DNA from: Halobacteriales archaeon QS_4_66_20
GTDB taxonomy: Archaea > Halobacteriota > Halobacteria > Halobacteriales > Haloarculaceae
Assembly: GCA_003021015.1 (NCBI GenBank)
Contig: PXRK01000035.1
Coordinates: forward strand, 1-62,151
Direction of reading: 5' to 3'
DNA length: 62,151 nucleotides
Part shown: one piece after another, positions 1 through 62,151 of the stretch
Layout: each line of letters opens with the position of its first letter
Position numbering within the stretch: position 1 is the first letter of the stretch
Notes under the pieces: generated by a model
Database searches by the model: none
The model's input: the letters and a program-made list of their open reading frames with translations, nothing else
What the model was told of the DNA's origin: nothing
Program-made: the position numbers and the translations under genes

Positions 1-66
1 GGGGGCGCCGCCGTCGGTGCAGTTCCGCGACGGCCCACGGACCGAACCGTCCCCGCGATCATCTGA
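1..66 (+). CDS. possible C-terminal tail of an upstream gene (partial)
   Basis: The first 66 bases read without interruption as 21 codons followed by TGA, with GC-rich third positions like the real genes nearby. This could be the tail of a gene that starts before the window, perhaps another part of the ABC transporter whose permease lies at 490. The stretch is too short to recognise a family, so this is only a possibility. Confidence 0.25.
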   Translation, partial: GGAAVGAVPRRPTDRTVPAII

Positions 67-125
67 GTCTCTCATTGTTCCAGAGTACGTCCCAGCCCTC
101 CGAGAATGTTTGTGTTGCGGGGATG

Positions 126-207
126 AACCATGTCGAACCGTAGACAGCAGAATCGTGGCTTCAAACCCTCGCCGTCCGGCACAACTCACGCCAAAGGTAA
201 CGCGACC
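126..207 (+). pseudogene. transposase C-terminal remnant (IS6-like)
   Basis: One frame reads NHVEP-stop-TAESWLQTLAVRHNSRQR-stop, with TAA at 198-200 and the terminal sequence gtaacgcgacc at 197-207. A sister copy at 60869-60986 reads SHVDAQTAQSWLKAFAVYHNSRQN-stop, so both derive from the same transposase tail. The in-frame TAG shows that this copy is dead. The W-L-x-x-(F/L)-A ... HN ending resembles haloarchaeal IS6-type DDE transposases. The family assignment is inference; the similarity between the two copies is seen directly. The 5' part of the IS is absent. Confidence 0.5.
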
Positions 208-230
208 CAGTGCTGCTCACTGCACGTGTT

Positions 231-341
231 ATACAGCCAGACGTGACTCCGTCCAGTGCCAGGATAGTCCATCGGCTGTGTCATGCCCCGAACAACGCAA
301 TCTGGGACGGCACGGTGTGAGTGAATCACGTCTGGCTGTAT
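231..341. repeat. 111-bp inverted-repeat element, family D
   Basis: A perfect 16-bp terminal inverted repeat is visible: atacagccagacgtga at 231-246 and its reverse complement at 326-341. The core has no coding potential. Size and terminal architecture (ATAC...GTGA) match the A, B and C elements elsewhere in the window, although core and middle of the repeat differ. The right end ggctgtatat forms an outward TATA-like sequence facing the ABC permease at 490. A lone right end with the same TIR occurs at 2399-2414. Confidence 0.8.
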
Positions 342-489
342 ATCATTGATACGATCGTCCTCCACATGGGGTTTTATCTGGAAACAAGAGAGATACAGAC
401 AGTAATGTCCGAGGAGGTACACGGCTGGATCGAGGCTCACGAGGACGCTCGGAACCTTCGGAACGAGGAACCGCTACCGGATCGCCGCC

Positions 490-1497
490 GTGCTTGGGGG
501 CGTCGTGGCCGTAATCCTCGTCGCGGAGTGGCTAGGGATCGACACCCGTCGGATCGTGACGGTCGGGTATGCCGACCGGACGCTCCGCGCAGCAGCCCCG
601 ATCACGCTGGCCGCCATCGGCGGACTGTACGCCGAAAAAAGCGGCGTGTTCAACATCGGATTGGAAGGGTTCATGATCTTCGGGGCGGTCAACGCCGTCG
701 CGATCGCGTATCTCGTCTCGGGCGGCGGTACCGTTACACAGATCCATCTGTGGATCGGCTTGATCAGTGCCACGCTTGTCAGTGTCTGTTTGACGATCCT
801 GTTTTCAGTTCTGGTGATCAGATACAAGGCCGATCAGATCGTCGCTGGGCTGGCTGTGTGGTTTCTCGGGCTGGGATTTGGGCCGTTCACTGCAGTGCTG
901 ATCTGGGACAGTCAGTCGAGCGACACGGTCGGCCGCATCGACCGTATCGGCGTGCCCGTTCTGTCCGATTTGCCCGTCGTTGGTCGCCTCATCTTCAACA
1001 ATTCGCCACTCGTTTTGATGACTATCGGGGTAGTCGGCCTCTCGTGGTACGTCCTGTACTACACCAGGTGGGGATACTGGATCCAGGCTGCAGGCGAGAA
1101 CCCCACTGCCCTGGACACGGCAGGCGTAGACGTCAACCGGGTCAGATACGCGACAGTGATCTTCTCCGGGGCAATGGCCGGGCTGGCGGGGGCCGTGCTC
1201 TCCATCGGGCTCACAACGAGTTTCGTCGGGAGTGGGCTGACGATGGTCGACGGTCGCGGCTGGATCGCTATTGTTGCCTACCTGTTTGGGAACTACAACC
1301 CGCTCGGGGCGTTCGGTGCAGCACTACTGTTCGGCGGTGCGGACATGTTCCAGGTGCAGCTCCAGACCGTCGGCATAGAGGTGTCGTCGACACTCACCGG
1401 CCTGCTCCCCTACTTCCTCGTCATCTTCGTGTTAGCGTTCTACGGCAAAACGAGAATGCCGTCGAAGGTCGGCGAACCGTACGATACCGAGTCGTGA
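490..1497 (+). CDS. ABC transporter permease, nucleoside/BMP type (NupQ/YufQ-like)
   Basis: Integral membrane permease of the BmpA-type (basic membrane protein) ABC importers, which take up nucleosides. About eight hydrophobic segments are visible. The family motif GGLYAEKSGVFNIGLEGFMIFGA lies near residue 50 and an EAA-like loop (WIQAAGENPTALDTAG) near residue 200. The length (about 335 residues) suits the second permease of the family. The start is doubtful. The reading frame is open back to 406 and encodes GTRNRYRIAAVLGGVV, but the only in-frame start is a GTG at 490, while a good ATG at 405 is in another frame. A frameshift near the N-terminus is possible. The ATPase, binding protein and partner permease are not in the window, and IS debris plus a repeat element lie directly upstream. 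Confidence 0.85.
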   Translation: MLGGVVAVILVAEWLGIDTRRIVTVGYADRTLRAAAPITLAAIGGLYAEKSGVFNIGLEGFMIFGAVNAVAIAYLVSGGGTVTQIHLWIGLISATLVSVCLTILFSVLVIRYKADQIVAGLAVWFLGLGFGPFTAVLIWDSQSSDTVGRIDRIGVPVLSDLPVVGRLIFNNSPLVLMTIGVVGLSWYVLYYTRWGYWIQAAGENPTALDTAGVDVNRVRYATVIFSGAMAGLAGAVLSIGLTTSFVGSGLTMVDGRGWIAIVAYLFGNYNPLGAFGAALLFGGADMFQVQLQTVGIEVSSTLTGLLPYFLVIFVLAFYGKTRMPSKVGEPYDTES

Positions 1498-1504
1498 TAC
1501 TGGA

Positions 1505-1831
1505 TCAAAGATATGCAATCACGTCTTCGACGACACTCTCAACAAACTCGTCGGTAACTCGTCCTTGCCATGCGACGAGGTCTTCGATACGAGGGGAATG
1601 AACGGCCCACGGTGAGACAAACGATTCTTCCGGGACACCCCCAACGTCCCAGAGATCGGAATCGAGTGCAATCGAATCCGCATACTGCTTGGTCGTGATG
1701 GCGACTGCGATGTACTGTTCGTCTCCAAACGGATGTGAGTCGTTGTTGACGATGAGCCACGGCCGTTGACTGTTCGCACCGAGTTTGAACGGGTCCGAAC
1801 TTCGAACCACGTCACCTCGCCGAGGTTGCAT
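1505..1831 (-). CDS. PemK/MazF-type toxin
   Basis: This 108-residue protein has the PemK/MazF fold signature: RRGDVV at residues 3-8, then RPWLIVNND around residues 23-31, and a C-terminal helix (VTDEFVESVVEDVIAYL). Family members are sequence-specific endoribonucleases that cut mRNA when freed from their antitoxin. The ATG at 1831 directly abuts the TAG stop (1832-1834) of the winged-helix gene upstream, so the two are co-transcribed and probably coupled. The stop lies 8 bp past the convergent permease gene. The toxin role is a family inference. Confidence 0.8.
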   Translation of the reverse strand: MQPRRGDVVRSSDPFKLGANSQRPWLIVNNDSHPFGDEQYIAVAITTKQYADSIALDSDLWDVGGVPEESFVSPWAVHSPRIEDLVAWQGRVTDEFVESVVEDVIAYL

Positions 1832-2206
1832 CTACTCGTCCCCTGTCGTCTCGCGTTCACTCGGATGCTGTTCGTTTGGAGCCATAGCGTCCCACTGCTC
1901 GGGATCGATCCCGCTGTCTTCTTCGTCGAGTCGCTCCGTAATCGCATGAAGATCGTACGCGTCGGACACCCGCTCTAGGTCGTGCGTGAGTGCCCAGTAC
2001 TCACCCTTGTGTCTGACTAGATTCCGTTGTTTCAGCCGCGTGAGTGCAGTCCCGACTGTGTTGGGTTCTTCGTCGATTCCGGTCGCAATCTCAGACCGGG
2101 TAAACGCTTTATCCCGGTTCGTATACAGGTATGTGAGTACCTGTTCGGGGACACTGGGGCCCTGTGGGAGGTCGCCACTTTCGAACTCTTCGATTCGAAC
2201 GGGCAT
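1832..2206 (-). CDS. winged-helix protein, probable antitoxin/regulator of the MazF-like toxin
   Basis: A 124-residue acidic protein with a MarR-like winged helix over residues about 15-75 (PEQVLTYLYTNRDKAFTRSEIA, then NTVGTALTRLKQRNLVRHKGEYWAL) and a disordered acidic tail. The ATG at 2206 (MPVRIEEFESG) was chosen over an upstream GTG because a TATA-like acattaatta lies about 27 nt before it (2229-2238 on the plus strand), which fits leaderless transcription. It immediately precedes the PemK/MazF-like gene. The context suggests that it represses its own operon and neutralises the toxin. It differs from classical AbrB/MazE or RHH antitoxins, so the antitoxin role is inferred from position. 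Confidence 0.7.
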   Translation of the reverse strand: MPVRIEEFESGDLPQGPSVPEQVLTYLYTNRDKAFTRSEIATGIDEEPNTVGTALTRLKQRNLVRHKGEYWALTHDLERVSDAYDLHAITERLDEEDSGIDPEQWDAMAPNEQHPSERETTGDE

Positions 2207-2226
2207 ACCGTGTACTATTCGTGCTG

Positions 2227-2243
2227 ACGTAATTAATGTACTG
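2227..2243 (-). promoter_or_regulatory. TATA-like promoter of the wHTH/MazF pair
   Basis: On the minus strand the AT-rich acattaattacg lies about 25-30 nt before the ATG at 2206, the spacing expected for a leaderless haloarchaeal transcript. No other AT-rich box lies nearby. Confidence 0.5.
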
Positions 2244-2368
2244 TCGTACTCGCTGCAATTCGGAAGCGGAAGCGTCCGTGGACTCGCCGTCCGGTGGCAT
2301 ATCGAAGTCTGCTCTCCGCCGCAGACGATGTCGAATATCTCCATTGTCTGCCAGAAATCTCTCACCTC

Positions 2369-2414
2369 CAGTGCTGAAAATAATCACGCACGACCGTATC
2401 ACGTCTGGCTGTAA
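2369..2414. repeat. nested right ends of A- and D-type inverted-repeat elements
   Basis: The sequence runs ctgaaaataatcacg into tcacgcacgaccgta, then directly into tcacgtctggctgta. The first 15-mer is the right terminus of the A element at 13188-13299. The second is the right terminus of the D element at 231-341. No matching left ends were found upstream, so this is a degraded remnant. It sits about 50 bp before the gene at 2464. Confidence 0.65.
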
Positions 2415-2463
2415 GGCCGTGGCCGTCGCAAACCACATAATCCCGGCCACCGAGCCACCACAC

Positions 2464-2931
2464 ATGGACCTCTCCGGAGACGAACTGGCGGGCGTCGTCG
2501 AGCTGTTCGGGGGGCTCACGCGCGGGGAACTCGGCGACGGACTCGCCGAACTCGCGTTCAAGCGCGGCGAGGAGTACGAGCCCGACGCGTTCGCGGACGA
2601 CATCGAGTCGGCGGTCGAGGAGTACTACCTCGTGCCGCTGGATCCCGGCGACGTCGACGGGGTGGACGCGCCGGTGCTGGTCGCCGGCCCGTCCGCGTTC
2701 CCGGAACTCCCGGAGGGTGCTGAGGACCTGCTGCACATTCTCGACGCCGAGGAGCGAGCGATCGACCGCGAGACCGCCGGCGAGCGCGCGGCCGAGCGGT
2801 TCCGCGTCGACGCTGCGCAGGCGCTCGACGACGGCGCTGAGGACCGGATCGCGACCCTGGTCGACATCAGCTACGAACTCGAAGCCTGGGGCGGCGTCGA
2901 CCTCGCCGACGTCAGGGAGCGGATCGACTGA
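2464..2931 (+). CDS. conserved haloarchaeal hypothetical protein (DUF7109-like)
   Basis: A 155-residue, very acidic, all-alpha protein beginning MDLSGDELAGVVELFGGLTR. I recognise this opening from a conserved haloarchaeal family of unknown function (probably DUF7109). It has no membrane segment, signal or metal motif. The ATG at 2464 was chosen because the family begins there, and an AT-rich cataat sits 23-28 nt upstream. Upstream in-frame codons run through the repeat element and look non-coding. It is monocistronic; the next gene, a Nudix hydrolase, starts 124 bp downstream. No function can be assigned. Confidence 0.75.
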   Translation: MDLSGDELAGVVELFGGLTRGELGDGLAELAFKRGEEYEPDAFADDIESAVEEYYLVPLDPGDVDGVDAPVLVAGPSAFPELPEGAEDLLHILDAEERAIDRETAGERAAERFRVDAAQALDDGAEDRIATLVDISYELEAWGGVDLADVRERID

Positions 2932-3055
2932 TACTGTCGGACGTAACTCTGTGTCACATCGTGACACTCTCCTGGCTGTATTCGCACGGTTGAACGGCTG
3001 AACGTGACGCGTGACTCCAGCAAGAAGTTAAGAGAGTTCGCGCCAACAGTAGGGC

Positions 3056-3655
3056 ATGGATCTGGCGGCGGTGCGCGGGCACGAGGCCGAGACGGTACCC
3101 GACGAACTCCAGGAATCTGCTGTCATCGTGCCGGTGATCGAGCCGGACGACGAGCCGCGGCTGCTGTTCACCAAGCGCGCCGAACACCTCTCGAACCACC
3201 CGGGACAGATGAGCTTTCCCGGCGGGCGCCGGGAGCGGGAGGACGTCGACCTCGAAGCGACGGCGAACCGCGAGGCCCGCGAGGAGATCGAGCTACAGGC
3301 CGACGAGATCGGCTTCGTCGGCCGCCTCGACGACATCCGGACCGTCACGGAGTTCTCCGTCCGGCCGTTCGTCGCGACGATCCCCGATCGGGCGTACGAG
3401 CCCGGCGACGACGAAGTCGCGGAGGTCGCGCCGCTGTCGGTCGCCGCCCTCACCGATCTCGACAACTACGACAGCGAGCGCCGCGACCATCCCTACTACG
3501 GTGACATCCGCCTGCACTACTTCCGCGTGGGCGGCTACGTCGTCTGGGGCGCGACCGCCCGCATCCTCGTCCAGTTTCTCGACCTGGCGACCGACTGGGA
3601 GATGCCGCCCGAACCCGACCGCGAGGTCGAACCCGACGCCGATTTTCCGGTCTGA
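3056..3655 (+). CDS. Nudix hydrolase, CoA pyrophosphatase-like
   Basis: A 199-residue Nudix protein. The Nudix box spans residues 56-80 (GG..., then REAREEIEL). Just before it, LLFTKRAEHLSNHPGQMSFPGG (residues 36-57) is the signature that marks coenzyme A pyrophosphatases (NUDT7/CoAse group). These enzymes cleave CoA or acyl-CoA to phosphopantetheine and 3',5'-ADP, using Mg2+ or Mn2+ bound by the glutamates of the box. A TATA-like aagttaagag lies 23-32 nt before the ATG. Substrate choice within the family is inferred. Confidence 0.9.
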   Translation: MDLAAVRGHEAETVPDELQESAVIVPVIEPDDEPRLLFTKRAEHLSNHPGQMSFPGGRREREDVDLEATANREAREEIELQADEIGFVGRLDDIRTVTEFSVRPFVATIPDRAYEPGDDEVAEVAPLSVAALTDLDNYDSERRDHPYYGDIRLHYFRVGGYVVWGATARILVQFLDLATDWEMPPEPDREVEPDADFPV

Positions 3656-3677
3656 TCGGTCGGGCTCGGAGACGCGA

Positions 3678-4802
3678 TCAGGAACTCGGTTCGTCGTAGC
3701 TCACGTCGTAGTCGGCACTGCTGACGTAGGCCGCGACGCGGACGCCGATCAGGCTGACGATGATGACCGCGAGAATGTAGACGGCGAGGAGCGTCCCGGG
3801 GACGACGACGAACGCCTCGATTTCGAGCGGGCCGAGGTCCATCTGCGGGACCTCCAGCGGCCCGGTGGCGCCGGAGCGCTGCAGGAAGTAGGCGGCGAAG
3901 CCGCGGACGGCTAGCCCCACCGCGACGGCGACAAAGGGAAGGTTGATGTACGTGGTACCGATCTCGTCGTCGCGGATGAACTCGTCGAGCAGGCGGCCGG
4001 CGCTGGCGATCAGCGCCGCGCCGGTCAGCCACGGGATGGCGTCGTGGACGAACTGCGTGGCGATCATCAGTTCGGCCTCGTTGCTCATCGCGGAGGCGCC
4101 GAGCAGGCCGACGAACCCGCCGACCAGCGCCAGGCCCGCTCCGACGACGTATGTGACCAGCGACACCTGCCCGGAGTACAGCGCTTCCCGGACGTCCCCC
4201 GAGAGGCCGGCGAGAACGACGTCGATGCTCCATCCCTTGTACAGCAGGAAGACGCCGACCACTGCGGCGATGGCGCCGACCGAGACCGTGATGCTGTCGA
4301 ACACTGCCAGCAGCGCCGGGAACGCCAGCAAGGCGAGGCCGATCGGCACCAGCACCGTCTTCCGGAGCTCCTCGTCGGCGAGAAACTGCTTGAGCAGGTA
4401 GTACGTCGACTCGATGTCACGGGCCTGCCGGACCACCACGCGGTCGACGGCGTCGACCGGGATCCGGCTCTCGATGATCGGCACGAGCTGCTCGTCCTCA
4501 GCGCTGTCGACGACGACGACCGCGGAGTCCGGATCGTGGTCCGCGACGAGCTGGTCGACCTGTGCCGCGATCTCGCGGTCGCTGCTCACCGACTCACCGG
4601 CGCCGGTCAGCACCGACACGACCGTCTCGTCGTCGAGGTCGCGGGCGACCCGCAGCCCCTCCAGCAGACAGTTTACGCGGCTGTCTTCCGGGTCCTCGAC
4701 GCCGACGCTCGTCACCAGCGCCTCGATCGCCGCCTCCCCGACGATGGGCGGGTCGGCGTCGAGGGGCTGTCCCCGATAGAGACAGACGACCAGCGTACTC
4801 AC
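3678..4802 (-). CDS. DUF373 family membrane protein
   Basis: A 374-residue protein with an N-terminal soluble domain (residues 1-150, MSTLVVCLYRGQPLDADPP) typical of the archaeal DUF373 family. About six or seven transmembrane helices follow, starting near residue 152 (VLVPIGLALLAFPALLAVF). The acidic cytosolic domain contains a repeated Rossmann-like pattern (SAVVVVDSAEDEQLVPII). DUF373 is widespread in archaea, with no established role. The gene converges on the Nudix gene, leaving 22 bp between stops. Confidence 0.85.
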   Translation of the reverse strand: MSTLVVCLYRGQPLDADPPIVGEAAIEALVTSVGVEDPEDSRVNCLLEGLRVARDLDDETVVSVLTGAGESVSSDREIAAQVDQLVADHDPDSAVVVVDSAEDEQLVPIIESRIPVDAVDRVVVRQARDIESTYYLLKQFLADEELRKTVLVPIGLALLAFPALLAVFDSITVSVGAIAAVVGVFLLYKGWSIDVVLAGLSGDVREALYSGQVSLVTYVVGAGLALVGGFVGLLGASAMSNEAELMIATQFVHDAIPWLTGAALIASAGRLLDEFIRDDEIGTTYINLPFVAVAVGLAVRGFAAYFLQRSGATGPLEVPQMDLGPLEIEAFVVVPGTLLAVYILAVIIVSLIGVRVAAYVSSADYDVSYDEPSS

Positions 4803-4897
4803 AGACGGGGGAAGACGGGGGCGAAATAAAAATCCCGCTACTGTTTATACGATCCAGCAACTCGGCGGCGGGCAGATTCCCCGGCCGGGAACGCCGC

Positions 4898-5755
4898 TCA
4901 CTCCGCCGGATCGACGACGCCCTGGTCAGTGACGATGCTGTCGAGCAGGTGCGTGGGCGTCGCGTCGTACGCTGGGTTCTCCACGATGAACCCCTCTGCG
5001 GGTTCGAGCATCACCTCGCTGGCGGTGCGGTAGTCGTTCTCGAACGCGAAGCCGCCGTCGGCCAGTTTCGTGGCCGACCCGATGGCCGTCATCGGGACGC
5101 CGACGTCGGCGGCGGCCGCCGCGAGCGGGTAGGTGCCGACGCGGTTGTGCAGCGTGTCCTCGACGACGCAGTCGATGCCGACGACGACGCGGTCGCACTC
5201 GGGTAGGTAGTGACCGCAGGCGCCGTCGACGATCAGGTGCGTCTCGACGGCTTCGAACTCCGCGAGGCGGCGGGCCATCTTCCGGCCCAGGAAGCGCGGG
5301 CGGGCCTCGGTCACGTAGACGGTGAACGCCGCGCCGTCTTCGATGGCGCGGGTGATCGCCGACAGCACCGTCGTCGAGTAGTCGTGGGTGAGCAGCACGT
5401 CCGCCTCGGCCAGCATCGACGCGGCGTTCTCGGCGGCGCGGCGCTTGCCCGACTCGACCCGCTCGATGACGCGCTCGATGGCGTTGCGGGTCAGTTCCTG
5501 GGCCTCGGCAACGCTGTCGGGGTCGGCCTCGGTGACGGTCTCGACGATCTCGCGCTGGGTGTTGTGCAGCGAGGCGTGGGAGGGGTCTGCTCGCCGGAGC
5601 GCGTTGCTGTTGCGCTCCAGCGCCTGGAGGTATTCGCTGACTGCGGGGAACTCCCGGTCGGTCAGCTCCCGGAGCGCGCTGGCGGCCTTGACCGCGATCA
5701 CCGACGCGCTGTGGGTCTGCATGTCGGCGATCTCCGCCGCTGTTTCGTCGATCAT
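4898..5755 (-). CDS. IF-2B alpha/beta/delta family protein (ribose-1,5-bisphosphate isomerase-like)
   Basis: A 285-residue member of the eIF-2B alpha/beta/delta superfamily, which includes archaeal ribose-1,5-bisphosphate isomerase and methylthioribose-1-phosphate isomerase. Visible family features are TRNAIERVIERV, LLTHDYSTTVLSAI and EARPRFLGRKMARRL, then the nucleotide-pocket motif VVVGIDCVVEDTLHNRVGTYPLA. The ATG at 5755 (MIDETAAEIADMQTHSAS) matches the usual start better than an upstream GTG. Haloarchaea carry several paralogues, and without comparison the substrate (R15P or another phosphosugar) is uncertain. A true translation-factor role is unlikely in archaea. Confidence 0.75.
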   Translation of the reverse strand: MIDETAAEIADMQTHSASVIAVKAASALRELTDREFPAVSEYLQALERNSNALRRADPSHASLHNTQREIVETVTEADPDSVAEAQELTRNAIERVIERVESGKRRAAENAASMLAEADVLLTHDYSTTVLSAITRAIEDGAAFTVYVTEARPRFLGRKMARRLAEFEAVETHLIVDGACGHYLPECDRVVVGIDCVVEDTLHNRVGTYPLAAAAADVGVPMTAIGSATKLADGGFAFENDYRTASEVMLEPAEGFIVENPAYDATPTHLLDSIVTDQGVVDPAE

Positions 5756-5830
5756 ACCGGGGCTATCTCCCCCCACGACCAAGAGTGTTGCCGGACGGCC
5801 CCGCGAGGGCGCCCTGCGGCGACCGCCAGA

Positions 5831-5956
5831 GACGGCTCCGGCCCGGCTGTTCCCGCAGCCACCGGGGCGGCTCCGGTTCGGCTGCTACCCCAGCCATCGG
5901 GGCGGCTCCGGTTCGGCTGCTGCCCCAGCCATCAGGGGGGTTCCGGCTCGGCCGCT
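5831..5956. repeat. 35-bp direct repeats (three full units plus a decayed unit)
   Basis: The unit, roughly cagccatcggggcggctccggttcggctgctg, recurs exactly 35 bp apart at 5852-5886, 5887-5921 and 5922-5956, with a weaker partial unit from 5831. The third unit overlaps the 3' end and stop codon of the EamA transporter (stop at 5932-5934). The array therefore appears to have grown out of the coding tail, repeating codons for an AAEPEPP-like peptide. There are no spacers, so it is not a CRISPR array. Confidence 0.8.
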
Positions 5957-6876
5957 TCCTCCGGAACACCCTCGCCGCCAGCGTGGCTGCTGTCGGAGGC
6001 GGTGAGTGCAATGCCGACGAGGACGACGACGCCGCCGACGATGGTGTAGGCCGTCGGTGCCTCGCCCAGCAACACGAGGGCGAGCACCGTCGCGCCGACG
6101 GGTTCACCCAGCAGCGAGACGGAGACGACGCTGGATTCGAGGTGGGCGAGCACCCAGTTGATGACCGTGTGACCGAGCAGGCCGGGCCCGACCGCCAGGC
6201 CGAGGAAGATGAGCCACTCCCGCGGCGGGTAGCCCGTTAGCGGCCCCCCCTGGAGCACGGCGATGACGAGCAGGCCGACAGTGCAGACGCTGTAGACGAT
6301 GACAACGTAGGGGATCAGCGCCATCCGCTGGCGCAGCGACCGGCCCGCGAGGACGTACCCCGCGGCCATCACCGCGCCGAATAGCGCCAGGCCGTTGCCC
6401 AAAAGCGGCGCCGGCCCGATCAGGGTGCCGCCGAGCAGGTCGCCGAGTGACATCGTCGCCATGCCCGCGACAGCGACGAGAATCCCGAGCACCATCCTGC
6501 TGGTGACGCGCTCGCGCAGCAGGAGCCAGGCGCCGGCCGCGACGAACAGCGGCTGTGACTGGACCAGGGTCACGCTCGCGGCGACGCTGGTCCACGCCAG
6601 GCTCTCGAACCAGGAGGCGAAGTGCAGCGCGAGCGCCAGCCCCGACAGTGTCCCAAAGCCCAGGTCCCGCCGGCCCAGGGCGCGAAACTGGTCGCGGTAC
6701 TTCCAGACGGCGACCGGCAGCAGCGGCAGCGTCGTGAACAGGACCCGGTAGAACGCCGCCACCGCCGAGGGGGCGTCGCTCAGCCTGACGAGGATGGCAC
6801 CGGTGCTGATCGCCACGATGACGACGCCGAGGGCGAGCACGGGCAGGTAGCCGTCGTCGATCCGGTCGCCGAACAC
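5932..6876 (-). CDS. EamA/DMT family transporter
   Basis: A 314-residue protein of ten predicted transmembrane helices arranged as two EamA halves: residues about 10-145 (AISTGAILVRLSDAPSAVAAFYR) and 155-295. Motifs of the drug/metabolite transporter family are visible (SLAWTSVAASVTLVQSQPLFVAAGAW; LESSVVSVSLLGEPVGATVLALVLLGE). Members export or import small metabolites; the substrate cannot be predicted. The C-terminal tail (GGEGVPEEAAEPEPP) falls in the first unit of a 35-bp repeat array. Confidence 0.9.
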   Translation of the reverse strand: MFGDRIDDGYLPVLALGVVIVAISTGAILVRLSDAPSAVAAFYRVLFTTLPLLPVAVWKYRDQFRALGRRDLGFGTLSGLALALHFASWFESLAWTSVAASVTLVQSQPLFVAAGAWLLLRERVTSRMVLGILVAVAGMATMSLGDLLGGTLIGPAPLLGNGLALFGAVMAAGYVLAGRSLRQRMALIPYVVIVYSVCTVGLLVIAVLQGGPLTGYPPREWLIFLGLAVGPGLLGHTVINWVLAHLESSVVSVSLLGEPVGATVLALVLLGEAPTAYTIVGGVVVLVGIALTASDSSHAGGEGVPEEAAEPEPP

Positions 6877-6932
6877 GGACGAACGCAGGCGGTCGCGGGG
6901 CTTACGGGTTGCGAAACGCCGCCCCGAACCCT

Positions 6933-7817
6933 CTACTCGGAACCAGTCTCGTCTTCTGGTGATTGCTGTCGTAACAAGTACCCGGCACCACAGATGCCTG
7001 CTATCGCGCCCCCGACTCCAAGTCCGGGACCAAACCCATCGACTTTGGGGTCGTCGTTGGGACTTTCGTCGTCATCAGACTCGGTACCTTCAGTCCCATC
7101 ACCTTCTCCCTCATTTATTATTCCAATCGCGCTATCTTGACCCCCACTCTCGGATTCGGCTCTGTCACTACTCCCATTCTGTGATTCGTTGTTTTCACCC
7201 CCCTCGATATTGGTATCCTGCTGTTCGTCGATGATCCATTCTGCATCACCTCCCGTGGTTGCCACCTCGGGCTGGATCCTTGCGAAGACCGGAATATCAG
7301 TTTCGTAGGTTCTACCCGCTAATACGTAGGTCACGGTAACCGACACTGGCGTGAGTGGAGCGGTATCCTCAATCGTGAACTCTTCGTCCGGGAATTCGAG
7401 AAACAGCGCGTAATCGTATCCCTCCACGGAACCGTCCCCTACGGTTACCTCAACGCCGTGTTCGCGCCTGACGTACTCCACGGCCGTCTCGGCGGCTGGC
7501 ACCATACACTTCATCTCTGCCCACTCCTCCCATGGGCGTGTCTCGAAATGGGCTGGTTCGTCGCCGGACATTACCGTGGCGAACTTGACCTCGTCGTCCT
7601 CTGGAAGGTACTCAACGTCCTCATCATCCTCCACTACGTGTGCAGTAAGATAGACATCATCCTTACCACGCACGTATTTTCCTTCTTCGTTTGGGCTCTC
7701 ATCACTTTGGTCATCGTCTTCGCCGAAGTCTTTTTCCGCGCTTGCGCCGGATACACTGAGTATAAATATTCCTGGGGGAGCACTGAATAAGCTCATGAGA
7801 TATCTGCGCCGATTCAT
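6933..7817 (-). CDS. secreted acidic surface protein with C-terminal membrane anchor
   Basis: A 294-residue protein starting MNRRRYLMSLF followed by a hydrophobic stretch and SGASAEKD, which is a plausible signal peptide. A beta-rich ectodomain follows, then a Ser/Asp/Glu/Asn-rich linker (residues about 215-255). The C-terminal segment GFGPGLGVGGAIAGICGAGYLLRQQ resembles haloarchaeal PGF-CTERM-like anchors. The ATG at 7817 was chosen because ctataataagta (7838-7849) on the opposite side gives a TATA box about 25 nt upstream. The region is visibly less GC-rich than its neighbours, which suggests acquired or fast-evolving surface DNA. No specific family is recognised. Confidence 0.65.
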   Translation of the reverse strand: MNRRRYLMSLFSAPPGIFILSVSGASAEKDFGEDDDQSDESPNEEGKYVRGKDDVYLTAHVVEDDEDVEYLPEDDEVKFATVMSGDEPAHFETRPWEEWAEMKCMVPAAETAVEYVRREHGVEVTVGDGSVEGYDYALFLEFPDEEFTIEDTAPLTPVSVTVTYVLAGRTYETDIPVFARIQPEVATTGGDAEWIIDEQQDTNIEGGENNESQNGSSDRAESESGGQDSAIGIINEGEGDGTEGTESDDDESPNDDPKVDGFGPGLGVGGAIAGICGAGYLLRQQSPEDETGSE

Positions 7818-7837
7818 GACTGATATTCGCTGAAGGA

Positions 7838-7849
7838 CTATAATAAGTA
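7838..7849 (-). promoter_or_regulatory. TATA box of the surface-protein gene
   Basis: On the minus strand tacttattatag lies 21-32 nt before the ATG at 7817, consistent with a leaderless transcript. The stretch 7850-8012 between this box and the small gene at 8013 shows no gene. Confidence 0.55.
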
Positions 7850-8012
7850 TTGTGTAGGCTACAAGAACTGCTGTACCTGCCACACCTTTATATACCTATA
7901 ACTAACCCACATCTCTACAGTTCTGGTTTGTATACAGCAGATAGTCGTTCCTGGGAACAAGACACTGATGATTGCTTGAAACTACTATCAGTCGATGGCG
8001 CCCCAGGGAAGT

Positions 8013-8327
8013 TCAAAGATAGCCCAGCGTTTCGAGTCGTTCGCGCACCGCTTCGTCCTCGACCGGGTCAGCTTCGGTCTCTGCCTCCTGGTCACCGGGG
8101 GGCTCCGGCGACTCCAGTTGTTCCAGCAGTAGCTCCAGCGCGACGGCGACGTACTCGTCGACGGTTTCGAACTGCGTGCCGTCGAGTCTGGCCTCGATTG
8201 CGCGCGCAGTGTGTTCCGGGATTGCGACAGATCGGTCGGAATCCGGGCATTTTTCCGGGATTGCGACAGGCCGGTCGGAATCCGGGCATTCTTCCCCTGC
8301 ACTGTCCGGGTGGTTGTCCCCTCTCAT
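8013..8327 (-). CDS. small acidic protein coupled to the glycosyltransferase-like gene
   Basis: A 104-residue protein. The middle (AIEARLDGTQFETVDEYVAVALELLLEQLE) resembles the CopG-like helical protein seen near haloarchaeal polysaccharide genes. The C-terminus VRERLETLGYL resembles the tails of haloarchaeal sulfatase-type enzymes. The N-terminal half has a nearly exact 13-residue duplication, CPDSDRPVAIPEK / CPDSDRSVAIPEH, encoded by a 39-bp tandem duplication. The ATG overlaps the TGA of the DUF354 gene (ATGA at 8324-8327), so translation is coupled. It is last in the glycan operon. The function is unknown; binding or regulating a pathway enzyme is speculation. Confidence 0.7.
   Translation of the reverse strand: MRGDNHPDSAGEECPDSDRPVAIPEKCPDSDRSVAIPEHTARAIEARLDGTQFETVDEYVAVALELLLEQLESPEPPGDQEAETEADPVEDEAVRERLETLGYL
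8214..8291. repeat. 39-bp tandem duplication inside a gene
   Basis: Positions 8214-8252 and 8253-8291 are near-identical 39-bp units. They add 13 residues (CPDSDR-VAIPE-) in frame to the N-terminal part of the small protein at 8013-8327. The period is a multiple of three, so the reading frame survives. Confidence 0.9.
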
Positions 8328-9463
8328 TGCTCTGATACCCTGACTGTTTCCAGCACTGTTTCGACGAGCCGCTCGGTCACATCGGGCTGTTCCTCGAGGA
8401 GTCGCTGGCGCCGCTGTGTCCAGACGTCCTGGTCCAGGCCGGCCGAGACCAACCGCTCGACGGTAGCCAGCGCCGCCCGCTCGTCGGTGAACGACTGGAG
8501 CAGTCCGTACTCTTCCTCCAGCTGCCGGAACACCACCTCGTCGTCGGGACCGACCATCGTGTTCGTCCTGATCGCCGGCGTTCCCAGAAGCGCTGCCTCC
8601 GTCGACATCGTCCCCGAGTCGCCGACGTAGAGGTCCGCGTAGTACAGGACGTGATGAATGTCAGCGGGGTCCGTGCCGAGCCGTTCGGCCTCGACCGCAG
8701 CGGGAACGTCGCCCTCTGCGGAGACGAACACGCGCCCGTACTCCGAGAGGGTCCCGACGAGGTCGCGGAGCCCCTCGGGCGACAGCCCGGCGTGACCGAC
8801 GTCGTGGTAGGCGTCCCAGCCCGCCGTCCGCACCACGAAGTACGGCTCGTCGGGATCGATCCCCACCCGGCGAAGGACAGTCGGGTCCGGATCGAAGTAT
8901 CGCGGGTGGAGGTACGCAAGCTCCTGGAACGGCAGCGCGCGGCGCCGCTGTGGATCGATCGGGATCTCCATCTCCGGCGGTGCGCAGACGGTGTCGGCGA
9001 ACGGGAGTGTCGCCGTGTATTTCAGCAGGCGCATCGGCGTGGAGTCGATGTGGGTGTCGCTGACGACGACGTGGCGACACCCCTGGAGGGCCGAGACGTG
9101 TGCGGGTGCAGGTCCGAGCCGGCTCAGGATGACGTCGGGATCGAACCGGCGTGCGGCGCCGTACAGCCGCCGTTCGCGGACGGCGAGCTCCGCCAGCAGC
9201 TCCGACAGGGAGTCGCCCCGCGTCGACAGCGGCCGGTGTTCGATGCCGTATGCGTCCAGCAACGGCACCGTCACCTCCTTCTCCCGCGAGGTGACGAACG
9301 TCTCGTGACCGCGGTCCTGCAGTTCGGCGAGCGCGTTACGGAACAGGTGGACCTGGGCCGGGTGGGCGACGTCACAGAGCACGCGCAGCCCCGCGCTGGC
9401 GCCGTCGGCGCTCGGCACGGCGTGGTTGGCGTCGGGCCGCGAGAGGACTGCGCTCAGCGACAT
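8324..9463 (-). CDS. DUF354 family glycosyltransferase-like protein
   Basis: A 379-residue protein of the DUF354 family (GT-B fold, related to UDP-GlcNAc 2-epimerase/MurG). The opening VLCDVAHPAQVHLFRNALAEL holds the family's D-x-x-H-P-x-x-x-H motif near residue 30. VGDSGTMSTEAALLGTPAIR near residue 300 is the nucleotide-sugar-binding loop. Members occur in archaeal and bacterial surface-glycan clusters. The ATG at 9463 shares one base with the TGA of the dehydrogenase gene upstream (TGATG), giving translational coupling. This favours it over a GTG at 9472. The enzymatic reaction is not established for the family. Confidence 0.8.
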   Translation of the reverse strand: MSLSAVLSRPDANHAVPSADGASAGLRVLCDVAHPAQVHLFRNALAELQDRGHETFVTSREKEVTVPLLDAYGIEHRPLSTRGDSLSELLAELAVRERRLYGAARRFDPDVILSRLGPAPAHVSALQGCRHVVVSDTHIDSTPMRLLKYTATLPFADTVCAPPEMEIPIDPQRRRALPFQELAYLHPRYFDPDPTVLRRVGIDPDEPYFVVRTAGWDAYHDVGHAGLSPEGLRDLVGTLSEYGRVFVSAEGDVPAAVEAERLGTDPADIHHVLYYADLYVGDSGTMSTEAALLGTPAIRTNTMVGPDDEVVFRQLEEEYGLLQSFTDERAALATVERLVSAGLDQDVWTQRRQRLLEEQPDVTERLVETVLETVRVSEQ

Positions 9464-10830
9464 CAGGGCCACCGCCCGCCGATCCTGTACACCGGGCCGT
9501 CGACCGCGTCGGCGTCAAGCGCGCCCCTGCCGTCGAGGATCGGCGCGTCGACGGCGTCGTAATCGACCGATCTGACCGATTCGTGGGGCGTCACGACGAC
9601 GACTGCGTCCGGATCCTGATCGGTCACGCTGTCGATCGGGACCTGCTCGACGACGTCGACGGACTCCCAGTCGCTCAGCACTGGATCCGCACCGCTGACG
9701 GTCGCGCCGCGGTCGTCGAGTTGCCGCGCAATCGGCACCGCCGGGGCGTTCCTCAGTTCGTCGATGCCAGCCTTGTACGTCAGCCCGAGCAACAGGATCT
9801 CCGACCCCTCGATGGGCTGGCCGTGGGCGTCGAGCACCGCTTCCAGCATGGCAACCGTGTGTGAGGGCATGCGGTCGTTCATCGCACGGGCCGCCTCGAA
9901 CAGGCCGGAGTCTGCCTCGAACGCACCGCTCAGGAAGTACGGGTACACCGGGATGCAGTGGCCCCCAACGCCGGGTCCTGGATCGTGGATCTCACAGAAC
10001 GGCTGCGTGTTCGCGACGTCGATGGCGTCGGTGACGTCGATGTCGAGCTCGCGCGCGTACAGCGCGAGCTGGTTCGCCAGCGCGATGTTGACGTCCCGGT
10101 AAACGCCCTCGAACACTTTCACGGCCTCCGCAGTCGTCGCGTCCGCAACCTCGAGCACCCGGTTCGAGGAGATTTCGTCGTAGAGCATCCCCGCGATGCG
10201 CGTGCTCTCGGCGTCGACGCCGCCGACCACTTTCGGGTGGGTCCCCCGGATGTCCGCGAGCGCCTGGCCACTGACCGTCCGCTCCGGGCAGGCGGCGGCG
10301 CCGAACGCCTCGGGGTCGAGTCCGCTCTCCGCAGAGAGCGCCGGAACGACCACGTCCTCCGTGGTCCGGGGCGGCACCGTGGACTCGATGACGACGAGGT
10401 CGCCCGGCGACAGCCCCTGCCCGATCGTCCCGACGACCTCCCGGAGCATCGAGAGATCCGGCTCCCGCTCGTCGGTCAGCAGTGTCGGCACGATGACGAC
10501 GTGGACGGCAGCGCGAGACGCGGCCTCCTCGCCGCTCGTCGTCGCCTGGAACGCGCCGCGGTCCACCACGTCGGCGACGAGATCGGGCAGTCCTGGTTCC
10601 TGGGTGATCGGGGAGTCGCCGTCGTTAATTTGGGCGACGACCTCGGGGTCGACGTCGACCCCGGTCGTGTTCCCGGTGACGTCGGCGTAGACTGCCGCCA
10701 GCGGGAGCCCCATCTTGCCCAGTCCGTACACCGCGACGGGCACGTCCCCGCCCGTGAACGCTGCCCGCTGGTGGAACGGGCTCTCGCCGGAGCGGTACAG
10801 CGTCCTGGAGTCCGGGCGGAGATTAGTCAT
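9463..10830 (-). CDS. nucleotide-sugar (UDP-HexNAc) dehydrogenase
   Basis: A 455-residue UDP-glucose/GDP-mannose dehydrogenase family enzyme, most like UDP-N-acetyl-mannosaminuronate or UDP-GlcNAc 6-dehydrogenases (WecC/WbpA). The NAD-binding motif VAVYGLGKMGLPLA lies near residue 31. The catalytic cysteine is in GPGVGGHCIPVYPYF. The C-terminal domain begins near LLGLTYKAGIDELRNAP. These enzymes oxidise C6 of a UDP-sugar to a uronic acid in two NAD+-dependent steps. The ATG at 10830 overlaps the upstream oxidoreductase stop (ATGA). The reading frame stays open much further upstream, but that part is antisense to the neighbour and is not coding. Confidence 0.9.
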   Translation of the reverse strand: MTNLRPDSRTLYRSGESPFHQRAAFTGGDVPVAVYGLGKMGLPLAAVYADVTGNTTGVDVDPEVVAQINDGDSPITQEPGLPDLVADVVDRGAFQATTSGEEAASRAAVHVVIVPTLLTDEREPDLSMLREVVGTIGQGLSPGDLVVIESTVPPRTTEDVVVPALSAESGLDPEAFGAAACPERTVSGQALADIRGTHPKVVGGVDAESTRIAGMLYDEISSNRVLEVADATTAEAVKVFEGVYRDVNIALANQLALYARELDIDVTDAIDVANTQPFCEIHDPGPGVGGHCIPVYPYFLSGAFEADSGLFEAARAMNDRMPSHTVAMLEAVLDAHGQPIEGSEILLLGLTYKAGIDELRNAPAVPIARQLDDRGATVSGADPVLSDWESVDVVEQVPIDSVTDQDPDAVVVVTPHESVRSVDYDAVDAPILDGRGALDADAVDGPVYRIGGRWP

Positions 10831-11810
10831 GGGCGGATCGCCTTCTTCCGTGCGAGTGCGCGGTTCTCGATCTGTTCGATCACGTCGAGCACCTCCAGGG
10901 CGTCCTCGGCAGTGACGACCGGCTCGCTGCCCTCGCAGGCCGCCTCGCAGAACGCGCTGAGTTCGGCTTTCAGCGGCTCGCCGTTTTTCACCATCGGCCG
11001 CTCGACCACGCTCTCGTGGCGGTACCTGATGTCGCCGTCCGTTTCGACGTACTCCGGGTGCGACCGCCGGTGGATTTCGACGTTCTGGCTGATGAAGTCG
11101 ACGTTGACCCGACAGGAGCGGGCCGTCAGCGAGAGCTGTCGCACCTTCTCCTGGGTGAGCCGGCTGGCCGTCACCGTCGCGACGCAGTCGTCGGCGAACT
11201 GGAACTGGGCCGTCACGTGGCGATCGTCGTAGGCCATCGCGGACAGCGAGTCGATGTCGCTGTCGACCAGCGACAGCAGGATGTCGATGTCGTGGATCAT
11301 CAGGTCTTTCACGACGTTGTCCTCGTTGTCCCGGTCGAGCGGCGGCCCGAGGCGGTCGACGTCGATGCCGACGATATCGAGGTCGGGTACGATGTCCGCG
11401 AGCACGCGCGTCGCGGGGTTGAACCGCTCGATGTGGCCGACCTGCAGCGTGATACCGCGCTGGTCGGCCAGCCCCGCCAGTTCGCGCCCCTTGTTGACAT
11501 CGTCGACGAACGGTTTTTCGACCAGTACGTCGACGCCCCGTGCGATGCACTCCCGGACTACGTCGTAATGGTACCGGGTCGGCACGGCGATGGAGACGGC
11601 GTCGACAGCACCCAGCAGCTCCGACCGGTCCATCGACACGGTTCCGAACTCATCGGCAGCTGCGCTGGCTGCCTCATCGTCGATGTCACAAACGCCGGCC
11701 AGGCGGACGTCCGGCAGCTCCGCGTACACGCGTGCGTGGTGGTATCCCATGCTTCCGACGCCGATGACGCCGGCGTTCAGCTGCTCGCTCAGCTCGGGAC
11801 GATCAGTCAT
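10827..11810 (-). CDS. Gfo/Idh/MocA family sugar oxidoreductase
   Basis: A 327-residue NAD(P)-dependent oxidoreductase. The Rossmann motif GVIGVGSMGYHH starts at residue 14, and the family EKP motif is seen in VLVEKPFVDDVNKG near residue 95. The C-terminal substrate domain has LMIHDIDILLSLV. Together with the UDP-sugar dehydrogenase just downstream it resembles the WbpB/WbpA pair, which makes UDP-2-acetamido-3-keto-uronic acids for surface glycans. That pathway assignment is inference. It is the first gene of the overlapping operon running to 8013. The ATG at 11810 fits the family better than a GTG at 11837. Confidence 0.85.
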   Translation of the reverse strand: MTDRPELSEQLNAGVIGVGSMGYHHARVYAELPDVRLAGVCDIDDEAASAAADEFGTVSMDRSELLGAVDAVSIAVPTRYHYDVVRECIARGVDVLVEKPFVDDVNKGRELAGLADQRGITLQVGHIERFNPATRVLADIVPDLDIVGIDVDRLGPPLDRDNEDNVVKDLMIHDIDILLSLVDSDIDSLSAMAYDDRHVTAQFQFADDCVATVTASRLTQEKVRQLSLTARSCRVNVDFISQNVEIHRRSHPEYVETDGDIRYRHESVVERPMVKNGEPLKAELSAFCEAACEGSEPVVTAEDALEVLDVIEQIENRALARKKAIRP

Positions 11811-12249
11811 CGCTTGCCACCCCGCGGACGCTACCATGCCTGCAGCCCGCCTTCAGCGGCTGTCGTTCGAACACCGTTCTGTCGTCCGATTTCGCGGCCA
11901 GGACGTCGCCAGCGCAGGCAGCTGTCGGTCGCTGCGTCTGCGCCCGTGATCTTCCCTGGAACACGCCGTTGAATCTCGGGTACAGTGGTATTGTTATTCT
12001 CAGCTTTGGGTCAGTAAGTGGCGTTTTCCATATCGCCTGCCGTCAGTGCCGCCGAACCCGTGAGCTGTTGCGATTCCGGCTGCTCGTGCCCTGATGCGGA
12101 CGCCGATCGGATTCAAATACCCTGAAACTGCCGTGCTGGCGTGCCCGATGTGTCCGGGCTCACGCCCACTGACGAACAGGATCGCCACCCGCCAGTAACC
12201 GAGTCATACCCTTGTGGCTCCACGCGTCGTGGCTGCCAGACTGTTGCTG
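11811..12249. other. intergenic region upstream of the glycan operon
   Basis: I see no gene here. The stretch should hold the promoter of the minus-strand glycan operon, but no clear TATA box stands out. It ends where the C-family element fragment begins. Confidence 0.4.
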
Positions 12250-12326
12250 ATACTGGTGGCTGTACGTACATGAAAACTCAAATTGAGAATCCAGACGGAA
12301 CGGGTCTGTCTCCGCAGATACACTGC
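12250..12326. repeat. truncated C-family inverted-repeat element
   Basis: It starts with atactggtggctgta (12250-12264) and continues with the C core (attgagaatcca, then gaacgggtctgtctccgcag). It matches the complete C copies at 41961 and 54263 for about 70 bp. The right end is missing; the sequence instead passes into ctgccggacgtgatt, which looks like a decayed B left end. Confidence 0.75.
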
Positions 12327-12368
12327 CGGACGTGATTCCGTTCCCACCCGGATAGCGCTCAGCATCTG

Positions 12369-12479
12369 ATACTGATTGTTGTGACTCGTTACCGCCGGGT
12401 ATTCGTCAGACGCCAGTTTCGAGCCGTGAAATCGCCGCTATTGCGATGTGGTGATGAAAATAATCACAACAATCAGTAT
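12369..12479. repeat. 111-bp inverted-repeat element, family A
   Basis: The 16-bp termini atactgattgttgtga (12369-12384) and tcacaacaatcagtat (12464-12479) are perfect reverse complements. The core starts ctcgttaccgcc and ends tgatgaaaataa, features shared with A copies at 13188, 28259 and 61054. It has no coding content. Confidence 0.85.
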
Positions 12480-12500
12480 GAGACACCCGAAACCCCCAGT

Positions 12501-12620
12501 ATGAGCGACGATCCCCTCGGGGGCATCGAATCGGCCGAAACCGACCCGCCGAAACTCGGTCGTCACCCGCGTGTCGTTCGGTGGCTCATGACCGTCGGTA
12601 TTCTGCCTGCCCGGCGGTAA
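12501..12620 (+). CDS. possible 39-residue protein between repeat ends
   Basis: The ATG at 12501 opens MSDDPLGGIESAETDPPKLG and ends VGILPARR. Its TAA lies inside an inverted A-type end (12613-12640). The acidic, proline-containing start looks haloarchaeal, and cagtatgag at the A-element end gives little promoter. It may be a truncated gene whose 3' part was replaced by the repeat. It is listed as tentative because of its size. Confidence 0.3.
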   Translation: MSDDPLGGIESAETDPPKLGRHPRVVRWLMTVGILPARR

Positions 12621-12640
12621 CGAGTCACAACAACCACTAT
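12613..12640. repeat. inverted solo A-family end
   Basis: ggcggtaacgagtcacaaca followed by accactat is the reverse complement of an A left end plus the start of the A core (gtgactcgttaccgcc). The corresponding other end was not found. Confidence 0.65.
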
Positions 12641-12726
12641 CAGACTCGGCCTGAGCGAACACAGTCGGTGACGCTGCGGAGTTTATACGGTACATTACTA
12701 TGCTGGATGGCCGAGTGGTGGTGCCC

Positions 12727-13113
12727 ATGACTTACTCGTCGCTCGAACAGTACGACAGGGTAGCAGAGAGTCGCCGGGCGTGGCAACTGCTACGGGTCTC
12801 CGAACATCTGGAGTCGGTGCTCGGGTCGGTCGACATCGAGAACGAGGAGGAACTCGCTGGCGAGGTGATCACGGCGCTGAAGGCAGCCGACCGGGCCTAC
12901 CAGCGCGAGACCGGGCGCTACGGCCACGATTCTGCGGAAGAGTGCAACGCCAGCGAGACGACGGTTGAGCAACCGGACGGGGCGACAGCCGGCGAGGGGA
13001 AGGAAACGACAGTCCAGAAGACGAAAGAGCCAGTTACCCGGGAGCCACCCCGGACGGAGATAGAGGACACGAGCGGTGCGATTGGAGAGCCGGACGCCGA
13101 TGTCGACTGGTAA
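12727..13113 (+). CDS. hypothetical haloarchaeal protein
   Basis: A 128-residue protein beginning MTYSSLEQYDRVAESRRAW. The helical N-terminal half (SEHLESVLGSVDIENEEELAGEVITALKAADRAYQRETGRYG) is followed by a low-complexity acidic tail from about residue 75. A TATA-like tttatacgg at 12682-12690 would start transcription near 12712, which favours the ATG at 12727 over one at 12700. I do not recognise the family. It stands alone between two repeat clusters. Confidence 0.6.
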   Translation: MTYSSLEQYDRVAESRRAWQLLRVSEHLESVLGSVDIENEEELAGEVITALKAADRAYQRETGRYGHDSAEECNASETTVEQPDGATAGEGKETTVQKTKEPVTREPPRTEIEDTSGAIGEPDADVDW

Positions 13114-13187
13114 CAGCCGATCGCACAGCAGTCAGAGTGGACACCTGCCGACAATCCCCTCGACTTCTGATCTCTGTCCGTCGGTTG

Positions 13188-13299
13188 ATACGGTCGTGCG
13201 TGACTTTGTACCGCTATGGGATCGCGTGTTGTGCGTTTCAGCCCGTGAAACCAACGGATATTGGGCCCCAGTGCTGAAAGTGATCACGCACGACCGTAT
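13188..13299. repeat. 112-bp inverted-repeat element, family A with a different terminus
   Basis: The termini atacggtcgtgcgtga (13188-13203) and tcacgcacgaccgtat (13284-13299) are perfect reverse complements. The core (ttgtaccgct, then gcgtgttgtgcgtttcagcccg) is the A core of the copy at 28259. The outer 12 bases differ from the other A copies on both sides in a matching way, so the ends co-vary. The right end runs directly into a B element. Confidence 0.85.
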
Positions 13300-13407
13300 G
13301 ACCCGGACGTGATTTGCCTCAGTTATCTCGACACAACTCGGGAGTCTCAGGGTCGATACTCGTCGATATCGTGTCCTGACGCCTCACAGAATCACGTCCG
13401 GGTGTAT
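13298..13407. repeat. 110-bp inverted-repeat element, family B
   Basis: The left end (at)gacccggacgtga is fused to the preceding A element; the right end tcacgtccgggtgtat is at 13392-13407. The core (gtcgatactcgtcgatatcg, then tgtcctgacgcct) matches the B copies at 28383 and, inverted, 26586. The right end reads gggtgtatata and lies about 45 nt before the next gene's ATG. Confidence 0.85.
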
Positions 13408-13411
13408 ATAC
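13401..13411 (+). promoter_or_regulatory. element-borne TATA-like box for the gene at 13454
   Basis: ggtgtatatac at the right end of the B element is the only AT-rich box upstream of the membrane-protein gene. It would place the transcription start near 13435, about 20 nt before the ATG at 13454. Confidence 0.45.
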
Positions 13412-13453
13412 AGAGCTTACCGCAGTTCGGGAGTGATAGGTCATTTGATAACA

Positions 13454-13825
13454 ATGGTGATGGCGACAGTAGCTGGGGGCGTGAGCAGTCACGAACTCTC
13501 ACTCGACATCGCACCGGTTTCGATCACGCCACCGGATCTCTGGATCCTGGCTGTGATGTTTTTCGGGGTGGGAGACCTGGTAACGACCGCGATCGGTCTG
13601 CAGGTGACCGGCGTCGTCGAACTCTCGCCGGTGCTCGCCCAGTTCAACGGCCGGATGGTGTACGTGATGATGCTCTGTCTGAAGGTCGTGGCCTTTGCCG
13701 GCTGTTACCTGCTCTGGCGGGCGGTGCCCGGACCTCACGCGATCAGTGCCCCGCTGGTGCTCGCCGTGATCGGCATCCTCGTCACCCTCTGGAACTCGGT
13801 CGTCCTGGCCAGCGTCCTCGTGTGA
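13454..13825 (+). CDS. small membrane protein, DUF5658-like
   Basis: About 123 residues with three hydrophobic helices. The segment DLWILAVMFFGVGDLVTTAIGLQV...ELSPVLAQF carries the D-x-x-T-T-x-x-G-L and (E)-x-(S/N)-P pattern of DUF5658-type proteins. Short second and third helices follow. The start is uncertain; the ATG at 13454 and an upstream GTG at 13433 are both possible. A repeat element ends about 47 bp upstream and probably supplies its promoter. The function is unknown. Confidence 0.65.
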   Translation: MVMATVAGGVSSHELSLDIAPVSITPPDLWILAVMFFGVGDLVTTAIGLQVTGVVELSPVLAQFNGRMVYVMMLCLKVVAFAGCYLLWRAVPGPHAISAPLVLAVIGILVTLWNSVVLASVLV

Positions 13826-13885
13826 ATACGCCGGTTTTCGTGTCTTGCCAGTCCACAAAGCCCCACGGCCGTGGATTCAAATGCG

Positions 13886-14365
13886 ATGGCGCGGCCAGCC
13901 CACGGCATGGACCGGGCCGTCTCGCCCGTCGTGGGGGTCGCACTGCTGGCGTTGCTGACGGTGCTGCTCGCGCTGTCGGTCAGCACTGCCGTCCCGTCGC
14001 TGTCGGGCGAGCCCCCGCCGGCGGCGCAGCTCTCCGTGACGGCGAACGCCTCCGCCGACCGCGTGTCGATCACGCACAACGGCGGGGACCGCCTGGACGT
14101 GACGGAACTCCGCGTGACCGTCGCGGTCGACGGCAGGGAGCTCGATCGCCAGCCGCCAGTGCCGTTTTTCGCCGCGCGCGGGTTCCGGAGCGGCCCGACC
14201 GGGCCGTTCAACACTGCCAGCCCGAACGACTGGGGAGCCGGGCAGACGGCGAGCTTCCGGATCGCGACGACGAACCATCCGACGATCGACCGCGGCGCGA
14301 CCGTCTCGGTCACCGTCGCGACCGACCGGACGGTGCTCCTCGAAACGACGACCACGGCGAGATAG
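13886..14365 (+). CDS. type IV pilin-like protein
   Basis: About 159 residues with a class III (prepilin) signal: MDRAVSPVVGVALLALLTVLLALSVSTAVP. The AVSPVVG start of the hydrophobic helix is the hallmark of haloarchaeal pilins (DUF1628-type). The remaining domain is a short beta-rich head (residues about 50-159). The start may be GTG 13871, ATG 13886 or ATG 13907; all precede the signal. It would be cleaved by the archaeal prepilin peptidase and inserted in the membrane or a pilus. It is separate from the pilus operon at 45-59 kb. Confidence 0.8.
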   Translation: MARPAHGMDRAVSPVVGVALLALLTVLLALSVSTAVPSLSGEPPPAAQLSVTANASADRVSITHNGGDRLDVTELRVTVAVDGRELDRQPPVPFFAARGFRSGPTGPFNTASPNDWGAGQTASFRIATTNHPTIDRGATVSVTVATDRTVLLETTTTAR

Positions 14366-14404
14366 CAGCGGTGGGGGGCCGGTTACTCGTTGACTGCTCC
14401 GCGC

Positions 14405-15034
14405 TCACTCGCCGCCGTCGGGGATCTCCGCGAGCGTCGTGATTGCGCGGGGGCTGCTGTCGCTGGCCTGCTGGATGCGGTGGTCGAACGTCTCGAAGCC
14501 CGCCTCGGTGAACATTCGGTCGGCCTCTTCCTCGTCGTAAAACAGCATGATCGCGTCGGCCATCTTCTGGAACACGGCGTTGTCGGGGTAGTCGGGACCG
14601 ACGACCAGCACCCGGCCGCCGGGCTTGCCGACGCGGCGGAGTTCCCGCAGCGCCGCGACGGGGTTGGGCCAGTACTCGATCGAGCCCGACGACCAGATCA
14701 GGTCGAACGTGTCCTCAGCAAACGGGAGGCGTTCGGCGTCGCCGCGGTAGAAGCGGACCGGGCCGCGCTTGCCGAACTTCTCGTAAGCCTTCGAGAGCTG
14801 GTGGGCGCTCTGATCGAGCCCGTGGACGTGCTCGGTCTCCCGGAGCAGTCCTTCAGTCGCGAACCCGGTGCCACAGCCGACGTCGAGCACCCGGTCCTCG
14901 GGCCCGACGTCGAGCCACTCGATCGCCTCGTCGCGCATCGCCTCGTTCCAGATGAACGGGTTGATCCGGTCGTACACTCGCGAGAGGTACTTGTAGAACG
15001 TCCGGGCCCGTTGCTTGTCTTCGAGAACGCCCAT
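14405..15034 (-). CDS. SAM-dependent methyltransferase (UbiE/MenG-like)
   Basis: A 209-residue class I methyltransferase. Motif I is VLDVGCGTGFATEG around residue 50, the acidic loop is HGLDQS, and post-I is GDAERLPFAEDTFDLIWSSGSIEYW. The N-terminal helix FYKYLSRVYDRINPFIW resembles quinone (methyl-phytyl-benzoquinone/demethylmenaquinone) methyltransferases. A role in menaquinone modification is possible but inferred. It is divergent from the ATP synthase operon, with 115 bp between starts. Confidence 0.8.
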   Translation of the reverse strand: MGVLEDKQRARTFYKYLSRVYDRINPFIWNEAMRDEAIEWLDVGPEDRVLDVGCGTGFATEGLLRETEHVHGLDQSAHQLSKAYEKFGKRGPVRFYRGDAERLPFAEDTFDLIWSSGSIEYWPNPVAALRELRRVGKPGGRVLVVGPDYPDNAVFQKMADAIMLFYDEEEADRMFTEAGFETFDHRIQQASDSSPRAITTLAEIPDGGE

Positions 15035-15149
15035 TAGCTACCGTTGGACCGGACGCGCAATAACTCTCCGGATTCGTTTTTCCCGGAGTTGTCCGTTCCA
15101 TTCCGCAACTCCCAAATAGGCATTCTTGTTACACCCAGACGATTGAAGG

Positions 15150-15482
15150 ATGCCTGAACAAACGGTACTACGTCGTATCAAGGAGGCCGAGGAGGAGGCC
15201 GACGAGATCATCGCCGAGGCAAAAGCCGACGCCGACGAGCGGATCCAGCACGCCCGCGAGGAGGCAGAGGAGATCCGTGAACAGGCCCGCAAGGAGGCCC
15301 AGGAGGAGGCCGAGGCGCAGATCGAGGAGGCCCGCGAGGAGATCCAGGCCGAGCGCGAGGGGATCATCGAGGACGGGCAGGCCGAGCGCGAGCGCCTCGA
15401 ATCCGCCGCCGAAGAACAGATCGACGAGGTGATCGAGTTCACCATCGAGCAGTTCACGGAGGCGGTAGATGCTCAGACCTGA
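15150..15482 (+). CDS. ahaH: A-type ATP synthase subunit H
   Basis: A 110-residue almost entirely charged alpha-helix (EEADEIIAEAKADADERIQHAREEAEEIREQARKEA...), forming a long coiled coil. This is the peripheral-stalk subunit H (EG heterodimer partner of E) of archaeal A-type ATP synthase. It is the first gene of the operon, and its last codons overlap the start of atpI by 14 nt. An AT-rich cccaaatagg about 32 nt before the ATG is the likely TATA region. Confidence 0.9.
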   Translation: MPEQTVLRRIKEAEEEADEIIAEAKADADERIQHAREEAEEIREQARKEAQEEAEAQIEEAREEIQAEREGIIEDGQAERERLESAAEEQIDEVIEFTIEQFTEAVDAQT

Positions 15483-17727
15483 GCAGATGTCGAAGGTCTC
15501 GGTGACCGGAGCCAAGTCCGTGATGGACGACGTCATCGAGACGCTGCACGACCTGCACCTGGTGCACATCACCGACTACGACGGCTCCTGGGAGGGGTTC
15601 CAGCCCGGCGACTCCCTCGAAGGGGCCGACGAGACGTCGGGCCAGCTCGTCACGGTGCGGGCGATCGAGAGCATCCTCGACATCAGCGAGGACGATGTCG
15701 GCGCGACGACGTCGATCGACCTCTCGAACGCCGACGAGCGCCTCGAGGAAGTCCGCCAGGAGGTCAACGAACTCGACGAGCGCCGCGACGAGCTCCAAAG
15801 TCGCCAGCGCGACATCGAGGAGCGCCTGGGGCAGATGGAGCTGTTTGCCGACCTCGGGATCGAACTGGACCTCCTGTGGGGGTACGAATCGCTGTCGGTA
15901 CTCGTCGGCGAGGGCGACGCGGACGGGATCCGCGCGGCGCTCGCGTCCGCGGAGGGTATCGACGGCCACGAGGTGTTCCCCGGACGCGACAGCGTCGCAG
16001 TGTTCGCGCGGGAACGCGACGAGGACGCCCTCGATGACGCGATGGTCGGCGTCCCGTTCACCGAGTACACCGTCCCAGAGGAGACGGGCGATCCGGAGTC
16101 GTACGTCGCGGACCTGGAGAACGAACGCCGGCAGATCGAGAGCGAACTGGAGAGAGTCGAGAACGAACTGGAGACGCTGAAGCTGGAACACGCCGGCTTC
16201 CTGCTCGCGCTCGAAGAGGAGCTCTCGATCGACGCCGAGAAGTTCGAGGCCCCGTTGCGCTTTGCGACGACCGAGCGGTCGTTCATCGTCGAGGGCTGGG
16301 TGCCGACCCGCCGCTACGAGACGGTCGTCTCGACGCTCCGTGACGCGGTCGGCGACCGCGTCGAGATCGACGAAATCGAGCGTGCCTCCCACACCGGCGG
16401 CCATCCCGGACATGACGACGCCCACGACGCCGAACACGGCCACGAAGACGAGGCGGTCGCGACCGACGACGGCGAGGACGTTGCTGCCGACGGCGGAACC
16501 GCTGTCGAAGCGGACAGCGACACGGAGGTCGCCACGGACGGCGGCACCAGCGGGAACATCGTGACCGTGCCGGACGATCCGCCGGTCATCCAGCGCAACC
16601 CGGACATCGTCGGCCCGTTCGAACTGCTGACGAAAGCGGTCAACCGGCCGAAATACTCCGAGTTCGACCCGACGTTCACGCTGTTTCTGACGTTCCCGCT
16701 GTTTTTCGGGTTCATGATCGGGGACATCGGCTACGGCCTTGCGTACCTCGCGCTCGGCTACTGGGTCGTCAGCAAGTTCGACTCCGACGGGCTGATCAAC
16801 TTCGGGAAGATCGTGATGTGGCTCGGCGTGTTCACGATCATCTTCGGTGTGCTCTACGGCGAAATCGTCGGCTTGCACTTCTTCGAGTGGTTCGGCAGCC
16901 ACCCGCCGATAGAGAAGGGGCTGTCCGACAGCGTCACGCCGGAGCCCGAGGGCTGGGCGTTCTTCTGGCTCATCGCGGCCGTCATCCTCGGCTGGCTCCA
17001 CCTCAACCTCGCATACCTGTTCGACTTCGTCGAAGAGTACCAGCTCCACGGCCCGAAGCAGGCGTTCATCGAGGTCGGCTCCTGGCTGATCGCCCTCAAC
17101 GGGCTGTGGGTGTTCATCTTCAGCAAGTTCCTCGCAGGGGCCAAGCCGGATTTCCTCGTCGGGAGCGGGGCGATTCTGGACACGGGACCGTTCCACCTGG
17201 GCTTTACCGGCTTCCCGGAAGTCGCGGGCATGATTGGTGCCGTCGCGTTCTTCCTGGGGATCGGGATCCTCTTGCTGGGGCCGTGGTACGAGGCCTTCGA
17301 GTTCGCCGTTCCGCTCGCGCACCCGCTCTCGTACACCCGGCTGACCGCAGTGCTGCTCGCGAAGGCCGGGATGGCGCTGGCGGCAAACCTGCTGTACTGG
17401 GGGGCCTATCAGGACGAGAAAGGGTTTCACTTCATGCACACGTACGAGCCGGGCCACACCCCCGAACACGGTGAGGTCCTCTTCGGCGGCTTCTCGAACA
17501 TGGGAACCCACGTCTCAGCGGGTCCGCTCGAACTCGGTCTCGAGGGTGCGATCATCGGTCTGCCGGTGCTGATTGTCGCCCACCTCGTGGTATTGGCAGT
17601 CGGTGGCACAGCGGCGATACAGGCCATCAGGCTGGAGTACTTCGAGTTCTTTGAGAAGTTTTATGAAGGCGGTGGAAGAACCTTCCAACCGTTCGGTTAC
17701 GACAGAGCGTACACTACTGACACCTGA
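15469..17727 (+). CDS. atpI: A-type ATP synthase subunit I (a subunit)
   Basis: A 752-residue membrane subunit that forms the proton half-channels against the K ring. The soluble N-terminal arm (residues 1-300) starts MLRPEQMSKVSVTG. The C-terminal half has about eight transmembrane helices, with the family stretch FGFMIGDIGYGLAYLALGYW and the conserved PLSYTRLTAVLLAKAGMALA that carries the essential arginine. Unusually, residues about 307-363 are a His/Asp/Gly/Thr-rich hydrophilic insertion between the arm and the membrane part. The start at 15469 overlaps ahaH; MSKVSVTG at 15487 is the alternative. Confidence 0.95.
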   Translation: MLRPEQMSKVSVTGAKSVMDDVIETLHDLHLVHITDYDGSWEGFQPGDSLEGADETSGQLVTVRAIESILDISEDDVGATTSIDLSNADERLEEVRQEVNELDERRDELQSRQRDIEERLGQMELFADLGIELDLLWGYESLSVLVGEGDADGIRAALASAEGIDGHEVFPGRDSVAVFARERDEDALDDAMVGVPFTEYTVPEETGDPESYVADLENERRQIESELERVENELETLKLEHAGFLLALEEELSIDAEKFEAPLRFATTERSFIVEGWVPTRRYETVVSTLRDAVGDRVEIDEIERASHTGGHPGHDDAHDAEHGHEDEAVATDDGEDVAADGGTAVEADSDTEVATDGGTSGNIVTVPDDPPVIQRNPDIVGPFELLTKAVNRPKYSEFDPTFTLFLTFPLFFGFMIGDIGYGLAYLALGYWVVSKFDSDGLINFGKIVMWLGVFTIIFGVLYGEIVGLHFFEWFGSHPPIEKGLSDSVTPEPEGWAFFWLIAAVILGWLHLNLAYLFDFVEEYQLHGPKQAFIEVGSWLIALNGLWVFIFSKFLAGAKPDFLVGSGAILDTGPFHLGFTGFPEVAGMIGAVAFFLGIGILLLGPWYEAFEFAVPLAHPLSYTRLTAVLLAKAGMALAANLLYWGAYQDEKGFHFMHTYEPGHTPEHGEVLFGGFSNMGTHVSAGPLELGLEGAIIGLPVLIVAHLVVLAVGGTAAIQAIRLEYFEFFEKFYEGGGRTFQPFGYDRAYTTDT

Positions 17728-17735
17728 ACTCAACC

Positions 17736-17999
17736 ATGCTTGAAACACTACCTGAGATTACCAACATCGTACTGCAGGAGGGAACGGAGGCGGCGCCGGG
17801 CATCAGAGACGCCGGTGCTGGTGCCATCGGCGTCGGGCTGGCCGCACTCGGGACCGGCTACGCACAGAGCCGGATCGGAGCCGCCGCGGTCGGTGCCGTC
17901 GCCGAGGACAGTGACAACTTCGTCCTGGGACTTATCTTTACCGCTATCCCCGAGACGCTGATCATTATCGCGTTCGTCAGCCTGTTCCTGGTGCTGTAA
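17736..17999 (+). CDS. atpK: A-type ATP synthase subunit K (proteolipid c)
   Basis: An 87-residue two-helix proteolipid: helix 1 AGAGAIGVGLAALGTGYAQSRIG, polar loop AVAEDSD, helix 2 LGLIFTAIPETLIIIAFVSLFL. Glu73 in IPETL is the ion-carrying carboxylate. It forms the rotor ring in the membrane. It lies 8 bp after atpI. The single-hairpin size is usual for haloarchaea. Confidence 0.95.
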   Translation: MLETLPEITNIVLQEGTEAAPGIRDAGAGAIGVGLAALGTGYAQSRIGAAAVGAVAEDSDNFVLGLIFTAIPETLIIIAFVSLFLVL

Positions 18000-18018
18000 C
18001 GCCCCCTCACTGAGATTT

Positions 18019-18600
18019 ATGACACTCGACACAGTCGCCGAGGACATCAGAGAGCAGGCCCGCGCGCGTGCGGAGGAAATCCAGGAGGAGGCCGGGGCCG
18101 ACGCCGAGGAGTTGCTCGCGGAAGCCGAGGCCGACGCCGACGAGATCCGCGAGGAGATCCTGGGCGACGCGGACCGCCAGATCGAGCAGGAGCGCGAGCA
18201 GCGCCTCTCCAGCGCGAAGCTCGAGGCCAAACAGGAGCGCCTGGAGGCCCGCCGCGACGTCCTCCAGTCGGTCCGCGACGCCGTCGAGGACGAGATCGCC
18301 TCCCTCGAGGGCGACGATCGCGAGGAGCTGACCCGTACCCTCCTGGACGCCGCGGCCACCGAGATCGACTCCGAGGAGGGCGTCGAGGTGTACGGCCGCG
18401 CCGACGACCAGGCGCTCATCGAGTCGATCCTGGCCGACTACGACGGCTTCAGCTACGCCGGCGAGTACGACTGTCTCGGCGGCGTCGTCGTCGAGAGCCA
18501 GGAGTCCCGCGTCAGGATCAAGAACACGTTCGACTCGGTGCTGGAAGACGTCTGGGAGGCGAACCTGCGCGAGATCAGCGACAGACTGTTCGAGCAATGA
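18019..18600 (+). CDS. atpE: A-type ATP synthase subunit E
   Basis: A 193-residue peripheral-stalk subunit with a long N-terminal charged helix (residues 1-95, EEIQEEAGADAEELLAEAEADADEI...). The globular C-terminal domain ends [20 protein letters not shown] and contains the family's GGVVVESQESRVRIKNTFDSVL. It pairs with subunit H to link A1 to subunit I. Its last codons overlap the start of atpC (ATGA). Confidence 0.95.
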   Translation: MTLDTVAEDIREQARARAEEIQEEAGADAEELLAEAEADADEIREEILGDADRQIEQEREQRLSSAKLEAKQERLEARRDVLQSVRDAVEDEIASLEGDDREELTRTLLDAAATEIDSEEGVEVYGRADDQALIESILADYDGFSYAGEYDCLGGVVVESQESRVRIKNTFDSVLEDVWEANLREISDRLFEQ

Positions 18601-19658
18601 GCACGAGTGGCAGCTCCAATCCGGAGTACGTCAACTCCCGTGTCCGGGCGCGCCGAGCCGCGCTGTTCGACGAGGAGGACTACCGGAAGCTGGTCCGGAT
18701 GGGCACCGGCGAGATCGCCCGCTACATGGAGGAGACCGAGTACGAGACCGAGATCAACGCGCTCGGAGCCCGCCACAGCGGCGTCGACCTCATCGAGTAC
18801 GCCCTCAACCGGAACCTGGCGAAGCACTTCCACGACCTGCTGAGCTGGGCGGACGGCCGACTGTACACCCAGATCGCCACCTACCTCCGGAAGTTCGACG
18901 CCTGGAACGCCAAGACGGCGATCCGGGGCGTCTACTCCGGTGCCGACAGCGAGGACATCCAGACCGACTACATCCGGGCCGGCGAGTTCAGCGAGAACCT
19001 CCTCGATCAGCTCGCCGCCGCCGGCAGCGTCGGCGAGGTCGTCGAACTGCTCGACGGCACCATCTTCGAGGAGGGCCTCGACGACGCCTACACCGAGTTC
19101 GAGGAGCGCGACGTGCTGGTTCCCCTGGAGAACGCCATCGACAAGACGTTCTACGAGCACCTGCTCGACGGCATCGACGAGAACACCGTCGACCGGAACT
19201 CGCCACAGGGGCTGTACCTGGAGGTGCTGCAGGCCGAGATCGACTTCACCAACATCCAGAACGCGCTGCGGCTCTCCCGGACCGGGACGGATCTCGACCC
19301 CGACGAGTTCTTCATCGAGGGCGGCAAACTGTTCGAACGTGGCGAGCTTCCGGGGCTGGTCGGCAGCTTCGACCAGCTCGTCGAGCGGATCCGCGAGAGC
19401 ACGTACGGCGAGGACCTGGAGGAGGCGCTGTCGAAACTCGAGACAGCCGAGAGCCTCATCCAGTTCGAGCAGGCGCTCGACGCCGCGCTGCTTGAGTACT
19501 CCGACAAGCTGTCGTACACCTACCCGGTGTCGATCTGTTCGGCCATCTCGTACGTGCTCGCGAAGGAACGGGAAGTCGAGAACATCCGGGCGATCGCCCG
19601 CGGCCGTGAGGTCGGCCTCTCGATCGAGGAGATCGAGGAGGAGCTGGTGGTAGCATGA
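18597..19658 (+). CDS. atpC: A-type ATP synthase subunit C
   Basis: A 353-residue V-type subunit d/C homologue, the funnel-shaped socket that couples the central stalk to the K ring. Family features include [26 protein letters not shown] at the N-terminus, [12 protein letters not shown] near residue 105, and [26 protein letters not shown] near the C-terminus. The ATG overlaps the atpE stop by 4 nt, and its own stop overlaps atpF by 4 nt. Confidence 0.95.
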
Positions 19659-19990
19659 GCGCGGGCGGCAGCCAGGAGATCGCCGTCGTCGGCAGCCCCG
19701 AGTTCACGACGGGCTTCCGGCTGGCGGGCGTGCGCAAGTTCCAGAACGTGCCCGACGACGAGAAGCCCGACCGACTCGACGAGGCCGTCGAGGAGACGCT
19801 GCACGACGACGAGATCGGGATCGTCGTGATGCACGACGACGACATCGACCACCTCTCGCGCGACGTTCGTTCCGAGGTCGAGACGAGCGTCGAGCCGGTC
19901 GTGGTCACGCTCGGGGGCGGCGCCGGCAGCGGCAACCTGCGCGAACAGATCAAACGAGCAATCGGCATCGACCTACTGGACGATTCATGA
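19655..19990 (+). CDS. atpF: A-type ATP synthase subunit F
   Basis: A 111-residue central-stalk subunit with a Rossmann-like fold: [22 protein letters not shown] at the N-terminus, the [17 protein letters not shown] segment, and a C-terminal helix [18 protein letters not shown]. It contacts subunit D and modulates rotation. Four-base overlaps with atpC and atpA show tight translational coupling. Confidence 0.95.
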
Positions 19991-22900
19991 GTCAGGCAAC
20001 AGAATCCGACGTCCGCGAGGACGGTATCATCGACAGTGTAAGCGGCCCCGTCGTGACGGCAGTCGACCTCGACGCGCGGATGAACGACGTCGTCTACGTC
20101 GGTCACGAGGGGCTGATGGGCGAAGTGATCGAGATCGAAGGAAACGTCACCACGATCCAGGTGTACGAGGAGACCTCCGGCGTCTCGCCGGGCGAGCCGG
20201 TCGAGTCGACCGGCGCACCCCTATCGGTCGACCTCGGGCCCGGCATGCTGGACACCATCTACGACGGCGTCCAGCGGCCGCTGGACGTGCTCGAGACGAA
20301 GATGGGCTCGGCGTTCCTCGACCGCGGCGTCGACGCGCCGGGGATCGACCTCGAACGGACCTGGGAGTTCACGCCCGAAGTCGCGGAGGGTGACGAGGTG
20401 TCCGCCGGCGACGTCGTGGGCACCGTTCCAGAGACAGAGAGTATCGAGCACAAGGTGATGGTGCCGCCCGATTCGGAGGGCGGCGAGGTCGTCGGCATCG
20501 AGTCCGGCAACTTCACCGTCGAGGAGACGGTCGTCGAACTCGACAGCGGCGAGGAGATCGCGATGCGCCAGGAGTGGCCGGTCCGCGAGAAGCGCCCGGC
20601 CGAGGAGAAGCAGACGCCGACGATCCCGCTGGTCAGCGGCCAGCGCATCCTCGACGGCCTGTTCCCGATCGCCAAGGGCGGGACTGCGGCGATCCCCGGC
20701 CCGTTCGGCTCGGGGAAGTGCGTGACACCGGATACACCGGTGTTGCTCGCGAGCGGCGAGACAGTCCCGATCGAGACGTTGTTCGAACAGGCCGCCGACG
20801 AAAGGACGATCGAGGCGGACGGAGAGACTCTGATCGAGGCCGAGATCGACGTACTGACGTTCGATACGGACGCAAATGAGATCCGTGAAACCTCGACATC
20901 GCAGGTGTACAGGGGCTCGACTGATCGACTCGTTCGGATCCGAACGGCGAGCGGTCGAGAACTCGAAGTGACACCCGCCCACAAGCTGTTCCGGATGGGT
21001 GGTGATCTCTCTGTCGAGGAGACGCCGGCTGCGACCCTCACCGAAGGCGACTCCCTGGTCATGCCACGACGGATCGACATTGACCCGGAACCGACCGACA
21101 TCGATCCCTACAGCCTTCTTCCGGAGTATCGAGCAGTTGACGAGGACGCAGTCAGTGAGATTCGGGACGCGATCGAGGACGCAGAGGCGTCATACGCAGA
21201 TCTCGCTGCCGGGTGTGAGCTACCGTACCCGTATCACACGGTTCGAAACTACGCAGCCGGGCCAAACAGTCCGACGCTCCGATTCCTCGACGCGGTGTCG
21301 ACGTTCCTCGACACTGATCGTCCGGCTGTGACTCGCGTCAAACCCGGGAGTAACGGCAAACCGGTGACGATCCCCGAGCAGGTCGACGAGTCGATGGCGG
21401 AGTTTCTCGGACTCGTACTTAGCGACGGGATGATCACCGAGAAGACTGTGCGGTTTCACAACACCGACCCGACTCTCCGAGAGCGATTCGCTACCCTCGC
21501 AGATCAGTTGTTCGACGTCGGTGTTACAGAGACCGTCCAGAATACGGTCGAAACTGTCGAGATACACAGCACTATCGTCGCCACGTTACTCTCCGAACTG
21601 GGCGTGCCGGAGACGCAAAAATCGGTCTCTGCGGTGGTTCCGAACCCAGTTCTCTCGGGGCCAGACGAGGTAGCCGAGTCGTTCCTTCGTGGCTACTATC
21701 TCGGTGATGGCTCGATCAGTGGAGCCACTGTCGAAATTGCGACATCGAGCTCCGAGATGGTGTCCGGGCTTGCGTACCTACTCTCGCGGCTCGGCATCCT
21801 GTTCCGGATCGACCGCAGAACTGACGGGTCGACCCGTGTCACCGTCACTGGCGCTGACGAACTGGCAGCGTTCCACTCCGCGATTGCCGACGACGATTCC
21901 CACGAGAAGATCAGACAGATCGGATCGTACGCCCGAAACACCGTCGGGAATACCAACATCGATACAGTTCCGGTCGGAGCGGAAACGATGTCGGCGATCG
22001 CAGAGGCGGCACGGTACACGGAGTTTACCGACGCTGGTATCGAGACGCACAACTACACTGGACTCGGTCAGCAACCGAGCAGGGACGCGTTCAGGACGAT
22101 CGAGTCAGTGATTGCCGACGGAGGCAGGGCGGTCACGGAGCGCGTCTCGGCCGTCACCGAAATGCTCGAAGACGTCTTTTTTGATCCGATCGTCGAGGTC
22201 GAGAGGATCGAGACGGAGCAGACGGTATACGACGTGACCGTGCCGGGCACGCAGAACTTCGTCGGCGGGACGGTTCCGTCCGTGCTACACAATACGGTGG
22301 CCCAGCAGAGCCTCGCGAAGTTCGCCGACGCCGACATCGTCGTCTACATCGGCTGTGGCGAGCGGGGCAACGAGATGACCGAGGTGATCGACGACTTCCC
22401 GGAGCTGCCGGACCCACAGACCGGGAACTCGCTGATGGCCCGGACCTGCCTCATCGCCAACACGTCGAACATGCCCGTCGCGGCCCGCGAGTCCTGCATC
22501 TACACCGGGATCACGATCGCGGAGTACTACCGCGACATGGGGTACGACGTGGCGCTGATGGCCGACTCCACCTCCCGGTGGGCCGAGGCCATGCGCGAGA
22601 TCTCCTCGCGGCTGGAGGAGATGCCCGGCGAGGAGGGCTACCCCGCGTACCTGGCCGCGCGCCTGGCGGAGTTCTACGAGCGCGCCGGCTACTTCGAGAA
22701 CGTCAACGGTACCGAGGGCTCGGTGACGGCGATCGGCGCCGTCTCGCCGCCGGGCGGTGACTTCTCCGAGCCGGTCACCCAGAACACGCTGCGCATCGTG
22801 AAGACGTTCTGGGCGCTGGACTCGGACCTGGCCGAGCGCCGGCACTTCCCGGCGATCAACTGGAACGAGTCGTACTCGCTGTACCGCGACCAGCTCGACG

Positions 22901-23328
22901 ACTGGTTCGAGAACAACGTCGACGAGAACTGGGCGGAGCTGCGCCAGTGGGCGATCGACACGCTCGACGAGGAGAGCGAACTCCAGGAGATCGTCCAGCT
23001 CGTCGGGAAGGACGCACTGCCGCCGGACCAGCAGCTCACGCTCGAAGTGGCCCGCTACATCCGCGAGGCGTACCTCCAGCAGAACGCGCTGCACGACGTC
23101 GACCGCTACTCGCCGCCGGAGAAGACCTACCGGATCCTCGAGGGGATCAAGACGTTCAACGACGAGGCGTTCGAGGCGCTGGAGGCGGGCGTGCCGGTCG
23201 AGGAGATCCAGTCGATCGACGCGACGCCGCGGCTGAACCGCGTCGGTACGACGCCCGACGACGAGTCCGACGAGTTCGTCGCCGAGATCGAAGAGGCGAT
23301 GGCCGAACAGCTCAGGGAGCTGTACTGA
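19987..23328 (+). CDS. atpA: A-type ATP synthase catalytic subunit A with intein
   Basis: A 1113-residue precursor. Removing residues 245-769 leaves a 588-residue catalytic subunit, the normal family length. The N-extein starts [14 protein letters not shown] and ends in the Walker A sequence GPFGSGK. The C-extein resumes at Thr770 ([31 protein letters not shown]) and contains the Walker B region [18 protein letters not shown]. Splicing is therefore needed to restore GPFGSGKT and ATPase activity. The intein DNA looks less GC-rich and has different codon preference from the exteins, as expected for a mobile insertion. The start overlaps atpF by 4 nt; atpB begins 2 nt after the stop. Confidence 0.97.
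20719..22293 (+). mobile_element. intein with LAGLIDADG homing endonuclease in atpA
   Basis: A 525-residue in-frame insertion between Lys244 and Thr770 of the AtpA precursor, inside the P-loop (GPFGSGK^T), the site known for archaeal VMA-b inteins. Splicing motifs are complete: Cys245 with [10 protein letters not shown] (block A), TPAH at 329-332 (block B, His332), [15 protein letters not shown] (block F), and the terminal SVLHN with His768-Asn769 (block G), followed by Thr+1. Two LAGLIDADG helices are present: FLGLVLSDG at 473-481 and [11 protein letters not shown] at 566-576, each with its catalytic Asp. Both splicing and homing endonuclease functions therefore look intact. Confidence 0.95.
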
Positions 23329-23330
23329 CC

Positions 23331-24743
23331 ATGAAAGAGTACAAGACAATCACCGAGATCAGCGGCCCGCTGGTGTTCGCCGAGGTCGACGAGCCGGTCG
23401 GCTACGACGAAATCGTCGAGATCGAGACGCCGAGCGGCGAGACGAAGCGCGGACAGGTCCTGGAGACGAGCGACGGGCTCGTCTCGATCCAGGTGTTCGA
23501 GGGAACGGAGGGCATCGACCGCAACGCGTCGGTGCGCTTCGTCGGCGAGACGCTGAAGATGCCCGTCACCGAGGACCTGCTCGGACGGGTGCTGGACGGC
23601 TCCGGCCGCCCGATCGACGACGGTCCGGACATCGTCCCCGAGGAGCGCCGGGAGATCGTCGGCGAGGCGATCAACCCCTTCTCGCGTGAGTACCCCGAGG
23701 AGTTCATCCAGACCGGCGTCTCCGGCATCGACGGGATGAACACCCTCGTCCGCGGCCAGAAGCTGCCGATCTTCTCCTCGTCGGGGCTGCCCCACAACGA
23801 ACTCGCCCTGCAGATCGCCCGCCAGGCGACCGTGCCCGAAGAGGAGGAGGGCGAGGGCGAAGGCTCCGAGTTCGCCGTGATCTTCGGCGCCATGGGGATC
23901 ACCCAGGAGGAGGCAAACGAGTTCATGGCCGACTTCGAGCGCACCGGCGCACTGGAGCGCTCGGTCGTGTTCATGAACCTCGCGGACGACCCCGCAGTCG
24001 AGCGGACGGTCACGCCGCGGCTGGCGCTGACCACCGCGGAGTACCTCGCGTTCGACCAGGGGTACCACGTCCTGGTCATCCTGACGGACATGACCAACTA
24101 CTGTGAGGCGCTGCGCGAGATCGGCGCCGCCCGCGAGGAGGTGCCGGGCCGCCGTGGCTACCCGGGGTACATGTACACCGACCTGGCGCAGATCTACGAG
24201 CGCGCCGGCCGGATCAAGGGCGAGGACGGGTCGATCACGCAGATCCCGATCCTGACGATGCCCAGCAACGACATCACCCACCCGATCCCGGACCTGACTG
24301 GGTACATCACCGAGGGCCAGATCATCGTCGATCCGGACCTCAACTCCCAGGGCGTGGAGCCGCCGATCAACGTCCTGCCGAGCCTCTCGCGGCTGATGGA
24401 CGACGGGATCGGCGAGGGGCTGACCCGCGGCGACCACGGCGACGTCTCCGACCAGCTGTACGCGGCGTACGCCGAGGGCGAGGACCTGCGCGACCTCGTG
24501 AACATCGTCGGCCGCGAGGCGCTCTCGGAACGGGACAACCAGTTCCTCGACTTCGCCGACCGCTTCGAGGAGGAGTTCGTCCAGCAGGGGTTCGACACGA
24601 ACCGCGACATCGAGGAGACGCTGACGATCGGCTGGGACCTGCTGTCGATGCTCCCGAAAGACGAACTCAACCGCGTCGGCGAGGAGTACATCGAGGAGTA
24701 CTACGAGGAAGAGCAGGCCGTCGAAGCGACCGCCGACGACTGA
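23331..24743 (+). CDS. atpB: A-type ATP synthase subunit B
   Basis: A 470-residue non-catalytic nucleotide-binding subunit that alternates with A in the A1 hexamer. The N-terminal beta-barrel starts [18 protein letters not shown]. The P-loop position reads [21 protein letters not shown], degenerate as in all B subunits. Typical motifs are [16 protein letters not shown] and [23 protein letters not shown]. The acidic stretch [12 protein letters not shown] near residue 165 is a halophilic insertion. A T-rich gttttttgg sits 8 nt after the stop. Confidence 0.95.
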
Positions 24744-24764
24744 TCGCGCCGTTTTTTGGCGTCG
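24744..24764 (+). terminator. T-rich terminator after atpB
   Basis: Directly after the stop, gcgccgttttttggcgtc provides a run of six T residues flanked by short complementary gcgcc/ggcg arms. This is a plausible archaeal terminator, and it suggests that the H-to-B transcript ends here rather than reading on to atpD. It is followed to 24850 by imperfect direct repeats of about 32 bp (gtcggttcgc...cagtca). Confidence 0.5.
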
Positions 24765-24869
24765 ATTTCCGTCTCCTTCCGAAGAGCTGTCGGTTCGCTG
24801 CCCGGACAGTCAATCCGCCGTCGGTTCGCCTCCCGGGCAGTCAGTCTCTTTCGGTCGATTCGCCTTTGG

Positions 24870-26528
24870 TCAGTCCGCCAGCCGTCGCGTCGGCCCCGAG
24901 GGAAGCAGCCGCCGGATGGCGTCGCCCTGGTGGGGTCGGCCCAGGCGATACCGCATCCGGTCGTGGAGCTTGAGCGGGTCGAACACGCCCGGCTCAGTCA
25001 GTTCGTAGACTGTGGCGGGTGCGGCACGAATGTCGCTCCGTTCGAGGACGTCGTTGGCGGCCCGCCGGCCTGCCTCGTTGGCGCTCTCCATGCTCGCGAG
25101 GTCGCTGTTCGTCCGGACGTAGTCCGCCGCCAGCGTCAGGTTCTCGATCCCCGTCCGGGCAGACGGACGGTTCTTCAGCGAGCCGGCAGTGTTGATCAGC
25201 AGCGGCGCGTTGTTCTCGACACCCACCTCGGCGGGTTCGAGCTCCGGGTCGAGCACCCAGTCGTGGATCAGGTCCTCGGAGAGGCGCTCGCCCTCGCGGT
25301 TGAGGTGGTCGCCGAGCTGGGCCAGCACCTCCGTCTTGATCTCCTCGGGCGTGCACTCGCGCGCGGGCTTGTCGACGCGACTGCCCGGCGTCGACCAGTC
25401 GGAGACGATCACCGAGAGCACGCCCTCGACGGCCGGATCGCCGCGCGCGCCGACGTCGAACACCTCGTCGTTCCAGAACTGCCGCTGCGAGATAGCGGTG
25501 AGCGCCCACGCCGAGTCGGTGTACACCTGGTGGCCCGCCACCAGCGGGAGGTCCTCGCTGAGGTAGAACTGGATGCCGTTCATCCAGGCGGTGTCGAGGC
25601 GCTCGATCCGGGCGAGCTGCGGGTCCGCGCGCTTGGCCCGCTCGGAGAGCACGTCCGGCGCCACCTCGGCGGGAACCGCGAGCACGTAGTCGTCGGCGTC
25701 GACGGGCTCGCCGTCGATTATCGCCGCGTCGATGCGCCGGCCGCGCCGGCCGAGTTGCAGGTCGCTCGCAGCGGCGCCGGTCCGGAAGTCGATGCCCTTC
25801 CGGTCAAGGTATTCGATCCAGGGATCGATCCACACCGTGCTGGTCGGGCCGTTGAGGATGTGCTCGGTCGGCTCGGTCGGGTCGAGCTGGCCCAGCAGCA
25901 GCTGGAGGTAGATGGTTCCCATCGTGCGGGCGCTGGCACGGCGGGGGCGCAGCGCGACCAGCGCCTGCGTGATCGTCGCGATCCGGCGACGGAACGCCGG
26001 CGACCGCTCGGTGGCGTCGACGAACTCCCACCAGGACTGCTCGTCGAGTTCCGCCGTGCGGCGCTGCTCGCAGGAGGTGAGGACGTACAGCAGCCGTTCG
26101 GTGAGGAAGGTGACGTCCTCGGGCGGGAGTTCGTCGGCGAAGGCAGGCTGGAGCGACTGGATCCACTGGCCGGGCGTCTCCGGCGGCGAGAGGTCGGCCA
26201 CCTGCTCGGGCCCGTCGGCGGCGGCCACGAGCGTCTCGCTCGTGGAGACGAGGTTGTCGGCGACGGTGCCGCCGGTCGGCTCGAAGGGGATCCTCGACAT
26301 CGTTTCCGGCAGGTGCTGGTAGAACGCGGGGAAAAACCGGAACCCGTGCTCGCAGTGCAACGGGTCCTCGCCGGCGGCCGGCCCCTCCGTGACGGGGATG
26401 GAGCGGGCCTTGCCGCCGAACCTGTCACCGGCCTCGTAGACGGTGACGTCGAAGCCGCGGTCGACCAGTTCGTGGGCGGCTGTCAGCCCGCCGATTCCTC
26501 CGCCGATAACGGCGACGCTGTGAGGCAT
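24870..26528 (-). CDS. FAD-dependent oxidoreductase, phytoene-desaturase/hydroxysqualene-dehydroxylase-like
   Basis: A 552-residue amine-oxidase-fold flavoprotein. The N-terminal dinucleotide-binding motif VAVIGGGIGGLTAAHELVDRGFDVTVYEA is followed by the GG-doublet segment DRFGGKARS. CEHGFRFFPAFYQHLPETM resembles the substrate region of desaturase or HpnE-like enzymes. A C-terminal FAD motif NLTLAADYVRTNSDLASMESANEAGRRAAN is present. It likely acts on an isoprenoid or similar hydrophobic substrate, but the reaction is unknown. It lies opposite to and between atpB and atpD, splitting the ATP synthase operon. Confidence 0.8.
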   Translation of the reverse strand: MPHSVAVIGGGIGGLTAAHELVDRGFDVTVYEAGDRFGGKARSIPVTEGPAAGEDPLHCEHGFRFFPAFYQHLPETMSRIPFEPTGGTVADNLVSTSETLVAAADGPEQVADLSPPETPGQWIQSLQPAFADELPPEDVTFLTERLLYVLTSCEQRRTAELDEQSWWEFVDATERSPAFRRRIATITQALVALRPRRASARTMGTIYLQLLLGQLDPTEPTEHILNGPTSTVWIDPWIEYLDRKGIDFRTGAAASDLQLGRRGRRIDAAIIDGEPVDADDYVLAVPAEVAPDVLSERAKRADPQLARIERLDTAWMNGIQFYLSEDLPLVAGHQVYTDSAWALTAISQRQFWNDEVFDVGARGDPAVEGVLSVIVSDWSTPGSRVDKPARECTPEEIKTEVLAQLGDHLNREGERLSEDLIHDWVLDPELEPAEVGVENNAPLLINTAGSLKNRPSARTGIENLTLAADYVRTNSDLASMESANEAGRRAANDVLERSDIRAAPATVYELTEPGVFDPLKLHDRMRYRLGRPHQGDAIRRLLPSGPTRRLAD

Positions 26529-26585
26529 AGCTGTAGTTGGTCTGTTCGTGCTTGAACCTGTCGGCGTCCGGAGTACCAGCAGCTA

Positions 26586-26696
26586 ATACACCCGGACGTG
26601 ACTCTGTTAGATGTCAGGACACGATATCTACGAGTATCGACTCTGAAAGTCCCGATCTGTGTCGAGATATCTTAGACAAATCACGTCCGGGTGTAT
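26586..26696. repeat. 111-bp inverted-repeat element, family B (inverted)
   Basis: The 16-bp ends atacacccggacgtga (26586-26601) and tcacgtccgggtgtat (26681-26696) are perfect reverse complements. The core is the reverse complement of the B cores at 13298 and 28383 (tgtcaggacacgatatc, then gagtatcgac...gaaagt). It sits exactly between the start region of the FAD oxidoreductase and the small membrane-protein/atpD genes. Confidence 0.9.
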
Positions 26697-26699
26697 AAG
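26692..26699 (+). promoter_or_regulatory. element-borne TATA box for the atpD transcript
   Basis: tgtataag at the right end of the B element lies 26 nt before the ATG at 26725, the ideal spacing for a leaderless haloarchaeal mRNA. No other AT-rich box exists between the FAD gene and 26725. It may therefore drive both the small membrane protein and atpD. Confidence 0.6.
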
Positions 26700-26724
26700 A
26701 TGCCGGCACGCCAACGGGAGGCCA

Positions 26725-26919
26725 ATGGTCGAAGCGGATCCCTCGATGCGCGCCGGTCGGAACGCGTTCGGCGTGTTGCTCGTCGCCCTGATCACAGCTT
26801 ACGTTTACCGGGTCGCCGTGAAGGGGGTGGACGACGACCTGCTGTTCTCGCTGTGGATCCTCGGCGCGGCAGTGTTTCTGGGCTCGCTGTTCTACTACAA
26901 TCGCCAGGAAAACGAGTAG
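26725..26919 (+). CDS. small two-helix membrane protein upstream of atpD
   Basis: A 64-residue protein starting [16 protein letters not shown]. Its two transmembrane helices are [18 protein letters not shown] and [20 protein letters not shown], and it ends NRQENE. An earlier in-frame start (26659) would lie inside the repeat element. The ATG at 26725 has a TATA box at ideal spacing. It is 59 nt upstream of atpD and probably co-transcribed. The family is not recognised; a role linked to ATP synthase assembly is only suggested by position. Confidence 0.65.
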
Positions 26920-26978
26920 CTGGCAGGGTTCGCGGCGTCTCGACACAGTTAACAGGTTCGGGGCGGAACGGTGTACCA

Positions 26979-27671
26979 ATGGCCGAGGACGTCAAACCCA
27001 CGCGGAAGAACCTGATGCAGATCGAGGAGCGCATCGAGCTCTCGGAACGTGGACACGACACGCTAGAGCAGAAGCGTGACGGCCTCATCATGGAGTTCAT
27101 GGAGATCCTGGACCAGGCACAGGACGTCCGCTCGGACCTCGAAGCGAACTACGAGGATGCACAGCGATCGATCGACATGGCCCGCGCCATGGAGGGCGAC
27201 GTTGCCGTCCGCGGCGCCGCCGCCGCGCTCAAGGAACACCCCGAGATCACCACCCAGTCGAGCAACATCATGGGCGTGGTTGTCCCGCAGATCGAGTCCT
27301 CGAAGGTGCAGAAGAACCTCTCGGAGCGCGGGTACGGGGTGCTGGGCACCAGCGCACGCATCGACGAGGCCGCCGAAGCCTACGAGGAACTGCTGGAGAC
27401 TGTCATCCTCGCCGCCGAGGTCGAGACCGCGATGAAGAAGATGCTCGACGAGATTGAGAAGACCAAGCGCCGCGTCAACGCCCTGGAGTTCAAACTGCTA
27501 CCCGAACTCCGCGAGAACAAGGAGTACATCGAGCAGAAACTCGAAGAGCAGGAGCGCGAGGAAATATTCCGAATGAAAAAGATCAAATCGAAAAAAGAAG
27601 AGGAGGAGAAGGCCGAACGCGAGGCCAAGCGCGAGCGCGAAGCCGAAGAACAGCTCGCAGTCACCGATTGA
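26979..27671 (+). CDS. atpD: A-type ATP synthase subunit D
   Basis: A 230-residue central rotor shaft, with two long helices forming a coiled coil ([36 protein letters not shown] and [30 protein letters not shown]) and a lysine/glutamate-rich C-terminal tail ([22 protein letters not shown]). The C-terminal helix normally enters the A3B3 hexamer. The gene is 2.2 kb away from atpB and needs its own promoter, apparently the element at 26586-26696. Confidence 0.95.
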
Positions 27672-27700
27672 ACTCCTGTCTTCGGATTCATATAACACTA

Positions 27701-28159
27701 TCAGTGTTCGTACTCGCCGAGCGTGAGCGCCCGCTGTGCCGTGTTCTGCAGCGCGTCCGAGCGTCCGTGTGCACCCGGCGCGATGGCGACCGTGCGGACG
27801 CCCTCGCCGGCGGCTAGTTCCAGCACCGGCTTGAAGTCGGTGTCCCGCGAGACGATCACGACGACGTCGATCTCGCCGTCGACGATGGCCGCCGTCGCGT
27901 CGACGGCCAGCCGCACGTCAACGTCGCCGCTGGTAGTGACGACTTCGAAGCCGCGGGCCTCGCCGGCCTGGATCAACGCCGGCGTCGCGTGCTCGTCGAG
28001 GTACAGCCGGGCGGCCGCGACGGCGCCCTCCTCGCCGGCGATCGACCGGAGTTCGTCGAGGTCGACGTCGAACTCGTCGCGAAACACGTTCGGGCCGTCG
28101 ACGTACAGGCCGACGCGGGGCTCCCGGTTGCGGTCCACCAGCGATCCCAGGAGGTCCAT
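27701..28159 (-). CDS. NYN domain protein (LabA/DUF88-like)
   Basis: A 152-residue single NYN (PIN-like) domain. GLYVDGPNVFRDEF at the N-terminus carries the first conserved Asp and Asn. DVDVRLAVDATAAI and VVIVSRDTDFKPVLELA contain the further catalytic aspartates. Members are predicted Mg2+-dependent ribonucleases acting on structured or processed RNA. It converges on atpD with 29 bp between stops. The target is unknown. Confidence 0.85.
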   Translation of the reverse strand: MDLLGSLVDRNREPRVGLYVDGPNVFRDEFDVDLDELRSIAGEEGAVAAARLYLDEHATPALIQAGEARGFEVVTTSGDVDVRLAVDATAAIVDGEIDVVVIVSRDTDFKPVLELAAGEGVRTVAIAPGAHGRSDALQNTAQRALTLGEYEH

Positions 28160-28185
28160 ACACCAGGGTGGCGGCCGGCCGGCTT

Positions 28186-28201
28186 ATAGTGATTGCTGTG
28201 A
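28186..28201. repeat. solo A-family left end
   Basis: atagtgattgctgtga differs by one base from the left end of the A element that starts at 28259 (atagtgattgttgtga). The core that normally follows is absent, so this is a relic. It lies about 27 bp upstream of the NYN gene start on the opposite strand. Confidence 0.6.
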
Positions 28202-28258
28202 TTGTTTTCGGAGTCACATCGTATTTCCGGGAATGTCACGGGCTGACACCGGCGTCTG

Positions 28259-28384
28259 ATAGTGATTGTTGTGACTATTTACCGCTATAGAGTCGCGTGT
28301 TACGCGTTTCAGCCCGCGCAACCTCCGATTTTGGGATCCGATTCTGAAAATAGTCACGCACGACCGTATCACAACAATCAGTAT
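28259..28384. repeat. A-family element with two nested right ends
   Basis: The left end atagtgattgttgtga (28259-28274) pairs with tcacaacaatcagtat (28369-28384). Immediately inside it lies tcacgcacgaccgtat (28354-28369), the right end type of the copy at 13188. The element is therefore 126 bp, an A core plus one extra 15-base right end. The core matches the 13188 copy (accgctatagagtcgcgtgt, then gcgtttcagcccg). Confidence 0.85.
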
Positions 28385-28493
28385 ACACCTGGACGTGATT
28401 TGCCAAAGTCATCCCGACACAGCTCGGGGCTTTCAGGGTCGATACTCGTGGATATCGTGTCCTGACGCCTAACAGAGTTACGTCTGGGTGTAT
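28383..28493. repeat. 111-bp inverted-repeat element, family B
   Basis: The left end atacacctggacgtga (28383-28398) overlaps the A element's terminal AT. The right end ttacgtctgggtgtat (28478-28493) matches with two mismatches. The core is the B core (cgacacagctcgg, then tcagggtcgatactcgtgga). It forms an A-B tandem like the one at 13188-13407. Confidence 0.85.
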
Positions 28494-28503
28494 ATAAGGC
28501 GAA

Positions 28504-28519
28504 TCACGTCCGGATGTAT
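28504..28519. repeat. additional solo B right end with TATA-like tail
   Basis: tcacgtccggatgtat, followed by ata, is a second B right end just after the complete B element. With the preceding tgtatataagg it gives two outward TATA-like sequences upstream of the histidine kinase at 28628. The rest of 28520-28627 holds no gene. Confidence 0.6.
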
Positions 28520-28627
28520 ATACGCCGGGCGGCGGACACGTACCGTTATCTGTCAGGACGCCCAAGACGGACGTAGTGGCGAACAATCGGAATCCGAACG
28601 GGTGGTCGGCGCACATCGGAGCAGCGC

Positions 28628-30790
28628 ATGAGTGACGCGCCGTGCGACCCCGCGGACGAGGTCGGCGACGTGATCGCGGTGCTGGTGGTCGGCAGCGACG
28701 CGGCCGCCGACCGGCTGCGGCAGGCTGGCCGAGACGGGGCGCTGTCAGTCAGCCACCTCCCCGAAGACGCTGAGGTCGGGGATGTAACCGACACCGAGTA
28801 CGACTGCCTGGTGCTCGCCGACACGGTCGACGTCGACTGGGCGACGGTCAGGAACGTGGCGGCGCCGGTCGTGCTGTACGGCGGCGTCGACGACCTCCCG
28901 GACGCGCCGATCCACCGGGACATTGACCTCGTCCTCGAACGGCGACCGGAGGCCGACGGCGGCCTCCTGGTCGAGAAAATCCGGACGGTCGCGGAGACGA
29001 GCACGGCGCCGAGCACCCGTGCGGAGGCAGTCGAGGCCGTCACCACCGACACCGGCAGCGTCGCGGCGTTCCTCGTCGACGACGCGGGGGACGTCCGCTG
29101 GTCGGCGGCCGGCCTCGCGGAGGTGTTGCCGCCCGGGGCCAAAGACCGGCTCCCGCCGGAGACGGCGTCGCTGTACGAGCGGCTGGGCACCGTGTTCCAG
29201 CCCCACGAGAGCACCGGGCTGTCGGAGCCGGCGTTCGCGGACCTGCCCGGGTCGACCGAGGAGCGCGACGGGGCCCTGCTGTGGCTCGCTGCCGGCGAGG
29301 AGGGCGGCTACTACCGGCACTACAGCTACCCCGTCGGCGTCGGGTCAGCCGACCGGATCGAACTGCTCCAGAACGTGACAACGACGGTCGGCAGCCACGA
29401 CCGGCTCGCGCTGTTCGAGGAACTGGTCGAGAACGCCCAGGACGGGCTGTTCGTCCTGAACGCGGACTGGCAGGTGGAGTATCTCAACCGGACGTACGCA
29501 CAGCTTCTGGGGTTCGACCGCGAGGAGCTGCTCGGTACCCACGTCGCCCAGCAGCTCTCGCCGGGCGAGATGCAGCGGGCCCAGGCCGCCACCGAGCGGC
29601 TCATCGACGGCGAGGCCGAAAGCGCAGTGATCGACATCACGCTCCAGCGCGGCGACGGCACCGACGTCGAGGCCTCGGTCCACTTCTGGGCGCGGTACAC
29701 CGACGACGGGCGCTACGCCGGGCTGATGGGCGCCGTGCGCGATATCACGGACCGCAAGGCCCGCGAGCGGGAACTGGAGCGCTACGAGACGATTGTTCAG
29801 GCGGTCGGCGACCCGGTGTGTACGATCGACGCCGAGGGGCGGTTCGTCTACGTCAACGACGCGTTCGAGGAGCGGACGGGCTACGAGCTGTCGACGCTGC
29901 GCGGCGAGCCGATCTCGCTGGTCATCGGTGCCGACGCCGCCGCGACCGGCGAGGCGCTGATCACGGAGTTGCTTGCCGATCCCGACAGCACGACGGCGAC
30001 GTTCGAGCTGCAGCTGCCCGACCGGGACGGCGCCACGACCCCGACTGAGTGTCAGATCGCGCTGCTCCCCCAGGAGGACGGGCAGTACCAGGGCGCTGTC
30101 GTAGTCATGCGGGACATCAGCCGGCTGAAACGCCGCGAACAGCGGCTCTCGAAGTTCGCCGGCGTCGTCAGCCACGACCTGCGCAACCCGCTGGACGTGG
30201 CGCTCGGCCGGGCGGAGGTCCTGCCGGACGTCGCCGACCTCGACCCCGAGGCCGAACACCACGTCGGAGAGATCTACGAGTCGCTCAAGCGCATGGAGCA
30301 GCTCATCGAGGACGTCCTCGCGATCGCGCGCCACGGCGAGATGGCGGTCGACCTCGCGCCAGTCTCGCTGGAGGAGGTCGCGGCGGAGGCGTGGGCGTCC
30401 GTCGAGACCGGCGACGCCGAACTCCGGATCGCCTCGACAGCGACCGTCCGGGCCCACCGCAGCCGGCTCCTGCGGCTGTTCGAGAACCTGTTCCGGAACG
30501 CAATCGAGCACGGCGGCCCGGACGTGCTCGTCGAGGTCGGGACGATCGACGACGGGAGTGACGCGGGCTTTTACGTCGCCGACGACGGCAGCGGCATCCC
30601 CGGGGACCAGCGCGACGTGATCTTCGACGACGGGTTCAGCACCACTGCCGACGGGACGGGCCTCGGGCTCAGCATCGTCAGCGAGATCGTCCGCGCCCAC
30701 GACTGGTCGATCGACATCGCCGACGGGATCGACGGCGGCGCCCGCTTCGAGTTTACCGGCGTCGCAGCCGCCGACGGGGACGCCGAATAG
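28628..30790 (+). CDS. soluble PAS-domain sensor histidine kinase
   Basis: A 720-residue kinase without transmembrane helices. The N-terminal region (1-120) resembles a degenerate receiver (DYDCLVLADTVDVDWATV). An uncharacterised segment follows, then two PAS domains (residues about 262-385, LFEELVENAQDGLFVLNADWQVEYLNRTYAQLLGF; and 388-510, IVQAVGDPVCTIDAEGRFVYVNDAFEERTGY). A HisKA domain has SHDLRNPL with His516. A HATPase domain has LFENLFRNAIEHG (N box), DDGSGIP (G1) and GTGLGLSIV (G2). It likely senses a cytosolic redox or ligand signal. No partner regulator is adjacent. Confidence 0.9.
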   Translation: MSDAPCDPADEVGDVIAVLVVGSDAAADRLRQAGRDGALSVSHLPEDAEVGDVTDTEYDCLVLADTVDVDWATVRNVAAPVVLYGGVDDLPDAPIHRDIDLVLERRPEADGGLLVEKIRTVAETSTAPSTRAEAVEAVTTDTGSVAAFLVDDAGDVRWSAAGLAEVLPPGAKDRLPPETASLYERLGTVFQPHESTGLSEPAFADLPGSTEERDGALLWLAAGEEGGYYRHYSYPVGVGSADRIELLQNVTTTVGSHDRLALFEELVENAQDGLFVLNADWQVEYLNRTYAQLLGFDREELLGTHVAQQLSPGEMQRAQAATERLIDGEAESAVIDITLQRGDGTDVEASVHFWARYTDDGRYAGLMGAVRDITDRKARERELERYETIVQAVGDPVCTIDAEGRFVYVNDAFEERTGYELSTLRGEPISLVIGADAAATGEALITELLADPDSTTATFELQLPDRDGATTPTECQIALLPQEDGQYQGAVVVMRDISRLKRREQRLSKFAGVVSHDLRNPLDVALGRAEVLPDVADLDPEAEHHVGEIYESLKRMEQLIEDVLAIARHGEMAVDLAPVSLEEVAAEAWASVETGDAELRIASTATVRAHRSRLLRLFENLFRNAIEHGGPDVLVEVGTIDDGSDAGFYVADDGSGIPGDQRDVIFDDGFSTTADGTGLGLSIVSEIVRAHDWSIDIADGIDGGARFEFTGVAAADGDAE

Positions 30791-30885
30791 ACCCGTCGCC
30801 GGTGGAGGGCGGCCCGCCGAGCGACCGGGATTGTTCCGGCAAACGACACGCTTAACCACCGCGGGCGGGGACATACAGCAAACCG

Positions 30886-32574
30886 ATGAGCACGGACTCC
30901 AGCGACGGCGAGGACGCGTTCGAGTCGGTCTGCGAGGAGCTGGTCGACCGGATCCTCGCCGGCGAGATCGAGCGCGACGACCTCGAGGCCGCCAAGACCG
31001 AGGTCTGTGGGGAGTACTCCTCGCCGAAGGTGCCGAAGAACTCGGAGCTTTTGGATTTCGCGCCCGACGAGCACCGCGAGGAGCTGGCGTCGGTGCTCCA
31101 GCGTAAGCCCGTCCGGACCGCCTCGGGCGTCTCGCCGATCGCGATCATGACCTCGCCCCACCGGTGTCCCCACGGGAAGTGCCTGTACTGCCCGGGCGGG
31201 CCCGATTCGGAGTTCTCCAGCGCCCAGAGCTACACCGGCCACGAGCCCGCGGCCGCGCGGGGCAAGCAGAACGACTACGACCCCTACGGCCAGGTGACGC
31301 TGCGACTCCACCAGCTGCGGGAGATCGGCCACCCCGTCGACAAAGCCGAACTCATCCTGATGGGCGGGACGATGACCGCGCGTAGCCACGACTACCAGGA
31401 GTGGTTCGTCAAGCGCGCGCTTGCGGCGATGAACGACTACGACGTCGACGGCGAACCCCAGCCCGCCGAGGAAGTGAGCTTCGCGCCGGATCCCGACGAG
31501 CGGGAGTTCCAGTATCTCGAAGATGTGATCGCCGAGAACGAGGTCGGCGACGTCCGCAACGTCGCGACGACGTTCGAGACCAAGCCCGACTGGTGTGACC
31601 CCGAGCAGATCGACCGGATGCTCGACCTCGGCGGTACGAAAGTCGAGGTCGGCGTCCAGACGACTTACGAGCGGATCAACCGCGAGATGCACCGCGGGCA
31701 CGGCACCCAGGACTCGATCGACGCCAACCGCCGGCTGCGGGACTCGGGGTTCAAGGTCGGCTTCCACATGATGCCCGGCCAGCCCGGAATGAGCACGGAG
31801 ATGTGCCTTGAGGACTTCCGGCGCATCTTCGAGCGCCCGGAGTACCGGCCCGACTACCTCAAGATCTACCCGACGCTCGTCGTCGAGGGGACGGCGGTCT
31901 ACGACTGGTGGCACCAAGACGAGTTCGAGCCGCTGGACAACGAGGAGGCCGCAGAGCTGGTGGCGGAGATCAAATCGATGATCCCGCGGTACACGCGGCT
32001 GCAGCGCGTCCAGCGGGACATCCCCGCGGACTTCATCGAGGGCGGCGTCTGGAAGTCGAACCTCCGGCAGCTGGCGCGCAAGCGCATGGACGAGCACGGC
32101 TGGACCTGCGACTGCATCCGCTGTCGCGAGGTCGGGCACAACGACGAGGAGCCCGAGGACGTCGAACTGGACGTCATGACTTACGAGGTCGCCGGCGGCA
32201 CGGAACAGTACATCAGCTTCGAGGACTTCGAGAAGGACCTGCTGGTCGGGTTCTGCCGGCTGCGGTTCCCGAACGACCCCGTGCGGCGGGAGCTGTCAGA
32301 TGCCGCCGTCGTGCGGGAGCTGCACGTCTACGGCAGCCAGGTCGGCGTCGGCGAGGCCGCGGGGACAGACGAGGGAGAGAGTGGCGACGACCCGGTTGGC
32401 GAGCACCAGCACCAGGGGTACGGCCGGCGGCTGCTGGCGGAGGCCGAGCGGCTGGCCGCCGACGCGGGCTACCGGAAGCTGGCGGTGCTGAGCGGCATCG
32501 GCGTCCGGGAGTACTACCGGGAGAAGCTGGGCTACACGCAGGACGGCCCGTACGTGAGCAAGCGCCTCGGGTGA
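30886..32574 (+). CDS. elp3: Elp3-type tRNA uridine(34) acetyltransferase
   Basis: A 562-residue radical-SAM/GNAT enzyme that starts the cm5U modification at wobble U34 of tRNA using acetyl-CoA and SAM. The Elp3 cysteine motif C-x4-C-x2-C is at Cys94, Cys99 and Cys102 (CPHGKCLYC). LMGGTMTARSHDYQEWFV and GGTKVEVGVQTTYERINREMHRGH are typical of the radical SAM core. A Zn-binding region has CDCIRCREVG. The C-terminal GNAT domain includes HQGYGRRLLAEAERLA, with an acidic halophilic insertion just before. Archaeal Elp3 acts alone, without Elongator partners. Confidence 0.95.
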   Translation: MSTDSSDGEDAFESVCEELVDRILAGEIERDDLEAAKTEVCGEYSSPKVPKNSELLDFAPDEHREELASVLQRKPVRTASGVSPIAIMTSPHRCPHGKCLYCPGGPDSEFSSAQSYTGHEPAAARGKQNDYDPYGQVTLRLHQLREIGHPVDKAELILMGGTMTARSHDYQEWFVKRALAAMNDYDVDGEPQPAEEVSFAPDPDEREFQYLEDVIAENEVGDVRNVATTFETKPDWCDPEQIDRMLDLGGTKVEVGVQTTYERINREMHRGHGTQDSIDANRRLRDSGFKVGFHMMPGQPGMSTEMCLEDFRRIFERPEYRPDYLKIYPTLVVEGTAVYDWWHQDEFEPLDNEEAAELVAEIKSMIPRYTRLQRVQRDIPADFIEGGVWKSNLRQLARKRMDEHGWTCDCIRCREVGHNDEEPEDVELDVMTYEVAGGTEQYISFEDFEKDLLVGFCRLRFPNDPVRRELSDAAVVRELHVYGSQVGVGEAAGTDEGESGDDPVGEHQHQGYGRRLLAEAERLAADAGYRKLAVLSGIGVREYYREKLGYTQDGPYVSKRLG

Positions 32575-32628
32575 GACGGACTGCTGTGAGTTTGTTCAGG
32601 GCCGTGACGCCGGCCCGTCGAAACGTTT

Positions 32629-33267
32629 CTAGTCCCGACTCTGCTTGAACCCGGGCGTCCCGAGCGAGTGCAGATCCCGGGATACCTCCGTGACCCCTTC
32701 CTTCAGGTCCTCGTGGTACGCCTCCAGGCGCTCGCGGAGTTCCGGGCGCTCGCGCGCCAGGATCTGCGTGGCCGACAGTGCGGCGTTGAACGACTTGCCG
32801 GCGTCGACGGCGACCAGCGGCGCGCCCTGGGGCATCCCGATGACGGACTGCAGCGACTTCTCCTGGACTGGCACGCCGATTACGGGCAGCGGGTACGCGA
32901 TGGAGGCGGTCATGTTCGGCAGGTCCGCGCTCTTACCCCCCGCCCCTGCAATGACGACATCTAATCCACGGTCCGCGGCCGTCTCGGCGTAGGCGTACAT
33001 CAGCTCCGGCGTCCGGTGGGCCGAGACGACGTACGTCTCGAACGTGAACCGCGATTCGGGCGGGTCGTCGTAGCTGGTCTGTTCCTCGAACCCCAGCTCC
33101 GTCAGCGCGTCGTAGGCGCCGGGCCGGCCGGTCTCCGACCCCATCATCACGTCCAGGTCCGAGTCCGAGCCCATGACGATCCCGATCTCGGGCGTCTCCG
33201 CCGGCGACCGGTCGCGTTCGGCCTCGCGCTCCAGACTGTCGATCAGGGCCGCGAGTTTCTCGGTCAT
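32629..33267 (-). CDS. purE: N5-carboxyaminoimidazole ribonucleotide mutase
   Basis: A 212-residue class I PurE of purine biosynthesis, converting N5-CAIR to CAIR. Catalytic motifs are GSDSD at residues 33-37 and SAHRTPELM with His84. AGGKSADLPNMTASIAYPLPVIGVP and SVIGMPQGAPLV follow. An insertion of about 20 residues between GSDSD and SAHR (ETGRPGAYDAL...YDDPPES) is unusual compared with bacterial PurE. The ATG at 33267 (MTEKLAALID) was chosen over an upstream start because the extra residues look non-coding. Confidence 0.92.
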   Translation of the reverse strand: MTEKLAALIDSLEREAERDRSPAETPEIGIVMGSDSDLDVMMGSETGRPGAYDALTELGFEEQTSYDDPPESRFTFETYVVSAHRTPELMYAYAETAADRGLDVVIAGAGGKSADLPNMTASIAYPLPVIGVPVQEKSLQSVIGMPQGAPLVAVDAGKSFNAALSATQILARERPELRERLEAYHEDLKEGVTEVSRDLHSLGTPGFKQSRD

Positions 33268-33383
33268 GTGCGACGATGGGAGTGGCCACCCCCTAAACGT
33301 TGTCGTCGGCTCTCCTCCCACCCAGTTTGGTACCGACTACCACAACACTCTTGCCGGTACCGCCCCACACCAAGGGAAGACCA

Positions 33384-34058
33384 GTGCTCCGTGCAAAACT
33401 CTACTTCGACCTCGAGAAACAGTGCGTCCTCAGCGAGGTGACCGATCCGATCGACAGCTCCTTCGCGGTTTCTCAGGAGGAGGTCCACGACGACCACATG
33501 ATCACGTTCCTCATCGACACCGGGGAGTTCTCGTCGTCGATCGCCGCGAAGCTCGGGGCGTCGGAGCAGGTCACGGAGGTCGAGCGGATCGACGACAGGC
33601 GGCTGCTGGTGACCAAGCGGTCCTGTGGCGCCCTGCCGGTCATCCGGCGCAACCACGGGAAGCTCCGCGGGATGGACCGGGTCAGCGGGAGCCAGCGGGT
33701 GTTCGACATCCTCGTGTTCCGGCGTGACGACCTGAAACGGATCGTCGAGGAGCTGAACGACATCGGCACGGTCAGCCTCGGCCAGCTCTCGCCGTACGAC
33801 GAGCGCGGCGGCACACTCTCGGCGCGCCAGGCCGAGGTGGTCGAACTGGCCCTCGACCACGGGTACTTCGAGTGGCCCCGCGAGACCGACGCCGAGACGC
33901 TCGCGGAGACGCTCGACATCGCCCACCCGACGTTGCTCGAACACCTGCGCAAGGCCGAGAAGAAGCTCCTCGTCGAGGCGCTCGATCACGGCTCCGAGAC
34001 GGCAAGCCCGCCGAAAGAACGCGCGTTCATGCTCGAAGAGCCCGGATCGGAGGCGTAG
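33384..34058 (+). CDS. Bat-type HTH (HTH-10) transcriptional regulator
   Basis: A 224-residue protein beginning VLRAKLYFDLEKQCVLSEVT (GTG start). It has a C-terminal bacterio-opsin-activator HTH: GGTLSARQAEVVELALDHGYFEWPRETDAETLAETLDIAHPTLLEHLRKAEKKL. The N-terminal 150 residues are a ligand or sensor domain typical of this haloarchaeal family. The GTG at 33384 is supported by where the homologous family begins. It lies just upstream of the sugar ABC operon and could regulate it, which is inference from position. Confidence 0.85.
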   Translation: MLRAKLYFDLEKQCVLSEVTDPIDSSFAVSQEEVHDDHMITFLIDTGEFSSSIAAKLGASEQVTEVERIDDRRLLVTKRSCGALPVIRRNHGKLRGMDRVSGSQRVFDILVFRRDDLKRIVEELNDIGTVSLGQLSPYDERGGTLSARQAEVVELALDHGYFEWPRETDAETLAETLDIAHPTLLEHLRKAEKKLLVEALDHGSETASPPKERAFMLEEPGSEA

Positions 34059-34150
34059 CAACTCCAGCCTTGTCCAGCTGTTCGTCGCCGGAGCGGTCCC
34101 GACAGCCGCCGTCGTGGTCCCCGTCCACCGCCGGGAGCTAATCCGGTGCG

Positions 34151-34176
34151 GTATATAAAGAGCCTACAGGTGTAGG
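34151..34176 (+). promoter_or_regulatory. TATA box with abutting palindrome, ABC operon promoter
   Basis: tatataaag at 34152-34160 is the strongest TATA box in the region, 55 nt before the binding-protein ATG. Immediately downstream, cctaca-gg-tgtagg (34163-34176) is a perfect 6-bp inverted repeat. It lies between the TATA box and the expected transcription start, the usual position for a haloarchaeal repressor site. Confidence 0.65.
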
Positions 34177-34214
34177 AAGAACGCAAACCCGCGCCGGATT
34201 TGTCATAAACTACC

Positions 34215-35519
34215 ATGTCACACGGTGGTCAGACACGGAGGCGATTCCTCACGGCGGTGGGCACAGGAGCGACGATCGGCCTCGCGGGCTGTACGGGGCT
34301 GTTCGGCGGCGACGACGGGGGCGGGTCGACGATCACCTACCTCTCGGACAGGGGGGATTCGCGCGACCTCGTCGACGAGATCATCGACGAGTTCGAGTCG
34401 GAGTTCGACTACACCGTCGACGTGACGTACACGTCGACCGGCACCTCGACTGACGAGGAGCTCCAGCGGATGGTGACAGCGGACAACCCGCCGGACATTA
34501 TCTTCGATACGTCGGCGGACGCCTACCGGTACCAGCTCGACGGCAACCTCGCGCCAGTGACCTCCGCCGTCCAGGACGTCGGCCTGCCGGACCCGGTCAA
34601 CGTCGACGGCGAGTCATACATGGCGCCGACGATGGTCGAGCCGCTGATGTTCTGGTACCGGACGGACCTCTACGAGGAGTACCCCAAGACGTGGGATGCC
34701 TGGTCGCAGGAAGCCCAGCGGGTCACGGAGGAGGAAGACATCAACGGGTTCTGCGTCCAGACCGGCCAGACCAACAACGCCGACACCCAGCACACGCAGT
34801 ACCTCTGGCAGAACGGCGTCCAGCCGTACGGCGGTCCCACGGGCGACGTCGAGGTCCGCATCGACCAGGGCGAGAACCGCGAGCGGGCGATCGAGACCTA
34901 CGAGTGGATCCAGGAGATGAACGAGTACTCGCCCAACGGGAGCGGCTGGGAGTGGGGCGACGCCATCGGGGCGCTCCAGCAGGAGAACGTCGCCGCCATC
35001 GCGAGCGTTGGCGGGTTCCCGATCCTCTCGATTGCCGAGAACCGCCCGGAACTGGCGCAGAACCTCTCGCCGGCGCCGTTCCCGATCCCGGAGGGCCGCG
35101 AGCACGAGAACTGGTGGGCCTACTACGAGGGCCACGTCGTCAGAAACGACGGGAGCGCCACCGAAGGCGCCCAGGAGTTCGTCGAGTTCTTCAGCAAATC
35201 GGAGCGGTTCATGGACTTCCTGCTGACCGCGCCGCTGTTCCAGCTCCCGCCGACGCGCGACCAGCTCGGCAACGAGACCTACCGCAACCACGAGATCGTC
35301 CAGGAGTATCCCGGCGTGCTCGACCTCGCCGAGGAGTACTGGGACGTGTTCACGACGATCCTCGAGACTGCCGACGGCGGCGCCCCGAACCTGCTGGGCG
35401 CCGAGGGGTACGCCAACCACGTCTTCGGGCGGGGCGCCGACGAGCTGCTGATCGGTGACCGCTCGCCGGAAGACACCGTCGATTGGGTGGCGGACGAACT
35501 TCGCACCCTGCAAGAATGA
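34215..35519 (+). CDS. ABC transporter sugar-type substrate-binding lipoprotein
   Basis: A 434-residue family 1 extracellular solute-binding protein. The Tat signal is RRRFLTAVG at residues 8-16, and the lipobox LAGC has Cys26 as the lipidated residue. An acidic linker GGDDGGGS follows. The mature part has the MalE/UgpB-like pattern (NPPDIIFDTSADAYRY; EPLMFWYRTDLYEEYPKTWDAW). It delivers a carbohydrate or polyol to the two permeases encoded next. The stop overlaps the next ATG (ATGA). The substrate is not evident. Confidence 0.92.
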   Translation: MSHGGQTRRRFLTAVGTGATIGLAGCTGLFGGDDGGGSTITYLSDRGDSRDLVDEIIDEFESEFDYTVDVTYTSTGTSTDEELQRMVTADNPPDIIFDTSADAYRYQLDGNLAPVTSAVQDVGLPDPVNVDGESYMAPTMVEPLMFWYRTDLYEEYPKTWDAWSQEAQRVTEEEDINGFCVQTGQTNNADTQHTQYLWQNGVQPYGGPTGDVEVRIDQGENRERAIETYEWIQEMNEYSPNGSGWEWGDAIGALQQENVAAIASVGGFPILSIAENRPELAQNLSPAPFPIPEGREHENWWAYYEGHVVRNDGSATEGAQEFVEFFSKSERFMDFLLTAPLFQLPPTRDQLGNETYRNHEIVQEYPGVLDLAEEYWDVFTTILETADGGAPNLLGAEGYANHVFGRGADELLIGDRSPEDTVDWVADELRTLQE

Positions 35520-36427
35520 GCACGGGAACGGGGCGTCGCCCCCCGCTCGGCGGGCTCGACGGACGAACACTCCTCGTGCTCGCGTGTTTCGTCCCGCTGT
35601 TTCTGTTTTTCGCGGCCGTGTGGGTCGTCCCGATCGTGTTCGCGCTCTGGATGAGCTTCTTCGAGAACCCGACCACCGCGGCCGAGTTCGTCGGCCTCGA
35701 CAACTACGTTGAGCTGCTGACGACGCCGCGGTTCTGGGAGTTCCTCTGGACGAGCGTCGTCTACGCCGTCGGATCGACGGTGTTGAGCCTGCTCGTGGGG
35801 CTCGCGCTCGCGCTCGCGGTCAACCGCCGGATCCGGGGCCGGCTCGGCCTGCGCACCATGATGATCTTCCCGTACCTGCTCCCGACGCTGATCGTCATCT
35901 TCCTGTGGACGTTCCTGCTCGACCAGAACGTCGGCGTCCTGAACCAGTTCCTCGTGGAGTACGGCGTCGTCGACGAACCGATCGCTTTCTTCTCGTCGCT
36001 GCAGTGGGCGATGCCCTCGGTGATCGTCGCCAGCGTCTGGAAGTACGGCTCCTTTGCGTTTTTCATCATCCTCGCGCGCCTGCAGGCGATCGACGACGAC
36101 CTCTACGAGCGGGCCCGCGTCGAGGGCGCGACCACCTGGCAGATGTTCCGCGACATCACGCTCCCGAACCTCCGGAGCGCGATCCTGATCATCCTGCTCG
36201 TGCGGGGGATCTGGATGTTCAACAAGTTCGACATCATCTGGCTGTCCACGCGCGGGGGCCCGATCGAGGCCACGACGACGCTCCCGATCTACGTCTACCG
36301 GCTGACGTTCTCCTCTGTCGCGTTCGGCCGCGCGACCGCGCTCGCCGGGATCATGTTCGCGCTGCTTGCGGCCACCGCGGTGGTCTACTTCTACGTCTTC
36401 CAGCCGAGCAAGGAGGTGAATGTCTGA
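35516..36427 (+). CDS. ABC sugar transporter permease (MalF/UgpA type)
   Basis: A 303-residue protein with six transmembrane helices. The EAA loop is YERARVEGATTWQMFRDITLPNLRSAI near residue 200. The cytosolic N-terminus is short and proline-rich (MSTGTGRRPPLGG). ATG 35516 overlaps the binding-protein stop by four bases and matches the family start. It forms the membrane channel with the permease encoded next. Confidence 0.92.
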   Translation: MSTGTGRRPPLGGLDGRTLLVLACFVPLFLFFAAVWVVPIVFALWMSFFENPTTAAEFVGLDNYVELLTTPRFWEFLWTSVVYAVGSTVLSLLVGLALALAVNRRIRGRLGLRTMMIFPYLLPTLIVIFLWTFLLDQNVGVLNQFLVEYGVVDEPIAFFSSLQWAMPSVIVASVWKYGSFAFFIILARLQAIDDDLYERARVEGATTWQMFRDITLPNLRSAILIILLVRGIWMFNKFDIIWLSTRGGPIEATTTLPIYVYRLTFSSVAFGRATALAGIMFALLAATAVVYFYVFQPSKEVNV

Positions 36428-37296
36428 TGGCGACCTCGCCCCGCGGGCTGGTCGCCGTCCCACAGCGGATCCAGGCGCGGCTGACCCGGATCGGCGTCTA
36501 CGTCACAGCGGTCGTGGTGGCGGTGTTCGTCACCGTCCCCGTCTACCTGATGCTGACGCTCGCGTTCCAGGCGCCGGCCGACGCGTTCGCCGGGGGGCGT
36601 GTCAACCTCATTCCGACGAACCCGACGCTGCGGAATTTCAGGGTGCTGTTCGAGACGACGGCCACGTCGACGTACTTCCGCAACAGCCTCGTCGTCACCG
36701 CGAGCACGACGCTGCTCTCGACGGCGATCGCGGTGTCGGCCGGCTACGGGCTCACCCGCTTCGAGTTCCGGGGCAAGAGCTACGCCGCGCGGGCGATCCT
36801 GTTCTCGTACATGTTCAGCCCCATTGTGCTGGCGATCCCGCTGTACGTCGTGTTCTTCGCGCTCGGGCTGCTGAACAGCTACTTCGGGCTGACGCTCGCG
36901 CTGACCGCCATCTCGACGCCGTTTACGATCTGGCTGATGTGGCAGTACTTCCAGACCGTCCCGATCGCGCTGGAGGAGTCCGCCTGGGTCCGCGGCGCGA
37001 GTCGCTGGCGGACCCTCTGGGACGTCGTGTTGCCGGTCGCACGCCCCGGCTACGTCTCGGCGGCCATCTTCGCGTTCTCGGTGGCGTGGAACGACTTCAC
37101 GATGGCCCGCGTGATCATGAGCGACGAGAACCTGTACCCGATCACCGTCGGGGCGAGCCTGTTTCTCGACCGGCCGACGATCGGCTGGGGCGAGACGATG
37201 GCCGTCTCCGTGCTCATCTGCATCCCGCCGTTCCTGATCGCGCTGTTCCTCCAGCAGTACCTGCTCCAGGGGTTCAACGTCGGGGGGCTCGAATAG
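36427..37296 (+). CDS. ABC sugar transporter permease (MalG/UgpE type)
   Basis: A 289-residue protein with six helices. The EAA loop is LEESAWVRGASRWRTLWDVVLPVARPGYVSA near residue 185. The first helix is TAVVVAVFVTVPVYLMLTLAF. The ATG shares its first base with the preceding TGA (TGATG), so translation is coupled. The stop is immediately followed by the ATPase ATG at 37297. Confidence 0.92.
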   Translation: MATSPRGLVAVPQRIQARLTRIGVYVTAVVVAVFVTVPVYLMLTLAFQAPADAFAGGRVNLIPTNPTLRNFRVLFETTATSTYFRNSLVVTASTTLLSTAIAVSAGYGLTRFEFRGKSYAARAILFSYMFSPIVLAIPLYVVFFALGLLNSYFGLTLALTAISTPFTIWLMWQYFQTVPIALEESAWVRGASRWRTLWDVVLPVARPGYVSAAIFAFSVAWNDFTMARVIMSDENLYPITVGASLFLDRPTIGWGETMAVSVLICIPPFLIALFLQQYLLQGFNVGGLE

Positions 37297-38418
37297 ATGG
37301 CGACGATCCACCTGGAGGAGCTCCGGAAGGTGTTCGGCGTCGGCGGGACCGACCACGTCGCGGTCGACGGTATCTCGCTGGAGATCCCCGACGGCTCGTT
37401 CACGACGATCGTCGGCCCCTCCGGCTGTGGCAAGACGACGACGCTGCGGATGCTGGCGGGCCTGGAGACGCCGACCGGCGGCCGGATCCGGTTCGACGAC
37501 CGGGACGTGACCGACCTCCGGCCACAGGAGCGCAACGTCGCGATGGTGTTCCAGAGCATCGCGCTGTACCCCCACATGACCGTCCGGGAGAACATCGGCT
37601 ACGCGCTGAAGATCGACGGCGTCCCGAAAGCCGACCGCGACGAAAAGATCGAGGAGGCTGCTGAGACGCTCCAGATCACCGACCAGCTCGAGAAGATGCC
37701 GAGCGAGCTGTCGGGCGGCCAGCAACAGCGGGTCGCGCTGGGCAGTGCGTTCGTCCAGGACCCCGACGCCCTCCTGCTCGACGAGCCGATGAGCGATCTG
37801 GACGCGAAGCTCAAAGCCGAGCTGCGCGTCGAGGTCCAGCGGCTCCACAAGGAGCTGGACACGACCGTCGTCTACGTCACGCACGACCAGACCGAGGCGA
37901 TGACGATGAGCGACCACGTGGTGCTGTTGAACGAGGGTCGCCTCGAACAGTTCGCGCCGCCGACGGAGCTGTTCGACCGGCCGACCTCCGCCTACGCTGC
38001 CCGGTTCATCGGCACCCCGTCGACCAACGTGTTCGAGGGGACCGTCGAGCGCGGCGACCGCGGGCCGGTCGTCGCGGGGCAGGGCGCGACGATCCGGCTC
38101 CCGACGGGCGCCCTCGCGGACCGCGTCGGCGAGACGGTCAGCCTCGGCGTGCGCCCGCAGTACGTTACCCTCGACGGCGGCGACCACGGGCTCGACGTCA
38201 CCGTCGAGGTCGTCGAGCCGCTCGGGACGGAGTCGGTCGTCCACTGCCGCACCGCCGACGGCACGCCGTTCGACGTGGTCACGAGCGACCTCGCGGGAGT
38301 CGACCCCGGCGGGACGGTCCGCGCGGGCTTCGACACCGAACACGTCTACCTGTTCGACGCCGGCGGGGAGACGGTGGCGTTCGGAACCGATCTCCGGGAA
38401 CCGGAGGAGTCGCCGTGA
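37297..38418 (+). CDS. ABC sugar transporter ATPase (MalK/UgpC type)
   Basis: A 373-residue ATPase: Walker A GPSGCGKTT at 40-48, Q-loop VFQSIALYPHMTV near 85, signature LSGGQ at 138-142, Walker B LLLDEP at 159-164, and switch His196. A C-terminal OB/TOBE regulatory domain starts near residue 240 (TNVFEGTVERGDRG). After LSGGQ the usual ALGRA reads ALGSA, and DEPLSNLDA reads DEPMSDLDA; these are mild departures from MalK. No base separates it from the permease stop. Confidence 0.93.
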   Translation: MATIHLEELRKVFGVGGTDHVAVDGISLEIPDGSFTTIVGPSGCGKTTTLRMLAGLETPTGGRIRFDDRDVTDLRPQERNVAMVFQSIALYPHMTVRENIGYALKIDGVPKADRDEKIEEAAETLQITDQLEKMPSELSGGQQQRVALGSAFVQDPDALLLDEPMSDLDAKLKAELRVEVQRLHKELDTTVVYVTHDQTEAMTMSDHVVLLNEGRLEQFAPPTELFDRPTSAYAARFIGTPSTNVFEGTVERGDRGPVVAGQGATIRLPTGALADRVGETVSLGVRPQYVTLDGGDHGLDVTVEVVEPLGTESVVHCRTADGTPFDVVTSDLAGVDPGGTVRAGFDTEHVYLFDAGGETVAFGTDLREPEESP

Positions 38419-38464
38419 TCGATCGCTCGACTGCCGCCCCGAGCGCCAGCGGGGTGAGCCAGAC

Positions 38465-39652
38465 GTGACGGGGAGCGACCATCCCCTCGGGGACGCCACG
38501 GTCCTCGAACTGGGCCACATCGTCGCGGGACCGTTCTGCTCGCTGCTGCTCGCCGACCTCGGGGCCGACGTGATCAAGGTCGAACACCCCGACGGCGGCG
38601 ACGCGATCAGGGATTCCAGCCCCGTCGGCGCGAGCTCGTTCAACTACGTCAATCGGGACAAGCAGAGCCTCACGCTCGATCTCAAGGCCGACCGCGGACG
38701 GGAGGCGTTCTACGAGCTAGCCGGGGAGGCGGACGTGGTGGTGGAGAACTTCGCGCCCGGCACCGCGGACCGGCTCGACGTCGGCTACGACGCGCTCCGG
38801 GAGCGCGATCCCGCCCTCGTCTACTGCTCGATCAAGGGGTTCAACCCCGGGCCCTACGAGGAGTACCCGGCGCTCGACCCCGTCGCGGAGGCGATGAGTG
38901 GCGTGATGAGCACCACCGGCCACCCCGACCAGCCGCCGGTCCGCTCGGGGACAAGTCTCGCCGACATGGCCGCGTCGCTGTACGGCGCCATGTCCGTGGT
39001 CGCCGCCCTCCGCCAGCGCGACCGCACGGGCGAAGGGCAGCTCGTCGAGGTGCCGCTGTTCGGGAGTGCCGTCTCCCTGATGGGCTACTGGCTCGCCTAC
39101 GCACAGGCGTACGACGAGGTGCCCGAGCCGCTGGGCGCCGGCCACCCCAACTGGTCGCCGTACGACGTGTTCCCGACCGCCGACGACCGCTGGGTGTTCG
39201 TCGGCCCCTCGACGGAACGCCAGTGGCAGGCGCTCTGTGAGGCGCTGGACTGCGACCTCCACGAACAGGACCGGTTCGCGACGCTCGCTGATCGCCGGGA
39301 CAACGACGACGCCCTGGCCGCCGAACTCGCGGCACGCGTCGAGCAGTTCGAGGCCGAGACGGTCAGACAGCGCCTGCAGGAGGCGGGCGTTCCCGCCGCC
39401 GTCGTCCGCAACGTGGCGGAGGTCAGCGAGGACCCCCACCTCGAGGCGACCGACGCGCTGACCGAAATTCAGACGGTTGAGGGGGCCACGGCGACGGTCT
39501 CGGTCCCGCGGTTTCCGGCCAGATCGACGGGGTTCGACCGCGTCGACTCGACGGACCCGCCGGCGCTGGGCGAGGATAGCGAAGCCGTGCTTGAGGCGCT
39601 CGGCTACGACCGCGAGACGATCGACGACCTCCAGCGCGACGGCGTCATCTAA
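38465..39652 (+). CDS. class III (CaiB/BaiF) CoA-transferase
   Basis: A 395-residue family III acyl-CoA transferase. The opening is VLELGHIVAGPFCSLLLADLGADVIKVE. The catalytic Asp167 lies in SGTSLADMAASLYG, and GFNPGPYEEYPALDPVAEAMSG is typical. In haloarchaea such enzymes include the mesaconate CoA-transferase of the methylaspartate cycle, but the substrate cannot be read from the sequence. It starts with GTG 46 bp after the ATPase gene, so it may belong to the ABC operon. Confidence 0.88.
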   Translation: MTGSDHPLGDATVLELGHIVAGPFCSLLLADLGADVIKVEHPDGGDAIRDSSPVGASSFNYVNRDKQSLTLDLKADRGREAFYELAGEADVVVENFAPGTADRLDVGYDALRERDPALVYCSIKGFNPGPYEEYPALDPVAEAMSGVMSTTGHPDQPPVRSGTSLADMAASLYGAMSVVAALRQRDRTGEGQLVEVPLFGSAVSLMGYWLAYAQAYDEVPEPLGAGHPNWSPYDVFPTADDRWVFVGPSTERQWQALCEALDCDLHEQDRFATLADRRDNDDALAAELAARVEQFEAETVRQRLQEAGVPAAVVRNVAEVSEDPHLEATDALTEIQTVEGATATVSVPRFPARSTGFDRVDSTDPPALGEDSEAVLEALGYDRETIDDLQRDGVI

Positions 39653-39664
39653 CTCCCCAGCCCG

Positions 39665-40677
39665 CTACTTCCCGGTTTCCCCGGACGGATTCCCGGACCG
39701 ATCGAGGTCGCGGGCGACCGATAGTGCCTCCGCCAGCGGCAGCTCCCCGCGAGACGCGAGGGCGTCGAGCAGCGCGTCGACCTGATCGGACGTCGGTTCC
39801 GCGCCGGCGCGTTCCAGAAGGCGCTCCGCCGCGCCCCGGCCGGTCGCGGCCCCGAACAGCAGGCGGCGCTCGCCGCCGAAGCGGGCCGGATCGAACGGCT
39901 CGAACGTCGAGGGGTCGTCGAGCATCGCCGCCGTGTGCAGCCCGGACTCGTGTTCGAACACACTCTCGCCCAGGAGTGGCTTGCCAGCCGGCACTGTCTC
40001 CCCGAGCGCCTCGACGATCGACCGCGCGCTCGGGCGACGGACACGTCGACCTTGCCGACGCCGTGCCGTGCCGCCGCGAGGGCGTTGGCCGTCGCGACGC
40101 CGAGGTCGTCGTGGAAGTGGACACCCAACCGCGATCGGTTCACCCCCGCCGACAGGTCCGCGAGGAAGTCGCTGACGCCAGCTGGCGTCCGGGCGCCGAC
40201 GGTGTCGGCGATCGAGACGTACGAGACCGCGTCCGCGAGATCCGCGTACAGCGTCGAGAGAAAGTCGGGATCGCTCCGGAAGCCATCCATCGCCGTGAAG
40301 TGGAGTTCACAACCCGTCTCCGCGGCGTGCGAGACCGCATCGCCGATCCTGTCACGGAGTTCCCCGCGGCCCACGTCCAGGAGCTGCTCGCGCTGACGGT
40401 CGCTCGTGGGCGCGAACAGTTCGATCACGTCGACGCCCGACGCTGCCGCCGCGTCGACGTCCCGCTCCAGGACGCGGGCAATTCCGGTCGTCTTCGCGTC
40501 GATCGAGAGCCGGTCGCAGGCTGCCCCCGTCCCGTCATCGGCGACGGGGAAGCCGAGCTGGACGTACGAAACCCCGAGCGCCGAGAGCGTCTCCGCGACG
40601 GTGACCTTCTCGTCGACCGTGTACGACCGGCCGGCGCGCTGTTCGCCCTCGCGCAGGGTCACGTCCAGAAGCTCCAT
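39665..40677 (-). pseudogene. broken isopropylmalate/citramalate synthase-family gene
   Basis: The N-terminal part (ATG 40677) reads MELLDVTLREGEQRAGRSYT, with the catalytic TLRxGEQ, and continues through the metal-binding GVHFHDDLGVATANALAAARHGVGKVDVSVA. It then leaves the frame near 40035. The C-terminal part resumes in another frame as ARSIVEALGETVPAGKPLLGESVFEHESGLHTAAM and ends at 39665. The conserved G-x-GERxGN...LEE block that should lie between is missing, so there is an internal deletion of a length not divisible by three. Unless this is an assembly error, the protein is inactive. LeuA, CimA or NifV-like function cannot be told apart. Confidence 0.8.
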
Positions 40678-40697
40678 ACTGTGAACGATGACCGTCG

Positions 40698-40877
40698 ATG
40701 CCATCGACTTTTCGATCGGTCGAACGGGCGACGTCAACGGACTCCGCGCTCGCGGTCGAACTCGTCTACGAGCGGACACGCGCGGCGTTCGACGCGCTGG
40801 GCGAACCCGGCAAGCCCGCCGAGGAGGTCGCCGGAAGCGCCGGGAGCATGGAGGCGAGCCTGTGGGAACGACGCTGA
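40698..40877 (+). CDS. possible 59-residue protein
   Basis: The ATG at 40698 opens a frame with GC-rich third positions and a sensible helical, acidic composition (ALAVELVYERTRAAFDALGEPGKPAEEVAG), ending SMEASLWERR. It is divergent from the broken synthase gene, and its stop meets the stop of the small zinc-finger gene at 40878. It may be a genuine small protein or the tail of a lost gene. The family is not recognised. Confidence 0.4.
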   Translation: MPSTFRSVERATSTDSALAVELVYERTRAAFDALGEPGKPAEEVAGSAGSMEASLWERR

Positions 40878-41081
40878 CTAGAGGAGGCCGAGGTCATCGG
40901 CGACAAGGTCGGCGAGCTGATCGGCAATGTCCGGGTCGACCTGCGCGACCTCCTCGCCGCCGTGGAGCCGCTCGTTGTGCTGTTCGAGCGTGTCCGCGAC
41001 CTCGGAGAACGGGAGGCGCGTCTCCGTGTCACACTCGGGGCAGACGATCGGCACCGTCGGTTCGGCGTCGTTGTTCGGCAT
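40878..41081 (-). CDS. small zinc-finger-like protein
   Basis: A 67-residue protein: MPNNDAEPTVPIVCPECDTETRLP, then EVADTLEQHNERLHGGEEVA. Cys14 and Cys17 form a CPxC knuckle, and the HNERLH pair supplies two histidines. This makes a C2H2-type single zinc finger, common among haloarchaeal small proteins. The acidic tail ends DLVADDLGLL. The role is unknown; RNA, DNA or protein binding is possible. Confidence 0.7.
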   Translation of the reverse strand: MPNNDAEPTVPIVCPECDTETRLPFSEVADTLEQHNERLHGGEEVAQVDPDIADQLADLVADDLGLL

Positions 41082-41461
41082 CCTGGTCGATGCGTTGCGT
41101 GTGAACCCTCTTGAACTCCTCGCTTTGATCGACGCGGCTACGCCGCGCGTCTCCGTGATCGCCGCCTGCTCCCCGTCGAGACCACACCGTCAGTTGCTGA
41201 CGGTAGCCGTCCAGCCCGCAGACCCCACGAGCACAGTACCGGGGGCTTGGCACTCCCAGCAGTCCCACCCGCTAAGACCGTGGACCCCCGAACGGGTTCT
41301 CACCGCTTCGGGGTTCGGTGGGGCTGCAACCCTGAAATCTCCAACGCTCAGGATTCCTCCTGCCTTCAGGCGGAGAAGGATGCCAAATTCCACAGACTGG
41401 ATACTGTGTCAGACGCCGGTCTGACTGAATTTTTTGTTTGTGACCGTGTTTCGAACACTCA
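41082..41461. other. 380-bp gap with IS605-end-like hairpin
   Basis: No gene is recognised. At 41357-41375, ctcctgcc-ttca-ggcggag folds into a hairpin with one bulged base. It is flanked by ggattc upstream and aaggatgcc downstream, the layout seen at right ends of haloarchaeal IS200/IS605 elements. A tnpA or tnpB gene is absent, so this may be a decayed or non-autonomous end. gaattttttgtttg near 41427 may provide promoter or terminator sequence for the next gene. Confidence 0.3.
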
Positions 41462-41893
41462 ATGGAAACATCGACAGGAAGAGCGGTCGATCGAGAGGCA
41501 CTGACGGAGAGAGCACCGGTCATCGGCGGGTTTCTCATCGTGATGGCCGGAGTAGCAGTCGGTGGAGCGAGTTTTCTCGGCGGGGCGACCCCCGGATTCG
41601 AGGGTCGGCTCCCGGTCTACGCCCTCGTGGGGGCGGTCCTGTTTGTCGGTGCGTTGCTGAGGATGCGGTATTCGCCTCAACAGGAGTCGGCTGTGCTGCG
41701 ACGTGCGACAGCGATCGGAGTCCTGGGGATCGTGCTCGTCGGCCTCTGGGCGGAGGCAGTCGTCTACGGGCTCATCATCGTCGTACCCGGACTGTCTCTG
41801 TATCTCGCGGCCGCGGTGATCGTCGCCATCGGGCTCGTCTACTGGAGCGTCCGCAACTGGTGGACTTTCGACGACCTGACCCGGCCCCAGTGA
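41462..41893 (+). CDS. four-helix membrane protein of unknown function
   Basis: A 143-residue protein with four hydrophobic segments: PVIGGFLIVMAGVAVGGASFLGG, LPVYALVGAVLFVGALLRM, RRATAIGVLGIVLVGLWAEAVVYGLIIV, and LYLAAAVIVAIGLVYWSV. It has a charged N-terminus and a short acidic C-terminus. I do not recognise the family. It is monocistronic; a C-family repeat element begins 68 bp downstream. Confidence 0.65.
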   Translation: METSTGRAVDREALTERAPVIGGFLIVMAGVAVGGASFLGGATPGFEGRLPVYALVGAVLFVGALLRMRYSPQQESAVLRRATAIGVLGIVLVGLWAEAVVYGLIIVVPGLSLYLAAAVIVAIGLVYWSVRNWWTFDDLTRPQ

Positions 41894-41960
41894 CTCGGTA
41901 CGCCGGGAATGGCCGTCTAGCGTCAACAACGTGATCCACAAGGATCGTTCGTGCGGACTT

Positions 41961-42070
41961 GTACTGGTGGCTATACGTACGTGAACACTCGAATTGAGAA
42001 TCCAGGCGGAACGGGTCTGTCTCCGCAGAGAGCAGAGACTGGTGAGTAAAAGAACTACAGCTACCAGTAT
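41961..42070. repeat. 110-bp inverted-repeat element, family C
   Basis: The left end gtactggtggctata (41961-41975) and right end tacagctaccagtat (42056-42070) pair with few mismatches. The core (cgtacgtgaacactcgaatt, then cggaacgggtctgtctccgc) is almost identical to the copy at 54263 and to the fragment at 12250. It has no coding content. Confidence 0.85.
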
Positions 42071-42123
42071 GAACCACGCGAGTTCAGCCCGCGCAACGAA
42101 GCGAGCAGGACCGTCTCGGGTGG

Positions 42124-42303
42124 TTCAAATCCCTCGACCGCAAACACGACTCTCACGTTCGTTCGCTCGATGCGCCGGCCGGGATTTGAACCCGATGCCA
42201 GACCTCACTGCGTTCGGTCTGCCGTGATTCAAATCCCTCGACCGCAAACACGACTCTCACGTTCGTTCGAGTCGGTTATGCGCCGGCCGGGATTTGAACC
42301 CGG
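42124..42303. repeat. duplicated tRNA 3'-end segment (att-like direct repeat)
   Basis: ttcaaatccctcgaccgcaa and the following acacgactctcacgttcgttcg occur at 42124-42165 and again at 42228-42269. Each is followed by tgcgccggccgggatttgaa-cccg, which is the T-arm and acceptor 3' half of tRNA-Gly (42171-42194 partial; 42279-42302 in the intact gene). A partial tRNA 3' end in direct repeat next to the intact gene is the usual scar of integrase-mediated insertion and loss. Confidence 0.75.
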
Positions 42304-42349
42304 GCCATGAGCTTGGAAGGCTCAGGTCCTACCACTAGACCACCGGCGC
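42279..42349 (-). tRNA. tRNA-Gly (anticodon UCC)
   Basis: The minus strand folds into a 71-nt cloverleaf. The acceptor GCGCCGG pairs with CCGGCGC plus discriminator A. The D-arm region holds GGTCTAGTGGTAGGACC. The anticodon stem TGAGC/GCTCA carries loop CTTCCAA with anticodon TCC. The T-arm is CCGGGTTCAAATCCCGG. No intron is seen and CCA is not encoded. It lies downstream of the Trm9-like gene on the same strand. Confidence 0.95.
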
Positions 42350-42466
42350 TCTACCGCTTCGCCCGCGCCGAGGCTCGCGATTCCTGCGGAATCGCTCACC
42401 ACCGGTGCTCTACCGCTTCGCACCGAGCCCCGCGTCGCTTCGCTCGCGGGACACTGGCGCTCTGCC
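42339..42466. repeat. repeated tRNA 5'-end fragments
   Basis: caccggcgctctaccgcttcgc at the tRNA 5' boundary (42341-42362) recurs as caccggtgctctaccgcttcgc (42401-42422) and, more weakly, as cactggcgctctgcc (42451-42465). The tRNA start and its upstream flank have therefore been copied two or three times at roughly 55-60-bp spacing. Confidence 0.65.
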
Positions 42467-42520
42467 GTGTCTTTCCGCCGGGGGAATAAGGGCGTTTTCT
42501 TTTCCCCGAGTTCGCCACCG

Positions 42521-43273
42521 TCAGTCGGGATTCCCGACGACGGCGTAGCAGTTCCCGCTGGAGACGAACGACTCCTCGATCCTCACGCCGGCAGCCGTCA
42601 GGTCGGCCTCGAACTCGGCCTGCGCGTAGATGTGATAGAACCGCGGGACTGACTCGCCGCCGGGTAACGTCCAGTCGACCGTCGTGTCGAACCCCGTCTC
42701 CGCGTCCGCCGGGGCGTCGAAGCTGTCGTGGGCGGTGCTCCACGCACTCACGAACCCGCGACCGCCCGGCGCGAGCACGCGCGAGAGTTCTTCCAAACTC
42801 TTCACCCGCGTCTCGCGGTCCGGCAGGTGGTGCAGCGTCGCCACGTACAGCGCGAGGTCGACGCTCCCCGCGGCCAGCGGCAACCGCGCCGCGTCGCCCT
42901 GGACGAATGCCGCGCTCCAGCAATCTGTGGAACTGCGATCCCGCGCCTCCGCCAGCAGGTCCCGGCTCGCGTCGAGTGCGACGACACGCTCGACGACGTC
43001 AGCGAGGCGTCCGGCATGCCGGCCGTTGCCACAGCCGACGTCCAGCCCGACGCTCCCGCTGCCGTGGGGTGACCGCTCGCCGAGAAACGATTCCACCTCG
43101 GGCCAGGGGTAGGCCCGCGTCTTCGAGAAGTGCGAGGCGATTTCGTCGTAGACGGCCCGCACGCGCCGACGGGGGCGGTGTGCGTCGAGCGCCTCACCCC
43201 CGGCGGCACCGTCGCCTGCGGTGGCGTCGTCGCCGGTGGCAGCGTCGTCACCATCCCCGGAGCCGTCGGTCAT
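42521..43273 (-). CDS. Trm9-like SAM-dependent tRNA methyltransferase
   Basis: A 250-residue class I methyltransferase. The segment VYDEIASHFSKTRAYPWPEVESFL, followed by GLDVGCGNGRHAGRL, is the signature start of Trm9/ALKBH8-type enzymes, which methylate cm5U to mcm5U at tRNA position 34. Further motifs are FVQGDAARLPLAAGSVDLALYVATLHHL and VLAPGGRGFVSAWS. A low-complexity Asp/Gly/Ala-rich leader covers residues 1-30. It lies 6 bp after TyrRS and upstream of tRNA-Gly(UCC), a class of tRNA that Trm9 modifies in yeast. The activity is inferred from the family. Confidence 0.8.
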   Translation of the reverse strand: MTDGSGDGDDAATGDDATAGDGAAGGEALDAHRPRRRVRAVYDEIASHFSKTRAYPWPEVESFLGERSPHGSGSVGLDVGCGNGRHAGRLADVVERVVALDASRDLLAEARDRSSTDCWSAAFVQGDAARLPLAAGSVDLALYVATLHHLPDRETRVKSLEELSRVLAPGGRGFVSAWSTAHDSFDAPADAETGFDTTVDWTLPGGESVPRFYHIYAQAEFEADLTAAGVRIEESFVSSGNCYAVVGNPD

Positions 43274-43279
43274 CGGCGG

Positions 43280-44320
43280 CTACTCGTCGCCGTACGACTC
43301 GGGGTAGGCTTCGGCGAGCAGGTCGGGCTGGGCGGTCAGGCGCTCGCGAACCGGGTCGATAACCGAGGAGATGTACTCGGCGGCGGCCGGCTTCAGATCC
43401 GCCGGGTGCAGTTCCTCGCTGACGAACTCCGCCTCCAGGTCGCCGTAGCTGTCGTACACCAGGTCGCCGCCGTACTGCTCGGGCCGTTCGACCACGAACG
43501 ACTCGCCGCGCTCGTCCAGGATCGGGAATACGAGCAGTTCGAGGTACTCCAGCACGCCGTTGTCCACGGTCTCGCCCATCGGACAGTACGCGGCATTGAG
43601 TTTCTCCGCGACCGTTCCGGGGTCGTCGGTGAGGTTCACCTTCGAGCCCTCGTCGGAGGCGCTCATCTTGCCGCCCGTCAGCCCCGAGAGCAACGGCGCG
43701 AACAGGCAGACCGGCTCCGTCCAGCCGTAGTCGGGCAGGATCTCCCGGCTCAGCATGTAGATGCCACGCTGGTCGATGCCGCCGTAGGCGATATCCGCCT
43801 CCAGCGCCTTGACGTCAAGGGACTGCATTAGCGGGTACAGCAGCCCGCCCAGGGCGGGGCTGTCGCTGTCCCGGACGACCTCGCTGGCGGCGCGCTGCGA
43901 TCGGGCGATCGTCGTCTCCGCGGCCATGCGGTATAGCTCCAGGGTGTACTCCTCGTCTAGTTCGTAGTCGGTGCCGCGGACGAACGTGATCTCGTCGGGG
44001 TCGGCGCCCGCGGCGTCGATCATCCCCTCGATCGCCTCCCGGTAGTACTCCGAGCGCGCGTCCAGCAGGTCGAAGGGGCTCTTCTCGTCGTCGAGGTGGG
44101 CGTGCAGGTCCGCGATCAGCACCGTCACGTCGACGCCGGCCGAGAGGAGATCCGCGAGCTTGCGCATCGTCGTGAAGTGCCCGATGTGCATCTCGCCGGT
44201 GGGAGCGTACCCGATGTACGCTGACGGCGACCCCTCGGCCAGCAGTGCCTCCAGTTCGTCGGTCGTGACGACCTCCTCCGTGTGTCGTGTCACGAGGTCG
44301 AGCCGCTCGGCGGTCTCCAT
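43280..44320 (-). CDS. tyrS: tyrosyl-tRNA synthetase
   Basis: A 346-residue archaeal-type TyrRS. The class I signature HIGH is at residues 45-48 (GYAPTGEMHIGHF), and KMSAS at 219-223. Tyrosine-site motifs include YIGYAPTG and MQSLDVKALEADIAYGGIDQRGI. It aminoacylates tRNA-Tyr. The short C-terminal domain is archaeal/eukaryal in type, without an S4 domain. It is the first gene of a minus-strand group with the Trm9-like enzyme; the DnaJ gene is divergent, with about 100 bp between. Confidence 0.95.
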   Translation of the reverse strand: METAERLDLVTRHTEEVVTTDELEALLAEGSPSAYIGYAPTGEMHIGHFTTMRKLADLLSAGVDVTVLIADLHAHLDDEKSPFDLLDARSEYYREAIEGMIDAAGADPDEITFVRGTDYELDEEYTLELYRMAAETTIARSQRAASEVVRDSDSPALGGLLYPLMQSLDVKALEADIAYGGIDQRGIYMLSREILPDYGWTEPVCLFAPLLSGLTGGKMSASDEGSKVNLTDDPGTVAEKLNAAYCPMGETVDNGVLEYLELLVFPILDERGESFVVERPEQYGGDLVYDSYGDLEAEFVSEELHPADLKPAAAEYISSVIDPVRERLTAQPDLLAEAYPESYGDE

Positions 44321-44421
44321 ACGTTCGCTTCGCGCGCCTGATCGAATAAATGGTTTGCATCCACCTGGTCGAGAGGATCAGTTATTTGACGCTCTATGCC
44401 AAACGTATTTGCGAGAGGCCG

Positions 44422-45111
44422 ATGGGTGAGACGTTCTACATGGTGCTCGGCATCGAGACCGACGCGGACCGGGAGACGATCCAGCGCGCATACCGCGAGC
44501 ACGTCAAGGAGACCCATCCGGACGTCAGCGACAGCCCCGACGCTGCCGAACGGTTCAAGCGACTCACGACCGCCCGGGACGTCCTCGTCGACGAGCATGA
44601 ACGACGCCGCTACGACCGCATCGGCCACGATAGCTACGTCGAACAGCACGCCGGTGATTCGGCGTGGGCCGACGCTGACGCCGGGACCGCCGACCGGACC
44701 AGCCAGTCCGCCAGCAGCACCCGGACGCGTTCCCGGAGCAAGACCGGCCGCCGCGGCACTCGCCGGGAGCGTCGACGGTCGGCATCGACGGGGAGCCGTT
44801 CGCGTACCGTCGGCGGGTACGGCACCGACGGCTGGCAGTCTGCCTCCGAGGCGTACACGCGAACGCCGATGGACGTCGACGCCGGACGGGGATCGGTTCC
44901 GGACCGGTTGCTCGGGGTGGTACGCTCGCTCGGCCCGTGGCTGCTGGTCGACCTCGTGTTGATCTTCAGCGCGGTGGCGACTGGCTGGTTCTTTTACGGC
45001 ATAAGTCGTCACGTCGGGACCCCCACGCCGGCGCTGATCAGCGGGCTCGTGTTCGTCGTACTCGTGATCTGGCTGGCGCTGATGCACATGCTATTTGAAC
45101 TGCAGAGATAG
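44422..45111 (+). CDS. DnaJ-domain membrane protein
   Basis: A 229-residue protein with an N-terminal J domain (residues 1-65, MGETFYMVLGIETDADRETIQRAYREHVKETHPD) containing HPD at 32-34. A basic Arg/Ser-rich linker (residues about 95-145, SSTRTRSRSKTGRRGTRRERRRS) is unusual in such an acidic proteome. Two C-terminal transmembrane helices follow (LLVDLVLIFSAVATGWFFYGI and LISGLVFVVLVIWLALMHML). It would recruit DnaK to the membrane. The ATG at 44422 is preferred over one at 44350 because the J domain begins there. Confidence 0.85.
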   Translation: MGETFYMVLGIETDADRETIQRAYREHVKETHPDVSDSPDAAERFKRLTTARDVLVDEHERRRYDRIGHDSYVEQHAGDSAWADADAGTADRTSQSASSTRTRSRSKTGRRGTRRERRRSASTGSRSRTVGGYGTDGWQSASEAYTRTPMDVDAGRGSVPDRLLGVVRSLGPWLLVDLVLIFSAVATGWFFYGISRHVGTPTPALISGLVFVVLVIWLALMHMLFELQR

Positions 45112-45121
45112 CACGCGGCGA

Positions 45122-48100
45122 TCAGGAGATCCGGACCTGTTCGAGGTTGACGTCGATGGGGCTGTTGATCTCGCCTCCAACTGCGGTGCTTGAGTCGACT
45201 TCGATGGCGACGCGCTCGCTGTCGCTATTGTCCTCGCTGCGGACGGTAATATCACCCTCGTATTCGGTCGTCGTAGACCACTGCAACTCGATCTCAGTCG
45301 AATCATCGGACCCTCCCTGCTCGTCCAGATTCACTTCTTCGATGTCCAGAATCCTGCTCGAATCGGTCGGATGCTCCAGATAGATGTACTGCGTCCCTGC
45401 CGCGTCACCGACGTTCTCGACCTGGACCGTGAGGTTGAGCTGTTCGCCCACGGTCACGGGGCTGTTCGTGTCGGTGATATCGACCTGGAACTCCGCCGCG
45501 TCACTCGGCTCTACAGTCACAGCCTCTGTGGTCGAGTCGTCCTCAGTATGGACACTGATTTCCTGTGGATCGGTGTCGCCATCTCCGTCCTGGGTCTCCC
45601 AGGTGAGGTCGAACGTTCTCTCCTCACCCGGCTCGAGCGTAATCTTATTCTGAGCCAGGATCGGCGGGAAGTCGTCATCCTCGGCGAGGACAACGTACTG
45701 CGTGCCCTCGGCACCGCCGGTGTTGTTGACAGTCACCTCGACGTCCAGCGGATCGCCCTCCTCAACCGGGTCGAACGGTTCGACGTTCGTGATCTCGAAG
45801 TTCGGCTCGTCTGCGTCACCGGCCTCCTCGATGCTGACAAAGTCAGAGCCGGTGTCGTCGTCGGTGTGGACGGTGATCTCCTGTGGATCCTCGTCAGCGT
45901 CGCCGGCGTCAGTCTCCCAGGTGATCGTCCGTTCGCTCGTTTCGCCCGGTTCAAGATCGACTACAATGTTTCCGACGATGCTGTCCGTGGGGTCAGTCAG
46001 GTAGACGGTCTGTTCGTCGGACTCGTTGCCGGCGTTCTCGATTGTCACGTTGACGTCAAGGTCCTCGCCGGCGTCCACCGGGCTGTTGGTCCCGTCTATG
46101 TCGACCTGGAACTCGGAGTCAGGGGCGTCGTCATCCTCGCCGCCCTGCACGTCCACGACCTCTGCGTCGAGCGCGTCCTCGGTCGTAACCGTGATTTCGC
46201 CCTTGCCGCCGTCGTCCGAGTCAGTGTCCCAGGCGAGTTCGATACTCTTGCTGGGGTTGTCTTCGATCTCTCCCGGGATCGTCACCTCCTCGGTGTCGAC
46301 AGGGTTCCCGTTGGGATCCAGTAGAACGACTGTCTGGGTTTCTTTTTCCGGATTGGTGTTCTGGACGGTAACGTCGACTTCGAGTTCGTTCCCGATGCTC
46401 ACCGGGCTGTCCGTGTCAGTGATCGTCGGAATAAACGCGCCCTCCGCCTCGAGTTCCCAGAAGAACCGCGGGTAGTCGTCCGGCACGGCGACCCACGGAC
46501 CGTCCTCGTCCTGGAACGTAAGGTTACCGACCTTGTCGGGCGTCTTCACGTCCAGCCCGGTCATGTTCTCGGTCGTCCGCGGGATCGGATCGGCGTCTTT
46601 TTTCTGCTCGCCGTTACCGTGCGGGTGGAAGGTCCTGTCCCAGTAGACGCTGTCCCTGAAGTTGTCGTCCTCAATCTCCATCCGGCCGGCGATCGCACCC
46701 GCGTTGGGGTCGTCGTCGAGATCACTCCTGTCACACCCCGAATCTTCGTCGATCACCCGTTCTTCCTCTTTCAGTTCTAGCTCCCCGGCAGCCCAGTACA
46801 TCTGCAGGTTCTCGCTCGAGTAGTCCGATGTCCAGCCGATGATACCGCCGACCGCCGAGGCCCCCCGGACCGTAGCCAGGGAGTACGCCGTTGCGACGTC
46901 GGTGTTGAAGCCGGTCCCGCCGACAATTCCCCCGACACCCAGGTTGCCGTGGCTGTTCTGCCAGGGATGCTCGTTGTCCGCACACGCCGGGTAGCTGCCG
47001 ATCACCGTCGCGCGCGAGACTAGCCGGTTGTTCAGGTCGGCGTCGTGTCCGTGCCCGACGAGCCCGCCGACCTGCTGGTACTCGGATTCGACGTAGCCGT
47101 CGACTGAAGCGTTCTCGACGGTCCCGCCGGCTGCAGCGACCAGTCCACCGACGACAGTTTTGCCACGGACGTCGATATCGACCAGCCGAACGCTCCCGAC
47201 GGTCGAGCCTGCACCGACGTCACCGTTTTGCCCCGCATCGAAGTAGTTCGTGGACGCGAAGATACCGACGAAGCTCTCGTCCATCCTATCGATGTGCAGG
47301 CCTTCTATCTTGTTCCCCTGCCCGTCGAAGTCACCTGCGAACTCGTACGACTCGTTTTGCTCCTGGGCCCCGATCGGCACGAAGCCGTCGCCGTCGTTCC
47401 AGAACTGCGTGCCGTAGGCGTCGATATCGCCGTACAGGCGGTAATTCTGCTGCAGACTCTCCTGACGGGTGTCGTGGGTGGCGTCGGCGAACTCGATACA
47501 CTGGAGCTGGTCGACCGTCTCGACCTTCAGCCAGCCATCGCTGTCCTGCTCGTAGCTGACCGTGTCACACTGTGGCCCATCGCGCTCGACGAGGATCCGC
47601 TGTTCCAGCGCATCGTCCTCACTGGTGACCGTGATGTTTCCGGTACGCTCCGGCGAGTTTGACCACTCCAGGTCCCTGTTGGTGAAGGTCCTGGTCTCAC
47701 CAGGATCTATATTGCCAGTTTGGAAGGAATCGACCTTGTTCCCGTCGTAATCCAGGAGCTTGATACGCTGGTTGAGTTTCTCGTCGCCGACGTTCTCGAC
47801 TTTGACGTTCTCGACTGTCACGGTCCCGTCAGCGTCACGCTCTGCCTCAAACGCCCTGACGAGCAACTGCGATGCGATGTCGACCGACTGCGTGTCTCCG
47901 TCGTCCTCGCTCCGGACCGCGATTTCGTTGTCAGCTTCAGGGTCCAGATCCGCCGGGTCCGACCATTTCAGATTGCGGGTCGTCGACTCGTTTGCTCCGA
48001 GCGTGACCTCCCTCACGTCGACAACATTACCGTCGACGTCGTACAGCGCGATCAGTTGCGTGTCCTCGATGCCACCAGTGTTCTCGATCCTCGCGTCCAC

Positions 48101-50446
48101 GTTGAGGGGTTCGCCCTCCTCGACCGGATCGTCGACGGACCTGATCTCCATCTCGAAGGACGATTCGAGCGCAATGCTGTCGTCTACATCGACTGTTGCA
48201 GTGTCGCTGTCGTCTGCGCTCGCGACTTTCACCGTGTCCTTCTCGCCTGCGTATTCCTCGTCGGGTGCCCAAGCCAGCGTCACTGTGTCCGTCTCGCCCG
48301 GATCCAGCGTCACCTCGCGCACGTCAACCAGCGCGCCATCGAAGTTGAACAGCCCGATGTCCTGCGTTCCCGATGCGTTCCCGACGTTCTCGACATCGAC
48401 GTTGAGGGTCGCCGTGTCGTCCTCGAAGTCCACCGAGTAGAAATCCTTCTCGATGTCGACTGTGAAAAGCGGCTCGCCTGCACTGGCGTTATCGAAGACA
48501 GTCACGTTGGTTGCAGCGTCGTCGTCGTCGGACTGCACGGTGAGTTGGCCGTCAGAAATCGCGTCGCCAGACGTCGTATTCCAGGTAAGGTCGACTGTCT
48601 TGTTCTCGCCCGCGCCGAGGGAGACCTCCTTGCTGTCAGCGATCTTGTCGTCTGGTTCCTGGAGGTAGACGATCTGACTCCCGTCCTCGTCACCGCTGTT
48701 GTTGATCTCGGCGGTCACCTCAAGCTCCTCACCCTCGGTGACCGTGTCCATCGCGTCCGTGATCTCGACGCCGAACTGTGGCTCCTCACTGGTGACGTTC
48801 ACCGTGACGACGTCGAAGTCGTTCTCGCCGACTGCGTACAGGTTGACCTCGGATCCCGAGGCGTTGACGCTCGCGTCCGTGTCCGTCCACTCGAAGTCGA
48901 GCGTCTCACTCTCGCCGTCCTCGATTGTGAGGTCTCCCTCCCAGTCGACCAGCACCGGATCGTTACTCGTGTCGTCTCCCTCGAAGTAGTACAGACCGAT
49001 GTCCTGGGTGTCGTTGAAGTTCCCAGTGTTATTAACGTCAACTTCAACTTTGATCGACTCTGTCTCCGAAACTTCTCTATCCGGCGCCGGTGGGTCCGTT
49101 CCGGTGATATCGATCTCGAACGTGGTGTCGAACGTCGGCATCGGCGCTTCGTCAGGATACGCCTCGATTGCACAGAGTTCGAGGAGAGTCAATCCGGTAT
49201 CCGGGTCCTCGGTCAGCACGCCATCGCCGTTGGGATGCGTGCTGGAAATCTGGTTTTCTGCGACGATACAGGTGTGTGTTCCTTCCTCAAACTCATACTC
49301 TGCTGCGTTTCCTGAAGGACCACCACCGAAGTGATTGACCTGGTCAGGATCTTCTGGATCGGAATACACGGTCTGACCGCTCGTATTTATCCATTCTGCA
49401 TTACCGACGGGGGACGCATCTAGAATGAGCCACTCCCCCCTGGTTTCGTCATAAAAAGCAGTTTCGTGATGGCGATGACTTGCGGGATCGATCTCGAACC
49501 CATCTCCGGCCTTCTTGATCTGATGACTCTGATGACTTTTGTTGTACCGCTTATGAGCGAACTGGGACTGTCCTGCGTAGAGGATCGGATGCGTGAAGTT
49601 GGTAGTCGCCGGGAACGTCGCGGACGGCGGCACCTCGCCAAACTGGATCTGTACCTTCTCCGGGTCACCTTCGTAGGGGTAAATGACGTCGTCTGGGTCG
49701 GCTGTCATCCGTTCCTCCGCGTATCTCGCCCAGCCGTCAGCGAACTGGCTTTCGATGGTCACGTTGATACTGACGGGTGCCGTCGCGTTCGCCCCGGTGA
49801 TGTTCCAGTGAGGCGCAACTTCGTTCAGAATCCGCTGTTGCTGTGCCCGGGTATCCCCGACGTCGTGTTCGGCCCGAACGACCTGTCCCTCGTTGATCGA
49901 ACTCATCTCCGAGAGGTTGACGAACCCGAAGTCGAGCGCCTGGCCGTTGAAATCGAACGGCGGCTCGGAGCGCACGAAGGTATGCCCGTCGTGGCGCTCC
50001 CACAGTCCGCCACCCTGATACCCAGTTACGACACCATTGTCGTCCTCGTGCAGTATCGCCCCGAGCGTCATACTCACAGAGACGTTGTCGTAGCTGGAAC
50101 CGTCGTACGCCGCTACCAGATCCTGATAGCTCTCGTTTGTCGTAATGTTGACCGTGACTTTTCCCTCCTCCGGCGCGGTGGAGACGTCCGCTCCGGTGCC
50201 CTCCGGGAACTCGAACGTCGTCGAACTGTTGACCTGTTCCCCAGTTATCGAGTCGAGGTTCCCATCCATCTCCCCCATCGCGTCCTGGGCGAGTGCGTCC
50301 TCGGACTCGGTCGTGAGTTGATCGATGACAAACCAACCCCCTGCGACGAGCAACAGTGCTGTGATGAACGCGAGAGAGATGACTAAAACTGTGCCATATA
50401 TTTCTGATACTCCGCGCTGATCTTTTGCGAACGACTCACTACCCAT
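45122..50446 (-). CDS. giant type IV pilus-associated surface protein with CARDB-like and GLUG repeats
   Basis: A protein of about 1774 residues. The N-terminus DQRGVSEIYGTVLVISLAFITALLLVAGG is a pilin-like (DUF7289-type) signal/anchor helix. Residues 40-435 form a unique domain (SSTTFEFPEGTGADVSTAP). Five CARDB-like Ig units of about 100 residues follow (EGE.L.V...NTG...TQ..L...V.L..GE..T..L.W). A GLUG/beta-helix domain comes next (residues about 955-1340, FAGDFDGQGNKIEGLHI, VGGLVG, VGGIVGGT, VGGIIGW). Four more CARDB-like units end at NLEQVRIS. It is last in the pilus operon. It probably acts as an adhesin or minor tip pilin displayed on the surface. The ATG at 50446 was chosen over 50491 because it precedes the signal directly. 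Confidence 0.85.
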   Translation of the reverse strand: MGSESFAKDQRGVSEIYGTVLVISLAFITALLLVAGGWFVIDQLTTESEDALAQDAMGEMDGNLDSITGEQVNSSTTFEFPEGTGADVSTAPEEGKVTVNITTNESYQDLVAAYDGSSYDNVSVSMTLGAILHEDDNGVVTGYQGGGLWERHDGHTFVRSEPPFDFNGQALDFGFVNLSEMSSINEGQVVRAEHDVGDTRAQQQRILNEVAPHWNITGANATAPVSINVTIESQFADGWARYAEERMTADPDDVIYPYEGDPEKVQIQFGEVPPSATFPATTNFTHPILYAGQSQFAHKRYNKSHQSHQIKKAGDGFEIDPASHRHHETAFYDETRGEWLILDASPVGNAEWINTSGQTVYSDPEDPDQVNHFGGGPSGNAAEYEFEEGTHTCIVAENQISSTHPNGDGVLTEDPDTGLTLLELCAIEAYPDEAPMPTFDTTFEIDITGTDPPAPDREVSETESIKVEVDVNNTGNFNDTQDIGLYYFEGDDTSNDPVLVDWEGDLTIEDGESETLDFEWTDTDASVNASGSEVNLYAVGENDFDVVTVNVTSEEPQFGVEITDAMDTVTEGEELEVTAEINNSGDEDGSQIVYLQEPDDKIADSKEVSLGAGENKTVDLTWNTTSGDAISDGQLTVQSDDDDAATNVTVFDNASAGEPLFTVDIEKDFYSVDFEDDTATLNVDVENVGNASGTQDIGLFNFDGALVDVREVTLDPGETDTVTLAWAPDEEYAGEKDTVKVASADDSDTATVDVDDSIALESSFEMEIRSVDDPVEEGEPLNVDARIENTGGIEDTQLIALYDVDGNVVDVREVTLGANESTTRNLKWSDPADLDPEADNEIAVRSEDDGDTQSVDIASQLLVRAFEAERDADGTVTVENVKVENVGDEKLNQRIKLLDYDGNKVDSFQTGNIDPGETRTFTNRDLEWSNSPERTGNITVTSEDDALEQRILVERDGPQCDTVSYEQDSDGWLKVETVDQLQCIEFADATHDTRQESLQQNYRLYGDIDAYGTQFWNDGDGFVPIGAQEQNESYEFAGDFDGQGNKIEGLHIDRMDESFVGIFASTNYFDAGQNGDVGAGSTVGSVRLVDIDVRGKTVVGGLVAAAGGTVENASVDGYVESEYQQVGGLVGHGHDADLNNRLVSRATVIGSYPACADNEHPWQNSHGNLGVGGIVGGTGFNTDVATAYSLATVRGASAVGGIIGWTSDYSSENLQMYWAAGELELKEEERVIDEDSGCDRSDLDDDPNAGAIAGRMEIEDDNFRDSVYWDRTFHPHGNGEQKKDADPIPRTTENMTGLDVKTPDKVGNLTFQDEDGPWVAVPDDYPRFFWELEAEGAFIPTITDTDSPVSIGNELEVDVTVQNTNPEKETQTVVLLDPNGNPVDTEEVTIPGEIEDNPSKSIELAWDTDSDDGGKGEITVTTEDALDAEVVDVQGGEDDDAPDSEFQVDIDGTNSPVDAGEDLDVNVTIENAGNESDEQTVYLTDPTDSIVGNIVVDLEPGETSERTITWETDAGDADEDPQEITVHTDDDTGSDFVSIEEAGDADEPNFEITNVEPFDPVEEGDPLDVEVTVNNTGGAEGTQYVVLAEDDDFPPILAQNKITLEPGEERTFDLTWETQDGDGDTDPQEISVHTEDDSTTEAVTVEPSDAAEFQVDITDTNSPVTVGEQLNLTVQVENVGDAAGTQYIYLEHPTDSSRILDIEEVNLDEQGGSDDSTEIELQWSTTTEYEGDITVRSEDNSDSERVAIEVDSSTAVGGEINSPIDVNLEQVRIS

Positions 50447-50760
50447 GCTACCAGCATTATTATTGTTGACACAAATAAATATTCCGGACATCTTCTCGCT
50501 CCTTACACGGCTCTATCGGCTATTTACCGCGTAATTTGATGGTACAAAACAAGTATCATTAACGATATTCACTCGTATAAGATTATAAATACAACACCTA
50601 TGACGTATTTTTCCGTCAGAAGAAACAAGTTTAAAGATCATTTTCGGTAGCCACTCCGTCGCACGCTCTACTATCAAATATGATTTCACTCATGAGCCAA
50701 TAAAATGCTCTCCTCTGCTCAGGGAGGGGTATGACACCCATAGGGACGTTCGATGGGCAA
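50447..50760. other. AT-rich intergenic region upstream of the giant surface gene
   Basis: This is the most AT-rich stretch of the pilus locus and has no convincing gene. On the minus strand, tgtatttataatcttata (about 50571-50588) is a clear TATA-like sequence about 125 nt before the ATG at 50446, so the giant gene may have its own promoter. acgtatttttccgtc (50598-50612) forms a small inverted repeat. Confidence 0.5.
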
Positions 50761-51588
50761 TCACAGCGAGAGTTCGATGGTCGTGATGCGCACAAGCACC
50801 CTGTCGACGTTGTTGCACTGCCAAACGAAATCGTCGATCTCATTCCAATCCTGATCGTCCAGGTAGCTCTCCCACTGCTGTGGGTTGGCGCTGGCACTGA
50901 CGTTCAGTCGGATCGATTCGTCACTAAACCTGGCAACCTCCCGATGTCTGTCTTGAAGCTCGGCGGAGAAGATCAGTGTCTGGCCGAGGTCGGCCACCGG
51001 CGACTCGCCCGGCAGCCCTCGTGGGTTCAACGGCGGCGGTGACGACTCACCACCGCCAATATTGAAATTGTCCCCTGTCAGCCTGACGAGCGAGACGATA
51101 GCAGTCTCATCGGGAACGCACTCGAGTGACGGTGGATAGCGCGCACGAACTCCCGGTGACCGGAACACCGCTCCGCTCTCGTAAGCCAACGTCACGTCGT
51201 TCGGGGACCGCCGGAAGAGGTGCTCCAGTGAGTTAGTCTGGACCGTCATATTGAGCCGCTCGTATTTACTGTCGGTCACGTTGACGTTGATTGTCGACGA
51301 ATTGAGAAACACGGTACCTTCACCGGGTGCGATATTAAACGTCCGGCGGGTGTCGTCCTGCCGGTGGAGGGAGTCGAGCGTTGACGCGGCAGCGGCCAGC
51401 CCCCGCTCGCCGCTCTCGACCTGTTCGCGGTCGGAGAACTCGGCGAGGTCGCCGAACGCACCCAGTGAGACAATCCCGACTCCAAGGATGATGATCGCGA
51501 ACATCAACACGAACGCGATGATGTCCGAGGCACCGCTGTCGTGCTGGTCACCGGCCACGAATCCCGACGGTCCGTCAACGCCCGTCAT
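50761..51588 (-). CDS. pilus-operon membrane protein (pilin-like)
   Basis: A 275-residue protein with a single N-terminal helix, SGASDIIAFVLMFAIIILGVGIVSLGAFGDL, which is like a haloarchaeal pilin/pseudopilin signal. A secreted beta-rich domain follows, with the family-like VRLTGDNFNIGGGESSPPPLNPRGLPGESPVADLGQTL. The ATG at 51588 shares its first base with the preceding TGA (TGATG). It is probably a minor pilin or assembly component; the exact role is unknown. Confidence 0.75.
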   Translation of the reverse strand: MTGVDGPSGFVAGDQHDSGASDIIAFVLMFAIIILGVGIVSLGAFGDLAEFSDREQVESGERGLAAAASTLDSLHRQDDTRRTFNIAPGEGTVFLNSSTINVNVTDSKYERLNMTVQTNSLEHLFRRSPNDVTLAYESGAVFRSPGVRARYPPSLECVPDETAIVSLVRLTGDNFNIGGGESSPPPLNPRGLPGESPVADLGQTLIFSAELQDRHREVARFSDESIRLNVSASANPQQWESYLDDQDWNEIDDFVWQCNNVDRVLVRITTIELSL

Positions 51589-52082
51589 CAGCACGCTACC
51601 CCTATGCTGATCTCGTTACTTTCGAGGCAGATCGGTACTTCGCCACCCTGCGCGACGGAATCAGGGTCGACAGCCGTCGTCGTGTTCAGCGGGAACCGCA
51701 CTGGCTGCTCCAGCAGATCCGACTCGACTAACACGGCGTACTCCGACTCGAACGGATGGCTGTCATCGTCGTCAGTGACGTTGATCCGGTAGGAGGTGCT
51801 CACCACGCGCTGTGGGTACTCCGGCCGGACAGTCACAGTGACCTCCGTTCCGGTTCCATTGAGCCGGTCCACGTCCTCGATGTGCGAGACGACATCGCTC
51901 CCGATCTCCTCGAATTTCTCCTGTGCAACCCGGTTCTCCTGATTGTCGAGCAGTTGCCCCGTCCCGACCAGCAGCCCTGACACCAGCACCGCCGTGATCG
52001 CGATCGTCAGCGCGTGCGTAATAGCGATTGACACCGCACGGTCGTCCCCGGTCAGCTGTTCCCCGCGGTCTCTGGCTGTCAT
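51588..52082 (-). CDS. pilus-operon small membrane protein (DUF7266-like)
   Basis: A 164-residue protein: DDRAVSIAITHALTIAITAVLVSGLLVGTGQLLDNQENRVA forms the N-terminal membrane helix after a short charged leader. A small beta-domain follows (TEVTVTVRPEYPQRVVSTSYRINVTDD). The C-terminus ends in GVAC. It belongs to a haloarchaeal family always seen with pil genes (probably DUF7266). It starts by a four-base overlap with the stop of the preceding gene. Confidence 0.75.
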   Translation of the reverse strand: MTARDRGEQLTGDDRAVSIAITHALTIAITAVLVSGLLVGTGQLLDNQENRVAQEKFEEIGSDVVSHIEDVDRLNGTGTEVTVTVRPEYPQRVVSTSYRINVTDDDDSHPFESEYAVLVESDLLEQPVRFPLNTTTAVDPDSVAQGGEVPICLESNEISIGVAC

Positions 52083-53056
52083 CCGTCATCTCCGTACATC
52101 GTGTACTCACCCTCGTAGGAAACTTCGGGGCTCTCGTAGACGATCTCGAACACTGGATCGACGAGGATGTCTTTGCCCTCTCTGTACCATGCAGATTCAT
52201 CAGCGTTGGGGCGAGGGAGAATTGAAGCACTACTTGCATTTACACCTGTAATTGTAAAATTGCCCTCAGGGTTGGTAGAAGCTCCATCCACAATCCGTAT
52301 CCAGACACTATCAGGTATTGTCACTGGAGCCCGTTCACAGAATTTGTCCGTGTCTGCCTGGACTACTGCACTGCCAGCACGAATATCTACCGTAAGTACG
52401 TTAGTACTCCCGTCAATCTCACATGTCCAAAGCTGAGTTCCGCCTGTGTCTACGAACTCGACTGTTGCTGTGCTGCTATCTCCCGTGTCACCGGTAATGT
52501 TCAACTCAGCCGTAGGTCCACTCTTACTTTGATTGAATTTAACGCTGAGGTAGTCCTGCTGACTACCACTGATACCCTGTGTGACATTTAATCTCAACCG
52601 CGGAACTGCATCCGCAGCATGAACTAGCCAATTTGGACTCTCCCCAGGATCAGTAGTTGCCTCCGGATGGCGAATATCCCCATGAGCGATACCGCCCGTG
52701 CGTGAGGCCGAGTCGTTGTACGACACGGTGACGAGTCCCGAACTGCTCACGGTCGACAGGTTCAGGAACTGCTCGTCGTAGTCCTTGACAGCGTCCTCGA
52801 ATGCCGACTTGTTCGCGTACGGCAGCGGGATGTCAGCATCCTCGACCGAAGTCACGTACCGGAACAGCCGTTCGAGGTTCGTCCCGGTCTGGTCAGTGAC
52901 CCACTCGGTTTCCTGGAGGCTCCTACTGTCCTGCTGGGTCGCGATCTCCGGCGACTCGTGGATCGAGTTTAGCAACGCGATCGAGCCGAGGATCGTCGCG
53001 GCCACGATCAGCGCCGCGAGCAACAGGAGCTGTCCGCGATCGTCGCCGTTCACCAT
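52079..53056 (-). CDS. pilus-operon secreted protein (DUF7261-like)
   Basis: A 325-residue protein. MVNGDDRGQLLLLAALIVAATILGSIALLNSIHESPE is a typical DRGQ-type leader and membrane helix. The ectodomain is Ser/Thr/Asn-rich with several N-glycosylation sequons (NLS, NDS, NVT, NQS). It is probably DUF7261. The middle (52180-52680) is less GC-rich than the ends, which may mark recombination of the exposed part. It overlaps its neighbours by 4 and 7 nt. Confidence 0.75.
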   Translation of the reverse strand: MVNGDDRGQLLLLAALIVAATILGSIALLNSIHESPEIATQQDSRSLQETEWVTDQTGTNLERLFRYVTSVEDADIPLPYANKSAFEDAVKDYDEQFLNLSTVSSSGLVTVSYNDSASRTGGIAHGDIRHPEATTDPGESPNWLVHAADAVPRLRLNVTQGISGSQQDYLSVKFNQSKSGPTAELNITGDTGDSSTATVEFVDTGGTQLWTCEIDGSTNVLTVDIRAGSAVVQADTDKFCERAPVTIPDSVWIRIVDGASTNPEGNFTITGVNASSASILPRPNADESAWYREGKDILVDPVFEIVYESPEVSYEGEYTMYGDDG

Positions 53057-53664
53057 GCTACCACCCGAATCCGGACGACAGCATAGAGGTCCGACGTGTC
53101 ATCCTGGTTGGCGACGTACACGCTTTCATTGGCCAAGCTATCGGAGTCCTCCGCGGGGACACACTCGCCCGCGTCCTCGTCGAACGCCAGCACCGGGTCA
53201 CTGTCGAACAGGGGAATCTGCCGGGTGACAGTGACCGAGGGACGGGTCGCAGTCCGCTCGGGAGTGATAGGGGTCGTGTTGATCGTACCGTTCGCCTCGG
53301 GGAAGTCGATGTACACGGCGTATCGGTTGTCGTTGGCATCGAGCGTCCGATTGAGGAGGATACCCAACAACGCTCTATCGTTGTCACTTCCGACGCCGCC
53401 GGCGGCCACGGCCGGATGTGGAGTCCCGTCGCCATCACCCGCGATACAGGTCGCGGCAGTCCGGAGGGCGTCCCGATCCTCGGCGGCAGCGAGCACGTCT
53501 TGTGCTTGGACCCGGAGCGCCTCGGTCTCCCGGTCGGTCGAGTCGTTTGTCCAGGGCGCGATGTCGACTGCCTGGAGGCCAAGCACGAGCGCACTCGCAA
53601 TGACGATCGCGCCGATGACGCCTTCGATTGTGTAGGCCTGGCCGCGGTCGTCTGCTGATCCCAT
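53050..53664 (-). CDS. pilus-operon small membrane protein (DUF7288-like)
   Basis: About 204 residues: GSADDRGQAYTIEGVIGAIVIASALVLGLQAVDIAPW is the leader and membrane helix. The glutamate in TIEGVIG occupies the conserved E+5-like position of pilins. The ectodomain contains two Cys (TCIAGDG; GECVPAED). ATG 53664 leaves 2 nt after the upstream stop; an alternative ATG at 53679 overlaps it. It is one of five consecutive pilin-like genes. Confidence 0.75.
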   Translation of the reverse strand: MGSADDRGQAYTIEGVIGAIVIASALVLGLQAVDIAPWTNDSTDRETEALRVQAQDVLAAAEDRDALRTAATCIAGDGDGTPHPAVAAGGVGSDNDRALLGILLNRTLDANDNRYAVYIDFPEANGTINTTPITPERTATRPSVTVTRQIPLFDSDPVLAFDEDAGECVPAEDSDSLANESVYVANQDDTSDLYAVVRIRVVAW

Positions 53665-53666
53665 TG

Positions 53667-54143
53667 TCAGCTCTCCCATACGCGGACGACGACCTGACAG
53701 CTCTCGGCGCAGGGGTGGCTCGAGTTCTGTGCCTGAACTGTCCTGACGATCGTCGCCGGCGGACCTGAACTGTCCTCCCGGAAGACCGACCCGGTATCGC
53801 TCGACTCACCCGCAAACTCTACCCCGTCGTTGGACTGAACTGTCACGTTGACTTGCTTCCACTCCGGTATCCCGGAGCGGTTGACCAGCACGCCGAGTGC
53901 GTCCGGATCCTCCAGCGTCCGCTTCAGCGCCGTCAGGTTGACCGTCCGTTCGCCCTGAGTCGTGCTGTTGACCTCGACGACCTCGGCGGCGAGTTCACTC
54001 GCCATCTGACGGTTCTCGCTATCGACCGGGTCCTGGAACGGGACGAACACGTTCGGAAAGAACGCGAACACGCCCGCGGTGGTGAGCAACACGAGCACGA
54101 CACCGAGCAGGTAATCGTGGATTGTCTGTCCCCTTTCTGTCAT
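53667..54143 (-). CDS. pilus-operon small membrane protein (DUF7287-like)
   Basis: A 158-residue protein. MTERGQTIHDYLLGVVLVLLTTAGVFAFFPNVFVPFQDPV is the pilin-like N-terminus, with GQT-x-x-D-Y-L-L-G. A Ser/Thr/Val-rich ectodomain follows, with a Cys pair near the end (HPCAESCQVVV). It lies 8 bp after the PilC-like gene. By position it could be the major or a minor pilin; this is inference. Confidence 0.75.
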   Translation of the reverse strand: MTERGQTIHDYLLGVVLVLLTTAGVFAFFPNVFVPFQDPVDSENRQMASELAAEVVEVNSTTQGERTVNLTALKRTLEDPDALGVLVNRSGIPEWKQVNVTVQSNDGVEFAGESSDTGSVFREDSSGPPATIVRTVQAQNSSHPCAESCQVVVRVWES

Positions 54144-54151
54144 AGTAGCTG

Positions 54152-56509
54152 TTAGTCGTGCTGTCTACAGCGACCGGTCTGGCAGTTGGTCCCCTGTACC
54201 CCGTCGTCCCTCGTACTGTCGTCCACTCGCCCCGCCCCACAAGTTCGTTCCGGTTTGTTGTCATACTGGTGGCTGTACGTACGTGAACACTCGAATTGAG
54301 ACTCCAGGCGGAACGGGTCTGTCTCCGCAGAGAGCAGCGACTGGCGAGTAAAAGAATTACAGCCACCAGTATCAGCACTCCCGTTGCAGCCGGGGAGAAT
54401 CGACGGCCGGCCCTGCCCCCACAGCGACCAGCCCGCCGACCCGACGAGCAACAGCAGCGCCTCGCCGCCCTCGGTCCCACCCGAGGAGATCTGCTCGACG
54501 GCCGTCCACGCGACCAGCGCCACCGTCGCCAGCGCGACGGCGTACTTGACGCCGGAGATGATCTGGACGTTGCGGATGTAGCCGGCGATGAACGACGAGA
54601 TGAGCGCCTGCAGCGTCACCGCGTGGAAGAACAGCATCGACAGCAGGTCCGGATCGATCGCCTGGGAGAACTCCTCGGTCTCCTGGGCGGCCTGGCCGCT
54701 GGTTTCGGCGAGCCCCGCCATCGTGTCCAGAAACTGGATCTTCAGCAGCGCCATCACGGCCAAAAGCGTCAGGTACGTCATGATGATGATCACCATCTGC
54801 ATCCGGGTCCGCGTCTTCCGCTCGCGGTCGATGTCGTCCTGGTTCTCCGAGGATTTGGCGGCCGTCGAGAGCACGTCCTGGATCTGACTCGACGCCTCTT
54901 GGGCCTCGCTGATCAGCCTGACCGTCCGGGCCAGCCGCGGGATGTGGTACGTGTTGTTGAACTCCCGCAGGGCGTCTTTCAGGCTCGTCCCATAGTTAAC
55001 CTTCGAGTGCATCGTCTCGAACTCCTCCGCGAGCTTGCCCGAGGACGTCTCCGAGACGATCTTCAGCGACTCCAAAAGCGTCATCCCGGTGTCGTTCGCG
55101 CTCGCGAGCTTCCGGAGGTTCTCCGAGAGCCCGCCGAGGATGGCGCGCCGCGACTGTACGTTCCACTCGTAGAAGATCGACAGCGGGAGGAGGTTGAGAT
55201 ACAGCGGCACGTACACCCAGATGAACGTTCCCCAGACGGGCTGGGCTTTCATTGCATCCCACGACAGCGGCGCGCTCTCGGCCACGACGGTCCCGACGAG
55301 CACGAGCAGCGTCAGCGGGACCGTCACGACGAACACCATCTTCGGGTGGTTGCGGAAAAACAGGTGTGGCGCCTTGAGGATCTGCATCAGCTCGTAGGTG
55401 CCCTCCTGTCGCTTGATGTGATCGAACACCTTTTTGTCGCCGGTGTACTCCTCGACGAGCCCGGGGTTGAACACCGCGATGCCTTCCTCGACGGCGAAGT
55501 CCTCGCCCGCGTCCGGGCGCAGGTAACCGTCACCGATCTCGTCCTGGGTTACCGTGGAGGTGAGCACCAGAAAACCCATACCGATCAGCGGGATCAGGCC
55601 GTAAACGGTGCCGTACAGAAGCGTCGTCTGGTCGCCGCTGCCCATCATGCTCATGATCACCAGGATGATGATCAAAAGCAGCGGGAACAGCGACAGCGTC
55701 ATGTACATCTCGCCGAACAGCTCCATCGTGTCCAGCAGCTTCTTCTGTTCCTGTTTGGCAGTCCGCATCTGCTTGTCCTTCTGATCCTCGAGGAAGTCGG
55801 TGAGGTTCCCCCCCGAGTTCAGGATCGACAGCATGTCCGTCAGGAACTGTGAGAGCTCGTCGCTGGGTGACTCCAGCGCCTGGTTGCGGACCGCCGTCCG
55901 GTAGTCGGTGTCGAAGTACTCGGTTTCGAGGACGATCGACTGAAACTCCTTTGACACCTCGCCGTACGTGTCGTCGGCTTTGGCCATCGCCCGCAGGATT
56001 TCGAGCTGGTTCATCCCGCCGACTGCCAGAGCGTACATGAACGCCACCGAATCTGCCAGGAGGACGTTGATCTCGCGCTTGCGCCCGTTCGCTCTGAAAT
56101 ACGGAATCGAGACGATCGAGCCAAAGCCGATCGCGAACCCGAACGAGCCCAGCAACAGCCCCGAAACGATGATGATCAGCGGCTCGCGGATCGCCCTGGC
56201 GATCGGGCTGATCGACTCCGGCAGCGGCACGATTGGCGACCACCCGATGAACTGCAGGAACAGGTACCCGGCGATCGATCCCAGCAGCCAGAGCCCCAGG
56301 CCGGCGATCAGCCCAACCGCGAGCGACCGCGAGAGGAACATCTCGACGTTGTCGGCCATCCGCGCCTGAGCCAGCTTCTTCTCGACGTTCTTGACGAACT
56401 CGCTGTCCTCGTCGAACAGCCACTGGTACAGCGGGTAGAACTTCCCGCCGAGCGAGTCCTCGCCGCCGAGCTGCTGTTGTTGTTGTGGATCCCTGGTGTC
56501 GAGGCTCAT
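54152..56509 (-). CDS. pilC: type IV pilus membrane platform protein (PilC/TadC-like) with an altered C-terminus
   Basis: A 785-residue polytopic membrane protein with two T2SF/TadC-like halves. Visible features are SVAFMYALAVGGMNQLEILRAMAKADDTYGEVSKEF and ASANDTGMTLLESLKIVSETSSGKLAEEFETMHSKVNYGTSLKDAL, each followed by helices. It anchors the secretion ATPase and organises pilin insertion. The last 65 or so residues, from about GCNGSADTGGCNSFTRQSLL, are encoded by the C-family repeat at 54263-54372 and sequence beyond it. The native tail has therefore been replaced without closing the frame. ATGA overlap with the ATPase gene. Confidence 0.88.
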   Translation of the reverse strand: MSLDTRDPQQQQQLGGEDSLGGKFYPLYQWLFDEDSEFVKNVEKKLAQARMADNVEMFLSRSLAVGLIAGLGLWLLGSIAGYLFLQFIGWSPIVPLPESISPIARAIREPLIIIVSGLLLGSFGFAIGFGSIVSIPYFRANGRKREINVLLADSVAFMYALAVGGMNQLEILRAMAKADDTYGEVSKEFQSIVLETEYFDTDYRTAVRNQALESPSDELSQFLTDMLSILNSGGNLTDFLEDQKDKQMRTAKQEQKKLLDTMELFGEMYMTLSLFPLLLIIILVIMSMMGSGDQTTLLYGTVYGLIPLIGMGFLVLTSTVTQDEIGDGYLRPDAGEDFAVEEGIAVFNPGLVEEYTGDKKVFDHIKRQEGTYELMQILKAPHLFFRNHPKMVFVVTVPLTLLVLVGTVVAESAPLSWDAMKAQPVWGTFIWVYVPLYLNLLPLSIFYEWNVQSRRAILGGLSENLRKLASANDTGMTLLESLKIVSETSSGKLAEEFETMHSKVNYGTSLKDALREFNNTYHIPRLARTVRLISEAQEASSQIQDVLSTAAKSSENQDDIDRERKTRTRMQMVIIIMTYLTLLAVMALLKIQFLDTMAGLAETSGQAAQETEEFSQAIDPDLLSMLFFHAVTLQALISSFIAGYIRNVQIISGVKYAVALATVALVAWTAVEQISSGGTEGGEALLLLVGSAGWSLWGQGRPSILPGCNGSADTGGCNSFTRQSLLSAETDPFRLESQFECSRTYSHQYDNKPERTCGAGRVDDSTRDDGVQGTNCQTGRCRQHD
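54263..54372. repeat. 110-bp inverted-repeat element, family C, inside pilC
   Basis: The ends atactggtggctgta (54263-54277) and tacagccaccagtat (54358-54372) are perfect 15-bp inverted repeats. The core is nearly identical to the copy at 41961. It lies within the 3' end of the pilC reading frame and is translated into a Cys/Ser/Thr-rich tail. Only about 110 bp separate it from the stop codon. Confidence 0.9.
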
Positions 56510-58989
56510 TCCTCTTCAGCCTCCGTCCCGGCCTTCGGAACGAACTGGCCGAAGTCGATCGTCTCCTCGTCGGTGTCCAGCTCCTGTGACTCCTCGGCGT
56601 CGTCCAGTGCCGAGACGAGATTCGCCGTGTCCATCTTCCGGTACTTCTCCAGCAGCGGCTCCGCCTGCGAGAGGATCTCCTCGGTTTCCTCGAGCAGCCA
56701 CTCCGGCGGATCCGGCCGCGGCACGAGCTTCTCCTTCTCGGCGTCGACCTCGATCTGGACCGACTCCATCTCCCGGAGGTCCTCCAGCGACGTCGCGAGG
56801 TGATCCTGGGCGATGATCGCCAGGATCGTGTCCGGATCGTTGATGAACGCCTGGACCGATGCCGCGACCTCCGTGTACGTGTTGAGGCCGTTCTTGATGA
56901 GGTACGCGAGCACGATCTTGCGCTTGAACAGCTCCTCGTCGAGGCGCTCCTGTTTCCAACCGCGGTCGAACTTGATCTCCTCGAGCGTGCTCGAAGAGCC
57001 CATCTGGATGTAGTCGTCCGTCTCGGCGCGCCACTCGTAGACGTCCCTGACGTTGATCTCGTCGTTTTCGGGCGAGTACTCGTTGATCTCGGTGAGGTTC
57101 TTGTTGCGGCGCACCTTCCGACCGTCGACCCGGGTCTGGGTCTGGATCGACACCAGATCCAGCGCCGTGAACAGCGTCTTCGAGACGTTGATCGGCTCGG
57201 TCGTGAACCGCTTGATCACCTCGCCGACGGAGTCGGCGTGGAACGTCGAGTAGGTGGTGTGCCCCGTCGACATCACCTGGAACAGGTCGCGACCCTCCTC
57301 CCCACGGACCTCGCCCATCACGATGTAGTCGGGCCGCTGGCGCAGTGCCGCCTCCAGCAGGTCGAACTCGTCGACGTCGCCGGTGTCGTCCTCGCCGAAC
57401 GACGGGCGGGTAACCGACGCGACCCAGTTGCGCTGGGGCAGCTCGACCTCGCGGGTGTCCTCGATGGAGACGATCTTCGCGTTCGAGGGGATGAACAGCG
57501 AAACGGCGTTCAGACTCGTCGTCTTCCCTGACGCCGTCCCGCCAGCGAAGATCAGCGCCTTCTCGTTTTCGATGCAGAGCCAGAGGAACGCCATCTCGTC
57601 GAGGTTGAACGTGTTCCAGTTCACCAGGTCGACGGGCGTGAACGGCACGTCCTTGAACTGCCGGATCGTGTAGTTGGTTCCGTGGTCGGACACCTCGGCG
57701 CCGAGCGTGAGCTGTGCGCGCGAGCCGTCCGGCAGCGTCGCGTCGACCTGTGGCTGCCGCTTCGAGATACCTTTCCCTGACCGCTGGGCGAGCTTCACGA
57801 CGAAATCGTCGAGTTCCTCGTGGCCGTGCTCGATGTTGGTGATGATCTGCTCGTAGTCGGTGTGGTAGACGAACACCCGGCTGTTGTACCCGTCACAGGA
57901 GATGTCCTCGACGTTGATGTCGTGTTTGATCGGGTCGATTCGCGCGTAGCCGATGAAGTTGCGCTTGAGGACGTACAGCAGCTTCTCGACCTGGTACTCG
58001 TTGAGCGTCCCCGAGTCCTCCTCGATGACCGCCGGCTCGGGCCGGGTCTCGATCCCGTCGAGCTGGGGTCGGCCCCCGCCTTCGCCCGACGCCGACTCGC
58101 CGCCGCTGAACAGCCCCTTTACCGAGCCCAGCAGGCCGCCGCCCGACTCCGCCGTGCTGGTGCCGGGCGTCTGCCCGCTGTAGAGGTCGTACCGCGAGAG
58201 CAGGCGCTCGGCCTCCCGCTGGATCACGTCCGCCCTGTCGGACTCGCTGCCCTGGACGATCACGTCGTCCTCGGAGTACTTGATCGCCGCCTTGAGCTTC
58301 TTCGAGAGGAACTCCTTGAGATCCTCCTCGATCTCGGTGAGGTACGGTTCGATGACGTAGTACTTCACCTCGTTTTCTTTCTGGGATTTGAAAAGAATGA
58401 TGCAGGAGTACGGTTTGTTCACCCAGTAGCGGTTCTGCTCGACGAAGTGGGTCTTTTTCTCCATCGGCACCGCCTTCTCGAGGTGGTACCGGTTGACGAC
58501 GGTCGTGTTCCCGTTGCGCGTGCTGAAAAACTCGTCCTCGTCGACCTCCTCGCTGACGTCGACGGTGCGTTTGTCGACGAGCTCCGCCAGCTGTGAGGCC
58601 TGCGACTCGGCCTCGTGCAACCGTGACTCTGTCTCGTCCGGAGCGAACCCCAGGTGCTCGCGTTTGTTCAACGAGCCCCGCCCGGCTTCCTCCTGCCGGA
58701 ACTGCTCCCACGTATAGATGTCCTTCCGTGCGCCCGCTTCTTCGGGGTCGACGTAGCTGTCTACGAGCTCGTCGACCCGCTTTGCGTTGCTCGCTGCCGT
58801 CCTGAACCGTGCCGGTGCGTCCCGCGGGTCGAACCCGAGATACTCGCTCCTGTCGAACCGGCCGCTGTCGTGTTCTTCTCGCTGGAAATCACTCCAGGAG
58901 TACTCGCCAACCCTGACCGACTCATCGAAGCCGACTACGGCCCCCGAGTCCGACTCGTCCTCGGCCCCCCCTGTATCATCAATTGCCAT
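56506..58989 (-). CDS. pilB: type IV pilus secretion ATPase (PilB/VirB11-like)
   Basis: An 827-residue type II/IV secretion ATPase. The N-terminal domain (1-330) contains a twice-repeated motif (EYSWSDFQREEHDSGRFDRSEYLGFDP and IYTWEQFRQEEAGRGSLNKREHLGFAP) followed by a linker. The catalytic part has Walker A GGTASGKTTSLNA, the Asp box SIEDTREVELPQRNW, Walker B DYIVMGEVRGEE, and the His box STGHTTYSTFHADS. It powers pilus assembly from the cytoplasmic face. It is first in the operon, with its stop overlapping pilC by 4 nt. Confidence 0.93.
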   Translation of the reverse strand: MAIDDTGGAEDESDSGAVVGFDESVRVGEYSWSDFQREEHDSGRFDRSEYLGFDPRDAPARFRTAASNAKRVDELVDSYVDPEEAGARKDIYTWEQFRQEEAGRGSLNKREHLGFAPDETESRLHEAESQASQLAELVDKRTVDVSEEVDEDEFFSTRNGNTTVVNRYHLEKAVPMEKKTHFVEQNRYWVNKPYSCIILFKSQKENEVKYYVIEPYLTEIEEDLKEFLSKKLKAAIKYSEDDVIVQGSESDRADVIQREAERLLSRYDLYSGQTPGTSTAESGGGLLGSVKGLFSGGESASGEGGGRPQLDGIETRPEPAVIEEDSGTLNEYQVEKLLYVLKRNFIGYARIDPIKHDINVEDISCDGYNSRVFVYHTDYEQIITNIEHGHEELDDFVVKLAQRSGKGISKRQPQVDATLPDGSRAQLTLGAEVSDHGTNYTIRQFKDVPFTPVDLVNWNTFNLDEMAFLWLCIENEKALIFAGGTASGKTTSLNAVSLFIPSNAKIVSIEDTREVELPQRNWVASVTRPSFGEDDTGDVDEFDLLEAALRQRPDYIVMGEVRGEEGRDLFQVMSTGHTTYSTFHADSVGEVIKRFTTEPINVSKTLFTALDLVSIQTQTRVDGRKVRRNKNLTEINEYSPENDEINVRDVYEWRAETDDYIQMGSSSTLEEIKFDRGWKQERLDEELFKRKIVLAYLIKNGLNTYTEVAASVQAFINDPDTILAIIAQDHLATSLEDLREMESVQIEVDAEKEKLVPRPDPPEWLLEETEEILSQAEPLLEKYRKMDTANLVSALDDAEESQELDTDEETIDFGQFVPKAGTEAEEE

Positions 58990-59195
58990 TACTGTTGTTC
59001 TACTGGTAAGGGATGAAAAAGCTTTGCGCTAGATCTGGTAACGAAAGGTTACCAGACATCCATTCCGGAAAGCTGTCCATACCAGGGCCGAAAAAGGAGC
59101 AGGTTGCACTGATTCACTGGAAGATCCACCGATAGTCGGTGGGTTTGTGGGCGTGGCGGGCCAGACGGCCCTGCTGTCAGCCGAGTAAGAACTGA
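58990..59195. promoter_or_regulatory. pilus-operon promoter region with palindrome and hairpin
   Basis: ctggtaac-gaaag-gttaccag (59035-59055) is a perfect 8-bp inverted repeat, 46-66 nt before the pilB ATG; it is a likely operator or regulator site. The AT-rich agctttttcatcc on the minus strand lies between it and the gene. Further away, ccaccga-tag-tcggtgg (59126-59142) forms a 7-bp hairpin, possibly the terminator of the aminotransferase gene. No gene is present. Confidence 0.55.
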
Positions 59196-60335
59196 TTAAG
59201 CGAGGAACCGCTCGACACGGTCGAGCGCCTCGGTCAGGTCGTCGATGCCCGTCGCGTAGGAGACCCGGAGGTGACCCTCGCCCGCGTCGCCGAACGCGGT
59301 ACCGGGAACGACGGCGACGCCGGTCTCCTCCAGCAGCGCCTCGGCGAACTCGCCAGCGTCGTCCCAGGGACAGGAGGGGAACGCGTAGAACGCGCCGCTG
59401 GCCCGGAAGCAGTCCAGCCCCATCTCCTCGAACCGCGAGAGCACGAGGTTGCGCCGGCGGTCGTACTGGTCGCGCATCTCCGCGACGGCGCCGTCACAGG
59501 AGGAAAGCGCCTCCAGCCCCGCGTGCTGGGCGGTGGTCGGCGCCGAGAGCATCATGTACTGGTGAATGCGGTTCATCGCCGTGATCGCCTCCGGCGGCGC
59601 CAGGGCGTACCCGAGGCGGAGCCCGGTCATGGCGTAGGCCTTCGAAAACCCGTTGAAGACGACCGTGCGCTCGCGCATGCCCGGGAGCGTGGCGATGGAG
59701 GTGTGCTCGTGCTCGTAGGACAGCGCCGCGTAGATCTCGTCCGACAGCACCGTCAGATCGTGCTCGCGGGCGAACGCGGCGACCTCCTGCAGTTCGTCGC
59801 CGGTCATCGTCGCCCCGGTCGGGTTGTTGGGGTAGCAGAACACGAGGACGTCGGCATCCCCGGCTCCGGCCTCGGCGAGCCGCTCGGAGGTGAGTTTGAA
59901 CGCCTCCTCCTCGCGCGTCGGCACCGGCAGCACCTCGCCGCCGGCGAACAGGACGCCCGGGACGTAGGAGACGTACGACGGCTGGACGACCGCGACCGTG
60001 TCGCCGGGGTCGACAAGCGCCCGGAACGCGAGGTCGATCCCCTCGCTGGCGCCGGCGGTCACGAGCAGTTCGGTCTCGGGGTCGTACTCGAGGTCGTAGC
60101 GGTCGGCCATCCGCTCGGCGATGGCCGCCCGGAGGTCGCTGCGCCCCCGGTTCATCGTGTAGGAGGTCCGGCCCCGCTCCAGCGACGTGATGGCAGCGTC
60201 CCTGGCGGCCCACGGCGCGGCGAAATCTGGTTCGCCGACGCCCAGCGAGATGACGTCGTCCATCTCCGCGGCGAGTTCGAAAAACCGGCGGATGCCCGAC
60301 GGCGGCACCGCGTCGACGCGGTCTGCGGGCTTCAT
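59196..60335 (-). CDS. class I/II PLP-dependent aminotransferase
   Basis: A 379-residue aspartate-aminotransferase-family enzyme. ISLGVGEPDFAAP is near residue 30, SYTMNRGRSDLRAAIAERM near 58, CYPNNPTGATMTGDEL near 168, and LSDEIYAALSYEHEHTS near 196. The PLP lysine is in FNGFSKAYAMTGLRLGYA, and RVSYATG near the C-terminus holds the carboxylate-binding Arg. It probably transaminates aspartate, aromatic or branched-chain amino acids. Its ATG overlaps the stop of the Lrp-type gene (ATGA), so the regulator and enzyme form one operon. Confidence 0.92.
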   Translation of the reverse strand: MKPADRVDAVPPSGIRRFFELAAEMDDVISLGVGEPDFAAPWAARDAAITSLERGRTSYTMNRGRSDLRAAIAERMADRYDLEYDPETELLVTAGASEGIDLAFRALVDPGDTVAVVQPSYVSYVPGVLFAGGEVLPVPTREEEAFKLTSERLAEAGAGDADVLVFCYPNNPTGATMTGDELQEVAAFAREHDLTVLSDEIYAALSYEHEHTSIATLPGMRERTVVFNGFSKAYAMTGLRLGYALAPPEAITAMNRIHQYMMLSAPTTAQHAGLEALSSCDGAVAEMRDQYDRRRNLVLSRFEEMGLDCFRASGAFYAFPSCPWDDAGEFAEALLEETGVAVVPGTAFGDAGEGHLRVSYATGIDDLTEALDRVERFLA

Positions 60336-60820
60336 GGCGAGACGGAGAGCCGGTCGTCCTCGTCGCCGTCGCCCATTTCGATCCCCTGCTCCTTGTAGGA
60401 GTCCATGACGTAGTGGGTGACCGTCTGGGTGATCTCCGGCACCGGAGCGACCTTGTCGCTGATGAACGCCGAGACCTCCTGCATCGACTCGTCCTCGACT
60501 TCCATCATGAAGTCGAAGTCGCCGCTGACGAGGTACAGCGACTTGACCTGCGGGAAGCGGGCGATGCGCTCTGCGATGTCGTCGTACCCGGTTTCGCGGT
60601 CGAGCGTGACGTTCAGTTCCACCGTCGCCCGGACGGGCTGGCTCTCGAGCTGGTCGCGGTCGATCACGGCCTGGTACCCGCGGACGACCCCCGCTGCTTC
60701 GAGCTCGTCGATGATCGCCTCGACCGTCTCCGGGTCGCTGTCAGTCTGGCGGGCGATGTCCTCGCTGCTCGCCCGGGCGTTCTCGCGGAGAACCCCGAGC
60801 ACCGCGTCGCGGCTACTCAT
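60332..60820 (-). CDS. Lrp/AsnC family transcriptional regulator
   Basis: A 162-residue regulator with an N-terminal winged HTH (MSSRDAVLGVLRENARASSEDIARQTDSDPETVEAIIDELEAAGVVRGYQA) and a C-terminal RAM/AsnC ligand domain (VRATVELNVTLDRETGYDDIAERIA, VKSLYLVSGDFDFMMEVE). It likely senses an amino acid and controls the aminotransferase just downstream. ATG 60820 was preferred to 60847 because it begins the HTH domain in the usual way. Confidence 0.9.
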   Translation of the reverse strand: MSSRDAVLGVLRENARASSEDIARQTDSDPETVEAIIDELEAAGVVRGYQAVIDRDQLESQPVRATVELNVTLDRETGYDDIAERIARFPQVKSLYLVSGDFDFMMEVEDESMQEVSAFISDKVAPVPEITQTVTHYVMDSYKEQGIEMGDGDEDDRLSVSP

Positions 60821-60868
60821 GCCTGTAGACGGTCGGAGCGCGGACAAAAGGCTTGCTACTAGCTACGG

Positions 60869-60986
60869 GGTCGCGTTAAGTTAGAGGATGAGGCGTTCGA
60901 TTTCAGCCATGTCGACGCTCAGACAGCTCAATCGTGGCTCAAAGCGTTCGCCGTCTACCACAATTCACGCCAAAATTAACGCGACC
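60869..60986 (+). mobile_element. 118-bp miniature element derived from an IS (transposase tail between inverted ends)
   Basis: The ends ggtcgcgttaa (60869-60879) and ttaacgcgacc (60976-60986) are perfect 11-bp inverted repeats. Between them the frame reads LEDEAFDFSHVDAQTAQSWLKAFAVYHNSRQN-stop, the C-terminus of a DDE transposase, probably IS6-like. Most of the IS is deleted, leaving both ends, so this could be mobilised in trans. A decayed sister copy lies at 126-207. Confidence 0.7.
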
Positions 60987-61053
60987 TTCCAGCTGCTCAT
61001 CTACAAGAGATTATCGACATGGTTGTTGGATGCTCAATAGGGAGTTACCTTTT

Positions 61054-61162
61054 ATAGTGATTGTTGTGACTCTTTACCGCCAGGGAGACAATTCGTGGGC
61101 TCCAGTCCGCGAACCAATCGTTCACGCGACGTGGTGCCGAAAATAATCGCAACAATCACTAT
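61054..61162. repeat. 109-bp inverted-repeat element, family A
   Basis: The left end atagtgattgttgtga (61054-61069) and right end tcgcaacaatcactat (61147-61162) pair with one mismatch. The core begins ctctttaccgccag and ends ccgaaaataa, like the other A copies, but its centre is diverged. Confidence 0.85.
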
Positions 61163-61193
61163 CAATTGTGTGCGACCCGTCGTATTCAGCCGG

Positions 61194-61203
61194 TTTTAAA
61201 TAC
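61194..61203 (+). promoter_or_regulatory. TATA box of the sulfatase-family gene
   Basis: ttttaaatac lies 28-37 nt before the ATG at 61231, a strong haloarchaeal TATA box at leaderless or very short-leader spacing. Confidence 0.6.
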
Positions 61204-61230
61204 TTAGAACGTGACTGGTGACTACGACCA

Positions 61231-62151
61231 ATGGCTCCAAATATAGTCTGCGTTTCTATTGATAGCCTTCGAGGTGACTTTTGTTCATTTATTGAAAGTG
61301 ACGAGGAGACAACACCGTTTTTATCCAAACTCTCGAACAGTGCAATGGTTTATGAATCAGCAATCACGCCCTCAATATGGACACTCCCTGTCCATACCTC
61401 AATCTTCACCGGCCACTTCCCGCCCGAACATGGTATTCTAACTGGTAACGAAAGATTGGGTGATCACCCGACTTTTGCAGAACAATTACAGGATGCTAAC
61501 TACACAACTAAGGCGTTTTATTCAAACGGTTGGTTAGATACCGCAGATATCCTACGAGGATTCAGAACTGACCGGATTTCTCAATCCTCTAACCAGTCTA
61601 ATACAACAATTAAGAAGGAAATATCAAACAAAATAGAGTTTGCCTCTCCAAGGCTTAAAAAAATAGTGAAAAACGGTTATTCATATTATAACGAGTCTCA
61701 TGATCTTTACAATATGTGGCGATCTTCAGAAACATCTCTAGTTGGAAAGGATACAGACGGAGAAAGAGATGTTGATACGGCAATAGCTGAAGCAACAAAT
61801 ATCACAGAGCCTTTTTGTTGGTTCATACATCTTAATGAAGCACATTGGCCGTACAAACCGCCAAATCCTTACCATACAGCGTTTACTGATCGTTCAATTC
61901 CAGCACTGGTAAAAAATACAGTGTACTGGCAGAACCGTGTCTATGGATCTAGACCGAACCGTCTCAAGATTGTTGCCGGCGATATCTCTCCCCCTGCGCG
62001 CGAAGTTGAAACGTTCCGAAATCTCTACCGAGGGGGAATCCGATACTGCGACAGTCTCGTACAGAAATTGGTAGAGAGTCTAAAATCGGCTGGTGTCTGG
62101 GATGACACTATATTCATTCTTTTCGGTGACCATGGCGATAGCTTCGGTGAA
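61231..62151 (+). CDS. sulfatase/alkaline phosphatase superfamily protein (partial, runs off the window)
   Basis: The first 307 residues are present. APNIVCVSIDSLRGDFCSF at the N-terminus carries the metal-binding Asp. TPSIWTLPVHTSIFTGHFPPEHGI has Ser/Thr at the place of the catalytic residue, and FILFGDHGDSFGE holds the second metal site, the DHG(D/E) motif of sulfatases and phosphoglycerate-mutase-type phosphodiesterases. In haloarchaea such genes sit in surface-polysaccharide and N-glycosylation clusters. The gene is strikingly AT-rich, with codons such as aat, ata and tta, unlike everything to its left. This suggests horizontal acquisition or the edge of a genomic island. Confidence 0.88.
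   Translation, partial: MAPNIVCVSIDSLRGDFCSFIESDEETTPFLSKLSNSAMVYESAITPSIWTLPVHTSIFTGHFPPEHGILTGNERLGDHPTFAEQLQDANYTTKAFYSNGWLDTADILRGFRTDRISQSSNQSNTTIKKEISNKIEFASPRLKKIVKNGYSYYNESHDLYNMWRSSETSLVGKDTDGERDVDTAIAEATNITEPFCWFIHLNEAHWPYKPPNPYHTAFTDRSIPALVKNTVYWQNRVYGSRPNRLKIVAGDISPPAREVETFRNLYRGGIRYCDSLVQKLVESLKSAGVWDDTIFILFGDHGDSFGE

Follow-up and report, generated by a model that had tools for sequence, protein, structure and literature searches.

The small dispersed repeats in the window (the whole stretch of 62,151 nucleotides analysed here, part of a Halovenus metagenome-assembled genome) belong to the SMR-A type of small mobile repeats, so the class is not new, having been known since 2011 as far as the accessible text of that report describes it (PMC3119063). 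The target duplication of such elements, reported absent at that time, is demonstrated here. We consider it likely that these repeats are non-autonomous, non-coding DNA transposons, MITE-like and constrained in length, which are mobilised in trans by an enzyme of the DDE type.

Elements in the window

The initial annotation had placed ten repeat stretches in the window, and all ten were found there. They resolve into the following features (TIR, terminal inverted repeat, with paired positions given out of 16; TSD, target-site duplication):

231..341, no strand assigned: SMR-type element of family F1, 111 bp; TIR ATACAGCCAGACGTGA, 16/16; TA at both flanks
12369..12479, + strand: SMR-type element of superfamily F0 (B), 111 bp; TIR 16/16; TSD TGA/TGA
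13188..13299, + strand: SMR-type element of superfamily F0 (C), 112 bp; TIR 16/16; TSD TGA/TGA
13298..13407, - strand: SMR-type element related to family F3 (D); damaged at its left terminus, with no intact TIR pair; abuts 13188-13299
26586..26696, + strand: SMR-type element of family F3 (D), 111 bp; TIR 16/16; flanks TAA/TAA
28259..28369, + strand: SMR-type element of 111 bp with an F0 core; TIRs of type B on the left and type C on the right; flanks TGA/TCA, unmatched
28369..28384, - strand: what remains of the right TIR of an older type-B copy, read from the sequence (an 'extra end' in the initial annotation)
28383..28493, - strand: SMR-type element of family F3 (D), 111 bp; TIR 13/16
41961..42070, + strand: SMR-type element of 110 bp, related to family F4; TIR 12/16, with GTAC at the left terminus; flanks TTA/TGA, unmatched
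54263..54372, + strand: SMR-type element of family F4, 110 bp; TIR 15/16; TSD TCA/TCA
61054..61162, + strand: SMR-type element of superfamily F0 (B), 109 bp; TIR 15/16; flanks TTA/TCA, unmatched

ATA-anchored end pairs (at least 13/16) gave 11 overlapping rows in the window versus 0, 0 and 0 in three random dinucleotide-model sequences, and pairs with any anchor (at least 15/16) gave 26 overlapping rows versus 0, 2 and 0. The copy at 13298..13407 is 87-88% identical to those at 28383 and 26586, that at 41961..42070 is 94% identical to 54264-54372, family F1 comprises 19 copies, and the element at 28259-28369 matches the pattern on both strands.

Several properties first ascribed to these repeats need to be revised. 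All termini had been given as ATAC/ATAG...GTGA, but the copy at 13298 begins with ATGACCC and that at 41961 with GTAC, and the family of 41961 and 54263 has GTAC/GTAA at the inner TIR end. Intact end pairing holds for the copies at 231, 12369, 13188 and 26586 (16/16) and, nearly so, for 54263, 61054 and 28259-28384 (15/16); pairing is 13/16 in 28383 and 12/16 in 41961, and it is not intact in 13298. The supposed extended copy of 126 bp at 28259-28384 is a nested insertion: the element itself measures 111 bp (28259-28369), and the 15 bp after it are left over from the TIR of an older copy. The same +15 arrangement recurs at three other loci (L047, L048 and L069). The division into four core families is a fair description of the window, except that B and C join in one alignable superfamily (F0); 192 unique elements fall into 18 clusters, 8 of which are single.

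Target duplication and nesting

The target triplet TSA (TCA or TGA) is duplicated upon insertion. Among 206 elements, 147 of the 155 copies with TSA at both sides carry matching triplets (TCA/TCA 74, TGA/TGA 73, mixed 8), and the matched and mixed cases number 68 and 1 in the own genome, 78 and 7 in other Halovenus, and 1 and 0 in other genera. Counting every 3-bp flank match, 149 were observed versus a mean of 66.7 and a maximum of 85 after re-pairing, while 32 of the 206 elements have neither a 2- nor a 3-bp match; in the window, three of the ten copies as initially framed (28259-28384, 41961 and 61054) lack one. Families F1 and F3 have TA flanks in 22 of 25 cases as read from the listing, with one more nested case recognised by eye (L061).

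The duplication extends beyond Halovenus. In H. walsbyi C23, all 27 well-delimited copies have a matching TSA; together with one copy from another species, these make up the 28 well-delimited loci of 30 in Haloquadratum, all of them matched. A class-wide sample of 30 loci, 26 of them clean and representing 23 distinct places, had matching flanks throughout, the right triplet being fixed as TSA by the pattern and the left side being free.

Nested copies reveal the empty site. In five of six nested composites, excising the inner core together with one 3-bp copy fits a copy of the outer family better than does a 2-bp or no duplication; two of these fits are gapless (110/110 and 111/111) and three keep one or two gaps, and the sixth composite is without a relative for comparison. 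When the triplet was placed on the core tree, 32 changes were required versus a shuffled mean of 31.0. The triplet is thus random along the element tree and derives from the target; since it also matches on both sides, it does not represent an inherited site of cleavage. Insertion into palindromic flanks, the idea put forward for SMR-A, was considered as well and rejected, as left/right complementarity did not exceed chance (mean 4.34 vs 4.42 when re-paired, over 14 positions in 188 elements).

Length

The initial proposal of a size- or structure-constrained mobile class is supported, as copies cluster at 109-111 or 82 bp and their mobility is evident from target duplications and nesting; its regulatory alternative found no support here. 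Two observations had been named as contrary to the proposal, IS elements whose ends explain the families and outside copies away from about 111 bp, and neither was encountered within the searches made.

All 72 matches in 68 stretches measured 109-112 bp, though 93-123 bp was allowed. A scan of chosen stretches of the own genome at 70-150 bp gave 97 of 114 at 109-113 bp, eight at 82 bp and nine of other sizes, a result that is not wholly unbiased because the stretches were picked for holding a match of 93-127 bp. The less biased test is a free search for the partner end up to about 1.5 kb away, in which 19 of the 20 cases resolved among 30 genomes were 109-111 bp (n=5) or 82 bp (n=14), the remaining one being 102 bp. 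Of 30 loci of the Haloquadratum family, 28 were delimited, and each of these measures 109-110 bp. The fixed length may in part reflect descent with few indels.

Ends and core structure

The typical layout is TSA, an inverted end of about 16 bp beginning TA(C/G), a subterminal zone of about 11 bp, a centre, the mirror image and TSA. The centre consists of 55-58 bases in the 110-bp class, with pairing at chance beyond the subterminal zone, and of about 28 bases forming a hairpin in the 82-bp class; this central hairpin covaries, the structure having been drawn from the same alignment.

The two ends change in concert. At TIR position 4, 26 elements are C/C, 27 are G/G and only two are mixed (n=55), and this label needs 5-7 changes on the tree, 3-4 of them forced by well-supported branches. 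In 39 F0 copies, 9 of the 16 TIR pairs have changed on both sides, and a single cell overall has changed one-sidedly, which is taken as a sign of constraint at the DNA level. The subterminal zones, on the other hand, are unlike at the two ends, with a consensus of about TCTTTACCG at one and TATTTTCGG at the other: the two ends have the same base at positions 17, 19, 23 and 25 in just 2, 12, 7 and 16% of 57 non-redundant elements. Only 32 of these 57, however, combine a clear ACC-type end with a clear TTC-type end when the motif rule is strict.

Distribution

The two-ended pattern is strictly matched 152 times in the own genome (control, 0), and ends of this kind are present in 54 of 391 Halobacteria genomes, which represent 25 of 86 genera. 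A stricter GTGA pattern (7/292 genomes; 8/18 within the genus) made the elements seem nearly confined to one genus, an impression corrected by a TGATT pattern found in 26/391 genomes; Halovenus genomes with 0-1 strict matches carry 34 (G268), 10 (G292) and 1 (G300) TGATT copies. A 113-bp repeat of PL100 (L227) was rejected as an SMR-A seed, as it gave three matches in 2/170 genomes, with constant flanks and no high-copy family.

Mechanism and alternative explanations

Under the reading that we favour, the paired ends would be bound by a transposase acting in trans, most likely a DDE enzyme, which would cut the C-TSA-G target with a 3-bp stagger and insert the element; in families F1 and F3 the stagger would probably be the 2-bp TA. 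The DDE chemistry is suggested by the target duplication, no transposase with these ends having been found within the searches made. The enzyme would act from a gene that is not flanked by these ends, and length may be held by the needs of a synaptic complex or of a hairpin DNA form.

A more far-reaching possibility, which we put forward only tentatively, is that the SMRs form a distinct order, hairpin-capable and kept across Halobacteria, with a dedicated stand-alone DDE-type transposase outside any IS, and thus an archaeal double-strand counterpart of the REPIN/RAYT system. Its molecular ruler would consist of two 27-bp end modules set apart by a spacer of either about 28 or 55-58 bp.

It is rather improbable that the repeats are ordinary MITEs, derived by internal deletion from one or more IS families in which the full-length members bear the same ends. 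TIRs, the lack of coding capacity and a target-site duplication of fixed size (3-bp TSA; TA flanks in F1 and F3) are general MITE traits, and the copy-richest Halovenus genomes are incomplete assemblies from which ISs could be missing. Against this, the 42 best ORFs (one or two each) in 22 long spans of up to 4 kb between facing ends, 18 distinct and four from a separate scan, with shorter and remaining one-sided pairs left aside, included no Pfam transposase family; one span of 1,791 bp (L154) encodes PCNA. Among 86 ends listed in C23, 26 pairs lie at 109/110 bp and six further facing pairs at 1.6-4.6 kb; the right end of each long pair is part of a listed 110-bp copy, and the left end lies within no listed copy in two of them (77665 and 1773765). 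The search for a parent IS covered two transposase families, and the Halovenus genomes are mostly incomplete: neither the 30 PF01609 loci examined (of 94 matches in 18 Halovenus genomes) nor the 23 PF13358 loci (23 matches, 16 genomes) were flanked by a facing end pair, single end-like matches occurring at such loci. Six ORFs beside unpaired ends included no transposase in Pfam, and two were without any family.

Target duplication is not expected of single-strand transposition by HUH enzymes. REPIN-like hairpin elements moved by such a transposase (Y1/RAYT) encoded elsewhere are accordingly a very improbable explanation, strongly disfavoured by triplets that match at both sides and are random along the element tree, even though REPINs, in the accessible text, likewise have inverted ends of 16 bp and the potential to form hairpins, and the spacings of their doublets peak at 71 and 110 bp (PMC3116915). 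Least credible is a structured or regulatory RNA gene that spread: all ten single copies tested fold better than the shuffle mean (z -2.9 to -6.7), and ten TIR cells of the 82-bp class show one-sided G-U changes, which weakens the DNA-not-RNA argument for that class, but F0 conserves only the TIR stem and target duplications mark DNA transposition. The RNA reading was rejected for F0, and a central hairpin was retained for the 82-bp class.

With a footprint now available (the 3-bp duplication at C-TSA-G), and with ends that are defined, a subterminal motif that is asymmetric and two sizes that are nearly exact, SMR mobilisation becomes testable, and the mobilising enzyme can be sought by that footprint and by assays with 110-bp substrates. 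Transposons do not usually keep their length while their sequence drifts, and this retention may be informative on the synapsis of very short DNA.

Comparison with known systems

The SMR-A repeats of Haloquadratum walsbyi (families HqIRS42, HqIRS43 and HqIRS55) were described, in the accessible text, as about 110 bp long, without target duplication, enigmatic in their mobilisation and inserted into palindromes close to the ends of PATEs and IS605-type transposons (PMC3119063). Our elements share with them the length of about 110 bp, the prominent inverted terminal repeats, the tens of copies per genome, the insertion into other mobile elements, examined here as nesting of one SMR in another, and the occurrence of multiple high-copy families without sequence similarity (here 18 clusters and 152 matches). 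The 110-bp family of C23, which numbers at least 40 copies (of 55 candidates, 40 were scored), shares its TIR with our elements (ATAGTGATTAGT vs ATAGTGATTGTT) and likewise duplicates TSA; it is probably HqIRS55, as one copy lies 131 bp from a stretch cited as near HqIRS55 in the accessible text, assuming that C3 is numbered like FR746099.1. As both C23 and Halovenus elements duplicate TSA, the published absence of duplication looks like an oversight and not a true difference. The 82-bp class falls outside the definition of about 110 bp, and this class, the concerted ends, the end asymmetry and the spread over many genera are seen here and go beyond what the accessible text of PMC3119063 describes.

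IS5- or IS630-type transposases move MITEs at TNA or TA targets. Such MITEs resemble the present elements in their TIRs, short TSA or TA duplications and lack of coding capacity, and differ in that here lengths are near-fixed despite unalignable cores and the searches found no partner IS with these ends. REPINs, as far as the accessible text describes them, share the conserved end-to-end distance between 16-bp inverted ends, two common spacings, hairpin potential and the lack of a transposase of their own (PMC3116915); the target-derived 3-bp duplication of the haloarchaeal elements points to a chemistry other than that of HUH/RAYT enzymes.

Element copies in the window and in Halovenus

All ten stretches of the initial annotation, which had proposed a size- or structure-constrained class of mobile or regulatory element, are present in the window, and random sequence yields virtually no end-paired elements of this type. 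However, the ends are not all intact as had been stated, since the copies at 13298 and 41961 have damaged ends, nor is there one end form throughout, as the 41961/54263 family differs at the inner end of the terminal inverted repeat (TIR). The "126-bp" extended copy is really a 111-bp element (28259-28369) followed by a TIR remnant of an older copy. Five of the eight window sites lie outside any ORF called by a crude GC3-based method; the following overlap one:

13188-13407, overlaps an ORF start
26586-26696, overlaps an ORF start
54263-54372, overlaps an ORF end

Partial likeness to the same element class was also observed at 2357-2402, 2931-2967, 12251-12359, 12604-12640 and 28179-28212, and several of these stretches adjoin intact copies, as if the same intergenic spots had been struck repeatedly. 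A 35-bp repeat (CGGCTCCGG...) is present three times, head-to-tail, at 5833-5937, with a mutual likeness of 80-83%.

The strict pattern ATAS N8 GTGA ... TCAC N8 STAT was found 152 times in the Halovenus genome holding the window (2.89 Mb, 86 contigs, completeness 89%), against zero in the control, and in 8 of 18 Halovenus genomes overall (152, 94, 92, 50, 16, 5, 2 and 1 elements). Other genomes of the genus instead harbor TGATT-ended copies (34 in G268, 10 in G292 and 1 in G300). Thus, close relatives differ widely in copy number, a pattern as after bursts.

Distribution and size classes

The shared TGATT-end pattern was detected in 26 of 391 Halobacteria genomes, representing 13 of 86 genera, while the control remained at 0 throughout. 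Single ends were found in 54 of the 391 genomes (25 of 86 genera); as the control gave one match each in two genomes, a few of the single-match genomes may be due to chance. Twenty-six of 30 TGATT-pattern loci were clean and represent 23 distinct places, every one with a matching TSA triplet (TCA or TGA) and with lengths of 110 bp (13), 111 bp (8), 109 bp (1) and 102 bp (1). In a free partner search, in which one end per genome in 30 genomes was paired with an end bearing the same triplet within approximately 1.5 kb, 20 ends were resolved: 14 at 82 bp, five at 109-111 bp and one at 102 bp. Among the ten without a partner, locus L353 resembles a damaged 111-bp copy and L360 a damaged 83-bp copy. 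In the alignable core superfamily F0, the net length difference averages about 0.3 bp, even for cores 24-39 substitutions apart. Overall, the proposed length-constrained mobile class is supported.

Two TGATT-type ends lie 54 bp apart in genome G147 (C1:522891-522944), possibly a mini form of approximately 50 bp. Two copies of 79 and 80 bp (L120:3416-3494 and L151:5874-5953) have GGACGT-type ends with matching TSA outside; thus, this end type may also have a short size class.

Target duplication

Flanks were compared in 206 elements, 80-83 or 108-113 bp long; they matched over 3 bp in 149, over TA only in 25 and over neither in 32, whereas re-paired flanks gave a mean of 66.7 and a maximum of 85 3-bp matches. 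Outside TA(C/G)...(C/G)TA, the triplets were TCA/TCA in 74 elements, TGA/TGA in 73 and mixed in eight. In families whose ends resemble AGCCAGAC or ACCCGGAC, TA flanked both sides in 22 of 25 cases, as read off the flank list. The insertion-site surroundings read C-TSA-G (C 60%, G 56%).

Six nested composites were fitted to outer-family copies after removal of the inner core with one 3-bp copy, and this removal gave the best fit in five. The restored outer copies of L063 (110/110) and L069 (111/111) are gapless, those of L009, L024 and L122 keep one or two gaps, and L225 matched no outer-family copy. When mapped onto a tree built from 93 F0 cores, the TCA/TGA label required 32 changes, versus 31.0 with shuffled labels, and the triplet was common to both members in 31 of 71 pairs of near-identical cores, indicating that the target supplies the triplet. 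TGA/TCA also sits at the inner TIR end, from which we infer that older copies serve as targets for new ones; the +15 arrangement of the 28259 copy recurs in three others (L047, L048 and L069).

Anatomy of the elements

Across 57 non-redundant elements of 109-112 bp, positions 1-16 pair between the ends, positions 17, 19, 23 and 25 are mostly unpaired, and pairing past position ~27 is at or below chance. The end consensus is about TCTTTACCG on one side and TATTTTCGG on the other, and by a strict rule 32 of the 57 have one clear end of each type. The 82-bp class (23 copies) contains a central stem of 10 bp with double changes at all ten pairs; 94.5% of cells pair, compared with 25-58% after sliding.

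End sequences vary among elements yet agree inside each element. Of the 55 type-B copies, 53 have matching ends at TIR position 4; the label of this position needs 5-7 changes on the core tree, 3-4 of which are forced by well-supported branches. One-sided TIR changes are almost absent from F0, suggesting matching at the DNA level; ten were found in the 82-bp class.

The putative mover

The target duplication points to a DDE enzyme as the mover, and TNA or TA targets are reminiscent of IS5- or IS630-type enzymes. In C23, a Haloquadratum walsbyi strain, the 86 listed ends gave 26 pairs at 109/110 bp. Six more facing pairs span 1.6-4.6 kb; the right end always came from a listed 110-bp copy, and two left ends belong to no listed copy. 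Pfam analysis of 42 ORFs from 22 long stretches bounded by facing ends identified no transposase. In the SMR-rich genomes G000, G298 and G299, all incomplete MAGs, PF13358 had no match, and PF01609 had one, three and one, respectively; the G000 match is a 240-codon open frame with no facing ends of element type around it.

Relation to the SMR-A repeats of Haloquadratum walsbyi

In outline, this element class had already been described as SMR-A. So far as the literature searched shows, the new findings are its target duplication, its 82-bp size class, the asymmetry and concerted change of its ends, and its broad distribution. That search, outside which most subscription papers lie, yielded no other account of SMRs, and the accessible part of PMC12306157 contains no word beginning with "halo".

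Sampling of C23 over 400 kb revealed a 110-bp family with ATAGTGATTAGT ends; the C23 genome contains no fewer than 40 members of it, a count based on the 40 candidates scored out of 55. Thirty Haloquadratum loci were analyzed, 29 from C23 and one from another Haloquadratum. Clear ends were found in 28, with lengths of 110 bp (25) or 109 bp (3), and matching TSA in all 28 (TCA 15, TGA 13); of the other two, L272 gave no framing and L279 was falsely framed at 115 bp. The H. walsbyi plasmid PL100 carries a further inverted-end repeat, 113 bp long and starting with ATACTATAG (L227:30509-30621); C23 and another Haloquadratum each have one more copy, and the flanks are constant.

One C23 copy sits 131 bp from a stretch cited, in the accessible text of PMC11431627, as near HqIRS55, a published SMR-A family; thus, the ATAGTGATTAGT-ended family is probably HqIRS55. 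In the accessible text of PMC3119063, SMR-A is described as three dissimilar families of approximately 110 bp with prominent inverted ends, target duplication is reported absent and mobilisation is called enigmatic. In contrast, the C23 copies analyzed here have a TSA duplication, and as their family is probably HqIRS55, the published absence of target duplication needs revising.
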